From Heterotrichella gracilis (lineage: Eukaryota > Sar > Xanthophyceae > Tribonematales > Xanthonemataceae): a DNA stretch of 64,000 nucleotides. The stretch lies in contig JAULBX010029599.1 in NCBI GenBank assembly GCA_032358255.1, forward strand, positions 62,001 through 126,000, in the 5' to 3' direction. Shown here in pieces: positions 1-64,000 of this stretch. The notes under the pieces are model-generated. The model did not search any database. It saw only the letters and a program-made list of their open reading frames with translations, and was not told where the DNA came from. Positions within the stretch are counted from its first letter, which is position 1. Every line of letters begins with the position of its first letter. The position numbers and the translations under genes are program-made.

Positions 1-41
1 ACGCCACCTGCCCCTGTTGGACCCCCCCAGCGCATACACCC

Positions 42-316
42 ACACAGGGCCTGGAGTCGCTTTCCCAACCCCAAAACCCTAACCCAACTGGTTCCTTGCC
101 CGCCAAGTGTAAGACCCCTCCTCTGCCGCAGGGAGAAGTTCCTGGAGTCACGGCCTGAACCCTAGAACCCTTAACCCTAATACCCTCATTCCATTTGATA
201 CTTGCCTGCTTAGGGAGAGGAAGTTCCTGGAGTCACGGCCTGCAATCTAAAACCCTAAAACCCTAAAGCCTAATTCCTGCCTGCCGCAGGGAGAGGAAGT
301 TCCTGGAGTCGCGGCG
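42..316 (+). repeat. Three to four copies of the exon 5' end and its acceptor
   Basis: The functional copy (about 278-315) contains CTGCCGCAG, GGAGAGGAAG and TTCCTGGAGTCGCGGC. Near-identical copies lie upstream at 203-242 and 123-157, and a shorter remnant at 42-60 (CAGGGCCTGGAGTCGC). The gaps hold CCCTAA-rich DNA (66-83, 157-190, 246-272). The copies are about 75-80 bases apart. The copies at 123 and 278 keep a usable CCGCAG acceptor; the one at 203 has CTTAG. Confidence 0.85.
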
Positions 317-3300
317 GGCCAAGGAAAGCCTCCAAGGGGTGGTATCCGCGCAGCGCCGCACCTCGGTGACCACCAGGTGCTCCGAAACATGCACCGCCGC
401 GGGCAACGGGGTGTGCGAGGACGGGCGGGGCAACCATAGTGCCGCGGTGCTGTGCGATCTGGGCACCGACTGCGCCGACTGCGGGTCGTACACCTACGGC
501 GCGCCTGCGGACTACCGGGGCATGCCCTTCATTGAGCACCCCATACAGACGCTGGCCTTGAACCAGGTGAGAAATACGGGAGGAGAAACAGGGGGGGGAG
601 GGGGGGACAGGGGAGGGGGGAGTCCCCGTGCAAGGCCTGGGAGTTGGCACCCTCAGGGTTGCAACAAATGCCAGCATGGTGTTCACGCTGCACTCACACA
701 AGCTCAGCCACACTCGTGGATGCCGAGTCAGCATCAGTGCGCGCGCACCACGGAGCAGCATCAACCTGGCGGTGTGGGGCATTGCCAAGTGCCATGGACA
801 CAGACCAGATGCCCATGGTCACATGTGCACGATCTTAGGTGCATGATCGCATGTGGATGATCACATGTGCATGATCTTGGGGTGCACAAGCGCATGCGAA
901 TGCACATAAAGTTGCAGGCGTTGCACACGTGTATACCGTGTATTGCAATGCCCCGTGCCAGCAGCTGCCACCCCCACCCCGGTTCACATGCGATTTTGCA
1001 CATGCGATCGTGCACCCCAAGATCATGCTCATGTGGGTAACGTGGATTGGGGGGGTAATGTGACCCAGGCTGCACACGACAAGGATGTGCTTATTTACTA
1101 ACATTAGTATTATAAGTGTACCCCTGACATGGTGTACTGGCCGACTCGCCCCCTGCACGGCCACCGTTGCCCCCCTGCGGGCGATACCCATTGCTCCTGA
1201 ACCACGCCCCAATCGTCCAGCACCAACCAACCCTGATGACCCTGTGCATATCCACGTCAGTCTGCAAAGACTGTCCCACCGGAGCTACTCCACCCCCGCC
1301 ACCACCGCCGCCACCACCCACCCCACCCACCCCCACACCCCACCGCAGGTGGAGGTCCGGCTGCGCACCACCACCACGCCCATCCCCTTCAAGTTCGCCT
1401 ACACCTCCCCCCAAGTGGACCCCCAGGTCAGCGGCCAAGTGGATCAATCCGGAGCCCTAGACCCCGGCATGACCCCCGTATGGGACCGGATCCTCAAGGG
1501 GTGTGTGGACAGCCGGGGGCACCGCAAGCTTGTGCTGGATGTGGGGGCCTACTTTGGCTATTACTCGCTGCTGGCGGCCAGCTATGGATGCAGGTACACC
1601 CTACAACCCTACAACCCTGAACCCTACATGAACTTTGGCTGCTATGCGCTGCTGGCGGCCAGCTACGGGTGCAGGTGCGGTGGTTTTGTGTGTGGGGGGG
1701 GAGGGGGGGAACCAAAACCTTTGTTGGGGTTTGGGGGATATGTGCTGCTGGCAATCAGCTTGAGGTGCAGGTGCAAAATGCTGTGAGTTTGGCAGGGTTT
1801 TGGTGGGTTCTGGGTAGATGTGGGGGCATGCTTTGATACTGCTTGCAGCCAGCTATGGGTGCAGATGCGGCATTATGGGGTTGTGATGGGGGTAAGGGAG
1901 GGTTCTGGTAGGTTTTGGGTACCCTTGCTGCTGGCTGCCAGCTAAAGATGCAGCTGCAGAATGCCACCCGTCAACAGCAGGCAAAATGCTAGACCCCCAA
2001 ACGCCGACCTTGACCCTGACCCAAAACCCTTGCGTAGGGTCATCGCCTGGGAGCCAATCCCCCAGTTTGCCTCCTTTTTCACCTACAACCTGCAGCTCAA
2101 CAACCTCACGCACCTGGTGGAGCTGCGGCAGCGGGTGATCACTGATGATGAGGCGGGCAGCTTCCAACTGGTGTACCCTAGCGAGGGTCCATGGGCCAGC
2201 GCCAGCATGGAGTCCATCGCACCCATCTGGTGGGTGACGGCTGTGCAGTCGTGGGGCCATGTAAATGTTCACAGAAATGCTCAATTCTTTTTGGCCTGGA
2301 ATGGCTGTGTTTGTTTATTTAAAATGGCCATTAAAAAGCTGTTTCAAACGATCATAGCCTAGGGTTTGGATTGCCTTGAGCCGCGGCAGGTCCTTCATTC
2401 CCTGACACCATTTGGGGTGTCCATCTTTCATGTACCATCTTTCAGTTGCCGTTCATCACCACCCATTGCTAATTGTTGCATTCTCCATGTGGGTGCAGGG
2501 GTAACGACACCAAGGTGGAGCACGTGCGTGCGCTGCCTGAGGAGATTGGCAGCGCGGTGTTGGAGGATGTGCTGCTGCTCAAGGTGGGTGGGGGGTGGCC
2601 TGTGTGAGGTCTAGGGTTTAGGGTTTAGCCGTCAGGATGTTGGGGGGGGTGCTGCTGCTCAAGTTGTGGGGGGAAAGGGCCGCTGCCAGGGAGTAGCCTG
2701 TGTGGGGGTTGGATGTGGGGACTTAATGCTTTCCAGCCTACAGATGGGGTAGTTTCTCACAGCATACCCTTAAATTCAGAGGTCCACAAGTTCTTCATTG
2801 GGTTGAGCCTGCAGACAACTATGGGAAGGATTCCACCTACCGCCGTTCTTGTCAGCAGTGACTGATACCCACTGATGTTTGCAGACACTGAAAATACCAA
2901 TGCCATGCTCAGCAGTAACTTAAGTGAATGCACAGTGAACGGAAATATGCATGTGGGTTGCGGGCCAGCGTACGCTGGTTTGAGCCTGCCGCCTTGCCTT
3001 TCAGCAGTAACGATTTTTAATTCATTTCTGGGGCGCGAACCTTTAGCGCCGGTACAGCAAATCAAATACACAGTAAACGGCAATCATATTATATGCATGT
3101 GTGGTGCAGGCCAGCGTGGGCGGGTTTGAGCCTGCCGTCATGCGCTCCATGCACGGCTTCATCCAGAACTTCAAGGTGGAAAACATCATACTCAACTACC
3201 AGCCAGGGGTGCACGAGCGGCGGGAGAACTGGGGAGGGTACCTGGAGCTCACTGAGATGATGATGCAGTGTGTTGCCCGCAGAACCCTAAAACCCTTGAC

Positions 3301-4740
3301 AACCCCAAAACCCTTGACGGTGGATGACAATGCAGTGCGCACTTGAAACCCCAAACACTCGACAATGGAGGAGGGTGCATTGCCCGACCCTGGCTTGAAA
3401 CCCTAGAGTCCCTCGATGTGGTTGATGATGAAAACTTGGCGCATGCACCATAGGACTCCCACCCTCTCATTGAAAGACAGGGCCCGTACCGTGCCCCATG
3501 GTTCCTAATTAATTATTTTCGCCTTGTTATGTTTGTTAATTTTTTTTTATCATCTTTAAAACCGTTTTTAAATTCCTCCCCCTGCAGGCTGTGGCAGCGC
3601 AGCTACACCCTGGTCCACCTGCCCGACACCATGCTGCAGTCCTCCCCTGCGGCTGCCGACGACTTCCTGGCGCACCACCTGGAGGGGGTCACCCTGGACA
3701 ACCTCAAGGCAGACCTGGAGGATGGGCGGCTGCTGGCACAGGGGAAGCTGTGCCCCCGGGACCTGCCGGCTGACTTCCTGGTGGCGTACCCGTAAGTGTG
3801 CACCCCTTGCTTACCCTTGGTTAGGGTTTTTTTCCCATTCGCACTGGGCTCAGGGAGCCCTTCTATTTCCAAAAATTAGACTGGGGATGCTGGGCCCTTG
3901 GGACCTGCCGGCTGACTTTCTGGTGGCATACGTTTACGATTATTCTTGATTCCCAGACCTTGATTCTTTGTCTGAAAAGGTATTCTTTATCTAAAATAAA
4001 TATAGCCCTTTTTGTTTCTAGAACTGTATCTAACAATCATCTTCTAAATAACGGTAATGACAGTGTACAATAATACGTATCTAAGTATAATAAACTGTAT
4101 TACGGTAATAATAATACGGTGATCTAAGTAAAAATATCCTTGCCCCGCAGGCACTGGGCCCGCTGCAACATCATCCCTCAGTTCCTCAACCCCAAGAGCT
4201 TCCGCGCCACGCTGGGCAGCAGCACGCACCTGTGGGCAGCCAGCAACGCAGACCAGGCGCACGTGTCAACCACGGAGGGTATCGTGAGCTTTGACTGGGA
4301 CCCTAAGCAGTGGTTTGTGGCGGGGCAGGTGACCAACGGGGGGCTCAACTGCAGCGGCATCGCCCCGCAAGAGCAGGTGGGTGGTTAAGGTGTAGGGTGT
4401 AGGGTGGTGGTATGGTGTAATACAAGATTCACAAGGTTTTATTTGGCAGTCACATTCAGGGAGCCACCTGGACAATTTCAAGGCTGTTGGGGAAATGATA
4501 CCATTTAAATAACATCAGTTGAATGTCATTGAAATAAAATCAGTTGAATACCATTAAAATAATGTAAGTTGAATATATAATTTTATGAAAGTACAGTATC
4601 AAAATTATTTTTTGTGCGCTCAGATCATCCACCGCTGCCACTGCACCGACATCAGCGTGTGTGGCGAAGAGGAGAAGCTGGTGCAGATGCTGGCAGGGAA
4701 CGGGAAGCTCGACAGGCAGCCGGCCACCACCCTGCAGTGA
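290..4740 (+). CDS. FkbM-type SAM-dependent methyltransferase, 5' partial
   Basis: Eight exons are visible: 290-566, 1349-1593, 2038-2229, 2499-2583, 3110-3267, 3588-3791, 4151-4376 and 4624-4740, about 501 residues; the gene continues upstream because base 290 completes a split codon. Exon 2 encodes LVLDVGAYFGYYSLLAASYG, the glycine-rich SAM-binding motif I of class I methyltransferases, and splicing to exon 3 gives CRVIAWEPIP with the acidic residue that normally contacts the SAM ribose. Exon 5 starts ASVGGFEPAVMRSM, which matches the position of the FkbM DxEGxE motif, but the first two acidic residues are S and G here. The first exon is cysteine-rich (TCTAAGNGVCEDGRG, CDLGTDCADCG), which suggests a lumenal or secreted module. 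The 170 residues after the FkbM core match nothing I know. Family members O-methylate sugars and polyketides; the substrate here is unknown. Confidence 0.75.
1533..1952 (+). repeat. Five decaying copies of an exon 3' end in the following intron
   Basis: The last 60 bases of methyltransferase exon 2 (1533-1593, ending GGCCAGCTATGGATGCAG) recur in the next intron at 1629-1675, 1738-1771, 1814-1864 and 1921-1952. The first copy is nearly perfect over its 3' half (GCTGCTGGCGGCCAGCTA) and the later ones are progressively more diverged. Between the first two copies is a CCCTAcAACCCTgAACCCTA tract at 1603-1626. Confidence 0.85.
2566..2708 (+). repeat. Duplicated exon 3' end with TTTAGGG spacer
   Basis: The end of exon 4 and its donor (GATGTGCTGCTGCTCAAG followed by GTGGGTGGGGGG) is repeated at 2636-2708 as GATGTTGG...GTGCTGCTGCTCAAG. 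CTAGGGTTTAGGGTTTAG at 2611-2628 separates the copies. Both copies are followed by GCCTGTGTG. Confidence 0.8.
2797..3143 (+). repeat. Duplicated intron end plus exon 5' end
   Basis: The functional acceptor region at 3068-3143 (ACAGTAAACGG, ATGCATGTG, GCAG, GCCAGCGTGGGCGGG, TTTGAGCCTGCCG) has an upstream copy at 2929-2996 containing ACAGTGAACGG, ATGCATGTG, GGGCCAGCGT and GGTTTGAGCCTGCCG. A third fragment at about 2797-2860 has GGTTGAGCCTGCAG followed by TCAGCAGTGACT, matching the TCAGCAGTAAC that follows the second copy. Confidence 0.8.
3752..3936 (+). repeat. Duplicated exon 3' end in the following intron
   Basis: The end of exon 6 at 3752-3792 (GGGACCTGCCGGCTGACTTC, CTGGTGGCGTAC) is copied at 3894-3936 (GGGACCTGCCGGCTGACTTT, CTGGTGGCATAC). 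Only two or three bases differ over about 34. The spacer contains CCCTTGGTTAGGGTTTTT, a degenerate telomere-like tract. Confidence 0.85.
4498..4572 (+). repeat. Three imperfect 24-25 bp AT-rich tandem repeats
   Basis: Three units of the form CCATT-AAATAA-ATCAGTTGAAT sit head to tail in the last intron of the methyltransferase gene. The region is much more AT-rich than the exons. No function is evident. Confidence 0.7.
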
Positions 4741-6474
4741 GGCGCTGGGGATGGGGTGGGTGTACAGGTGGCCACTGGTGGGGGTATTGAAGGGGCGGGT
4801 GGGTTTTGGGCCTGGCCGGTGGTGTAGGGTTTCCGGTGCTTTGTTTAGTTGCCCTTTTTATTTGCTCTTGAGCTTGAGTTGGCACAAGGGGTGTTACCCG
4901 GCATCATGTTCTGTGGTCCAATCAGGTGTGCCTTGCATGGTTGTGCCAATAACCCCGGCTTGACGCTGCAGATTTTACTGGGAATCATTGGCCAGCGCGA
5001 TCCTGTTGGGGCTTATTAGGCTTTATTCACCCTAAACTGCCGCGGATGAAAGCTTGGGACCGTTGTCCAAGATGTGGTGCATGCAATTGTGCCATGGCAT
5101 GCAATTCAACAAACGCAGCGTCAGGCACCCACTGTTTGAGTTCTTGTTCTTCCCTTGCTTAGCATGGCATTGCACGGCCATGTGTTGCAGGCTCTGTGCC
5201 TGGCGGTGCATTTTTGCTACCATCGTCCGATTTAGGTGCTGCTCGTGCTTCCACATTCAATACACCGTAGCTGCACCGCGCTGCTTAGTCACAGGTCGAT
5301 TATATCCCATGGCGATTCATGCTTGGATCAGATGATAGGTGGCATCACTCCTTTTATTCCTTCCCTGTTTTCCCCCAACAAATTTGTACATCATTGAACC
5401 AATCCATCATTTTGTGTTAGCAGACCATTGGCATCCATCATTCTGTTGTTGTTGTGGTCGCCACAGCAAATGTTGTGGTCTCTACAGCAAAAATTACATC
5501 ATTTGTGGCTGCCAGCTCAGCTGTGAGCCAGTCAGCAGAGCCATCAGTACTAGGTGTGGTGGGCTGCCGAGTGGGTGCGCGTTTTGTTCCTTTCTTTCTT
5601 CCCAGGCCCAGTGGGATCATGCCCCAGCTTATTGCGTGTGATTGTATGCCATAAGCAGGGCATAATATCCTACTTGCATTAGTGCCCCTTTCCGTCGCTT
5701 TGGTTAGATTAAGTATAATATGCGAACCCAGCTCGTGTTTTTCACACAATTGCCCATGCGCAGTGCCATTGTGACCTCTAGCTAACAAGCCTTAAGCAAC
5801 CGCTGAAGGTTGCTGTAATTGTTATGCCATGCAAACAGAGGTACAGCCCCAAATACTGTCTGATGCATCATGAGCCTTAGGCTTCCAAAGCTGCAAATGC
5901 CTTTGAAAAGGTACTCCACTTTTCACCAAAGTGGCACATAATTTCCTGACAGCATTTCCTTCAGTGGAAAGTTTACGGCGCCATCTCTGCTACGGCCGGG
6001 CGGTCACCTCTTTGGGGCTGCCTTGTAAGCGTGACGATCGTCGAGCGGACCTTGTTCGTCGAACTTAGGTCGACTCTGTCGCGAGCATCGCATACGTTAC
6101 GTACGGTACCCGCTCGTATGCAAAGCAGGCGTACGCTTCATCTGCCTCCAAATGTCGGGTTCTTCCCATGTTTCATGTGATCATCAACGGGCTCCAGTAG
6201 AAGCGTTTGGTCCACTTGAAAGGCCCTTGCACTTGCAACACCTGGACACGATGGAAAGTTTCCGCCCCAATTGATTCCTTACTAGAATCCGAGCATGCTT
6301 TCATTGCAATCCGATACCGGGCGTATTCTACCCTGAAGTTCACTGAGCACCTCTGTGACATCCCATCCCTGTGCTCTTCTACTCTCCCCATGGCAACAGT
6401 CCATGCTGCTTTGCCCTGCCAATAAGTAAGTTCACATAGAGTCTAGACCTTGACAAGGGGCATCCAACACCATC
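4741..6474. other. Intergenic region with a CpG-dense segment
   Basis: The 3' flank of the methyltransferase and the promoter of the next gene. No ORF here resembles a protein. Bases 5985-6135 are unusually dense in CpG (about two dozen in 150 bases, for example GATCGTCGAGCGG and ACGTTACGTACGG), unlike the CpG-poor flanks, and could be a promoter-proximal CpG island. Confidence 0.5.
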
Positions 6475-9428
6475 ATGGCGCGGCAATCCGACACCCACCC
6501 ACGCCACCACCACCACCTGCCCAAGCGCACAGCACCACCCACCCCCATGTCCGCCACCCGGCCCCTTGGCTTGCGCCGCATCTGGATGCTGTTTGCGCGG
6601 GCGCTGGCGCTGATGGCTGCCACCTGGACCCCGGGTGCTGCTGCAGCGCCCATTGTGGTGGTGGATGTGAGTGTGCCTGGGCAGCGCATGCAGGCGCCGC
6701 CACCACCACCCTTCAAGGGCAGCAACAACCAGGTGAGGGGAGAGGGTCATGTGTGTGCATGAGGGTGCGCACTTTGGCGCATGGGCAAGGGTGGCGTTCC
6801 AGGGTGCAGCTGGCATGCATGCAAAGCGCTCAGCCTTCTTACCTGCCGCGCCGCCAATGCGCTACACGCATGCAGGCATTGGTGGCAGATTGATCATCAT
6901 AAATGTTTTAGTTGAAATTTGAACATGTTTTTATATTTATGGTTTCTGCTGCACATAGACCTCCCAGCATGACATGTAACAGTAACCTTCAATTCACACA
7001 TCATACCAAACTCTCCTCCCCTAAATTACTCACCCAAGCCAATATGCATCCCCAATTATCCGCAGGGACCCAACCCCCAGAATGTGGCAGACAGGGATAA
7101 TCTGGGCCCCATCTACAGCGCCATTGCAGCCGGTGACCAGGACGCGCTGGCCAAGCTGGTTTCAACCACAGATATGGAGAGCCTGGCGCAGGTGATGGGG
7201 CCAGTCAGCAAGCCGGCAGGTAGGGCAGCCAGGCAGCATGGCACAGAGAGTGGCTTTGCATGTGGGTGACAATGGAATACTGCATTGTTCCATGGAAGTG
7301 GCCTAGCGTACGGAGGGATGCATTATAATATAAAATTAAAAGAGTATTTGCTGTTGCTGCCTCCAACGCTTCCGACCCTGCATTTTCACTTTTGCTGTTC
7401 TCCCCTCATGTGATCTGTACTTCTTCAAACCCACTGTCTTCCACGCCCGCAGGCCCCCTTCCCCAAGTAGACCAGCGCGGCCTCTTCTCCTCCTTCCCCA
7501 CCAACCAGCCCGGGACACAGAGCGGCACAGGCATCGCCAGCGCCCTTGGAGGGCTGCTGGGAGGGATGTTTGGCAGCGGCTTTGGTATGGGTCCTGCGGC
7601 GCCAACCTGCAAGTCGTTCAAGGTCCCTGCCCCGTACCGCACCGTGCAGGAATACTGCAGGGCGCTGTCTAATATGTCAGACCAGTAAGTGTGAGATGGC
7701 GTACTAGCTTGGGGTATGGTTTACCCAAGCCTGGCGGATTGCATGTGCATGTGATCTGAATTGCACGATTAGGGTATCAACAACACTTTGGCCCCAATGC
7801 TGGCCCAGACCATTCCCAAACGTCAGGCCCATCACACAACCAAGCCTTTATTCCAATCCATTCCAACCCAGGGCCTGCCGTGCAGGGACCTAGGCCGCCT
7901 GTACTCCAGTGCCAGCACTGTGGCAGGTGGCGCTGCATTCCCGCTGCGCGGCTGCGTGCTGGGGTGCATCGTGGGCCAACGCTCCAACCAGGCGGCCATG
8001 CGCTTCCAGGGGGGTATGTGGAGCGGGAAGTGCTTCAGGTGAGGATACAGCTGGCAGCAGCATTGATCACTCAATCACGCTCTTGGTTGAAATCTATCCT
8101 GGCATTGGCATTCAATCTGCCTCTTTACCAGGAGTATCGCAGTGCATTGAGGGCTTTAGTTAAGTTTTGAAAAACATTCTGTTAATGCTGGATATAAAAA
8201 TATATATTATAAAATTACAAAATGACCTGCACTAGTGTCAATCTCAGCAAACATATCCCAATGCAAGAGAGGTTTGTTATTGAGAAAGCATTTTGCATAC
8301 GCCATGACTCGACAATCATGGTGCACCTGCACCTTTCTCCTAATCACGCTTGCCGCGTTCAGGAACAATGACTACAGCGGGCGCCCCCAATCAGTGACTA
8401 ACCTGTTTGGCTTGGTCATGCCCGGACAAACACTGGTCAAAAACGTCGACTGGTCAAAGAACTTCTTTACAATGGAGGCATTCCCGGGAGAGCTGTCGGT
8501 GGGAAACAGCTGGTGCGTGACCCTTGTAACATGTATTTATATGCTTTGCCGATACGGCTTTGCAGTTTGGTATGCGCAGTGGGATAGTGTGTGGCAGTGC
8601 ACAGGGTGCTTGGCATACATATGCTCATGCGTACAATACACAAGGATACTACACTGACAGTGGTTAGCGCTCGTGGTATATTGCCTATGTGGTTTGTCCC
8701 TACTGTGGCCATTCAACCGCGATGGTCACATAAAATTCAAACAATTGCAGAATCCCTGCCCTGAGTGAATCTGAATCACAAAGGGCCCCATGTCATGTAA
8801 GCGCATGCCACCAAACACCATGACGCCTGACACCAGTGTCCATGTGCACAGGTCTGACTACTTCTCCGGCAAGCTGTTCAACGCGGGCAGCGCATGGATC
8901 CTGGAGTACCCCAACGTCAAGCCAAACACAGACCAATCCTCCTTCAACAACACCTATGCCTCCCTGGTGTCCAGCTCAAGGGATGAGATGCGCAGCGTGG
9001 CGCCGGGCATGCTGCTGGGCAGGGTGTTTGCACAACCGGGTAGCGCCGTCAACCCCCTGCCGCTGCCGGTCAACATGAACGTTATGTTTGCGCTGTTCCA
9101 GGTGCGAGGCACGCTTTGGCACCTGCAATAGCAATGCATCACAAAATCACCTTACAAGGTGGGTTGGGCACCTGCAAAATTTAAAAGTAAATTGCGCTGA
9201 ATGTCCATGGCAGCAAGTTAAATCTATGATCACACCAGATCTCGCGTGGTCGATGGCATCATCCAGTGCCTCATGAACTTGTGCACACGCAAACCCCTTG
9301 ATGCGCGGACCTTGAACCTGTCATGCAAGCCACTGAGGAACTCATGACTGCATGGTTTGCGTCTTCAGGTGTGTGACAGCAAGGGGGGGTTCCCATCAGC
9401 TGGAAGCTCACGCCAGCAGGTGTACTAA
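6475..9428 (+). CDS. Secreted or anchored protein of unknown function
   Basis: Seven exons (6475-6732, 7066-7219, 7453-7684, 7886-8038, 8363-8512, 8852-9101, 9369-9428) give a 418-residue protein. The start is the first ATG of exon 1; all junctions are GT-AG and keep frame. Residues about 33-58 (arginines then WMLFARALALMAATWTPGAA) look like a signal peptide or signal anchor, preceded by a basic, His/Pro-rich stretch that could add plastid targeting. The mature part has several cysteines and the elements GGMWSGKCF, SDYFSGKLF, AWILEYP and DEMRSVAPGMLLGRVF. This layout (a W.GK.F box followed by DE.R.V.PG..LG) recalls small beta-barrel, lipocalin-like conserved proteins, but I do not recognise a named family. 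Function unknown. Confidence 0.7.
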
Positions 9429-10818
9429 AGTCAGAGAGCACGAGCTGTAGCCTGTGCTGAGAATGGTATGGCGGCATGATGATCCAGGAGTAAAGCATGG
9501 CAGGAATCAAATCAAAGGCGGTGCTCAGCTGCAGCTTTGGGGTGGCCGTTGTGACCAGGTACTAAGTGGCCACAGCCTGAGGCTTTTCACCTGTGAGTGT
9601 CTCGTTTCCTTCGAGATCTCCAGAGTCTTTCTTGATCAAGCAGTGCTGCAGTAAATGCAGCCTACTGGCTGCATGCCCTGGCTACTAGCAACTGGGGCAC
9701 ATTTTGGAGGCCCTAATGGATGCTGCCAGTGTCAAACTTTGGGAATCCCTACTGCTGCTGCTGAGGCTGGCGGGTCTTTGGAAATTCATTGGCAGAATCC
9801 TTCCATTACCGGGTAGGATCAACGTTGGCTGATTGATCAGCGTGAACCAATGACTCACGGACCGGGTGGGCCAGAGGCAAGTTGAATGCGGCGCCGCCAT
9901 ATCATATGCGCCGCCATAATGGTATGCACTGCAAGGCGCTGCAAGTGCGCCAAGATTGTACCACTGATCTTGTTTGTTACAATGTACCACATTCACTATT
10001 GCCAATCGGATAACATTTACTGGAATGTACGGTTTATAAAGTTGAATGCGCAAAAGTCCACCCTGAGGGCGGCCCGCCAAAGAGCGCGGATGCCTGAGAA
10101 TCCCCAGTACTGGGCTCAGCCAGACCGGCAGCTTGCACGCACTGCTGAGCATGTGCGAAATTGAATGCGATGCATCTGTAAAAAACTTCTGCATGCATGC
10201 ATAATGGATACAGAGTAAAGATTACCACAGTGAACTCTGAGTACCAGTTACAATATAAGGCATTCCCAGACGCCAGTGAAGGACACACAGAAAATGACGG
10301 TATTATTACCAGCCTGAGGGGCATAGGCCGTAGTCGGTTTGATACATCTAAGTGTAAATGTAAATGTACTATACATTGGCAACAATTTCCCAAAGGTTAC
10401 CTTTTAGATCCTGAGATCATCCCCGCCGTCAGAGGGGACGGGTGACACACTGTGATGTCATCTACTGCTGCTGCTGCTGCTGCTGGCACTACTATTTGTA
10501 GAACAATGAATTCCAAGCTGCAGATGCCATCACTAAACAAGAAGGCAAATTACTCACAGCATGACAGACATGCTTTGCAGCGTGATGAAAATAATGCGAT
10601 AGGCTGACGCAACCTACACCTTATTCATGCAAAATGGTTCACGAACGTTATCCAAACGCATGCAGCCAAATTCTGCCGCATTTCAAGGGCGCTGATTGCC
10701 ACCAAGACACACTGGATTGGAGTCTCCACATGTTCCAGCAAGAGCACCAACCACATCATCCAGGCGGTCCAACGTACCCCAGGGCGTTGCACATGCCTGC
10801 CCTCTTGGTAAAATGATT
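9429..10818. other. Intergenic region between convergent genes
   Basis: No convincing coding sequence. It contains a CTG trinucleotide run at 10464-10485, two copies of GCGCCGCCATA at 9891-9901 and 9908-9918, and three occurrences of a TTGAATGCG word (about 9882, 10042, 10161). It presumably holds the 3' UTRs of both flanking genes. Confidence 0.5.
10464..10485 (+). repeat. CTG trinucleotide repeat
   Basis: Seven CTG units in tandem in intergenic DNA. Confidence 0.85.
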
Positions 10819-12026
10819 TCATCTGCCACCTTGATGGTCCCACTTTGTCCTCTTCCCTGCCTGTGCCAGCGCTGCAGCCTTGGCCTGCGCGGTCTGCACC
10901 GCTGTGTTCAGTTTTGGGAGCAGCGGGTTCTTGGACATGTCCGGCTGCGACGCAGACTTTGTGAACTCTATCCGCTGCCCTTTTTGCCTCTCCCCATGCT
11001 TCTTGTCCATATCTGCCTGCCACTGCTTCTGGAGGCTCTCGTAGTAGTCTTCCTTGGGGAGGCCGGCTGGGTCCCACTTGTCAGCTGGATAGCAGGTGCC
11101 AAAGTCGCTGATCTCAAAGAAATCCACCATCTTCTGCAGAAAGTCGGGGTTCCTGAAGCGCCTGTCCCGTTTGAGCTCCATCCTCAGGATGATCCCCTGC
11201 TTGCGCTGGATATCCAGGTACTGCTTCACCTTGGCCTGCAGCGGCAAAGGTAGTGGTGGTGGTGATCGGTTTGAGGAGCATGGTGCAGTTGGGCAAGGCA
11301 ACAGGAGACACGACTGGATGTGCAGCACAGCCAAGTTGTCAAAAGGGTGGGTCAGTTGGAATACAGCTTTCTTCAGCATGTCACCCACTATGAGGCCAAT
11401 GAATCACCGATTTAGGTGGTGTGCAGCGTGCGCTTGAAAACCCTATGGTGTGGTACCTGCACGCCTGGGTCACACTCCGTGTCTGGTGGCTCTGCCAGCT
11501 CGGGAGGAAGACTGTGCATGCCTTCGTCTGCTTCCCTGTCATCGACGTCAGGAGCCGCATCAACAGCTGCTTGCTGATCAGGCTCTGCGCCCGAGCCCCT
11601 TGAACCGCTTTGGCTGCTGTTTCCCGGTTGGGCTGCACCATCCCTGTTGCTCAGCAAGAGAATGCCCGCTCCTTCGCTTCCTGCATGCAAGGCAGCCCTA
11701 AGGTTTGACTTTCACGCTCAAACCTGCACTGCAACGAAGGTTTACAGCCAGGCACCGGCCTATACCATATACTTGTGGTGGGTCAGAGACCTTGCAGTGC
11801 ATACATATGCATGCATATGGCTTTCCTTTTGAACGCAAACGTAAAGGCAAAGCGTTGTAGTGCACAAAACCCAGGTGTATAGGCATGCAAAATAGCATAC
11901 ACTAGTTAAAGGATGCTCCAACGTACCCTCTTCTGCCTCACTCTCACTGCCCACATCATCCTCTTCTTCATCGCTACCATATGCTCCAATCAGCCCAGCG
12001 AGGGCCCCCGCCTTTCGCTTAGGCAT
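10819..12026 (-). CDS. SAP30BP: SAP30-binding protein / HCNGP homologue
   Basis: Three exons on the minus strand (12026-11927, 11680-11457, 11235-10819) give 246 residues. The N terminus MPKRKAGALAGLIGAYGSD followed by an acidic run is typical of SAP30BP. Residues about 109-246 form the HCNGP domain: KVKQYLDIQRKQGI, FRNPDFLQKMVDFFEISDFG, TCYPADKWDP, DYYESL and a C-terminal KRTKWD, each with a counterpart in animal SAP30BP (FRNP, DELGTNYPKDMFDP, SYYEAL, KSKWD). In animals the protein binds the SAP30 corepressor subunit and acts with RBM17 in pre-mRNA splicing. It lies head to head with the FNBP4-like gene. Identification is firm; function in algae is inferred. Confidence 0.9.
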
Positions 12027-12822
12027 GCTGGCTGAAACCCCCCTCTCAGCAATAGAACACTTGCTTGCACCCGAAGCCCAGTGTGAAAGCCGAGAATGCG
12101 CCAAGTGTGCTACCAGTGTGAAGTTCCTGATGCGCAGCCTTTACAGGTGATTGGGACCTGCGCAGCCTTTACAGTCGCAGAAATCTTCTCCACTACTGGT
12201 AAGGAGCAATAGCTATCGCATATATGGCCAGAGGCCGTATGGTGTTCAGGTACGGTCCACAGCCCAAACCACGCCCAAGTCGAATGCTGCCAAGTTAAAC
12301 TGCGAGCCGCAAACACATGCATACATATGCTGTCAGGGGTAAGACTGTATTCAAACGTCAGGATAGCTGCAAATAACTCGCTACCGGCTTGAAGGCTGCA
12401 GCTTTGTGTGCCCTGTCTGGTGAAAGTGTTGCTGCAGCTCAAGTGCTGACTATTTATCAGTGAAGTCGGACGCTGCAGCAGCCTAATTTACGCTTGCTTT
12501 ATTTCGACTTTCAGGGTTTGGGGTTCGCTACTTGCTTTTACCAGGCACTATCTGTGTCGCAACAGAGCAATACTCTGCCAGTGCCGCGTTGTCTTCGTCC
12601 AACTTCAGCAGCCTGGGTGATCTAGACTTGGTGGCCACCCGGTTTTAACATGGTGGTGACTGACTGTTCAGCCTGCCTCACCAGGACGATGCACCAGCAT
12701 TACAACACACTTTCAACAGCCTCCAGCCAGCGTGGTGAAGGTTATGCAGGCGGGGGTGCCTCCGGCAGCATCATTGCACAGTAGTGGAACAGCCATTCAT
12801 TGTCAAAAACCTCCCTGCCACC
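12027..12822. promoter_or_regulatory. Shared promoter region between SAP30BP and FNBP4-like genes
   Basis: The two start codons are divergent and 796 bases apart, so promoters must lie here. A perfect 16-base direct repeat TGCGCAGCCTTTACAG occurs at 12131-12146 and 12159-12174, 28 bases apart. I see no TATA box I would trust. Confidence 0.5.
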
Positions 12823-15800
12823 ATGCGCAAAAAGTCTGCAACTGGTGCACCTGTTGCGAGGAGATCGAAGGTTCACCTTGAAAGGGATGATGGTATTGAA
12901 GAAGCAGAGAGGGACCCCATAGCTGCTGCCTTGGCAGCCAAGGAACAGCGCAGGAGTAAGTTGGAACACTGCACCCCAAGCAGCATACCTGATGACCAGC
13001 GTCAACGCACAGCTTTTCTCACTGCTCTGTATCACTTGCTCCACAGATGAGCTGCTGAGGGCTGCTTTCAAGGCTGCTGCAGCCGCTGCACCCCCAGGTG
13101 TCACAACGCTGTTGTATGAGAATGGGGAGCCGGTCCACTTTGCTTCAAGCAGGGACCAAGGTAGGCAGCAAGACGCGCACAGCGCACAGCCCTTGCTGCA
13201 ACGCGAGGCAGCCTCGGTGCAGTGCTTGCTTTGTTGAGGGTAGTGGCACTGCACTAGTGCTTTGCATCACCGCAAGGGATCACTTGCCTCACTGCATTGG
13301 ATGCCCTGCTGGTGGGGTGCGCCACGGGCTAGTGTGTGACTGCCCCTTGCTTTGCTCTGTTGAAGCAGTGCCCCAACACATACACATACTCGCAAGTGCA
13401 TCTACAACATCCTGTCTGGCAACCGCGATGCAATTGTGATGAACGGAGGGCTTCCACCACAGATGTCCCCACCCCCACCCCGCTCTTCACATCCAAGTGT
13501 CCATCACATCAATCTGTGCACAATGCAAGAGTACTTGCTGCCATTTCATGGCAACCTGTGTGAGCCCAACAACATCAAGTGCAACTGGTCAGAGCACAGC
13601 AACTGGGGGGTGCTCCAAATTCCAGTCCATACAGCAATGCCGTGTACATCCTAAACCAAGCTGTGGTTGTAGCAGATCTGCAACGGAGCAGCTCAGCAAG
13701 CAAGGCAGACGCGGGAAATACAAGCTCTTCTAATCCGCAACGTGATGCAGTGGAGATCAACCCTCTGGCATCGTTGCTTGGATACAGGTGCGCCTCACTC
13801 CAGTGTTTTGTCTGTTGCCATGGAGGTGCCCAACACTTTGTTTGATGGCTCCTCCCCCTACCGCGCAGCCCCGGGGAAAACGAGGACAGTGATAGTGACG
13901 ATGATGAGCCCTTCAAGCACAAGCGGGAGCAGAGCGCGCAAGCTATGCAACAAGATGGCGCCCCGTCAAGCCAGCGCATCACTGCGGATACCAACCTGGA
14001 TGACGAGGTGCGTGGCACTTGTCCAGCTTCTGCTTCTGCTAAAAAGAACTGTTTTCTTACATCCGATTTCAGAAAGTTGTATGCATTTGAAGACTGGTAT
14101 AGCACAAATGCACAATTATAGGGGTTAGGTGCAGGTACTTGACAGGGTGGTGTGCGTACTGCAGTTGGCTATCTTCCTCAACGAGCTGGAGTCATCAGGC
14201 CTGCTGAAGGACAACGCTGACCAGGCAGCAGCTGCCGCTGAGGCCTCCACAGGTCCCTCCGCAGCGCCTGAGGAGCCCTCACAGGCCATTGAGGGCGAGG
14301 CGGCTGGCACCAGTGCGCCTGCAAGCAGCGACATGGATGTGGCTGCCACCAGCATGCCTGGCAGTGAGGGGGAGGCGGCTGGTGCCAGTGCGCCAGCGGG
14401 CAGTGAGGGCGGGGACGCTGGTACCAGTATGCCCGCAAGCATGTCAGGGAGCGGGAGGGCGGAGCAGAAGGTGTTGGGTGAGGTTTGTCCCACCTGGTTT
14501 GAGGTGCTGGACACTGGGAGCGGCAAGGTGTACTACTGGTGCAGCGTCAACAACGAAGTGGCCTGGGTACCACCGCCTGGAGCTGTGTCCACTCTGCAGG
14601 TACGGCTGGGCCGCTAATGGGATCACTGCCAGTAATTAGCATGTGATTTACATGCAATTGCAGATGCCTGGTACGCCATGTTAAACCTGCGATTCCCCAC
14701 TGCGTAGCCTGGCGAAGAGGCCAGGACCGAGGCCGCAATGGAGGGAAGCAAGGCAGCTGGCGAGGATGCATCCACTACCAGCATTGCAGCAGAGGAGCAG
14801 CAGCCTTCCACCCGCGAGCCTGATAGTGTGAAAGACGCGGAACCTTCCACAGCTGGGGCGGCATTCAGCCAGGAGCTGTTCCAGCGCCTACACAGGCAGC
14901 TACAAGAGGTTGTTAGCCAGCACCAGGATCAAGCGGTGGCAGATGTGCCTTGGCAATTTCGCGCAGCATTCCTGCTCGAGCAGCTCACCTACCTGCATGC
15001 CGGGCAAGAGGGCGAACAGCTCAATGCGCAGAGCTTTGCAGCCATGTATGCCGAGTACGTGCAGCAGCAGGTCATGCAGATTGCTGTGGCGAGCAGCCTC
15101 ATGCAGCACGACGAGCCTGGACCTGCACCGCCACCTGCGGTGCATCCTGCTGTTGGCCCAGAGCTTGAGGATGGCGAGCTGCCTGATGAGCCCCCTGAGC
15201 ATGCAGCACTCCATGCCCCCATTGCTGCGCCTGTGGACGCGGATCAGGCGCCATTGACCCCAGCAGCTGTTGATGAGGGCATGGAGGTTGACATGGAGGT
15301 GGAGGCCCCAGCGAGCACCGCTGTGCGTGTGGGGCGGGGCAAGTTCATTTCAGCGCCCCCCGTCATGACAGTGCCATCTGCCAGCTACGCCCTGGCGCCC
15401 CCCTTGCCTGGTGCTGTGGCGCCCCCTCTGCCGGTAGAAGACACACCACAGCCACCATCAGGTAAATAAATGGAAATGTGCGAAGGGCGAGACCATGTAT
15501 TAGTATGCATTTAGCATATCCAACCCTAGGCACCTGGTCCCTTGTGACCACCCTGAGGAAGGGGTAGTGTGCACCTGCCAATGTACCTACAGCTGGTGAG
15601 GGACAGGGATCCATGGCGTGAGATCACAATTGGTGGATGCATCCCACCTTGGGCACGCGCTGCTGGTATTCTGTCAATGGTGGCACCGCCTTGACTTCGT
15701 GTGAAATTATGCATGCAGATGGCGCGGATGGGCCTCCGCCATTGCCCACAGAACCGGTGCCAGGCACCCTACCCGATTACCCAAGCACCAGTGCGTACCA

Positions 15801-17090
15801 AGGAGGGGCAAATGGGAGTGCCTATGCCTCAGCTGCAGCAACTGGCGGCCATGTCAAGCGAAAGGAGTACAAATCTGAGGCAATCAAGGTACGCATGCTG
15901 GCCACAGGGCTGAACTGCCTGCTGTCATGTGGTTCATTTGCACCCGCAACAGTGACATTGGCGTCACCAGGTAGCAAGTTCCAAAGCTGCAGTATGTAGG
16001 CTAGATTGTCAGCGCGAGAGCTGAAGGTGCATGGGGACATTGGTGCAGGCCCCTGCCTCAGCAGAGCACAGCATTGCATCGCCAGCAGCCCCTGCAGCTG
16101 TGGAGCCGCAGACCAAGAGGAAGCGCGAGAAAGCAGTGCCTGTGGGGAAGACACCCAAGCTCGGAAAGGGCACGTCGCAGCTCATCAACAAATGGCAAGC
16201 GGTGAAAAAGGACCTGCAAGCAGAGGAGAGAGCGGCTGCTGAGAAAGAAGAGGTAAGCTGCAGTGCCATGCCAAACAGTTTGCTCTGTGTCGTAGCAACT
16301 TTCCTGTAGCAAGTTTCCCGCTATTCGCTAGTGGTGTGCATCAAGTACTGGCTCATGATTATTGAGCATCTCTGCATGCTGCGAGGGTGGCAAGGACTGG
16401 TCCAGTGCTGATCTTACCTGCGATACACGCCAGCGTGGGTGATGTCAAACTGCACCATCAAGGCCTCACCACCATCACCCATTGTCCATTCCCAGGAGGC
16501 ATTTGACCCCAACGCACACGAGCGCAAGAAGAAGAAGCAAATTGATGAGTGGCGAAAGGAGCAGGTTGCCTCAGGGTCAGCTGAGGAGAATGCAAACTTC
16601 CAGGTGGGTGACGCCAGTTCACTGTCCCAGTGATTTCAGATAGTATAGCGATGCCTTCAAGCGATGTGCTGGAATGGCAGCTGCAAGCAAGTGTCTTGGT
16701 GGTGACCTTGTGTTTGCTTTGTAGCCTTTGGCAACTGATTGGCGGGCAAGGGTGAAGAGCAAAACCAGCTCAAAGAGTGGTGCACGAGAGAAGAAGGCAA
16801 GTGCTCAGCACCCAGCGCCTCCTGACGTGGAGGGCCTTTCCAAGCATTTGCCTGCTGGCTGGCGAGCGCTTTTGGATGGATCGAGCGGGCTTGTGTACTA
16901 TGGCAACACTGCCACCGGGGTAAGGACGGATACCTGCTGTCATATGGTTGCTGCTAGCTGCATTCATTGGAGGACATCAAGCGTGTACCACGTGGGCATC
17001 GGTGGCGATTTGCTGTCCTTTGTTTTGATGATTTTCATAGTGAGTGAGAATGTCTGCGTGCAGGAAACATCGTGGGAGCTGCCAAAGTAG
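12823..17090 (+). CDS. FNBP4-like WW-domain protein
   Basis: Eleven exons (12823-12955, 13047-13160, 13673-13787, 13869-14007, 14165-14599, 14708-15461, 15719-15888, 16049-16252, 16496-16603, 16725-16919, 17064-17090) give 797 residues. The start ATG has a good context (GCCACCATGCG). Residues about 111-150 hold NPLASLLGY followed by an acidic EDSDSDDDE patch, as in formin-binding protein 4. Two WW-type modules follow: PTWFEVLDTGSGKVYYW at about 277 (its second Trp is in VAWVPPPG), and a C-terminal LPAGWRALLDGSSGLVYYGN completed by TSWELP from the last exon. Between them are coiled, proline-rich and Lys/Arg-rich parts (KRKREK, HERKKKKQIDEWRKEQV). Such proteins bind proline-rich ligands and co-purify with splicing complexes. 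Ortholog assignment rests on the domain order. Confidence 0.8.
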
Positions 17091-17637
17091 ATAGAGAACC
17101 TGTGAGAGGGTACAATGGGCCTTGGGTTGAGATGGTATCTTGCAACGGATCCGCAGCAGGGAAGTTGTTGTTGTTTATTCAGTACATGCTTTCCAGCAGT
17201 ACAGCAGGAATTAATAGTCACCCGTGTACACTTGCGCCAACAGCTCTGTTTCTTGGAGGGGAGTTGTTAACATTGCTTATTCATATGTTGGCCAATGGGT
17301 GCGGTACTGAGTGGTTCAGTGATCAAACTGTGTCGAGCAGTGCAACTAGGGTTTTTGTGTTACACCCCCCTGAAGGGTCCAGTTGTTAATGGGTCAGCCA
17401 TTCATAAGGTATCCAGCATATCACACGCCTTTCATACGTGACCAATTCCTTTCAAGCGCTTTTAATCCTACAGAGTTGAAAGAGACACCTTTGCATATTT
17501 GTTGTAAGTACAAACGGAGTGGGCATGCGTGCATGCCGTTAAGTCAACATCGACACAAATCGCAGAACATTGCTCGCCCAGTGACAGCAGATACCCTACT
17601 AGTCGTACCAAGAACCACAGACAGTTCGCTGTATGCG
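17091..17637. other. Intergenic region between FNBP4-like and CTL genes
   Basis: No coding signal. It holds the 3' flank of the FNBP4-like gene and the promoter of the CTL gene, both on the plus strand. No repeat stands out. Confidence 0.4.
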
Positions 17638-20600
17638 ATGGCGTGCTGCGGCTGCACCGGATGCTGCACGCATCGCGACGAGGATGACCAGGTACTAGGT
17701 TAGCTAGCTCACGTGAACCCAGGTGCCACACAGTGTCGCCTGCTCTGGTTGCACCACAAGCGCTCTGAAAGGGCGACATGACAACTTGCCTTTAATAGCT
17801 TTCGTGCACTTGTTTCATTCTCTTGCGGCACTGCTGCAACGCTTGCTTTTGGGCACCACCCGCTGACACACACAATGCCGGGACAACTCTGGTCCAGACC
17901 ATAGTTGAGAAGAGGAGCTGCCGAGATGTGCTTTTCCTCCTGGTTTTCACTGCGTTCTGGGGAGGGATGCTGTATATTTGCGTCACGGCATACAGAGATG
18001 GTGAGTAGATGGGCATGTCTGTGCCAGTGTGAAAGGCTAGCTTCCTCCTAGCTTTGCCTGCTAAGTACAAACGACTTCAACCTGCAACATTGTTCCCGGT
18101 TCAGTATGAATGCAGTAACAAACTGCATCCGTGCAGTACTTCTGCCACTCCCAACATGGGTTTCTCTGGTGTTGCAGGTGACCCTGACCGGCTCCTGTAT
18201 GGCATTGACTCCTATGGCAACCTTTGTGGGACACAGAACAAGTGGAATGGGACAACTGGTCCAAACCTGACAAAGAGGAAGAAGCTGTACTACCTGTACC
18301 CATATGACCTGTTCAGCCCCGCCACCTACAAGCTTGCAAAGTCAGTCTGCGTGGAGGAGTGCCCCACCACAGCCAACGTCTGCAGCCTGGGGAGCCTCCC
18401 ATGTACCGCCCCATCCCAGTACATGTAAGCCCACAACCTTTCCTTCTCCTGCTGCCACTGCTGTACAACTTTGAGATGATGTACAGCCTATTCAAATATG
18501 CACAGCCTATTTAAATATGCGAAGCAGTGCTGTGTGATAACACCCCCCACCCACCCACCCACCCAGCTGTGCACACTTCAGGTGCCCATACTACCGAGTG
18601 GCTCAGTCGGGGCTCTACGGAACCCTCCAAAGTGTGGATACATGGAACACAACCTACTTTGCAGAACTGGGCTCCACCAACTCCAGCGCCTGTTTGCCGC
18701 ACCTTGGCAGCCTGTCTGGAAGCTACATGTCACAATACACATCAAACTCTGCGTGTGGCAGCTACTACAAGGCCTCCAGCCAATACCCTGACAAGGGGCC
18801 ATGCTACCCAGTGTGGGTGGAGACCACGGAGTACTTCAACAGGTGTGCAATGCAGTGGTGCACGGTGCTATGCTACTGTGACCCCTCCAACCCGTCTTGT
18901 GCATGTCGAGGCAGACTGGTTGCAATGGTTGTCAGGATGAATATCAAGATGATCTGCAGACAGTCGACAGTGCCGAATGCAATATGGCAGTCCCTGCAAG
19001 CCCCTGCAGGATGCTTGTTGGAACACTGATGCAGGGGTGTGCGTTTACTTGCAGGTGCTTTCCCAACATCACATCCCTCACGGCCATGAATGGCAACTCC
19101 AGCTCAGCCTCCTCTATGCTCACATCCTTCAAGAACCCAGGGAACCGCATGCAGCGCTACATTGCCGACATCCGCAAGGGCATTCTCATCGTGGTAATTG
19201 CAGGGCTGGGCGGTGGCCTGGTGCTGTCGCTGCTGTGGCTGGTGGTGCTGCGCTTCTTTGCTGGGCTGATGGCCTGGGTGGCGGTGGTGGCTGTGAATGC
19301 CACCTTCATTGGCTGCACAGTCCTGTCGTACCAAAAGGTATGCTGACGCAATGCGCTTTGCAGTGACATCCCATACTGTCCCCTGCATTCCAAGGCATCA
19401 TTCCAAGTTGGCAAGCATCCAGGATGTGATTTAGTACGAGTGCATTGCGGTGGCTGGTGTAATAACTTGTTGAGCCATGGTGCCGGACCGGGTATGGTGC
19501 ATGCCGCCTGGTTGCAGGGGCATTTCCTCTCTTTCTGTCTGTTCATAAGTGCTGAAGTGCAGCATTTCACATATGTGACTCCACCTGTGGAATCTGGCGC
19601 AATGGTCCATTAAAAAACTATGGTAATAATTGAAAATAAAACAAATATAAAATATAATTAGGGGCAAGTGTGAGGTTTATGAAATGCTTCACCATTGTGC
19701 AGGCTGGCATGTTGGGCTCATGGGGCCAGGTTGGTGCCTACATGTCTGTCTACCTGTCAGAGAGCAGCTTTGATCCAACCAGTGGTGATAAGCAAGTCTG
19801 GAAAATCATCGCCATTGTTGGCTCTGTGTTGAGCGGCTTGCTCGTCATTGCAACACTGGTGATGATACGCCGTATCATGGTAAGGGCATTGTGCTGGCAC
19901 GTGCGATTAATACTTGTGGAAAACTCATTGACCGGCAACTGTATTGGTATCTATAGTCCACTCCTCTATGTAGTTGCCTGCCATTATACTGCATGCATAT
20001 GTAGTTGCCTGCCATTATAATGCTCAACTAAATTAAATACGCATTTAATTTAATTGAGCAGTGTCCCATCAAATCTGCCATCAGGTCCATGAGCAGCAAA
20101 GCCAATGTGATCTTGTCCTATCGTCCAGGTTGCAGTTGCATGTATGAAAGTGGCAAGCAAGGCTGTCGGAACAGTGCCGGGAGTGTTGCTCTTCCCGTTT
20201 TTGACATTTTTAATGACGGGAGGTCTGATCGTGTACTGGATAATGGTCACTGGCTTCATTTACATTGCCGGTGACGTTGTACCCAAGATGTACAATTCAA
20301 CAGCCGCTGCAACCATTCCAAGTACTGCAACGGTTTTCCAGGTAGTTATCTGCACGTCCAATGCAATGCTGCCTGTGCTATATTGATGCATCACGGATGA
20401 TCCCAGCTGGCCTGCATACTTACAATGGCCTTGTATTTAATTTTTGCCAATCAATCACAATGCACAATGGATGAGGCGGACACCCTGAGATGATGTTCAT
20501 ACTTTGAAATAATTGCTCAGCAAAGGGCATCATATTAGCATCATAGAACCTGTGTTGGTGTGACAAGCTGCCATGCTGTGGGCAGACAACGTTCACCATC

Positions 20601-22696
20601 TGGCTGAGCAACACCACCGGCACTCCCGCCCCGGCATCACCACCACCCCCTCCAGCTGCTAGCGCCAACACCAGCACAGCAGCTGTATCCATTAGCGCTG
20701 AGGAGTGCGCTGCCAACCCCAACTGCTACTACGACATCGACTGGAACGTCACGTACAAGTACATGTTCATCTACCACCTGTTTGGGTTGCTGTGGACTGC
20801 GCAGTTCATTGCGGGCTTTGGGTAAGTGGGCATGCGCAACTGCTCTTCAGTCACAAATTTACACCTGCAGGCCAGATATTGAGCCATGATGTTGGCCCTC
20901 TTGTGGCCAATAACGATGTGGTGCAACCCGCAATGTAATGTGCTTACAATTCCTCTTATAAAAATACTACTTTTTTCAAATTTATTGTGGATATTTTTTA
21001 TGCACCCCTATTTATCTTGTCATTGTTTTAGCATTGCAACATGGTCTTACTTTGTTGGTGCCAAACGCACTGTCTACAGTGTTGACTTTGTATGTAAATT
21101 GTTGGGTGCAGGTATGTGGTAATATCTGGAGGTATTGCGCACTACTACTGGACACATGGCGACCGAAGCAAGATGCCAACATTCCCGGTCCTGCGCTCTG
21201 TGCACTACGCTGCCAGATACCACCTGGGATCCATTGCTTTGGCCTCCTTCCTTGTGGCCATTGTCCAGTTTGTCAGGGTGGTGTTGGTGTACGTCAACCG
21301 CAAGTCAAAGGAGGTGCAGGCTGCCAACTCCTGGGTGAAGTACATCATGTGCTGCTTGCGGTGCATGCTGTGGTTCGTGGACAAGGTCTTGCAAATCATC
21401 AACAGGTACGGGCATGATTTGCGTGGTGGCCATGATCTGGAAAATGCTGTTTGATAGAAATGGCATTGTAATGTTCCCCATCCACCGGGAAGGCAGCTGC
21501 GCTGTGTTCCACCACCCACTCCTGGCCCGCTTCTCTGGCTCATGACCTCCACCAAACCCTTGCTTGGGGTTCTCCCCACGGAGAGGGAGCGCTGCATCAT
21601 TTGACGGGTCTCCTGCAGTGCAATTAGAGATAAAAATAGGCTTGTATGCACTGCAATGTTGGTGGTGCCCCTGGAAGTAAATCCTTACTGCAGCATGCAT
21701 AGTTACAAGATTGTGATTTTGATAGCATGCAATACTAACAGTAACACATGGATCACTGTATTCAATTAATCTTGCCTTTGCAGGAACGCATACATTATGG
21801 TGGCTGTGAAGGGCAAAGCCTACTGCCCATCCGCCGCAAGAGCTGTTTCCCTCATTGTCTCCAATGCTTTGCGAGTAGCAGCCGTGAACACCGTTGGTGA
21901 CACCCTTATCTTCTTTGGGAAGCTATCTGTTGCTGCTGGCTGTGGCGTTGGTGCGTTCTTCCTCAGCAATTGGGAGTACTACACTAACCCAAGCAAATAC
22001 CCCGACACCTACCTGTCAAGTCCGCTGCTACCCATTGCGCTTACAATTGGCATTGCCTACATGGTTGCCAACTGTTTCCTTCAGGTAAACCAACCAGCTC
22101 ATCACAGTGATATGTACATAGCTGTAGGGCGCATTATCATGCTTTTTGTGGAATACGATATATAAAAACGAGTAAATGCTTGTAAGGGCAGAGCTGGGTG
22201 GTGCAGACTGTGCAAGGGTAGGCAATCGCTGTGGTGTACTGCTTGAGCGCATTTATAATTAATGGCAGTGAATTTTCATGGCCCGCCCTGGCAGCGCCCA
22301 CTGATGGGCTCATCTCATACTGCCGCAAGGTTGGCAATGGTTGGTTACCATTGCAAAATCAACGTCTTTCCAATACGTTCCCTAGTAGCCACACGGCATG
22401 ATGACAGAACCCACGGTACTGACCTGGGTGCATGCCTGCAGGTGTATGAGATGGCTGTGGACACTGTGCTGTTGTGCTTCTGTGAAGATTGCGAAGCACA
22501 CAATGGCCATCCCCAGTACGCTCCCCAGCTGCTGCTGGAAGCTATCGGCGATGCTGAGAGGCTCCAGAAGAAGAAGGGGCGGCAGAGCACTGGCAGCGAG
22601 CATCATGAGGCAGACAACAAGGTCAAGGCCAAGAAGAAGAAGCGCAACAAGGCGCTGGAGGTGGTGGTGCCCATCAATGCAAGTGCAGCAAGCTGA
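17638..22696 (+). CDS. Choline-transporter-like protein (CTL/SLC44 family)
   Basis: Eleven exons (17638-17691, 17898-18000, 18178-18424, 18582-18842, 19055-19337, 19703-19879, 20129-20341, 20586-20821, 21112-21405, 21784-22084, 22442-22696) encode 807 residues. The protein has the SLC44 plan: a short cysteine-rich cytosolic N terminus, one membrane segment (about 30-48, DVLFLLVFTAFWGGMLYICV), a large extracellular loop with paired cysteines (PCTAPSQYMCP, SNSACGSYY), then about nine more membrane segments from residue 262 on. GGIAHYYWTHGD and the RVAAVNTVGDTLIFFGKL region are conserved in the family. The C terminus is charged (KAKKKKRNKA). Family members move choline or related compounds across plasma or organelle membranes. 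An alternative ATG at 17633 is out of frame. Confidence 0.9.
19967..20060 (+). repeat. 22-bp direct repeat plus 40-bp perfect-loop hairpin in a CTL intron
   Basis: TATGTAGTTGCCTGCCATTA occurs at 19967 and again at 19998. Directly after lies an inverted repeat: 20021-20038 pairs with 20043-20060 with one mismatch in 18 (TGCTCAACTAAATTAAAT against ATTTAATTTAATTGAGCA) around a 4-base loop. Confidence 0.85.
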
Positions 22697-23560
22697 ACAT
22701 CTCCTGAGCAGCCTGGCACATCAAGCATTTCTCCACTGGAAGGGAGTGAATGATGCTTGAAAGGATGCAGGTGCACGATTCACACGTCCAGCATGCATAC
22801 AGTTTCTTGGCAGTTGCAGCACAAACCTGTCCCGTGGAAGTGTTGGCGATGCCCTAATCCAGCATTTGTCGGCGTTTTATGATGCTCTTCAGACTCGACA
22901 AAATTAATGCAGCAGCTGTGAAATTTAAACTTGACAATAATTGCGCCACAAGCGACACTGTTTGTCTGGCACGTTTCAAACTGCTGGATTTGTTTTAGGT
23001 ATCAAACTTTCATCTCTTTCCTTTGGACATTCATTGCCAGTGGCAGCCAAGTACAATTTTTGAGGTTGAAGCGTACATGGTACTGAGACACGTGCTGTAC
23101 CCTGGTGCGCACATGGCATGCGTATTGCCAGGGGAATTCCTCGTTTATATATTAACGCCCCTGGTATTGCGCATTATTACAAAACCCATGGCAAACTTCA
23201 AAGTGCACCTGCGGTCCCACATCTGCGCTTTGCACATTCCCTTTCCCTCATCGTTCCTTTCTTCCCATCTCAAGTTGGAATTCAATTCAGAATTCACAAG
23301 TAAAACAAGTAAAAGACATCAGCACTTGCAGTATGCCAGGTCAGTGATACATGGTATTGTTATCTGTCAGGCTTTTGGCTGTGTGGCTATTGCAGTATGC
23401 ATGACCTGTCTGTACATTTTATTCTGAACTACTCCGCACACCCCACCTCTGTACACCCCGTAGGCAATGGAAGTATACAGGCCGCATGGTGCAGCACCAT
23501 GTCTTCTCATTTCTCAATCTCACTGCACGTCTTCCCCCTGCGCCCTCCGCTGCGCCCCTT
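22697..23560. other. Intergenic region between convergent CTL and plastid-protein genes
   Basis: Contains the CTL 3' UTR, the CTL exon copy annotated separately, and the 3' UTR of the small minus-strand gene. Apart from the CTL copy I see no coding sequence. Confidence 0.5.
23007..23305 (+). pseudogene. Decayed copy of CTL exons 8-9
   Basis: Bases 23007-23040 read FLWTFIASG, matching the end of CTL exon 8 (LLWTAQFIAGFG). Bases 23141-23270 match CTL exon 9: GGTATTGCGCATTATTAC and CCCATGGC against GGTATTGCGCACTACTAC and CACATGGC, translating to GIAHYYKTHG against GIAHYYWTHG, then PHLRFAH against PVLRSVHY. The copy lies about 310-610 bases after the CTL stop, in the same orientation, has lost the surrounding exons and ends in stops. 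It looks like the remnant of a local tandem duplication. Confidence 0.65.
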
Positions 23561-24555
23561 CTATGCCGCTGTTGAGTTCTCCTCCTCCAGCAGCTGCCAC
23601 CCACTGTCCTCAATCACCCCAAACATTTTTAGGAAGGCCTCCTTGTACACACCCTCCAGCCCATCCGCCTCCTTGGCCAGCTTGTGGTTGAGCATCTGGA
23701 AGAGGACGTACATGAACTTGCACGCGCGCATGTTGCCCTGGGCCGCAAAAAACTCCCCCAGCTCATTGATTTCGTCCTTGAACTGGTTCAGGAGCTGGAT
23801 GTCCTCTGCCAGCATCGCCCTCACCCCGCGGTTGCACACCTGCAGCCAGAAACGGGGGACCATGGGTTACACTGGTTGAGCCATTGCGTGCACTGGCCTG
23901 TTGCTGGTCTTACTGGCCTGCCGTTGTGGCATTGGTCATATTGGTTAGAAGGGCGTCATCGTTGGTTACTAAGGTCATGCCTAGGGTTACGCCTAGGGTA
24001 TCCTGTGCAACATCAGGGCACACAGACATGCCCAGCGCTGTGCACCAGCTGAGTATACCTAGTACAAAACCATTGAATCCACATGCGACAGGTATCCGCA
24101 CCTCGTTGAAGGAAGTCATGTAGTCTGGGTCTGACTCTGGCTCCTCCTCATCGTCACCAGAGGCCAGGGCTGACCAGTCCGTCAGGGGTCCCTGCGCAAG
24201 TGTGAGAGTGTGCTCGCTACAGACATAAGCGCTCAACTTTCAAACAAACCTGCGCAGTGTGCAAGCAGGTTTGGCTGTCAACTTTGGTGGAAATGCTGTA
24301 CTGGAAAGCACTGGTCACATGGAACCCCTCCCCAGGCCATGTGCCAGCTAGTTAGCCCATGACTGGGTGCCACACCTGTTGTTGTGTTGACCTTGGTGGG
24401 CGGCAAGGGGTTAGCCTCAGATATTGGTGACGCGTCGTGACCTTGACCCCTGCCCTCGCCCCTGCCCTTTGGGACAGTCTGCATGAAGCCAAGCCCAGAC
24501 CAGGTTTGGTGGTGCCTATGGACTGCAGCGCCAACCCATAAAGTGTTGCAGCCAT
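23561..24555 (-). CDS. Small, probably plastid-targeted protein of unknown function
   Basis: Three exons (24555-24376, 24191-24102, 23839-23561) give 182 residues with all junctions in frame. The first 60 residues are rich in Ala, Arg, Ser and Thr with almost no acidic residues, as in algal plastid or mitochondrial presequences. A short acidic segment (SGDDEEEPESDPDY) precedes a helical region, about 90-182, with no membrane segment: MLAEDIQLLNQFKDEINELG, EFFAAQGNMRACKFMYVLFQ and MLNHKLAKEADGLEGVYKEA. I do not recognise the family. The first exon is the least certain part because its donor (CAG/GTGTGG) was chosen among several. Confidence 0.6.
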
Positions 24556-25273
24556 GCTGACACGAAGCCCACTGCGGAAAGGCGTGGTTTGTCGCTGACC
24601 GCGTGGTGGAGGTCGTTCTGTCACACACCCTGAAACCGCATGCGGCTGCAAGGATTCCTTACAGTGTTTCAACACTATCTCAAGTCTCTAAACAGGCGCT
24701 CAAAAAGGTTCTCTTTGCAAGTGGGCGAGATGCATGCGAATGATGTGCTGAATGTGTTTGTTTGGAGGGCGTTTGGGCTGCAATATTGGTGTTACGTTGC
24801 ATGCATGCATCTTCAGATACGATGCATGCATAAAGGTGCCAGTGCTCGACTAGGTGACGTCACCCGCATAGGCAAAAGACACCAAGGGTAGCGAACCATA
24901 AGAAACATTACTTTCTGGCGGATACCATTCCAGGTTTGCGAGTCCTGCAAGGCCTGGCAGTGCAGGAGCACCGACCCTATCGCTTGACGCCGACATGGCA
25001 TTTGCCCATTGACTCGACAGTCGGAGAGTGGGCCACCCAGCGCTGTTTGACATACGGGCAAACGCTCATACTCAACTGCATTTGGTCCTCACAACCGTGT
25101 TGCCGTTGGAGAGCACCCATGGGCAGTGTCGCGCATATGCATGCATTCGTAGCAAGCAGTCTTGGAAACGTGGCAGGACTACTAGTCTATTAACAGTTTC
25201 GTTTGAGTGAATAGTGCTTGTTGGCGCAGAGATGCAGTAGACTTTACAAGTGACTTGGCCACAGCACAAAGGC
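24556..25273. promoter_or_regulatory. Divergent promoter region
   Basis: The 718 bases separate two divergent start codons, those of the small plastid-type protein and the flavoprotein. No coding signal or striking motif is visible beyond ATGCATGC words near 24800. Confidence 0.4.
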
Positions 25274-28200
25274 ATGGCACAGTGCATGGCAGGGCACGGC
25301 CCACCACAGCTTAGAGGTTGGCACAGCAATACAGTACAGCTTCAAGTTTTTAGAAGGAGTACAGCACCTGTGCAAAGGTGCTACAGGCTGCAAGTGCTAG
25401 CTTACCATCACCACGTGCAACTGGCGGTGGTGGGTGGCGGGGCTGCAGGTCTAACGGCAGCATACTTCGCCGCGCGGCAGGGGTTACAGGTATGCTTGAA
25501 ACTATTTTGTGACTGCACTGAAAGTGTGCAAGGTTGCCACTGCAAGATGGGCAGAGTTGTGAGGGATGTGCGAGTGCATATTTTATATCTCACCACACGC
25601 TCATGAATGCATTGCAGTGCATAGTGTTCTCGGTGGTGCGCGTTGGTGTAGTACTGCACACAGACACGGGACAACAGGTCATAACTAATCAAGTATGAAA
25701 TATCCTCGTAAGGAAGGTGCCAGTGTGTGGTGCCCCTGTCGCGTGCACGCCCTACCCTGCAGAGGTATTGCCATATTTACGCACAACCTCGGCCTCCCAC
25801 CAACCCCACTGTCCTGTACTACTGCCAGGTCACTGTACTGGAGCGCACGGAGCAAGCAGGCAACAAGGTGTTGATATCTGGTGGCACGCGCTGGTACGAG
25901 AAAGAACCAGCATGTGCAATGCCTTACGAGCACGCAATGCCTTTTCGGGAAAATCCATGCATGACCACGGAAAGCTGTGCTGCTGCTTAGCTACGATTTG
26001 CATGCTCATGGGCTTCAATCACCGTGCAAGCCATTGCAGTGGCAGATGCTGCATCTGGCATCTGGTTTATTGTATACATCACCCACATATCTACTTCAAA
26101 GTTTTGTGCTGACATGGGCCCCCATCTGGTGTATGGCGCAGCAACGTGCTCCCAGTTCACATCGAGCTGCAGCGGGACTACTTCAGCGAGTCCAGCCGCT
26201 CAGCCCTGCGCGCGGTGTTTGCCACCTGGACGCTGGAGGAGTGCAAGCAATGGTGAGCGTGTACAGGAACAGGCATGAGGCATGCCGCATGGCATTTGTC
26301 TCTGGAGCGCCGCATGGTGCCCGGTATATGCTGCTGGATGCATGTCGCTTGATGCATCAAAGCATCAAATGCACCATTAAATCACTCGCCCTCTGAGGGT
26401 GGCTTGTGACATGCATACAAGGGCAAGGAAAGCTTGCCACTCAGACATGCAATGGTGGTTTCCCTCCTCCACAATATCCGCAGCCATGCTCTCCATCAGT
26501 ACCATGGCAATGAGTTTAGGATTGGGTTTCATGGCACAAAACATTGCATGTGCTGATTTGAACAGATGACGGTATAATTATTGATTTTATGAATATCCTT
26601 TGTCAGTGCCTTCCGGAAACCTTGCGATCATTGCCCATTGCAGGCTGGAGGACCCCAAACAGATTGGGATTCCGCTGGCCACCAAGGTAGAAACCAACAA
26701 GTATTTCCCTGTCAGCAACTCATCCCGGGAGGTCCGAGACAAGCTGGTGGAGGCCTGTGAGCGCCAAGGGGTGGTGTTCCAGTATGGGTGCAGCGTACAG
26801 GGCCTGCAGCAGGGCAGTGGGGGTGGGTGGGTCTGCACACTGGGTAATGGGGCGGAGGTGTCTGCAGACAGGCTGGTGGGTGTGCTGGCTGGTGCTGCTG
26901 ATCATGAGCAGTATGGTGCATTTACCTTACTGCATGGAGCGTTGTGCTATTGTAGGGTGATGCACCTCCTGGTTTTGACATGATGGCGCTGACGTCTATA
27001 GGCATTGGCTGAACCGCACCCTCTGCATACTGACCCGTCCATCGACATTGCAGTGCACCTGTTGCATCAATAAACATCCTGTTGCCCCTGCAGTGCACCC
27101 GTTGCATCATTGAACAATCCATTGCTGCCGCATCAACATGCCCATGGCTTGCCGTGCGCAGGTGGTGGCTACAGGCGGCATGTCCTTCCCGAAGCTAGGC
27201 ACCGACGGCACTGGCCACCGCATTATAGAAGGCCTCGGCCACCACGTGGCGCCACCCTATGCTGCACTCACGCCGCTGATGGGGGCGCACCCAGGGGATG
27301 CGCAGCTGGCAGGTGGGGTATGGGCACATTGACACATGAACTCCAGTGTGGGGGCAGATATTCACAGGCTGCTGCACAAGCACGGTATGGGCATGAAGGG
27401 GGTATACAATGCCATGTTGTTTACCCATGGGGCAAACCACCACGTGCAGAAAGGTGAGGTCTGGATGTGGTGTCGCTTGGGGAACTGGTGACTGCACTGC
27501 CATTTTCGTGACCAAACATGCGCAGAAAGGACCACATGCTTTCTGTGTTCCCTGTTCCCTGCCTTGCATGCAGAACCTGTCGCACACAATGCGTCTGCAG
27601 AGACCAATCCCGTCTCCACTTTCACAGGCCTGTCCATGTACGATGTGGACATGCAGTGCTTTGCGAGTGCCAAGGCAAAGAAGGCCTCCCGGGCGCAGCG
27701 GCAAGCATTCCTATTCACCCACCGGGGGTACAGCGGGCCAGCTGTGCTTGACCTGTCCCACCATATGGTCATGGCAATGGAGCGGGACAGTGACCAGCAG
27801 CCAGGTGACTCACGCAACCGGCATGACCTCTGTGGCTGCACGCCTCTGTGCACTACTCAATTGCTTCATGCTGGTTTTAGTTGCTATCACCAGTGTGGTC
27901 AGACCTTTTCATGATGCATGCACCTGTCTTGAATTACACACCTGAGTCGTGGGGTTACCATTTGAATGTGATACATACCTGTTGCCGCACCATTTGCACT
28001 TCTGCATCCCAAACTGACGTGGGAAAGGGGGGAAGGTGCAGGTGGGGCAAGCGGCTGGGGGAGTACCACGTCCCTCTGCAACCCTCACTCCAATCTCCTC
28101 CTGCTGCACAGTGCTGAAGATCAACTGGACGTCTGAGCCCCGCACTGTGTGGGAGCAGCGCCTGGGCGAGGGCGGCCCCCAGCTGCTGCAAAACACGCTG

Positions 28201-28771
28201 CGGCGCCATGGCATCCCGCAGCGGCTGGCGGACGCGCTGTGTGCGCAGGTGGGCGCCCCGCAACGCCGCATGGCTGAGCTGAAGAAGGGGGAGAAAGAGG
28301 CCATGCTGGGGCTGCTGACAGCCTACGAGCTGCCTGTCAGGGGGCACGAGGGGTATGCCAAGGTGGGTGGGGTGTTGGTGGGGCGGCAAGTTGGATGGTG
28401 AAGAGATGCTTGTTGGGATGAGGTACATGACGTGTGCCATGGGGGGTACTGGGGGTTGTGGCACGCTGCTGTTGGCTCCATTCTGCCTGCATTTGGTGTG
28501 GTGATGCCTGCATGCAGTGGCATGTCCCAGGCCATGAAGGCTTTGAATTTGCTTTTGTCTGCAGGCAGAGGTGACAGGTGGCGGCGTGCCGTTGGCTGAG
28601 GTGGATTGTGCCACTTTGGAAAGCAGGGTACTGCCAGGGGTCCATCTGTGTGGCGAGATTCTGGATGTGTTTGGGAGGATCGGCGGATTCAATTTTTACT
28701 GGGCATGGCTGTCGGGGCGCGCTGCCGGGCTGGGTGCGGCAGCTGCTGCTGCTCAGGCAATTGGTCACTGA
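25274..28771 (+). CDS. HI0933/YhiN-type FAD-dependent oxidoreductase
   Basis: Eight exons (25274-25489, 25829-25893, 26142-26252, 26644-26875, 27162-27312, 27628-27804, 28112-28362, 28565-28771) give 469 residues. After an N-terminal extension of about 45 residues (possible organelle targeting) comes LAVVGGGAAGLTAAYFAARQ, the dinucleotide-binding Rossmann motif. The signature NKVLISGGTRCN is split: exon 2 ends in the TG of Cys and exon 3 supplies CAAC. Later come LVVATGGMSFPKLGTDGTGH, FTHRGYSGPAVLDLSH and the C-terminal GVHLCGEILDVFGRIGGFNF with WAWLSGR, all diagnostic of this family (bacterial YhiN and BaiN). Members bind FAD; the substrate in eukaryotes is unknown. A bacterial-type enzyme in an intron-rich nuclear gene, so an organelle or bacterial origin is likely but old. 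Confidence 0.9.
27050..27129 (+). repeat. 40-bp tandem duplication in a flavoprotein intron
   Basis: GCAGTGCACCTGTTGCATCA at 27050 recurs as GCAGTGCACCCGTTGCATCA at 27090, and the rest of each unit also matches (ATAAACATCC against TTGAACAATCC). Both units begin with a possible TGCAG or TTGCAG acceptor, although the real acceptor is at 27161. Confidence 0.75.
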
Positions 28772-31246
28772 GTGGTCAGACGGAGCCAGAATGCACATGG
28801 TAGAACATGGCTAGGGTATTATTGTAGACCGACGGTGCTGCTACTCTTGGAGCTGCTCCTCTTAGACTACGCTGTACACATATCATACAATGTACATGTT
28901 GTAGTATTGGTGTGCAGCAAATTACATCACCCCAAGGGTACATGCTAATGTGCCACATTACTGGGTTGCCTGGAATCAATGCCTAGATCCAAGTACTGCC
29001 TGTCTAAGACTTGGATTATCTTGACAAGTTGGTTGAACTCAAGGCTTGACAATGTCACTTGATGCCTGCCATGTCAAGTCCCCTCCTGGATGACAACGAC
29101 CTTCGTCCAGACTGAGTCCCATGTTTACAACTGGCCCATATTCTGGTAACACTGGTGTTGGCAACAGAGCTCATGGTCATAGCCTTGAACCCCAAGACTA
29201 CCACAAAATGTGACGCGAACAATGATAACCCCAAAACAATGTCACCCTCGGCCACCGGGTGACCCTTCGCCGCTTGCACCAAAGGAAGTTCGGTAATCAC
29301 TCGGGCCGACTCTTGCCAATGTCCCCTCCATGGACTTTGACATAGACAATACGCCCAATCCTATAACCACATCCGGGAAGTGATCGGTAAAATTCAGAGC
29401 CTTGCTACCAGTTGCTACCCACATTAGTTTTTGTGCTAGCCGTGGGGTTCAAGGCCTTGAATTTCACCAGTCACTTCCTGGATGTGGTGATATGATTGAG
29501 CATATTGTCTACCGTATGTCAAATTTCATGGGAGGGGACAATACGGTCAAAGTTGGTATTCCCCAGGTGCAAGCGGTTACAGAGGCAAGTAATTCCAGCG
29601 CCATCTTTCACAATTCACAACACTGCAGTGTGATGGTATGCGAAACTAAAAGCAAGGTAACGGCAGGCTTTGGCTGGTTCTCTAGACAGTGGACAACGAA
29701 GAGCAGTACTGTATCACGCCATAACTGGCCAGGTTTGAACCATCACACGCCCGCGCCAGGACCATGCCGTGACCCAAGACCACTTGGCTGCCAAGGCTAA
29801 AATAAAAAGGGAAGGTGAAGCAAAAAAAGGAAGAAGAAACAGACCAGCGTTGCGCAAAGGTATCCTAAAGCTGTCTTCGCCAAGGAGGCCACTTCCTTCT
29901 TGACCTGTGGCTGGTAATCCCAGGCAAGTGTTCCTCTGACCGGCCTTGAGGCAATCTGCAGTGGTTCGATACGTCATGACCGAGAAGCAGAAGGAAAACT
30001 TGCTGAAGCAAAAGTCATTGTAAGTACCGTGTAGCTCTTTATCCACCTGGCAGCAGTACCGCCAATTCTTTGTGGCAAAGTGTGGGGCTCGATCTGCAAA
30101 AGGACATGGTTATTGACAAACAGCCCACCTGCCGAGTAGCTTTTGTTTACCCTCCTATCAAAAACACCCGCCAGCAATACCCAGCGAGCCTCCCTCAGAC
30201 CTAACTAGGTCTATAGACCAAAGCTACCGAAGCCAAACTAAGATGGGTGAGACAGCACAACCGGTGCACAGTTGTGGTGTGACCGGGGCAGTGACAAGTC
30301 GTCAGTCGAAAGCTGCACTCTGTGCTGGTGCCAGCAACCATGCAACGTATTGTTGTTTCTCATAAACTAAAGTACGATTGTACTGTACCTTGCGCCCCTT
30401 GCTACTGTCGTCAAGTGAAGCACACTGCGCACAGCACAGCAGGGCATAGCTGTGCCGCACAGGAGGACGCACGCGGGGTTTGGGGGGAGTTCTAAGGGCT
30501 TGGATTGGCCAACTGCTGCTTGTGATGGCCTGGGTCATGCATGCATGCATTTGGCCACCACTTGTCGAGCTTGAGGTTTTGGGCAGGGATTCTGGCCCAA
30601 CCAAGTTATGGGTTTGGGTACAGGTTGCATGTCATGCGTACCTTGGCCACCAATGACTAGCGTGTGGGGGCGTTTTGTTTCTTTCTTTATTCTTCCAAGA
30701 ATTCTAGAGCAGGTGGGTTGAGGGTTTTGGGGTAGGGTTTAGGGTCCATGGCACTCAGTGCAGGCGCAGTTGGCTGTCTGGGCCAATGATTGCCCTGTCT
30801 TCCACCAGTATCCGGTGCAAAGTGGGTTGCAAGTGCAGTGCAGGTCGGCGGTTGGGTCCAAAGGTGCTGTCCCTGGTTTGGGTGAAGCCACCTACACGGC
30901 TATTTGGCAGCAATGTGGCAGCGGGTTTGATCGTGGTATACCACCCCTTCTCTGCAGCTGTGCGGCGACACTTTTTCAAACCTCCAAGCGCCGAGTTGAC
31001 TGGTTAAACGTTTGGGACAAACTTGGATAGTTTAGCAAATTTGCCGCGGCGGAGCACATATTGTCGAGGGAGCGCTTGACGGTGGACACGATGGGTTGGA
31101 TGCAATCAATGCATATTCATGCATAGGGGCAGGACCAGCTGCGATCTGGCTGTCTGAACATTTCTTATTTCATATTCATCACAGGGTTGTACTTGCCATT
31201 GAACAGTCGCCAATAGACGCACTGTGAGGGAGCACAGCTGGGGGAG
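28772..31246. other. 2.5-kb intergenic region with inverted repeat and possible gene relic
   Basis: No complete gene. It contains the inverted repeat annotated separately and two short plus-strand coding-like stretches: about 29978-30020 (MTEKQKENLLKQKS, followed by a GTAAGT donor) and about 30048-30203 (GLDLQKDMVIDKQPTCRVAF and VYPPIKNTRQQYPASLPQT before a stop). I cannot join them into a gene or name a family. A telomere-like GGGTTTTGGGGTAGGGTTTA tract is at about 30721. Confidence 0.45.
29260..29580. repeat. Imperfect inverted repeat, about 130-bp arms
   Basis: The reverse complement of 29260-29397 aligns with 29457-29577. Shared words include TTGAATTT, TCACTTCC, GGATGTGGT, GTATTGTCTA or ATATTGTCTA, GGAGGGGACA and GGTGCAAGCGG. 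The spacer is about 60 bases. The arms are roughly 70-75 percent alike by eye, so the event is old. It may be two copies of a mobile element in opposite orientation. Confidence 0.65.
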
Positions 31247-34200
31247 ATGGCGGATGAGCAGCAGTCATGGATGGGTGCCATGGCCTCCTGGGGCTATGGC
31301 ATGTACACCTATGCTGCCTCGACAGTCAGCAGGTATGGGGCTTCCACTATCCAAACCTGTTGTGGGTTTTAGTGATGCCGTATCCTGGACCTTTCCCTGT
31401 TCATCCCAGTAACCCCGGTCTTGTGTGTGCCAGTATCATGGGATATGAAGATTTGGACGTAGTGAACCCAGAGTCGTCACACGCAGAGCACGAGAAGGAA
31501 AATGAAGACGATGTAAGTGTGGCATTAATCATGTATGACCTTATTAAGGCAGGTTGTATTGCTGTGCGTTGTTGGAGTTTGGCTGTGGCATGCATCCCAG
31601 GGGTTGAGGCACCACTGTTGTGGGCTTTGCAGCAACGCCAACAGGAGTTTTCCAGCTTCAGAGACTACATTGGCACCGACATTACCTCACTGGTGGTCCT
31701 GCCAGTATGGATTATGCAGCCATTCACCATCTTGCAAAACTGCGCCGAGATCATGGAGTACACTGACATCATTGACAAGGCTGTGGAAGTCGAGGACGAA
31801 TACGAGAGGTCAGTTTGCGCCCTCGCTCTTTGTTGGTGTGGGCTGATTTGTATTGTCTGCTGGGTGTATACCCACAGCAAGCCACCGCTGCGTTGTGGTT
31901 TTCATCCTGACGTGGTTGGGTTGGTCCAGGTTCGCCTGGGTGGTTGGCTTCTTCTTGGGTCCCTTTGGCACTGTGGAGCGGACATGGAAGCCCTTCAACC
32001 CTATCCTGGGGGAGACCTTTGAGCTGGAGTGCAACAACGAAGTGCGCTTCATCGCTGAACAGGTACTGCGCGATTGGTCACCCTGCACATGACCACAAAC
32101 ACCAATGGATTCCCCCATTGGACACTAGTCCTTAATAGACATTACCGGCAGTGTGTGCCTTACATACTACCCACTTTGCAGGTCAGCCATCACCCACCAG
32201 TCAGTGCAGCCCATGCAGAGAACGCCAACTTTGTGTACGACATTGTGGTTGCGCCAAAGACCAAGTTCCTGGGCAACAGCGTCGAAATCTACCCCAACGG
32301 TACGCCGCAGCAAGTTGCAGACCCATGAATGCATGTAGATATACTCCTCAAAGTCTTGGTGATCAGCAATTTCGTGCGCATCCAATCTTGCAGAATAATA
32401 ATGATAATAATTAAAATTGTAACGTGTTGCTGTGGATGTGTGTGCAGGTCGCAGCAGGCTGAAGCTGAGGAAGACTGGGGAGGAGTTTTCCCTGGTGCCG
32501 CCCATCAACCGGGCCTACAATGTCATTGTGGGGAAGACATGGGTGGACACCTTTGGCGACTTCACCATGCTGAACAAGAAGACAGGCGCTAAGTGCCACA
32601 TCGTGTTCAAGCCATGCGGGTGGTTCAGCGCAGGCCACTACGAGGTACGGAATTTAGTCAGTTAGTTACATACATTACCTCCAGCCTTGGATGCATGGCG
32701 TCAGGCAGCTCTGTCCTGACGTGCTTACACAATTTCTACCACATTGGAATTCTTGCACACATGAAGGTCCTTTATAATTATTACGACGATAAGTGGCAAG
32801 TGGGCACATGGTGTGGAGAGTTGGATACAATTATGGCATGGCCATTATCGCATGCCCAGTAATGTTTACATTGTGGCTTGGGAATGTATGTACTTAATCT
32901 ACTTTCTTACGCAGATCGCTGGGCACATCAAGACCCCTGATGAGACGCCGGTGATTTCTCTGACTGGCAAGTGGAACGCGTACCTTGACATGCAGAAGTG
33001 CGACGCAGCGGGTGCTCCCCTGGCAGATGCCGAGAAAGTCAGGCTGTGGACGGTGCGCACTGCGGTTGCAAACTACGAACGCCACCAGTTGTTGTACCAG
33101 ATGGGTTATTTTAAATGTGACCTTGATGTCTCAAATGTATGCCCTTCATGGGTGCATAAGTCATTCAGCCAATGATGGCTGGGTATACCTTGCCCACTCT
33201 CATACTGTAACTGTACTAGATGAGGAGCTGCATCTAATCGCAATGGGGGTGTTTGCAGTGCAAGGACAAGCCCAAGGACGACAAGTATGGGTTCACCTTC
33301 TGGGCCAGGAACCTCATGACCAGCCAGGGCTGCGCAAACCCGCTGCCATCCGACTCCAGGAGGCGACCAGACCGGGCTGCCCTGGAGGTACTACATCGCA
33401 TGGATGCATGCATGTCGAGAATCAGTGCATAATTTCATTGTCATTTACCATTAGCCAATTACTGTCGGGGTTCAGCAGAACATCGAACTAACAGTCAGCC
33501 TTGCGCCACCCAGCTCTGTTTTGGCAAAATTATCCCAAGGCGCATTGTGATGAATTTCTGGTAGCTGGCGTTGACCTGGGTATGGTTTGTGCTGCAGGAC
33601 AACGAGATGCTCATATCCGGCAAGTTCAAGCATGAGATTGAGGAGATGCAGCGTGCTGAGAAGAAGGTGTGTACTCGCTGTACAGGACAGTGGTTGCAAT
33701 CAGGCTCAAAAGCCCATTTGATGATTTGAACTGGCATGGCTCCAACAACATGCGCTTGAGACAATTAAAATGGTATTATCAACCTGTGCCACTGGCATTC
33801 TTGCATTGTGTGCATTTAAGCGGGGCGCGTCTCTATATGCCCCTGAACCCTAAACCCTAGGGCCCATGAGGCGCAATTTGTTTCCCACAGCGACTATACC
33901 TGACCTAGCCATGGCTTCAGCATCTGCATCTGACCTTCTGCAAACTGTTTTTCCTGCTGTGCAGGAGCGCGAGAACAAGGGCTTGAAGTGGACGCCCAGG
34001 TGGTTCAAGCCCGATCCAGAGCAAGAGATCCTGCCTGGCGAGCTGCCTTCGGAGGAGGTGCCCCTGTTCCAGTTCACAGGGGACTACTACCAAGCACCCA
34101 AGCGAGCAGCCGTTGAGCCAGGCAAGTACAGCTGTTGTCTTGTTGAGCGTGTGAGCACTCTCGAGAGGCAACGGTATCATCACATTATGGTTCTTGTTCT

Positions 34201-34340
34201 ACTAGTAAATGGCAGCTTCTGCATTGTGGCGTTTCGGGCACTCATTGTTTGTTATGTGCCGTGCAGAGAACGTGAAGGGCAAGGCGTTCTGCCCATGGCA
34301 GTTCCCAGAGATGCACCGGCAGCTCAACTTGTACGAATGA
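31247..34340 (+). CDS. Oxysterol-binding-protein-related protein (ORP)
   Basis: Eleven exons (31247-31332, 31434-31512, 31633-31808, 31930-32062, 32182-32299, 32448-32644, 32915-33052, 33259-33387, 33598-33666, 33965-34121, 34267-34340) give 451 residues. The family fingerprint EQVSHHPP is at about 157-164, formed across the exon 4/5 junction. Before it come [13 protein letters not shown], and after it the lid-to-barrel core with [20 protein letters not shown] and [13 protein letters not shown]. The C-terminal [11 protein letters not shown] is also typical. There is no PH domain or FFAT motif, as in short plant and yeast ORPs. Such proteins exchange sterols and phosphoinositides at membrane contact sites. 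Intron 10 has a GC donor (CAG/GCAAGT); a GT donor there would break the frame. Confidence 0.92.
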
Positions 34341-35821
34341 GGCTCCTGCATCAGCATGTGCGCCTAATTGTTCTTTGGCTTGGGATACCGTATTTTTGTT
34401 TGTCCCTTGGCTGGCCTGCGTTGCCAAATTAGGAGGGGAGTGAATCAGACACGGCCTGCCAGCCAGGGGAAGCCAGCCGTGCACCTCTCACGCATTGGTT
34501 ACTGCAATACAGAATGACTAGCATGATGCATACTGGGGTGATACATCTGCGAGCTGGTTGATGCCTTTGTACGCATCGGGTCACCTGTCCTCCGATTGTG
34601 ACTGGCGCTGGAGCTGCAGGTAGAGGGCGGGTGCATGGGAATGGCAGGCAAGTTGTCCGACCCGCGCCTGTCCCTGCAACTGTCAGACCTGTGAATCATT
34701 CTGCAGTGACCTAAAAGTTAAGGCAGCAGTTCTGTTTTTTGAAATGCAGTGTCAATGTGTCTTATAGCCCCTGCCCATGGGTGTCGTTTTTACATGGTTG
34801 ATTAGCAGCATTGCAATGTTCGGTCATTTGTGTGTGACAATGACCTTCAAATTGGGGCGAGGCATTTTTTGCAATGCTAACCTGGCTACAAACCTACATG
34901 CAAAGACGTGTTTTTGCAGTATTTGTCCCTGGACGTGGTCCTCAATTAATAGTTGTAGGTGTTTGGAAACTGCAGCCAGTGGCAGACTTTGAGGGCATTG
35001 TTGTAACATCCTATTGAAGTGAGAAACAAAGGGACGATGACCACGTGGTGCTACAGATGTACCTGTGTTGGGCGAGTGTGGCCTTTTGGCTTAGGTGTTT
35101 TCCCCCTCAGAGTCTCATTGGATTAGATCAAGTTCGCTTTGCGCGTTCCCTTCTGATGCTGTGATAGCCTCTGCGAGGTGGGGTCAAGTGTGGCTGATGG
35201 TGTGCTTTTAATTATCTTGATAGCATGCTATTGGCAATCCCTCACTCCTGATAATCAGGAAGAAGGGCCGGGCCCGGGCGCAGGAATCCATCCAATGCCG
35301 CATGGCAAATTTGCTTTGAGAACCACTCAAGGTGCATGTGCCACATGGCATGCGCTGCTTGAGGAATGGGCCAACACTACCTGGGAGACATGTCTGGCAG
35401 ATGGGGAGAAGCTTGCCTCAGTGAGGTGGGTGGCCCAGGGGTCTACTAATTGTGGTTTACAAAGTAGGGTTTGGTTCCTGGGATTTAGGGTTTTTCAGGG
35501 TCGCCAAGCCGTGCCCCGTGATGGCTCGCAAAAAGTCACGTGGTGGAACTGTTAAGAACCAATACCGGAGTTGGTTGCCAGCTTTATGACCGCGGTGGGC
35601 CAAGGAACTAGCGGCGTTCACCGAAATTGGTCCGGGTCGGCTTTGAAAATTGAGAGTTCCCGGTATCAAGTCTCGTGACCCAGCGTATGCATGCAAACTC
35701 GCCCACCTGCGGTGGCCGCCGGGTTTCACACCGTACTGTTCCGCAAGTCGAACTCCTGGCTTGAGCTCACTATCCTACACGTCAAGTGTCTTATCAGTAG
35801 TGTTGGCCTGTGCCCACCGCA
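34341..35821. other. Intergenic region before the amino acid transporter gene
   Basis: No coding signal. The 3' UTR of the ORP gene is at the left end. Bases about 35500-35760 are CpG-richer than the surroundings (ACCGCGGTGGG, GCGGCGTTCACCG) and lie just before the transporter start, consistent with a promoter. A GGGATTTAGGGTTTTTCAGGG tract lies at about 35480. Confidence 0.45.
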
Positions 35822-38800
35822 ATGGATCAAGCCAGAGAGGACATGCCTGGTGAAGTCACAGTGTCTGTGCCACAACCTCAAGGCCTGCGCGAACCCCTGC
35901 TAGATTCAGAGAACGGGCACAATGAAGCTGCACCGCATGGAAAGAGGTATGTCCTCATCTCACGCGCCCTGTCTCTGCTTGTGGGCTGCATGCCATTTGC
36001 ATGTGGCATGCTGCACCCCCAGTGAGGTGGCAGTCTTTATGCCCCCGGCTCTATGCTGCAGCTGCTTGTGTTGTGGCTTCAGGACTGGGGATGGCCACCA
36101 CTTGATTCTGGTGTCGGACACAAAGAGCTCTGTGTCCCTGGCGGTGTTCAATTTGGCCACCAGTATTGTAGGCGCAGGTGCGTCTGCTCATTAACATTGG
36201 ATTGCCGTATTGGTGGTGCAAACAAGTACGCATTCATTTTTTTTCAGTACACTGTCCTGATGATGGAGCACTTCCACTGCAGGTATCATGGCTCTACCAA
36301 AAGCCTTTTCAACGCTGGGAATCATCCTTGGCGTAGCGCTCTTTATCTCTGTTTCTTTATTATCCTACTTTTCGCTCGCGTCCCTTGTGCGGTAAGGGCT
36401 CAACCCAATGCTTTATATTGATGTACACAAATGTCTTTTGTGGGATGTATGGCAAGTGATGCTGATTTGCAACGTGCTTGCAGTGCATCAGAAAAGACGC
36501 AGCAAGGCTCTTACGCCAGTTTGGTGCGGAGTCAGTATGGGCGAGGTGGTGCCATACTTCTACAGCTGGCCATCATTATCAATAATGCAGGCGAGTTCAA
36601 AAATAGTTCTGTGCATTTTGGCAATGGAAAGTTTGTGAAGGCTACATACCACGCATAAGATTTGCATAGGATAAGCATAGGATAAGCTCTGGCAGCACAT
36701 TTGGCAGCAAGGGAGCATGTTGCATGTTTCGAATGTGCCAATGTGGCTCTGATACGATGCGCAGGCATGATGATTGCGTACCTCATCATCATTGGCGATG
36801 TGTTGGTGGGCGACGCGCCAAATTTTGAGGGCCTCATCACAAACGTGCTGAACATCCACGACAACAGTGCATGGTATGCGCGGCGAGACTTTGTGGTGAG
36901 TTCCAGCCGCTCCGCACCTGCCATGCACAGCTCGCTGATATATCCCTCCACAAATATGCAATGGAATCACAACATTGCATGTGGCCATACTATTTGCCTG
37001 TACAGAGACAGCATTGCGTGCCATGCAGGTGGGCGTGATGTGCCTGGTGGTTTTGCTTCCGCTCATGTCGCTCAGGTAGGCATTCCTTGTAGCTTGTTGG
37101 ATTTGCAAGCGGCTCTGCCGTGAGCTGATGGTAACATGGATGGTAATAATTTTATGAATAAAATAGCTAAAACATAATTTTTATATTTTAGCTATCTAAG
37201 TTATTTTAGATATGTTTGTTGCTGTAACATTGTTGTGTTGTCTAGTTGTTCAAAATGAATACTAAAATGTGGCAACAAAATAACAGAAGTAAAAAGAACG
37301 CGGGTACAATCTTATTGTTCTTTCACCCAATGTCAAGTTGTCAATCAATTTGGTTGAAGGTGCGCATCAGTGCATTCACAGAGCAATTTAACGAGTTGAG
37401 TCCGTCTGCTCCGTGTACAGGAATTTGAGCTTCCTGGCCCCAGTGAGCCTAATCAGCACCTTCCTGGCAGCAAGCTTTGCGCTCACAGTGATGGCCTTGG
37501 CCATCGAAGCAGCAGCACGGGGGGTCTCAGCCAAAGTGCACTGGCTGCCCAGCGGGGCCGAGTTGGGTGGGAGCATCGGCCAGGCTGCCATCAACATCCT
37601 GGCAACCATTCCAGTGATCATGCTGGCGTTCATCTGCCACTTCAACATCCATCCAGTGGTATGTGGTTGCCACATTGGGGTTGCAGTTTATAAGCTGGGG
37701 ACAGTCGGCGCAATATGCTGCACGCTAAATGCCAATCTGGGACCCACATCTTGTAATTCGTAGCTGATAGCAGTGCATTTGAGCATTCCCCCATGCCACA
37801 CAACTCCACAATGACACCCACGACTGCACGCAGTCATGAGCTGAATGCGGTGCTGAAAACCCACCCACATGGCACCCATTGCAGATGTACTGCGGTTTTA
37901 CCTAGTTGAAGCCAGAATTGCCACCCACCGCAGATGCACTCCCTCGCCAACTACACCACCGCCCGCATGTGCGCCGCCATCCGAAACGCCCTCTCGCTGT
38001 GCCTCGCAATCTACCTGACGGCGGCAGTGAGCGGCTACTCGCTCTTTGGCAGCGCCGTGGAGGGCAACATCCTCAAGAACTTCACCTCCGCCATGCTGGC
38101 GCGCCTGCTGCCTGAGCTGGCAGCGGAGGCGGTGTCGGCCGCCTTCCGGCTCAGCTTCTGCCTATGCCTCATGGTAAGGCCAGGGGTATACTAGTATAGT
38201 AATAGTTTAATTGGTGAGACTGAGGGGTGCAGCTGAGTTCACATGTGTGTGCAGGCAGGCTGGCTGGACAGCATTGATACCTGGTGATATTGGTACGTGC
38301 TGTGTATTGGTGCATGGTGTGTCAGGCTGGTGGTTGGTCCACGTCCTTGGCATGTCCTGTACCCCCTGGGGCACAAGGTTTGCATGCAGATGTGCAGTGC
38401 ATGCAAGCGGCGCCTTTGCACTATCACAACGGCACTTCAGCACGATGGACTGGATGATGTGACACTGCGCACGTCCATGTGGTCTGCATGCTGCGGGCTC
38501 CCTGCCTGCGAGTGCTTTGCTGCACACTGATGTACCTGCCACTTCCGCAGGCCGCCTTCTCCCTTCAAAACCTTAAACCCTACATACTTAAACCATATAC
38601 CATTAACCCCAAAACTGATGCACCTGCCACTCCCCGCAGGCCGCCTTCTCCCTCCAAAACTGGTCGCTGCGCAGCCAGCTGGGCGAGCTGCTGTTTGGCC
38701 TCACAGGCGACCTCCCCGCGCTCAAATTCTTCGTCATCACCCTCCCCTCCCTGGCGGCTGTCTACACCGTATCCATCCTTGTCCCTGAGGTGTGGCTCGC

Positions 38801-38984
38801 CATTGAGCTTACCGGGTGCACAGCTGCAGTCACCATGGGCTTTATCGTCCCGGGGATGCTGGTGGTGAAGCTGGACAAGGGGAGCGCTGTGCGGGTGGGG
38901 TGCGGGTGGTTCATGGTGGTGCTGGGGGTGCTGCTGGCGGTCAATGGGGTGTGGAAGAACCTGTGGGGGGCGCAGCATGGGTAG
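35822..38984 (+). CDS. SLC38/AVT-type amino acid transporter
   Basis: Nine exons (35822-35946, 36083-36177, 36283-36391, 36484-36590, 36765-36895, 37029-37075, 37421-37658, 37934-38173, 38640-38984) give 478 residues with about eleven predicted membrane segments. A hydrophilic N terminus (about 60 residues) leads into SVSLAVFNLATSIVGAGIMA and LPKAF, the conserved first-helix motif of the amino acid/auxin permease superfamily (GAGIMALP). Later motifs include IIINNAGMMIAYLIIIGDVL and IPVIMLAFICHFNIHPV, plus TAAVSGYSLFGSAVEGNIL. The closest match by motif is the plant AVT6/SLC38 group, which moves neutral amino acids with protons at vacuolar or ER membranes. Intron 4 has a GC donor (CAG/GCGAGT). 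Two acceptors in the gene lie beside duplicated copies of themselves. Confidence 0.9.
37861..37940 (+). repeat. Duplicated acceptor before AVT exon 8
   Basis: CCACCCAC...ACCCATTGCAG, ATGTACT at 37861-37891 resembles the functional CCACCCACCGCAG, ATGCACT at 37921-37940. The spacing is 49 bases between the two AG dinucleotides. Short and less certain than the exon 9 case. Confidence 0.55.
38528..38663 (+). repeat. Duplicated acceptor and exon start before AVT exon 9
   Basis: Bases 38528-38572 (TGATGTACCTGCCACTTCCG, CAGGCCGCCTTCTCCCTTCA, AAACC) match the functional junction at 38616-38661 with about four differences in 44. Between them lie AACCTTAAACCCTACA and AACCATATACCATTAACCCC, degenerate telomere-like DNA. 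The upstream copy keeps its own intact CCGCAG acceptor. Confidence 0.9.
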
Positions 38985-39557
38985 GAGGTGTGGGTTTGGT
39001 TTGCTGGGGAATGGCGGGACGTGCGGTTGCACAAGTGGAGCAATGGGTTGATGGGCGGGGTGTTGTATTGGCTGACCTGATTTGACTTGAAACTTGATAC
39101 TGGTACCATAACTAGACTAGACGTGAAGTTGCACACTGTTCCCTTTGTGGTGCTTGTCAATACAAGATTTGTTCTCAATTTTTGCTGTACTATTCCTTCC
39201 ATTCTTTTGCTGCGCCGCGCATGTGCATGCTCACTTGCCGGCCAGGTGCAGCAAGTCATGCCAGCACAACAGACTGGTTTGGCTGCTTTGCCAATACTTT
39301 CTGCCAAAGCCTTGCATCCTTTTTTGATGGCATTGCCAGATTTCTTCATGGAAGCTTGTATGCAACCCCCGTTTTCTATTTCATGCTCGTGCCCCACTCC
39401 GTTGTCCTCGTCAGCAGGCACGTAGGACTGCACCAGGTGACCTGACCCCTAGCCTTGGGTCAAAGGCGAACGATACCGCTGTTATTTGTTGTAACGTGTA
39501 CGTACACTCAGCCTATCGTTGACAACCAGAACCCCACCCTGTTCGCTTGTGGACAGT
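38985..39557. other. Intergenic region between transporter and GlpX genes
   Basis: Both neighbours are on the plus strand; the region holds a 3' UTR and a promoter. The open frame at 39087-39425 has no recognisable protein features and I treat it as chance. Confidence 0.4.
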
Positions 39558-42338
39558 ATGCATAGCCTCAACTGCAACATGTTACGACACCAAATGCATG
39601 CGCGGCCCGAACCCCTCGTGCGGGGGAAGGCAGCGGCGGTGCTGCTAAACCCCAATCGCTGTGTCGACACACGAGCATCTGCACAAGGAGCCTTATCAAC
39701 AGGTACAGTTGTTGGCAAGTGGGCACGGCCAACCCAAATTGCGATATACGCATGCATGTGTCAGCTCACACCGACTCACATAGCCAAGAACTGTTTGCCA
39801 GTCTACTGCCCCACCATGCTTTGAACCAACACATCTTCAAGTATATCGACTCCATTTTGTCACCTTGCACGTACCACCTCCTGATTGCTGTGTATCGACC
39901 CCGCGCCCTCGCGATCGTTTGACTGTGTAGGTCCAGACTACACCCGCGTGCACCGAAACCTCGCGCTGGACCTTGTTCGGGTCACTGAAGCAGCAGCGCT
40001 GTCTGCCGGGAGGTGGTACGGCAAAGGAGACAAGAACGCAGCTGACCAGGTGTGCGGTTGGTGGGTCGGGCCTGTTTCAAATTTGTGAACTTTGCTGCTA
40101 CCACTACAGGGTTAAGGATTACCCTATCACAATAGCTGATCCCTAATGGTATGGGGTTGCACAGTGGGTCTGCAAAAGCAACAGCTGACTGTCTATGCCT
40201 CAAATGCAGGGTGCAGTGGACCAAATGCGCAAGGTGTTGAACTACATGCCAGTGGACGGCATGGTGGTGATTGGGGAGGGAGAAAAGGATGAGGTAAGTA
40301 TTTTACATTGGCCAAAGTAACGCTTAAGCTTGTCCTAGAGCAAGCAGGGTGAATTGCTGGCAATTTAATTTTTTGGAATGTACCCCGAAAACCCCATCAA
40401 CCACCCATTTTTTTTCTGCCTAGGCGCCTATGCTCTACTGTGGTGAGCGCTTGGGTGACGGAGCCGAGGGCAACCCCGCCTTTGACATTGCGGTTGACCC
40501 CCTGGATGGAACCACGTTGGTTGCTCAGGTAGGCACAGGCCACACGGTGTCCTTGTTGATGTACAGTTATTGCTATTGCTACTGTTAATGTTATTGAAAG
40601 AAGGTTGCAAGGTGCAGGGTTCATGGATAATGATTTTCACTGGTGTAGCGTCTACCCTTGACATGTGCAAATCCCTTCCCTTTCATCAGGGCCGCAGTGG
40701 AGCGGTGTCGGTGATAGCCATGGCTGAGCGCGGCTCACTCTTTGACCCTGGCCCATGCATGTACATGGAGAAGCTGGCGGTGGGGCCAGCGGTGCACCCT
40801 GAGGCAGTCAGCCTGGACTACCCTCCGGCACTCAATATCAGGGTACGCTCCTCTTCCCGTGCGCAGCTCCTCTCTGTCTGACTGTCGGCAATCACATCAT
40901 GCTGCCGCATTGTGGTATGTGATAATCAACCCATTTTAGCATGGCAAGCCAGCTTATTAAAAGAAGCAATCAATCATAACTAACCGCGATAACTAAACAA
41001 TGTACAACAAAAACACAGGCTTGTACTAATTGCAGAATACCAAAAAATAAAAGGTATATAATACATAGTTACCTGCCCAGGTGGTTGCCATGTCCCTGGG
41101 CAAGGACGTGAGTGACGTCACAGTGCTCATCCTGGACCGGCCGCGCCACCAGGAGCTGATCCAGGCCTGCCGGGATGCGGGGGCGCGCATCCGCCTCATC
41201 TCAGACGGGGACGTAGGTGGCGCCATTGAGGTGGCCAAGGCGGGGTCACCGGTGGACCTGATGATGGGCATCGGGGGCACGCCGGAGGGTATGTGCACGT
41301 GCACGCAGAAACCCTAAACCCTGACACCATGCATGGGCCACTGTGCAGTGAATGGCTTTGGGAATGCACATGAGATGGTGTGCCCTTTCGCATGCTTTTT
41401 CCGTGTACTTGTTTTTAGCTGTGCTGACGTATTTGACGTATGCATGGCTGAACACTACAGCTCAATGCCATTCCACACACGAAAAATATATGATTGAATG
41501 GTTGCAGGTGTGATTGCCGCATGCGCCCTCAAGTGCATGGGTGGCTCCATCCAGGGCAGGCTGTGGCCCCGGAACGACGTGGAGCGACAGAAAACCCTAG
41601 ATGCAGGGTATGACATCAGCAAGGTAAGACATAGGTGCATCATTATTCTTGAAAGGATTTCCAATATTGGACGACGCCGGAAGGTTGTCCATTGGGTTAA
41701 TACCATAATATGCAGTTTTCCGTGCACAACCCCGCGAATGGGTCCGGATACATCAAGTTGCATACACTCAGATGCTGCTTTGTGCTGTGTAGATCTTGCA
41801 GGCAAATGACCTATGCTCAGGGCAGGAGGTGTTCTTCTCCGCGACTGGGGTGTCTGACGGGGACCTACTGAAGGGTGTGCGCTACTTTGCTGGAGGGGCC
41901 TCCACGCACTCTATCGTCATGCGCTCGCAGTCAGGCACAGGTGCGGCTGGGGCAATGGCTGTGCAACCTTGGGCCAGGGGTCATTCACTGGTCAGTTGGC
42001 ATGCATGGGACTGCAGCATCAGTCTGGGAATGCCATTGTGAGGCAATTTCACATTTGCATGCACAACGTGATGCGCCACCAGTGCCATGCCATACTCCCC
42101 CTTGGGAGCCCTTTTAAACCCCTTTCCCCACCAGTACTTCTAGCTGACAGGGCAACAGTTTGATTGGTGCTGTGGGTTATGTTCCCTGACCGTCATCGTT
42201 CCACTTGCAGTGCGCATGCTTGAAACGCAGCACCGCTGGGAGCGGCCAGGCATCACCAACCTGGAAGGAAACTTGGGCCTGGTATCACACGACAGGAATG
42301 GAAGCTCTGCGTACCAGCTCAGATTGGGGCACCATTGA
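39558..42338 (+). CDS. glpX: GlpX-type class II fructose-1,6-bisphosphatase, plastid-type
   Basis: Nine exons (39558-39702, 39931-40049, 40210-40293, 40424-40528, 40690-40842, 41081-41288, 41508-41623, 41793-41940, 42211-42338) give 401 residues. The first 48, encoded by exon 1, form an Arg/Ala/Ser-rich leader with few acids, as in plastid transit peptides; the enzyme core starts at about residue 50 with [35 protein letters not shown] and [11 protein letters not shown] carry the metal- and phosphate-binding residues; [31 protein letters not shown] and [11 protein letters not shown] follow. This is the cyanobacterial dual FBPase/SBPase type, a bisphosphate phosphatase of the Calvin cycle and gluconeogenesis, and not the plant class I enzyme. 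Which substrate it uses cannot be read from the sequence. Confidence 0.92.
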
Positions 42339-42903
42339 AATGTTCCACAGCCAAAGTGAATTTTGCGATGACGTCTTACGTTCAACGTGTAAGCAGCGGC
42401 GTACTGTCAAGGAATCTGCCAGCCATCCCATGATCATCATGAGTAGTGTGTGTGCAAATTCACACAGCATTTTTAAATTAAATTATTGGGCGCCGCGCTG
42501 GAATATTGCCTACGGATTGATGGTCAGCTGCAGCCCCAACACTCAATGGCTGACAAAAGACCTGACGTGTTGCAACACATGTTGGTAAAATCATGTACCT
42601 GCTGATATTTCTGAAGTTCTGTACCGTAGTCCTTAGATATGTAATTGTATTGTAACGTCAAACCTTCAGGACAGTTTGGTCGATGTCTCAGAATTTCGAT
42701 AAGTGACTGACCAGTCCAGAGGAGATCCGGTTACGCAACCAAGAGCGCAACCAACAGCAATATCAAGACTGCCGCACAATGTGCATGCTGCAAAGCCACA
42801 CACCCCATCAACTAAGGCGCTCAACGCCCACAACCACAATGTAACAAAGAGACAGGAACCTCCAATCCCCTAGATATCTTCCATGGCGCCAGCATGGACA
42901 CCG
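42339..42903. other. Intergenic region between convergent GlpX and DHHC genes
   Basis: No coding signal; the 3' UTRs of both genes must lie here. An AT-rich patch (ATTTTTAAATTAAATTATT) at about 42469 could mark a 3' end. Confidence 0.4.
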
Positions 42904-45900
42904 CTACGAGCCCTTTTTTTGCACGTTTGGCAGTGCAGAGCTCCACCTGGGCCATAGCCAGCTTGTCGGCGCCCCAACCACAGCCATGAGGTTGTGAATG
43001 CCTGAGGAGGGTGGCTGGTGGTGCGGGTGGAGCGGCTGGTGTTGGTGGTGGGTGGCGGGACGCGGGTGGCTGTGGTGCTTGAGGGTGTCGATGTAGGTCT
43101 GACCTGACATTACTGTTTTGACCTGCTGGCAGTGGGTGTGTGTTCAGGGCATGGCATGAGCTGGCTTATCTGTAAGGTGTGAAACGACACTCTCGTGCAG
43201 CAGCACAGAACATGGGTTATTGCTCTGCATGACAGCTCCCAAACATGATTGCACCACAGTAAAATAAGGTGTGTTCACCCATCCCACATGCAGGCACAGG
43301 CTTGTGAAATCTCTACATGTCTGCTATTGCACAGCACCGCAATCTCTTGCAGGGCCCTATACACAGTGGTCCATTTATCTCTTGGGTAGGTATAGGGTGA
43401 CTTGATGTCATTGTGTGCAGCAGGAATGACCCATGTGCCTGCACTTGCCTGGAAGGCGTCAGCAAGGTCAAGCCCACCCCCACCCCAATTTGCACCATTA
43501 ACCCCCCCACTGCATTGTTTCTCAACCTCCAAGTGATCTCCCTCATGGAACGCATAATGACATCTAAACATAATATACATGACATATAATATACATGACA
43601 TCTAAACATAATATACATCCTAGCGCTCGATATCCTTCCTCCCGCCCACACAACCAATTATCTCCTTCCCACACACGCCACTTGCCTGGAATGACAGCAG
43701 CATGGCCAGGCCCACCCCCGCACCCAGCGCAGCAGTAAGCAAATACGCCACCGCCATCAGCCAGGGTGGGGATCCCAGCAGCCAGCGCATGCTAAGTGTG
43801 AGATACCACCACACCGAGCTGGTTGGCTGCGCCCCCGAGACCCGAAACACCACGTGGAACTGGTTGGTGACCTCTGGGAGGCGCCTGGCCAGCAGCGCCA
43901 CCGACAGTATGGTGATGTAGGCGCAGCTGATGAGCATCCAGGCCAGCATGAGGATGAAGGAGCGCAGGTTGGCGGTGCCCACGCAGTTGCCGATGAAGGG
44001 GCAGTGGTGGTCCATGTGCACGATGCACACGCGGCACACGCTGCGCCAGGGGTGTAGTGACAATCACAAACAAAATAAAAAAGAATAAGATTTATAGGAT
44101 TATGTACCGTACTGGCGATAGGGGTTGGCCCCCAATAATGCTATAATTGTTTTAGGCGAAATTTTATAATTAAACGTTTTGCCTTGGGGGCAACCAATGG
44201 TATTTTTTTCCATTTTTTGAAAAATTTTTTTTTCAAAAAAATTGCCTTTTTCGGGGGCGAATCAGCCTATCATTGCTCCTGCTCGTGTTCAAACTCAATC
44301 CTGGCTCTATAAATACCTTCGACCTTGTTTTTGGGTTCCCTTACAACTGTTTGTGCTGTTCGTTCGACAGACGACTAGTTTGCCGCCCGGATCGTGGTCC
44401 CGCGCAACGTTTCCCCCAAGGCATGCCGTTGGTCGTAAACTGTATCCCAGCACTGTTCAACTATTTCGAAAAGAAACGACAGGAATGTGGCGAACGGAGT
44501 GCTACCAGAAGCTACATAACGACGTTCGACGCAGTGCAACTCAGCCAAAAAATGCCCTATTTTAGTTGGGGCGAAATATTTAAATTTAAAATTTGCCTGG
44601 GGCGAAAGTGAAAACCATGCTTTATAATTGTTTTCTGCAGAGGGGGGCCAACCCCTATCGCCAGTACGGGTAATTTAAAAACCATAAAAATAGACAAGTT
44701 AGATGCACTGTCTCAGCGCACGCCGAATGCGCTGCAAGGATGCGCTGCACTGAATGGCAGGTGCACCAACACAGAATCCAAATATGACAAGACAAGAAGC
44801 TCGCATGCATAAGGCAGCTCGCGCCAGTGCTTTCAGGAATCCCAGGCACCAACCTTGCCCTTGTCCCAATTTTGCCCTGCCAGGCCGCACCTGCAGTGGT
44901 GCGCGTATGGCGGCTTGAAGTAGCGGCACTGGCGACAGAAGGTGAAACCATCGAACGCCTGGCGATCTGCCACCTCTGTCACTGGCCATTCTATACCCAG
45001 CACATCCTTGCTGGTGCCTGCATTGCACACGGTGCAGGCGTGTGTTAAGCTCCAACCTCGCTCTTGTGTGCACGCTTGGGGTGTGCGCGCCAGATTCTGT
45101 CAGCCGTGAGGCCAAAGCAAATGCCAGAATGCAACACCGTGCCAGCTCATTCTTCCGCACGTGCCATGCCCACCAGCAAAACGCGTACATTGCCTGTTTG
45201 TTGGGCCCATGCAGGTTGGGACCCACCTCCCCCCGCTTGCACCACCACCAACCCCACCCCTCACACCCCACGCCCACACCCTTGCTGGGGTATGAAGCCA
45301 CAGTCTCTCACCTGGCGAGCGTATGACGCAGTACAGGTAGTTGACCACCACGTTGACCAGCATCAGCAGGCTCAAGCCCAGGTGCAGCCCATAGGCCGGC
45401 CCAGAGAACAGCGGCAGCAGGTACCGGATCCCCACCACCGCCACCGAGCCTATCAGCACCAGGATGAGGAGCACCACCGCTCGATGCACGCTGGCTATCC
45501 GCAGCTGGTCCTGGAACCACTTGCAGGTTTGGGGCGGGGCGGTGTGGTGCCGGGCATGCGCGTGGTCGTCGCTGTACAGGCTGTTGAGGGCGCCGCACCA
45601 GCCGCACTGCAGGCAAAGGGTTGGGTCGGTGCAATGCCACTGAGTCAACCTGGCTACAAGCTGGAATGCAGATACTTTGATGCCACAGAGTGCTGCGAAG
45701 GCTGTTGAGTGTGACCGCAGTGTGCTGTTTCTGCTGAGAGTAGCCGATGGATGTTCTGCAGAGTTGTATGAGGGCTTTCACTCGTGGTGGAGGGTGGGTT
45801 TGGCGGCGTGGTTTCGCACCTTGAAGGCGCTGGCTAGGGAGCCTCCCACCATGGGCACTTGTATTTGTGCCTGGCACGCCCAACAGGTGCACACTTGTTG

Positions 45901-45909
45901 TGAACCCAT
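42904..45909 (-). CDS. DHHC-type protein S-acyltransferase
   Basis: Five exons on the minus strand (45909-45820, 45606-45312, 45017-44891, 44040-43686, 43122-42904) give 361 residues. Exon 1 and the start of exon 2 carry [13 protein letters not shown] and KCGWCGALN, the CxxC pairs found in one plant PAT subgroup. Two membrane helices follow ([20 protein letters not shown] and [18 protein letters not shown]). The cysteine-rich domain is [24 protein letters not shown] and GNC, with the catalytic DHHC at about 181-184; it is split by an intron after HHC. Two more helices and a TTxE-like GQTYIDTL come after. The enzyme attaches palmitate to cysteines on membrane proteins. Intron 4 uses a GC donor (CAG/GCAAGT); reading through it gives another, shorter C terminus ending at 43620. 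Confidence 0.88.
43559..43618 (+). repeat. 22-bp direct repeat, AT-rich
   Basis: GACATCTAAACATAATATAC occurs at 43559 and again at 43597 with a third partial unit (GACATATAATATACAT) between. It lies inside DHHC intron 4. Confidence 0.85.
44107..44669. mobile_element. 563-bp non-autonomous DNA transposon (MITE-like)
   Basis: Perfect 27-base terminal inverted repeats: 44107-44133 begins CCGTACTGGCGATAGGGG and 44643-44669 is its reverse complement. The trinucleotide GTA flanks both ends (44104-44106, 44670-44672), consistent with a 3-bp target duplication as made by PIF/Harbinger-like transposases; a TA duplication is the alternative reading. The inside is AT-rich, has a strong T/A hairpin at about 44212-44246 and no transposase. 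It sits in the DHHC intron that splits the catalytic cysteine-rich domain. The perfect repeats imply a recent insertion. Confidence 0.92.
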
Positions 45910-47133
45910 CCCAGGCCCTCCGGGAACTCCGGCTGAAGCGCTGCTCAAAGTCTGGTTCAGGTGAAGGGAGATATGGGAGAGTGGGACCACTTGGCACCTA
46001 TTTCCTCTAGCAAGGACTGATGGTGCAAACTGGCTGCACTTGCAGTGGATGGGTGTGTTGCAAACAAGCTTACAACTTGAAGCAGTGGTAAGTTCAATGC
46101 GGATTGAGCATTGTTATGCGCAAGCACCTGGCCACGGTGGTTGGGCTCTCAAGCAGGTGGTCCTGTAGTATGTGTACCCACGGATGGGGTTGTTCCGGGT
46201 GGAAGATATGTGTCTTATATGTCTTCAAGCAACCCACTCATACGCTGTCACTTGAAAGCGTGACAGCTTGTGTTTCCAGCCAGGGTCGCAAGCAGGGCTT
46301 TGTTCCATAGACACAACGCCACAAGTGAACAATGCATGCATGAGCTCAGGACTTTGGGGATTAATGTGATCCCGGCAGTCAAGGCCCCATTGGATGACGT
46401 GGCTCCAGCGATTCACCTTCCCCAATTCTGGTCTGAGTGAGGCGGGTCCGTGTAAAACAGTCATCACTGCCAAAACATGACGATTGAAGTGACAAGGGCC
46501 TACGCATAAAGTACAGGCTATGCCTTGGCCTGTCTATGCATCGCAGTACAGGAGACAGTGGCAGACTGCTCAACGTGAGCTCAGCACATCAATAACACGG
46601 CGACAGCCCAACTGGAGCAATTCGTTTGCAGCAGAACTTGCACAGGTGTTGTGCCGCGGCCCACAAGATGACTTAAATTCCACAAGCCTGGCTTACCTCC
46701 CTGACGCTGGTGCAACGTTAGCCCCTTTTCCTTCAGCCCGCGGCCTTGCTCGTGCACCGGTGAGTGAGTTGGTGTCGCCTTACGGGCGACCATGCATGCC
46801 AGTGTCCTTCTGCAGCTGACACGCACGACATTGGGGCACGTCCCGGTGTTTCGAACGCCTTGCACACCCTTGCAACTTGGCTGCTGCGTTGAACTTGCGA
46901 CGAGTAGAGTGCCTGCACGCGCTGGGTCGTGTGTTGTAAAGACGAATTTGCATAGCCTTTTTTGGGCCACCTAGACCCACTGCGGTCCATAGTTTAGTAG
47001 CTACGACATGGACTGGGCTGTGCTGGGGATGGTTACGCCTGCCGGTGCTATATAGGTCGCCCTGGTCGTTTATCGTGTTGGATCCCTCAAGCTGTGGTTG
47101 TTTTCAGGAGCTTTTGAGGAGGGTACCAATACC
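45910..47133. promoter_or_regulatory. Divergent promoter region between DHHC and KH genes
   Basis: The 1.2 kb separates two divergent start codons. No coding signal. A TTTTCAG/GAGC at about 47101-47109 just before the KH start could be the acceptor of a 5' UTR intron. A short perfect inverted repeat (GCTGTCAC and GTGACAGC, 8-base loop) is at 46244-46267. Confidence 0.45.
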
Positions 47134-50100
47134 ATGGAGCACGTGTCTGGGCTAGACAGTGGCCTACAGGACCGCCAGATGGATGTGGAGTTCATCCTAT
47201 CGCGCATCAAGCGGAACAAGCTCACGGAAAACAAGCCCATATCCAGTGTTCAGAAGCGCGGAGGTGCAGAGGGTGAAGGGGATGACGGCTCGGTCTGGAT
47301 TAGGCCCAGTGGTGAGTGGCCCTAGCCTGGGTGACAGCCTACTTACAAGCCCCTTGTGTCCAACCTTCGGCGTGGCATCCACCACTTCCCTCCTGTCGCA
47401 GGGCCACGTCGGCTGGGTGAAGGCGTTGAGGATATGGAGCAGGGCATCATCAGTGCAGAACAGCTGCCCAGTGGGTGAGTGTGCTGGTGTAGACATTTCT
47501 GTGCCCAACTCCAAGATGATGCTTGATGTTCACTACCCCCTATACTCAATATACTAACCATTCTGCGATCCCTACACGCTGGATTGGCTCATGCTGGCAC
47601 CAAGGCAGCCATCATGGCCTGGTGGTGTTCCTTTGAGCCTTGCACATGTGGTCCCTGAACTTAGGCTCCGCACTCCCTGCCACCTCTCAACTACCCGCTG
47701 ACTGCTGCGTGGTGTGCAGGGGGGCGCTGCTCAAGATCACTCTACTGGCAGCTGGTTTTGTCATAGGTGAGTAACCAGTACTGCTTCACCCGCATGGCAA
47801 GAGGCATGGCATGTGCACCGCACAGGCTAGCCACCTTTGCATAGCAACGGCCTGACACCAGTACTGCATCCCCCGCATGGCTTGTGGCACGACATATGCA
47901 CCCCACCAGGTAAGCCACCCCTGCATAGCATTGACCCGACATCATTGTTGCTTCTTTCCAGGCCCCTCCGGCAGCTCCATTCGTGAGATATCCAGGATGA
48001 CTGGCTCGGACATCAAGTCGTGGACGGAGAAGACGCAGTGCGTGTCCAACAGGCCCTCCCGCACCTTCCTCGTGCAGGTATTGGTCCACACACATATGCA
48101 AACCTGCATGCGTTTGTCACCGGAAGGCTGGCCAACGTGTTGCAGTAGCATGCTGCTGTAAAGTGTTAGGTCCTAGGGTTTAGGGTTGCACTTGTTCAAC
48201 AACTGTGTGCATGGGTCAACAGCTGCATGCCCCAATCTGTACAGTGTTTGCCGTTCATTGTCTCGGGTGATTGGGGCCTGCTATGGCTGGCTAGTGCACC
48301 CGTATTGCAGGCTGGCTCACTTGGCTCGCCCCTCCAGCAGGGCTCCCAGGAGGGCATTGTCAAGGCGCTGGAGATTGTGTGCGACGCCGTGGACCGATAC
48401 AAGGAGCTGTGCGAGGGGGGCATGGTTGGTGAGCACCGCAAACCTGGCCAGCTCTTTATTACAGTACAAGCGTCCCAGCAGTACGGCCGTAGTGCAGTCA
48501 CCCTTGCACAGCTTGTGTCAAGCAGCCGCCAGAGGACACTCGCCAGGCCCTACAACCCCTTGCAGTCATGTATTGGCACCTTTGGCCTTCCCTTGTGTCC
48601 TCCCACACCTGGCAGGGGTTTGAGCGTGTGGTTGGTGGCAGTTTTACGGGTTTACGGGTTTGGGGTTGGGCCATGTGGCTGGCGCCAGCCTGAGCAGCAG
48701 AGCTGACGCATACTCTGCCTGTGCAGGCCAACTGGTCCCCCGTGTGCAAATCGTGCACGGCGTGGAGTTCAGCTACCAGCCGCCCCCGCGCAACGTTGTG
48801 CCGTTTGCCGCAGCGCTCAGGCCAGAAGACCGAAGGTGAGCCGCACACCGCATAATGCCATGCATGCCCCTGCACACCCACGAGGCCCACTGTCACACCA
48901 CCATGAATCCTGCTACGTATTTTGTAAATCAAGTGCACGCCCACGTTGTGCCACAGCGCAAGGCCTTACAAGCCAAGTCAATTTGCCCAAGATAAATCTG
49001 ATGCACCATCTTGCAATATTCCCAGGCGTCGCGCTGTGCATGCTGATCGCGGGCTGGGGTGCACTCCCTACATCGTTACCTAGCGCGTGCCCCGCTGTCA
49101 CGCTTACATCCTGCCTGCCGCTTGCAGGGTGGGGCGTGCGTCGGCGCCGCGCATGTCGCAGGGCGGTATGCCAGGCATGGTGCCAGGCATGGGCATGCAG
49201 CCCGGGATGAACCACATGGGCATGCCGCCGGGCATGGTCCAGATGCACCCCATGCAGGGCGCCATGCCGCACCCCAGCCTCAACCCTGCCTACCACCCTG
49301 GCCTCCCCAGCATGGCGGCCTACCAGCAGGCAGCAGCCATGGCAAATTCCAGGGCCTACGACGGCCACCACGGCCCCGTTAGCATGCACGGCGCGGTCAA
49401 CATGCACGGCGGGGGCATGACGGGGGTACCCGCAGCCGTCCCGCCACAGGCGCCGCTGTACCATTTCCCGCCTAAGCTTACTCCCGTGGTGCCTGCGCAC
49501 CCACCCACCTACCGCGCACCGCACCCGCAGCTCCCCACAGGGAGGCGCCCCAACCGGTCCTCCGCGCAGCGCGGTGGTGGCTCCCACACCGACCAGCCCC
49601 ACCCCTCGGTGCCCGTCTCGATGGACTTGGCTGCCCAGCAGAACCAGGCCATGCAGCAGCAGTCCAGCCCCTTTGCCAAGGCGAGCGGTGGCCCCTTCAC
49701 CCCCCAGTCCCCACCGCAGCAGCAGCACCCCCAGGGGGATGCCCTCGTGCACTCGGACAGCTTCCAGCAGATCGGCTCCCACGTGGTCATTCCCGTAGAG
49801 GTGGCCCGCCAGATGGGGCTCCTGGGGAACAGTGGCTCACCGCCGGGGACTGCAAATTCTCAGGGCGGGCCGGTGCCCATGCGGCTGAGTGAGGCGCTGC
49901 GCAAGGCGGGCAGTGGAGCCATGGAGCAGCCGGAGCGGGCGGCTTCGGCGACTTCCAGCGTGTTGGCGCCGCCGCTAGCTGCGGGCCGGGCGAGCAGCAT
50001 GGGCAGCCTTGCGACCAGCCGAGCAGGTATGCGTGGCACCACCCACACAGCGCATTGATGCACCCCACAGTGCAGCAGCCCCACTACAGACCTGGTTGCC

Positions 50101-51319
50101 TGGTGGTGCGCCATTATGGCAGCTGTGACCCTCACCGTGCACCCTGCCAACCTACTAGTTTTAAGGGGCTCCATGGTGTATGGATTTGGGTTGAGCATTT
50201 CAAGTCAAGGGCTCCCAGTTTCCTTTCTTTGCTGACCCCAGCCAACCGAACCACTCACTTTTCCCCTGCTCATCACATCCCCAGGTGCAGTCCCCCTGGA
50301 CCTTGGCAAGCTTGCCATCTCCGACAGCCACATGCCCGGCTCACTGGACTCTGCCAGCAACGAGTCCTTTGTGGCCTCGCCCACCTCCACCGCTGAGCTG
50401 GCGGATGACACCAAGCGGGTGCGCTTTGTGCAGGACAAGATTGGCGCCCCACAGGTAGGGATCTGCGGGGCTAGGGTTTTGGTAGGGCGTTGCTGGGGGT
50501 TTGGCACCGCATTGTTCAGCATGTGGGCCCACTGCATGCATAAGTCTCAGTACCACAACCTGCACCACGCGCATGATGCACCACTACACGGCACCACCGT
50601 TCCTCACCCCTTCTCACCACCCTTCTCACCGCCTTCCCACCGCCCCACAGGACGAGCTGGAGGCGCTCAAGGAGGCGCTGAACGACATCGACCGCACCCA
50701 GTCGGCGCCGCCACCCGGCTTCAGCTTCTTCGGCGGCGGCGGCAGCCCCGGTGCCGATGAGGAAGCCGACTCCCTGGCCAACCTGGCGCTGGATTTCAGC
50801 TCCTTCCAGCGCTACCACCACAAGATGGGGCCGCTGGCGGCGCATGCAATGGTGCAGGACCCCCATGGAGCCACAGGTAGGGTGCGCCATGGGGCTGATG
50901 GTGGGGTTTTGGTGTTTGTCTGGGCTGGTTTGAGGCGGTGTGGTCGTCATGTGTTGGCGCGGTTGTATGGATGGCATTGGAGCATATGGTGGCTGGCGGG
51001 GGAGAGGTGTGCGGGTGGGTACGGTATGCCCTTGGAAGGGAGTATCCACCAAATAGTGGGTCACCCGCTGTGGGGTGTGCGGGGTGGAGACGGTTGTTTA
51101 CGTCAAGTTTTTAATCACCTTATATATTATACTATCTTGTAGCCTGGTTAGTTTATTGCAACTAGCTTGCTTAACATATTTATATTCTTTTTTAGTTGTT
51201 TTCCTTCTACCTATGTGTTGATGTGGCTGGCTGTGCGTGCAGGTGTGTGGAGGGAGACCTCGTGGAAGGCCAAGCCCCACCTGGCTCTGATTGAGCGGGC
51301 GCAGTCATGGAACAAATGA
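47134..51319 (+). CDS. KH-domain RNA-binding protein with Met/Pro/Gln-rich region
   Basis: Ten exons (47134-47311, 47402-47474, 47720-47766, 47962-48077, 48341-48428, 48727-48835, 49128-50026, 50285-50454, 50651-50876, 51243-51319) give 660 residues. One KH domain lies at about 84-165: LLKITLLAAGFVIGPSGSSI with the GxxG loop as GPSG, then REISRMTGSDIKSW. It is cut by three introns. Next comes a low-complexity stretch (about 215-450) rich in Met, Pro, Gly and Gln, such as GMPGMVPGMGMQPGMNHMGM. A helical segment DELEALKEALNDIDRTQS lies at about 560 and the C terminus is conserved-looking (WRETSWKAKPHL). KH proteins bind single-stranded RNA. The flanking low-complexity region suggests ribonucleoprotein condensates. 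I cannot assign an ortholog. Confidence 0.8.
47774..47942 (+). repeat. About 83-bp tandem duplication in KH intron 3
   Basis: Two units, each running ACCAGTACTGC, CCCGCATGGC, ATGCACC or GTGCACC, AAGCCACC or TAGCCACC, TTGCATAGCA or CTGCATAGCA, to CCCGAC or GCCTGAC. The first unit starts eight bases inside the intron and the second ends 19 bases before the acceptor, so the duplication makes up nearly the whole intron. Confidence 0.85.
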
Positions 51320-52603
51320 GGTTCGGTGCTGAACAGCATGTACACAGGGGAATTGGTGAACTCACAACAGGTGATGAGTGCTTGTCGAGGCTTTCTGTCA
51401 ATAAATACAGAGACATTAAAACTTATCCTGCAAGGCACTTGGTGCTGTCCCATCTGTTGAGTTGTTTGCTTGCATAGCCTTTTTGTATGCTTTAGGCTGG
51501 TTGGTTTACATCATTGTTGTTTGCCCACCCTGCAACAGGGGGGCAAATATGCGGCAGCGAGTTGTTGCGCTGCTTTCAAGTTGAGCCACTGTTTGAAATT
51601 GCAATTGTGTTGCGTATTCAAGCAGCGTCGTCACCAGTGTTGTGTTGTCCGTAAAGATATGTTTATGTGCACATGTATGCCTCAGGGCGTACTGACAATG
51701 AATTGCACGCAGTCGTGTTTGGGAAGCTGTTTGTGCTGACCAGTGGCATGTATGCTGCTGGCGTGAACATTGACAGGAACTGCAGGTTGAATGTTTAAAG
51801 TTGAACCTATGACGCGAGCGAGTGTGTGGTCGCATCATGGGTTTTGTTGCATCCCAAGGCTGAGGCAGTGTTTAAAGACTGTCGAGGCTGGGATTCTGGC
51901 TGTAGCACAATGCTTAACTGCGTGCCACCAGTTTCCAATAGATCCTAGCTTATCACGTCACGTGATGGTTGATGTGGTTTAGGAGTTTTTTAAAATTGCT
52001 TTGGGCCAAGTGCTGGGAGACAGGGTTGTAGGGTTTGTCACAAAAAAATGACTGTGGGCATTATTCATTGTGGACAGTGTATCTTTGATAGTTAGACCCC
52101 TTGACTGTTTTTCAAGCTGTCGTGGGCATCCTTCAGTGATTAATTTCACCATTTTTACCAGGTAGCACCTCAAGAAAATCAAAATGTTGCTTTTTGCCAT
52201 GTTCACCTCGGTGACCAAGTCTTGTTCAGTTTTCTGGCCCAGGATATCGGACTTTGACAATGCCTTTTTACAATGCTGCTTCAATATCTGTGGCAGTAGT
52301 GTTATCACCTCAATACGTAGTATGGTTGTTACACCAGCATTGCATCAGCTACTAGGATGTGGCTCTATTGGTACACCAATGACTGTGGGAGGTTGCCCAA
52401 GGGGGATGTGCTGAACTATCGTCGACAGGTGCGTGAGTCTGACTCAGCACCTTGGCATGGTGCCATGCCTGCATTGCTCAGCACTGGGCAGCCTGGAAGC
52501 AGACTGTAACAGCACTATGCATACCTCAATGACCCAATGCCTTCCTTGCCCTTGGCCTGTCAGCACCTAAATAGAAGAATCTTAAAGAAAAGAACGCCCT
52601 ATT
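51320..52603. other. Intergenic region between convergent KH and WDR77 genes
   Basis: The two 3' UTRs and about 1.3 kb of DNA without coding signal. Nothing repetitive was seen. Confidence 0.4.
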
Positions 52604-55600
52604 CTAGGCCACCGTCGTCAACACCACATTCTGGTCCCACCCGCCGCTGTACAGCTGCGGCGCCTGCGTCCCCGCTGTGCGCCACGCCAGCGCCCTGATG
52701 TACTTGCCACGCGCATGCGCCACGCGCAGCTCGGTCCCTGAGTCAGATGAGCTATGAGGGAGCCCTGACGTCACCACGCGGCCGTCGTCGCCACTAGTGG
52801 CCAGCGCGGTGGATTGCCCTGTGCGCAGCGATTTCAAGCTTCAATAGTGCGGGATCAGCACACAGGATAGGAGCAGGTCTGCAATACACTTCCTATGATG
52901 ACCACAATGGGAAGCATCGTTATGCAAATGAAGCGCAGTAACGAGTCATCAACAATATTTTTTGGGAGTGCATCACTGCTGAAAAGGTTTTCTTTCATGA
53001 TGCAGTATTTCCAATTGTGCAGAAGTAACGCCAATAAATTCAGCAGTGACAACATGCCACAATGAACTGACATTGTCATTTTTGGACACAAACCTTGAGG
53101 TTAGGGTTCTGTATCCTAACCATGGTGCAGTCGCCTGCAGGATTTGATGCCTTGCAAGCAGTAATGCACACATTAAGCAGTGGGCCAAACATTTGCAAGT
53201 GAAGCGATGCAGACCTTTACCTATGCCACGCACCTTGTTGCCTGATGGCGATGGCCCTGATGGCGTCCCGGTGGCGCTGTGCCGACGCCACCGCCTCACT
53301 CGTGTTCCTAACGTCGTGCACTGCCAGGGTCCCATCATACAGACCGACCAGCAGACTGTTCCCTGAAGGGTCCCACCTGCCACGCGTGCAAGGGTGGGAG
53401 TTGGGGCATGTTGGTGGGGTGCCATGGTGCCAAGGTTGGTCAAAGAATGCAGGCTGCTAGGTAGCAAATGCTCTGGCCCACATCACATTTTGCTGTTGAG
53501 GATGGGGAGGAAGTGCGCCCAATGGGGAGGCCCCTTCGATGCCATCACAGAGGCGGCGTGATGTGGCGTGCTGTGCATGATCCATGAACCCACAGTAGGA
53601 AGTATGCCGTGTGACACTGCAGACGAGCGTGCCTCAACCGCATGCACTGCATTGCAATTGCACGCCCTCTCTCACCTGCATGCGCATCCTGCTCCTGTCA
53701 GGGGGATGACTGCAGTGGCCTCCCTGCTGCGCACATCCCACAGACGGGCGGTGCAGTCCTGCAGGTGATGTGAATATAATTCTTTAGCACACACATGGAA
53801 CGCACACGTGAAGCAAGCTGCGCCGTTTGCTGCCTTGCTTCCCATCCCTGATGTGGTGCATACAATTGAGGCCAGATATGTAAAGGTGCTAAGGCATTAT
53901 CAAGGTATGAAGTTCCGTAGGGATTGGGGTTGTGGCCATTGAAAGCGGTTGGCTATCTTTTTATTACTATTATTCTTTATTTACGTCACATCATTGATAT
54001 TTACTGTCAGATAAAATCTTGCAATTACATAAATCTTGTAAAGTTATTATTTACTTATTTCAATATATTAACTCTACATTGGCACTGTGGCGCACCTCTG
54101 ACACCGACGCTAGCTGGTTGCTGTCTCGCCAGTGTAGTTGGTTCACAGGTTTGGTGTGGCCCGCCAGGAAATCTGTGCAGTGCAAGTAGTCATCATATGC
54201 CCACAGGTGAATACTGCAAAGAACAACATGGCAATTGGTGAACAAGGACGTAAAATTTATTGAGAAGCAGATGCAGCACCTGCAAAAGATATGCTACTGA
54301 GTCACTGCCAAGTGGAGGATATCACTAGTACAATCCCTCACCTGTACCTAGAAAACAACATGAGACTTATGACGGCAGGGCTGTAACAGGGAGGTACATG
54401 CAGGGATGTGTACACGCTGCAGAAACCGTGCTAGCAGGCCTACGTCAACTGTGACAACAGGTCAGAAGCACACTCAACGCTGTACCTAGTGTCCCATGAG
54501 CAGCTTGCGAATACCGCTTCATCAGGTGCTGCTGATACTCCAACCACCTGCATTCAATTGACAAACTTGGCTTCTGGGCATGAGGGATCGTACGTACTTG
54601 CAGACGGCGCACCACCCACTTGCAACCCATACCCAGCAAGCGCCCCCAGGAATCACAGCAAACACAATACAAGCACCCGTCACAAGCAGCAAGCTTGCAA
54701 CTTGGTTTATTTTCTGCAGCGTACCACATCATCGTGTGAGGGTGCTGCCTGTATGTGCCTCAGAGGCTGCTGCCCCTCCTTCCCTGCACCGCTCCAGAGC
54801 CATACCGCCACTGAGCCGTCATCGCTGCCAGTGACCAGCAGAGGGGCGCCTGAAGACAACAAATGATTGTCCATAACACCCTTCAAAGGAGAATGTTGGC
54901 TACACTGCCAACAATGAGGCGTGTGCATGGCCAAGGCATGGGCATGGGTATAGGCAGGAGCCATGGGCACGGGCAAGGCATGCGGTGCTGGCGCACCAGT
55001 TATTTTGTCTGGAGCCGTCAGCCAATCAACGCAAGCAACTCCATCTCGCACTTCTGTCCCATGCACTGCGTGCGTGTCACCGTCTGCGACGATGACAGCA
55101 ACCAATCCCGTCCATTGGTTAGAGGTGAAATTGCTCCCACCCACCGCCACCAACTCCCTGGAGCCTGTGGGCAATACAAATCCAGTTCATTTACAATTAG
55201 GGAATTTCCCAGCCGTCATCGGCTTAACTCTTTGTGTGGTCCTGGAGGGCACACATTGGGGACACTAGTCCGCAGCCTTGTAGGAGATAGAGTGAGTGAA
55301 TACTTCTGGCAAGATAGAGACACCAGAGCGTGAAAATAGCTCGCACAGGGGGTGTTTGAGAGCAAAGCAGCACCCAATGTTATGCATCCTGGCCCCGGTT
55401 TGAGCAGTGGGGACAGTGGCGGCAGTGGCGAGGCACCACTGGGCGCCCTCAGCTGTCACTTTCAGCAGCAAGAGTATGGCAACCCCATCCTGAACCGTGT
55501 AAATGTTGTCAGCCTGCTAAAGGCCAGGCAGTGACCATATCGTGCAGGGCGAACCTGTGGGCAATACTGCAAGTGCGTCAACGCTCCACTCAAACTTCTC

Positions 55601-55624
55601 AATGATCTTAGACTCCGGGTCCAT
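52604..55624 (-). CDS. WD40 protein resembling WDR77/MEP50
   Basis: Eight exons on the minus strand (55624-55555, 55164-54997, 54849-54725, 54547-54486, 54213-54096, 53758-53676, 53376-53234, 52818-52604) give 327 residues, close to the 342 of human WDR77. WD-repeat pieces in order: LLVTGSDDGSVAVWLW at about 82, then PSHDDVV, FASCSWDTSIHLW, LASVSEDCTARLWDVRS, LLVGLYDGTLAVHDVRN, ALATSGDDGRVV and finally QLYSGGWDQNVVLTTV. SHDDVV and the last blade (GWDQNVV, in human GWDHQVV) favour WDR77, the partner of arginine methyltransferase PRMT5, which methylates Sm proteins and histones. Because WD40 proteins are so alike, the subfamily is a proposal. Intron 1 is bounded by a 14-bp direct repeat. Confidence 0.75.
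55164..55567 (-). repeat. 14-bp direct repeat flanking WDR77 intron 1
   Basis: CCTGTGGGCAATAC (plus-strand reading) is at 55554-55567, spanning the end of exon 1, and at 55164-55177, spanning the intron 3' end. On the minus strand both read GTATTGCCCACAGG, so the last exon bases and the last intron bases are the same sequence. Confidence 0.9.
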
Positions 55625-56281
55625 GTTTGTCAATTCAGTGCTCGACCTCTCTACAAAAGTGTCAAAAGGTTACCGCTAACAATGCATGCATGCATTTGCG
55701 GATTGTTGCCTGATGAAGATGATAGGAGACCAGTGCGCAGTACAGTTTGACGTCAACAGCAGTATCGTTAAAAATCACTAAAGGGTCATCAACTGTTTGC
55801 TGACGATCGAGGAGGAATGGTTGCTCGCGGATTTGGTGGGCGTTATGGTGCGCTGAAAGCAACTTTGAAAGTACAGACAAGAAAACGGGCGAGTCAATAT
55901 GCATGCATTTGTTCAAACGTTTGGTCCGATAGACGAACAACGAGTGCTACTCTACCAGTAAGCTAGTCCACACGTGCAAAACAGTACAGTTACAGTCTCT
56001 ATCGGCCAGCATAACGTCCCTTGTTCCCCATCTTTTGTCCTCGTTTGAAATGGTAGTGAGCATTTGGTAAACCGTCAAACGACTGCAAATTGCCCACTTG
56101 GGACATATTATCACACCCCTATAAGTTTGTGACACTTATTACGGACGTGGGCGTTGCATGGTTGTCCTTTGCGGGACGCGGGGGGTCATCTTGTATATTG
56201 ACAATGTAGTGGATCAGTTCACAGTGGGCCTCCAGATGTGACCAGCTTTTGCGCTGCCCGAGGCACAACCTGCCTGTGGTC
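55625..56281. promoter_or_regulatory. Shared promoter region between WDR77-like and WAPL genes
   Basis: 657 bases between divergent start codons. No coding signal. Contains a repeated ATGCATGCATGC word (55683) and otherwise AT-moderate DNA. Confidence 0.45.
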
Positions 56282-59200
56282 ATGAAGACCTTCACCCGCA
56301 AGCGCCGGGGCAGCAGCTCCCCAGCCAAGGAGAGGCAGCAACCCGATGCTAGCGACCCATATGAATTCACAGGAGCCAACCAGGCTTCAGAGGCGACCAC
56401 AAGCCACAAAAGGAGGAGCGCGCAGCACGACGCAAGCTTCCTGAAGGAGCTCCTGCAGGCCAGGGGTGCGCACAACCCTCCCACAAAGTCAAGCGGCACG
56501 AGCTCCAAGCGGGCTGCACCCACACAGTCAGGTGGCGCTGCAGCCCCCCAGAAACGCAGAGCAGCCCAAAAAGTCAGCTCGCACACAGCCCACAAGGTGC
56601 CGGTGCAAACGCCAGCTGGCGGGCCAGCTTTGGATGACCCCTATGCGTACCCGGATGACGATGTCCCCTCGCCAACGTTCAGCTTCAGCAAGTCTAAGGC
56701 TCGGGTAAGCAGCCAACCTGTGAGCAGCACTGGACACACAGATGCCGCCGCAAGCCTGCCTGCGCCATCCGATGTGGGCCCAAATGCCCCTCCTGGGGAA
56801 GCACCCACCCGTCAGGCATCAGCAGCTGCGCAGCCATCTACCAGCTACCTACCCAAGGCTGCAGTCCCACAGCCTGGTGGCGATGTGAAGAAAGGCAGCA
56901 AAGGGCAGCCGCCTACAAGTAAGGCCAGCAAAGCACAGCCCGCGTCCAAGACCAGCAAGGCACAGGGGCCTGCACCCAAGCAGAAACAGTCCACCTTGCA
57001 GTCCTTCTTCAGGTCGAGCAGCACTACAGGCTCACAGTCCACCTCTGGCGCTGCCACCCAGCCCGCCTTGCAGCCCCCCTCGGCCAGGGCATCGTCTTCG
57101 GGGCAGGGAACCTCTCGACTTAAGAACATGTCCCCTTCAGCTATCGCCACCACAGCGGAGCCAAGTGAGGAGGCACACAGGGCAGAGCTAGTGGGACGAG
57201 AAGCCGGGCAGGCAGGTGGCAGCGACAAAACCCTTCCAAAGGGTACGGCAGCTGCCAAGGGCAGGCCAGCGAGGGCTCCTTCGGCCAAGCCATTGTCAAA
57301 GGGCGCCCAAGCCAGCTGCGACCAGCAACAGGCAGCACAGGATACCCTCAGAGTGCCTGACTTGTCCAGCGGGAATGATGCCATTGCTGCGGTGGTGCAT
57401 GGGGCTGGTATTGAGGCGCATGCGGCAGCTGATGTGGGCAACGAAGGGGGTCCCAGCGACCCATTTGCGCAGGACAAGGACCATGAAGCTGAGGTAGGCA
57501 ATCCTGGATGATACCATTGCCTTGCTTGATGATACGAGACCATGGGAGTCAACCAAGCACATGAAGCCAACATGCATCTTCACACAATGCAAGGATGTAA
57601 AGTGCATTTAGGACTGTGGTAGGCAAACTCACCATGGTCTAGTATCAGTCCAATTCATAAACCTGGGTGTGTCACAAAGCAGCCACAACGGACCTAATGT
57701 CTCTATGTCCTTCATCACGTGTGTAAAGCCTAAACTAGGGATTCAAAATACCACGTATTGTCGGGAAAAAATACGTAAATACACGTATTTTTACCCTTTT
57801 CTCAAATACGTACGTATTATACGTAAAAAATACGTTAAATGATTATATATATTAAATTTAATTAATATATATTCATATAAAATCTCATAATTGTTTTTGA
57901 GAGGTGAAACAAGTAGGATTGCTCAAATGAGTTATGGTTTGGGCTTTTTCATGTAGTTGAATGTAGATTTTCTGTTTTTGCGGCAGTAATCAGTTAAATT
58001 TTACTGGTTATTGTAAAAGGTGACACGTCATCCAGGGGGTGGGAGTTTCTGCAACTTTTGACACCATCGTGGAGTTGACAGATTTGCATGCACATTTGAG
58101 GACAACTTGGGCCCCTCTAGCTGCCATGAAAACGCCATAAAAAAATACGATAATATTTTGGGGTGGGGGTGGGGGGGGTGGTTTCAGGCCTTCAAATAAA
58201 TTTCAGTAGGAAATTTTAAAAGTCCTGATATTTTTTTTGAGGAGGTATTTGACGGGTTTGCTGCATGGTACAAGCTCACACATGGTCTAAGGTGTCATTT
58301 GCACACACTTGCAGATTGGTATTGCTGCTACCTCAACATGGTTGTGGTCCACATGTCCCTGGGCATATAAATTCTTTGTAATAATGTTAAGATTTATTTT
58401 ATTATTTCATTACATTTAATGGTATTAATCCAGTATATAATCAAGAAAGTAAATTCAATTTAATTTAGGTTTATTATCAATAATTTTAATTTTAAAAATA
58501 TAGAAGGTGCCATTCATAAATTTGGCTGTTCCAGAGAGCATCAGCGCCCTTCCTAGTGTTCAAATCAGCCCTTAAAAATACAATAAAATGGGGGGTGGGT
58601 GGGTCAAAGGTCTGGGGGTCCAAACGATTTTAGGATGGTGTCTGAAATAAAATTTTCTCCCACCCCCTGCGTCATCACGTATTTTCAGCGTATTTTCAGC
58701 GTATTGAAATCTCAAAATACGTATTTTTACGTATTTACGTATTGCGTATCGCGTATTCCGTATCACGTGTCTTGCATCCCTACCCTAAACCCTGAATACT
58801 ATACCCTGAATCAGAATACTCATCGACTCAAAAGGTCTCCCACCTTGCTCCAACATCAACATCTCTTCCCCTCCTCAGGTCATGGACCTCACAGACAGCC
58901 ACGAGCCAGCGGTGCTACTCCACACACAGCCATCAGAGCCGCCACCCGATGCCACACCCGCCCATGCACCGGACAAGGCACCCCTCCCTACCCCAGCCCC
59001 CATCCCAGGGACTGCCTCTGAGAGCCAGGCCATGCAGGGACTGGAGCCGCCACCAGTCCCGGGGATGGCCCCTGGGACCAGCAACAGGGGTGATGCAGCT
59101 GAAGGGGAGGGTGACGAGGGCTGTGCAGCGGTTGACCCCACAAAGCCACCACAGGCGCAAACCTCTGGGCCACTTGGCAGGGACTGCGGGGTGGTGGAAG

Positions 59201-62200
59201 CCTCCAGGCAATCACCAGCGCAGGCCCCTGCCCCGCTCACTCGGTCGTCATCTAGGGCCAAGCAGCAGCCTGCGGCGCAGCCCCGTGCGGAACCCCAGAG
59301 GGTTTCTGGGCGCGGCAAGCCGCCCAAGGGGGCTGGTACGGCTCCACCCAAGGCGGCAGGTGGGAGGCTGTGCACTGCAATGTGCCCTTGGGCTCATCCG
59401 CCCCCTAGATCGTGCCTGATCGGTGCGGCATGCTGTGTGGCGTGCTGCGCGGCATGCATCATTGCCATTGCCAATGCGCTGCGTGAGTGGATGGTGCAGT
59501 ACATGACTGCTGCCATACTGTAGCCACCTAAATGTTTGCCTGCGAGTGGCAATGATGGGTCCCCCATTCTGCAACTCTGGTGGCTTCTGTGGCGCTCAAG
59601 TGGCACTGTTGGAATTGCTGGTGCATAGTAATGGCGGTGGCGGCGCAGGTGATGCCAAGCCCGGCCCCTCAGGTGCCAACCCCACCAACAGCGGCTCGCA
59701 GCAGGGAGGGCGCAAGCCAGCCAACAGCGGGCGCAGCAGCGGTGGCAACGGGGCAGGCAACAATGGCGCCGCCAGCCGAGCCAATGCCAATGTCAGTGCC
59801 AATGCCAATGCGACTGGCATTGCCAGTGCCAGTGTGAATGCCAATCCGTTGACCAAGGCGCTGCTGATGGCCAGTGTGCCGGACCTGAGGCCAGCCACCA
59901 CAGTCATGGAGGTAAACCCTAAACCCTAATCCTGAGGCCAGGCACTGTGTCACCGTGTCATGTAGGTACCCCAAACCCTAATTGTACTTTTAATCATTAC
60001 ACTGTAATTATTGTTGTCATTATTACCATCAATATTATGATTGTTACTTTGACCTTGTACTTGAATAGTTGCAGTTGTAAGTGATTGTACTTGTGATTAT
60101 AATTCACACCATGTACCTCCCAGGCCCAGGAGCGCGGCGAGCAGACGCAGTACCTGGATGATGTCATCTACGCGCTGGATGGGCTCATGCCATCAAACTC
60201 GCTATCCGTGCAGCAGGACAGCGCCGCCTCGCTGGCAGAGATTTGCGCCTCAAGGCGGGGGCGCATGGCGCTCAGGTAGGCGGGTTTAGGGTTTAGGCTT
60301 TAGGCTTTAGGGACAGCCGCAGCCGCTTGCACCGCGCATGCCAATCATGCTGATTACAGTGCTCTATGCTTGGGCGTGTATGGCTGCATGGGGCAGATTG
60401 GGAAGTATGTCCTAACAATGGGATTGCATACATGTCACGATTACCCTGGGGATGTTGCAACGCCTGGGATGGTTTGCTGTGTGAACGCATTGGGGCCACA
60501 TGGAGGACCCCATCCAGAAACCCTATCATTCAACCCTACTCCTCTCCTGGGTGGTGCAGGAGCGCCGGGCTGGCAGCCGAGGTGCTCTCGGTGGCCTCCC
60601 GGCTACCCGTGGCAGCAGACCCCACCCTAGCCCTCGCCTTCGCCACCATCGCATTCGCGTTTGCCTCCCCGGATGGCGACCTGGGCTTGCTGGCCAGTGA
60701 CGATGGCATGGCTGTCATCCTCAGCGCCATCGCGGGGTCCCACCTGCCCCACAGCAGCAGCAGCAGCAGGGCTGCCTGGGAGAAGATCTCGCGAATTCTG
60801 ACGGAGGGGCCGCTGTCCCGGGGACTGCCCAGGGAGCTGACCGAGGATGCAAAATCGGTGGTGGTGGCGGCGCTGGCAGGTACGGGACTACCTTCAGAGC
60901 ATTACATGTTTGCAACCTGCACCTGCAATACATATTCCTACACCATGCTGGTGGAGGTTGTTTGCCAATCCTGGAGGAATTGACCATATAGCAACATATG
61001 TTGTTACTAGGCATGCACCTCGTACGCATGTGTGTATGGCTTCCAGCACCACCGATCACCACTGTGCCTTTGCAGGTGCCACTGACCCTCACCGGGGTAG
61101 CCCCCAGGGGGAGCGCCTGAAGGAGGCCATGCGAGGGTCGGGTGTGCTAGATGCAGTGGTGGGGTGTGGCAGGGAGTATGCGGGGCAGTACCGGCGAGAA
61201 CAGGGGGCAGATGGTGGGGTGGCTGTCAGGTGAGGGAACGGTGGGGGGTGGGGGGCGGCGATATGCGCATGGTGAATGTTTTTGGTACCTTTTGTGCCGT
61301 GGAACTGGTTAAGGCTAAGCTTTAGGTTTGTATGCGCCTGAGTGAGATTCATTCCTGGTGGTTGCTGCGCCGTAGGTTTGTCAGGGGGATGGCATGTGTG
61401 CAACAGTACCACACGCACACAACTGCACTGGTGCAGCCGACCATTTCAAGCCATACAACTAAGCAAACCCTGCCCAGCACTGCTTGGCATACCTGCAAGA
61501 CAAAGAAAAACCCTGATCGCTGACCCCTAATCACCACCCACTGCCTGGCATACCTGCAGGACCCTGACCAAGCTGCAGCGCGCCCTCACCCTCCTGGAGA
61601 ATGTCACCTTTGCGTGCACAGCCAATGAGACGCACCTGGTGGCACTGGCACTGCCCGCCACGCAGGAGGCGGGGCCAGGGGGACCCTTTGCATCCTGGCT
61701 GGTGTCCCTCACTGCGGCGCTGTGGCAGCCCGACCAGGCGGCGCCGGTGGGAACCCTAAAGGTGGGCACTGCGACGAGGCAGAAACCTTAGTGTAGGGGA
61801 TTGTGCGTTGTGGGGCCGGGTGTGTGTGCATCATCTCGCTTGTTGCCCGGCCCGCACCATGCCACAGCATGTGGTTGAGTGACTAAAAATGACAAAGTTA
61901 GCTGTCACCCAGTTGCAAAACCTGGGCCTTCAAACCAATCGCTGGTGCAACGTCACCAACCTAGTCTTCACCTCTTCCCCATTGGACTGTAGCAGCCACC
62001 CTGACCTCCCTCCTTGCAGGAGTGCCTGCACGCGTGCCTGGCTGTGCTGATGAACGTGACGCACAACCACGATGGGGGGAGGGAGCAGGTGGTGGCGGCA
62101 GGAGGGGTGGCGGCGGCGCTGGCAGTGCTCAGACACTGGGTGGATATGGACCCAACCACGCCAAGGGGTAAGCGCATGCGGAGGGAATTGGGGGTGCGGG

Positions 62201-63626
62201 GTTATGTGCTGGAAGTTGCAAAGCACTGTAGGCGTTTGTGGGTAGTGACAGGGACTGTCGCGACCAAATGCGTGTGGGTTTCAGCTGCTGTAGCAAGTTT
62301 GGGTCGTCGGTCGGTCATTGCTGGGCCCCTCCAGTGTCTGCCGTCTTTGTTGCAGTATCAGGGGTGACCCCTTGCCACATTACTTGAGTCCCAGTGTCCC
62401 AACATGCACACCGCTAAAAGTTTATACTGTAAGATTCAAGGTAAGTTGCAAATACACTAATGATTTTTCGGGCACAGTCCCGATAATCGGGAATCGGATT
62501 GTGATCAGATGAATTTCTTATTTTCTTCTTTTCCAATTGCGCACATTTATGCATTGCAGGTGCTGCACGGGCACGGATCCTGTCCGGGATCGACCTCATC
62601 AGCGTATCCCTGGGATTGCTCATCAACCTGGTGGAGGAAACCCACGCCAACCGGCGCGTGGTCCAGGCACACCAGGATGCGCCACCTGGCAACGGGGTGC
62701 CCCATGTGGGTACTGTGTCGCTGCTGTGCCGGCTGATGGCCATCATGGCGGTGGAGAGGGGTGGGGGTGGGGGCAGGGAGGGCGACGAGATGACTGTTGA
62801 GCGGTTACAGGAGCGGGAGGAGCAGGGGCACGCGTCGATTGTAGAGGTGAGGATATGGAAAAGTGAGGAGGAGTATGTTAAACTTACGAGTATAGATCAT
62901 AAAAAATTGGAAGGACAAGCTGGGTGGCTATGTATTCGATTATATTTAGCGCATGGAATGATGGCACCTGCATATGTATGCACCGAGAAAATATTCGTGC
63001 TCGGCTTGGAAACCCTTCCTTGTGATCTTGTAATGCGCATTCACCACCAGCACCAGCACCATGCCAGCACGTGACCAGCAACTTGTCCTGCACACCTTTT
63101 GTAATCATCAAGCAATGGTTACAATCATGTGTGCCTGCAGACCATTTGTAATCACCAATCAATGGTTACAATCATGTGTGCCTGCAGACCATTTGCAATC
63201 AACAAGTGATCGTCACAATCATGTGTGCCTGCAGACCATTTGCAATCAACAAGTAATCGTCACAACCATGTGTGCCTGCAGACCATTTGTAATCAACAAG
63301 TAATCGTCACAATCATGTGTGCCTGCAGACATTTGTAATCAACAAGTAATCGTCACAATCATGTGTGCCTGCAGACCTACACCGCGCTGCTCCTGGGTTT
63401 CCTCATCGAGGGCGACGAGGAGCTCCAAAGCAGTGCAGCGGCGCTGCTGCCTGGCCAGTCGCTGGATTGCGTGGTGCGGGCAGTGGAGTGCTGCCTGCAC
63501 TTTTACGTGAACGCGGGCGCCATCACCAAGTCCACAGAGGCCTCCTTGCGCAAGCTGCTGGCGTCACTCAAGCGTGACGTGGCCATGTCGCAGCACCTGG
63601 CATCGCAGCAGTCGGTGCAAATATGA
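56282..63626 (+). CDS. WAPL: WAPL cohesin release factor
   Basis: Ten exons (56282-57493, 58879-59359, 59649-59911, 60124-60275, 60560-60879, 61076-61229, 61560-61761, 62020-62167, 62560-62846, 63375-63626) give 1156 residues. The N-terminal 640 are low-complexity Ser, Pro, Ala, Gln and Lys with basic patches (FTRKRRGSS, KQKQSTLQSFFRSSS; the latter resembles a PCNA-binding PIP box, Q..L..FF). From about 645 the WAPL fold begins: VMEAQERGEQTQYLDDVIYA, LDGLMPSNSLSVQQDSAASL, AEICASRRGRMALRSAG, matching plant WAPL (EFGE, DEV, ALDGL). Helical repeats with LVEETHANRRVV and ALLLGFLIEGDEE continue to the end. WAPL opens the cohesin ring to release it from chromosomes. Exon 2 and 3 repeats (ANANVSANANATG) are variable-looking. 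Confidence 0.9.
57736..58782. mobile_element. About 1.05-kb hAT-like non-autonomous transposon
   Basis: The left end TAGGGATTCAAAATACCACG is the imperfect inverse of the right end, whose reverse complement begins TAGGGATGCAAGACACGTGA. Both ends continue into runs of ACGTATT and TACGTA words. Flanks are GCCTAAAC (57728-57735) and CCCTAAAC (58783-58790), seven of eight matching, as expected for an 8-bp hAT target duplication, though they also resemble a telomere unit. The inside is AT-rich with no transposase. It occupies most of WAPL intron 1 and the ends are diverged, so it is older than the element in the DHHC gene. Confidence 0.75.
59884..59983 (+). repeat. Tandem duplication of exon 3' end plus telomere-like tract
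   Basis: Unit 1 (59884-59929) runs CCTGAGGCCAGCCACC, GTCATGGAG, GTAAACCCTAAACCCTAAT across the WAPL exon 3 donor. Unit 2 (59931-59983) runs CCTGAGGCCAGGCACT, GTCATGTAG, GTACCCCAAACCCTAAT. The boundary and the telomere-like tail are duplicated as one block. Confidence 0.85.
61478..61570 (+). repeat. Duplicated acceptor before WAPL exon 7
   Basis: CACTGCTTGGCATACCTGCA at 61478 matches the functional CACTGCCTGGCATACCTGCA (61539) with one difference. AAAACCCTGA and ACCCCTAATC lie between. The upstream copy reads CTGCAAG, so its acceptor has decayed. Confidence 0.85.
63083..63376 (+). repeat. 47-bp tandem repeats, each with a splice acceptor, before WAPL exon 10
   Basis: TGTGCCTGCAG ends at 63140, 63187, 63234, 63281, 63328 and 63374, a period of 47 (last 46). 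Each unit continues with ACCATTTGTAATCAACAAGT, AATCGTCACAATCA. A degenerate seventh unit precedes at about 63083. The last acceptor is the one in frame with exon 10. Units are about 90-98 percent alike, so the array is young. Confidence 0.95.
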
Positions 63627-64000
63627 ATGGCACGTCTGTCTGTTGTATTGGGGTGAATGCAGCGTAGCGAGTTGCCATGGAGATCGTGCATAATCTAGGC
63701 GGCATGGTTTGGGACTGCATATTTATGCGAAGGTGGGATGTTGGTAGTTCCCTCATGGCGATGACAATCATTGACAGAGTCTGAGCGTTTTTGTATACGT
63801 CTTTTTTTTAATCAACTGAGTACATAGTACGTGCTAAATGCGGACCGGTTCATGCCTCAAAGCATGCATAGCACATTATGCAAATTTCACAGCTGGATAA
63901 TATATATTACCGTAAACAGCGGTGGCTGTGCTGCCATTAACAAGCAGTTTGCCATCAGCTGAAAACAGTGGCTTCACGCGAGTTTTAAGCATGGCATTGT
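63627..64000 (+). other. 3' flank of WAPL
   Basis: 374 bases after the WAPL stop, presumably the 3' UTR and beyond. No coding signal or repeat seen. Confidence 0.4.

Follow-up and report, generated by a model that had tools for sequence, protein, structure and literature searches.

The window, by which we mean the whole 64,000-nt stretch of DNA that was analysed, begins within a gene for an FkbM-like methyltransferase. Our hand model of this first gene, with its splice sites checked, forms a single open frame of 500 aa to the stop codon, and a scan of 334 of the 500 aa matched Pfam PF05050 with E=1.8e-4 and 22.1 bits, slightly under the cut-off of 22.7. The features of the window listed below are on the + strand. 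The exon at 290..566 (hand model, PF05050) has its start copied upstream. The source at the acceptor at 290 (288-315, junction plus exon start) recurs twice within 129..239 (matched at 135-154 and 212-239, identity 0.95-0.96) in an intron that begins before the window, and a telomere-like C-strand tract lies behind each copy (166-180 and 250-273, or C706:62166-62180 and C706:62250-62273 on the contig that contains the window). At the donor at 1593, the source, comprising the exon end and GT (1551..1595; repeat match, hand model), is followed by a telomere-like tract (1613..1626) and then, within the intron, by the exon end in four copies (1632-1676, 1730-1774, 1839-1870, and 1924-1964; scores 18.5-30). 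An earlier reading of the window, made from the letters alone, had held that copies decay with distance from the junction. The pattern at this donor is not a clean gradient: copies 1, 3, and 4 show 87-88% identity to the source over 26-45 nt, and copy 2 matches other copies only, at 78-79%.

Further junctions of the same gene have copies. At the donor at 2583, a TTTAGGG-like tract read from the sequence (approximately 2612-2628) lies between the source (2558-2593) and its copy (2638-2673; score 21). The acceptor at 3110 has a copy at 2945-2997 and its source at 3091-3143 (score 33) with no telomeric tract seen. The donor at 3791 has a source at 3738-3789 and a copy at 3880-3931 (repeat match), and the 88 nt between them are dissimilar to the sequence 3' of the copy (z 0.3). 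At the donor at 3267, copies are visible by eye, below the match threshold. A distant paralogue of this gene on another contig (C251) has junction copies of its own at other junctions, one of them with a telomeric tract.

The window also contains an amino-acid transporter gene (Pfam PF01490) in which the acceptor at 38640 lies in a copied region (38526..38660) with the copy at 38545-38571, a telomere-like tract at 38568-38582, and the source at 38634-38660. Three more repeats lie at junctions and overlap exon sequence by 0-3 nt. These are an 83-nt-spaced repeat just past the donor at 47766 (47774..47906) that is intronic and not an exon copy, a 24-nt repeat at the acceptor at 61560 of a WAPL-like gene (61478..61562; score 19) with 3 nt in common with the exon, and a 47-nt tandem array of 6.2 copies (63087..63377) that ends at the acceptor at 63375 and is essentially intronic. 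At a score of at least 16 and a distance of at most 1.5 kb, there were 56 local repeat matches in the window versus 1, 0, 1, and 1 in four dinucleotide shuffles, and a search of Rfam with the window and four loci gave no matches. The sequence-only reading had counted at least ten duplicated boundaries in four genes, with telomere-like tracts beside the copies in at least seven cases. The exon-sharing copies are real, but within the window we confirmed only six junctions in five introns of two genes; a tract lies between the source and its copy in four cases (290, 1593, 2583, and 38640), weakly at 3791, and not at 3110.

To place these observations in context, we used a sample of 306 kb from the same genome made up of C706:1-176000, which includes the window, and the first 10 kb of 13 other contigs, 11 of which yielded introns. 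Gene models came from our own HMM, whose training set was one hand model plus three open frames. It predicted 371 introns, of which 84 are wholly within the window; neighbouring genes get fused in these models, and beyond the genes checked by hand, splice sites are HMM-predicted. The HMM took the donor at 1674 (second copy) for the exon at 1349-1593, so this intron enters the sample-wide counts as 1675-2037. Low-complexity arms were dropped from the identity, event classification, tract-flank, orientation, and null-model analyses, and telomeric arms from the identity analysis. Telomeric letters were masked in the tract-flank and orientation tests, which also took in loci L003-L007, L009, and L010, chosen because of telomeric matches, as well as L036-L038. 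The exon-copy count, filler-similarity (z), and tract-per-intron tests were run without the low-complexity filter; by a strict rule 22 of the 49 best arms of the exon-copy count are low-complexity, and the shuffled pairings were equally unfiltered.

Direct repeats inside introns exceeded chance by window shuffles, shuffled pairings, and event classification. Thirty of the 371 predicted introns (approximately 8%) contain an exon-sharing junction copy. Copies of the upstream exon numbered 27, versus 1, 0, and 1 in three shuffled pairings of the 371 introns, and copies of the downstream exon numbered 22, versus 0, 0, and 2. The sequence-only reading had named an absence of excess at boundaries as one outcome that would refute it; with 27+22 exon-end copies against 0-2 per shuffled pairing, this test did not refute it. 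Copies are mostly 20-75 nt in size, lie 73-163 nt (quartiles) from their own junction, and have a median identity of 0.88 to the source; the exon extents of the duplications range from 11 to 111 nt. Direct copies outnumber inverted ones 25 to 1. We therefore rejected inverted template switching, and the 'templated duplication' of the earlier reading is too specific since this ratio is no less compatible with staggered ends being filled in. An intron gained through tandem genomic duplication would have a copy of one exon segment at either end. None of the 41 classified events lies within 15 nt of the opposite intron end (repeats up to 500 nt apart), suggesting mostly intron growth and not gain. 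Outside these 41, the 49 exon-flank matches include two introns with an exon copy at their other end: C706:5734-5846, the sole candidate for such gain, and L029:8875-9108, a tandem array.

Junction events outnumbered interior events 41 to 18 (30 versus 10 introns), after interior repeats with arms less than 20 nt apart (11 of 29) were left out. A null model of random placement in 322 event-free introns gave 0.23-1.04 junction events per interior event, and the observed ratio was higher in all nine settings (p 2e-17 to 6e-3), pointing to a junction bias of roughly two- to tenfold; for the longest duplications with the highest divergence the null came within twofold of the observed ratio. In ten introns the repeats with filler are all interior, so the junction rule is a bias and not strict. 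We also considered whether breakpoints hug the splice site. Copies reach a median of 27-31 nt into the exon and approximately 5 nt into the intron, and the null from event-free introns gives 21-39 nt and 8-20 nt. Decay and selection would thus give most of the asymmetry, with a small unexplained residue on which we base no claim. A run of the null that included introns with real events gave medians of 32 nt (exon) and 6 nt (intron).

Six contigs begin with six-unit arrays of the telomere repeat, TTTAGGG. Three-unit matches numbered 406+428 versus 0 for the reversed control, and telomerase RBD matches were found on contig C626. Telomere-like DNA made up 88 bp/kb between source and copy, 13.6 bp/kb elsewhere in the 29 introns concerned, and 6.6 bp/kb in event-free introns, with every intron counted once (148 versus 32 bp/kb when multi-event introns were counted repeatedly). 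Tracts were present in 13/33 introns with junction copies and 28/338 others (Fisher p 6.6e-6; length-stratified p 0.0014), so the sample did not refute the link between TTTAGGG tracts and copy-bearing introns that had been drawn from the window. The filler has no telomeric tract in 16-20 of the 29 introns, depending on whether the definition is looser or stricter. Introns are the compartment richest in telomere-like DNA, at 9.54 bp/kb compared with 0.21 in exons. Its near-absence from exons is what selection would give and fits the earlier suggestion that selection keeps only duplications with a working junction.

Direct repeats flank 29/92 intronic tracts, compared with 10/313 random intron points and 0/11 intergenic tracts; in 25 of the 29, one arm overlaps a predicted exon. 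The C-strand to G-strand ratio of tracts is 36:21, which a strand-blind process would give only if selection acts. We considered a branch-point role for CCCTAA tracts, for which the C:G counts of 11:4 at 3' ends and 10:9 at 5' ends are too few for a claim. If telomerase extended the 3' end at a break, G-strand tracts should adjoin the left-hand fragment and C-strand tracts the right-hand one. Orientation agreed in 17 cases and disagreed in 26, with 4 ties (G, 5 left and 8 right; C, 12 right and 18 left with 4 ties; array copies included), which argues against end-healing by telomerase. The break-repair origin put forward by the sequence-only reading therefore draws support from the junction excess and the enrichment of telomere-like DNA between copies, but not from tract orientation.

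The results show local direct copies, telomeric filler above background, an excess at junctions, copies mostly near their own junction, and different events in two paralogues. On balance we favour the explanation that break repair leaves flanking duplications, takes in telomeric repeats, is commonest near splice junctions, and lengthens introns. The short DNA inserts in genes of this alga-like genome would be what break repair left behind. Each would have a direct duplication of roughly 20-75 nt at its sides, and in somewhat under half of affected introns the insert contains telomere-like sequence. Where the duplicated stretch spans a junction, one junction would stay functional, and both the insert and the second copy would be absorbed into the intron, which would lengthen while the copy decays. 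Repeated rounds and tandem copying of whole units may then produce arrays. The cause would be staggered double-strand breaks, the duplication could arise by overhang fill-in, as by CST-Pol alpha-primase, and the repeats may come from telomerase or from captured telomeric DNA. We can only guess that the junction preference reflects breaks tied to transcription or splicing. The stronger proposal that breaks concentrate at junctions, perhaps as a result of transcription or splicing, that telomerase and overhang fill-in are an ordinary repair route there, and that telomeric DNA and junction duplication are therefore one of the main engines of intron growth, is doubtful.

Parts of this have parallels elsewhere. 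The available text on Daphnia pulex describes an origin of introns in staggered double-strand breaks followed by growth (PMC4202315), and shares with our data the direct repeats from break repair in introns, the exon-end repeats, and passive intron growth. In Daphnia the exon-shared repeats measure 4-12 bp and occupy the far end of the new intron, whereas here they are mostly 20-75 nt and near their own junction; the word telomer is absent from that text, and telomere-like filler is present here. Mammalian interstitial telomeric sequences, as reported, are short internal tracts inserted at break repair, with duplicated flanks at 6/130 rodent and 4/25 primate loci (PMC2246262), compared with the 29/92 intronic tracts flanked here, 25 of 29 with an exon-overlapping arm. 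In mouse cells, CST-Pol alpha fill-in of 3' overhangs at Cas9 breaks is described as yielding small tandem duplications (PMC8355091). This is likewise direct duplication through staggered-end fill-in, by a complex that also serves telomeres, but the available text has nothing on telomeric filler or splice junctions. In many taxa, direct repeats where introns meet exons (4-30 bp, mean 11.4) are ascribed to break repair at insertion (PMC11782384); those pair both borders of one intron, whereas in our data a single border recurs inside the intron. For plant telo boxes, short telomere motifs in genes, an origin from telomerase at breaks has been proposed (PMC3022908). In Arabidopsis their density in introns is close to that of the whole genome (150.7 versus 155.2 per Mb), whereas here introns are richest and tracts are denser near splice sites. 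As a caution, short direct repeats in Drosophila are reported to flank gained and conserved introns alike (19/77 and 26/100; PMC3296678). The available text of a green-alga paper (PMC12636532) has nothing on intronic telomeric repeats, and among the open-literature papers listed, judged by titles and the beginnings of abstracts and with preprints and most subscription papers outside this scope, we found no description of telomeric tracts between duplicated splice junctions. Intron lengthening and the role of break repair have so far been argued mostly from rare new introns. Here approximately 8% of predicted introns in the 306-kb sample (30/371) still display one such stage, a copied exon piece together with filler, whose age can be gauged against the conserved exon. 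If junction bias and telomeric filler hold genome-wide, intron evolution would be tied to telomere biology and break repair, and the process could be tested within one organism.

An unlikely rival is ordinary local tandem duplication by slippage or unequal exchange, in which junction-spanning units survive because one working junction remains and telomere-like DNA is merely caught as filler. The sample contains true tandem units at C706:43092 (z 23), L024:4254 (z 22), and L029:8875 (z 36), and an array of approximately seven copies at L028:3600-4230 with a telomeric stretch inside the units. Random placement with selection also yields the exon extents observed (medians 21-39 versus 27-31 nt). 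Similarity between the intron DNA flanking source and copy reached z>=3.5 in 16/33 cases, partly from telomeric sequence on both sides and partly from true tandem units. By letter shuffles, it was dissimilar (z<3.5) in the other 17/33, one with a 30/30 exon match, so plain tandem copying of one unit does not fit those cases. This rival also leaves telomeric DNA in the filler without a reason, and junction events exceeded random placement in 9/9 settings. We discarded diverged haplotypes with unequal exchange on logical grounds: for a 30/30 exon match next to introns that do not align, the silent sites would have to be identical as well.

An improbable alternative is a mobile element with long target-site duplications near splice sites, the telomere-like sequence being part of the element or a mark of its preferred target. 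The x-E-x arrangement looks like an insertion that duplicated its target, and dispersed repeat families of 77-89 nt are present in introns. Introner-like elements have one dispersed sequence with a splice site common to many introns. Our data did not show this pattern: the one non-telomeric filler compared with the whole genome (within L028:5496-5605) matched only its own place, and on inspection the fillers matched other loci of the 306-kb sample solely through telomere-like or paralogous sequence. The variable exon extents of the duplications (11-111 nt) also argue against an element.

It is slightly less probable still that the copies are kept by function, as spare splice sites or control elements like telo boxes. 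GT or AG is retained in 20/28 copies, and tracts lie near intron ends even in copy-free introns (6.5 and 4.5 versus 2.4 per 10 kb). However, neutral decay expects 22.7 retained (p 0.22), so we see no selection on the copied splice dinucleotides, and the copies are diverged (median identity 0.88) and unlike between paralogues. An artefact of gene prediction or assembly is very improbable. In its favour, we built the gene models ourselves, the assembly consists of 903 contigs, and the share of affected introns is higher at contig starts (18/132) than in C706 (12/239). Against it, the copies are mostly diverged from their sources and so are not assembly echoes, the first gene's hand model stays open to its stop, and 10 further multi-exon models are open throughout with no internal stop.

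A self-trained gene finder was run on 306 kb of the 68.5 Mb, 903-contig genome assembly and yielded 371 introns of 60-1500 nt with predicted splice sites. This sample comes from one genome, and contig starts, which are richer in duplications, are over-represented in it. Exon ends were copied into the adjoining intron (score 15 or more) 27 times from the upstream and 22 times from the downstream exon, whereas three random pairings of exons and introns gave 1, 0 and 1 upstream and 0, 0 and 2 downstream copies. These copies lie in 46 introns, and the source is within 8 nt of the junction in 33. Using a stricter search over whole junctions, we found a copy in 30 of the 371 introns, with direct and inverted copies at 25:1. 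Introns with a junction copy had a median length of 459.5 nt versus 249 nt (p = 2e-9), and longer introns also give more room for copies. Affected introns were more frequent in pieces from contig starts (L019-L030; 18/132) than on C706, the contig that holds the window (12/239). This excess may reflect subtelomeric or repeat-rich contigs. Six contigs start with TTTAGGG arrays.

An ungapped self-comparison of the window found 56 local repeats with a score of 16 or more versus 0-1 in each of four shuffles. The sequence-only reading had placed copies at ten or more boundaries in four genes. Junction copies do exist, but those sharing exon sequence occur at six junctions, in two genes, and part of the wider tally consists of intronic arrays adjoining junctions (47774, 61478, 63087). 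The last of these (63087-63377) is a 47-nt minisatellite with 6.2 copies and 93% matches that ends at a splice acceptor. Five of the six exon-sharing junctions are in a gene for an FkbM-like methyltransferase (window 1-4740; Pfam match just below cut-off), and its paralogue on contig C251 (piece L036) has several. The splice sites of this gene are sound, since a hand-built model reads as one open frame. In the paralogue, the intron 5' of the exon at 1515 contains an 89-nt copy and a telomeric tract, and the intron 5' of 2082 has two further acceptor-like copies, recognized by reading. The window gene has copies at other junctions than the paralogue, so these duplications are probably younger than the gene duplication.

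We compared duplications spanning an exon-intron border with repeat pairs wholly inside an intron. In our null model, insertions with flanking duplications fall at random, wholly exonic ones are removed and introns are left to diverge. We ran it on the 322 introns that were free of events, combining three duplication lengths with each of three divergence ranges, and the detected junction:interior ratio ranged from 0.23 to 1.04. We observed 41 junction and 18 interior events (30 introns versus 10 with interior events only), with p from 2e-17 to 6e-3, although events cluster by gene and p values that assume independent introns are too small. Among copies at least 95% alike the ratio was 11:1, versus 4:20 to 17:10 in the null. 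The bias is real in every null setting, but its size, two- to tenfold, depends on the parameters assumed. Boundary copies exceed both random pairings and interior copies, in line with the anchoring at splice sites noted in the sequence-only reading.

Telomere-like tracts were called at 13 of 14 letters (strict) or 11 of 12 (looser). With the strict definition, introns contained 9.54 bp/kb of tract sequence, intergenic DNA 3.37 and exons 0.21; a reversed-motif control covered 33 bp of introns versus 1482 bp for the true motif. Density between source and copy was 88 bp/kb (looser, 130), compared with 13.6 (23.6) in the remainder of the same 29 introns and 6.6 (9.7) in introns lacking these copies. 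The proposed link between tracts and copies survives comparison with copy-free introns. The DNA between source and copy held a tract in 9 (strict) or 13 (looser) of the 29 introns. Direct repeats flanked 29/92 intronic tracts within 160 nt versus 10/313 random intron points, 20/59 versus 7/129 at 60 nt or less from a junction, and 0/11 intergenic tracts; in these tract-centered counts, some tracts come from loci fetched for telomeric matches and arrays are counted more than once. An arm overlapped a predicted exon in 25 of the 29 repeat-flanked tracts, some of these being small exons predicted within arrays. In introns without detected copies, tract density was 6.5 and 4.5 near the ends versus 2.4 per 10 kb.

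Flanks of source and copy were unlike in 17 of 33 cases, and exon parts matched at up to 30/30 positions (intron L028:5115-5605, whose non-telomeric filler had no match elsewhere in a genome-wide search). They were alike in 16 (z of 3.5 or more), some from telomeric DNA on both sides and some from repetition of the whole unit. The clearest array (L028:3600-4230) repeats exon end, donor, short tail and CCCTAAA tract about seven times. Contig C400 starts with another tandem array (L024:1-270), in which the units are spaced 77 nt apart and each has a CCCTAA-like stretch.

The events represent, in the main, growth of introns rather than gain. The median distance of a copy was 117 nt to its own junction and 248 nt to the far intron end, and 0 of the 41 events had a copy within 15 nt of that end. 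In two introns outside the 41, exon sequence does recur at the opposite end. One (L029:8875-9108) is a tandem array. The other is a predicted 113-nt intron before the window (C706:5734-5846), in which 27 nt of the upstream exon recur at the 3' end (score 22); it may have been gained by tandem duplication or may be a misprediction.

Direct duplications would result if staggered breaks underwent overhang fill-in and end joining. The filler would come from telomerase or from captured telomeric DNA, and selection would act as a filter removing exonic events. Some telomeric insertions are reported to bear duplications (PMC2246262), and small tandem duplications have been tied to the telomere-associated CST complex (PMC8355091). 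Two Telomerase_RBD matches on contig C626 indicate that telomerase is present in the genome. However, one prediction of telomerase healing, that of tract orientation, failed, which counts against the earlier proposal of telomeric repeat addition at breaks; telomeric DNA may instead have been captured in both orientations, or the tracts may have turned over later. Splice dinucleotides were intact in 20 of 28 copies versus 22.7 expected, so we saw no selection on them.

Two dispersed repeats were also found. One of 89 nt (L028:5372-5460) has no Rfam match and occurs at 39 other scored places with 85-99% identity (160 first-look candidates), lying in predicted introns at four sample loci, L028 included. 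The second, of about 77 nt, is in an intron of the FkbM-like gene (window 4416-4492) and occurs at about 40 places, five of them 100 nt or less from a contig start. By Pfam, other window genes encode an HI0933-like flavoprotein, an oxysterol-binding protein, an amino-acid transporter, a WAPL protein and a fructose-1,6-bisphosphatase (39931-42338; E = 5e-135) that is of the bacterial GlpX type and has an intron-rich gene. A 563-bp stretch (44107-44669) looks like a small DNA transposon: it is bounded by inverted repeats of 27 nt that match perfectly (44107-44133 and 44643-44669), and it lies in a predicted intron of a gene whose DHHC motif was recognized by eye.
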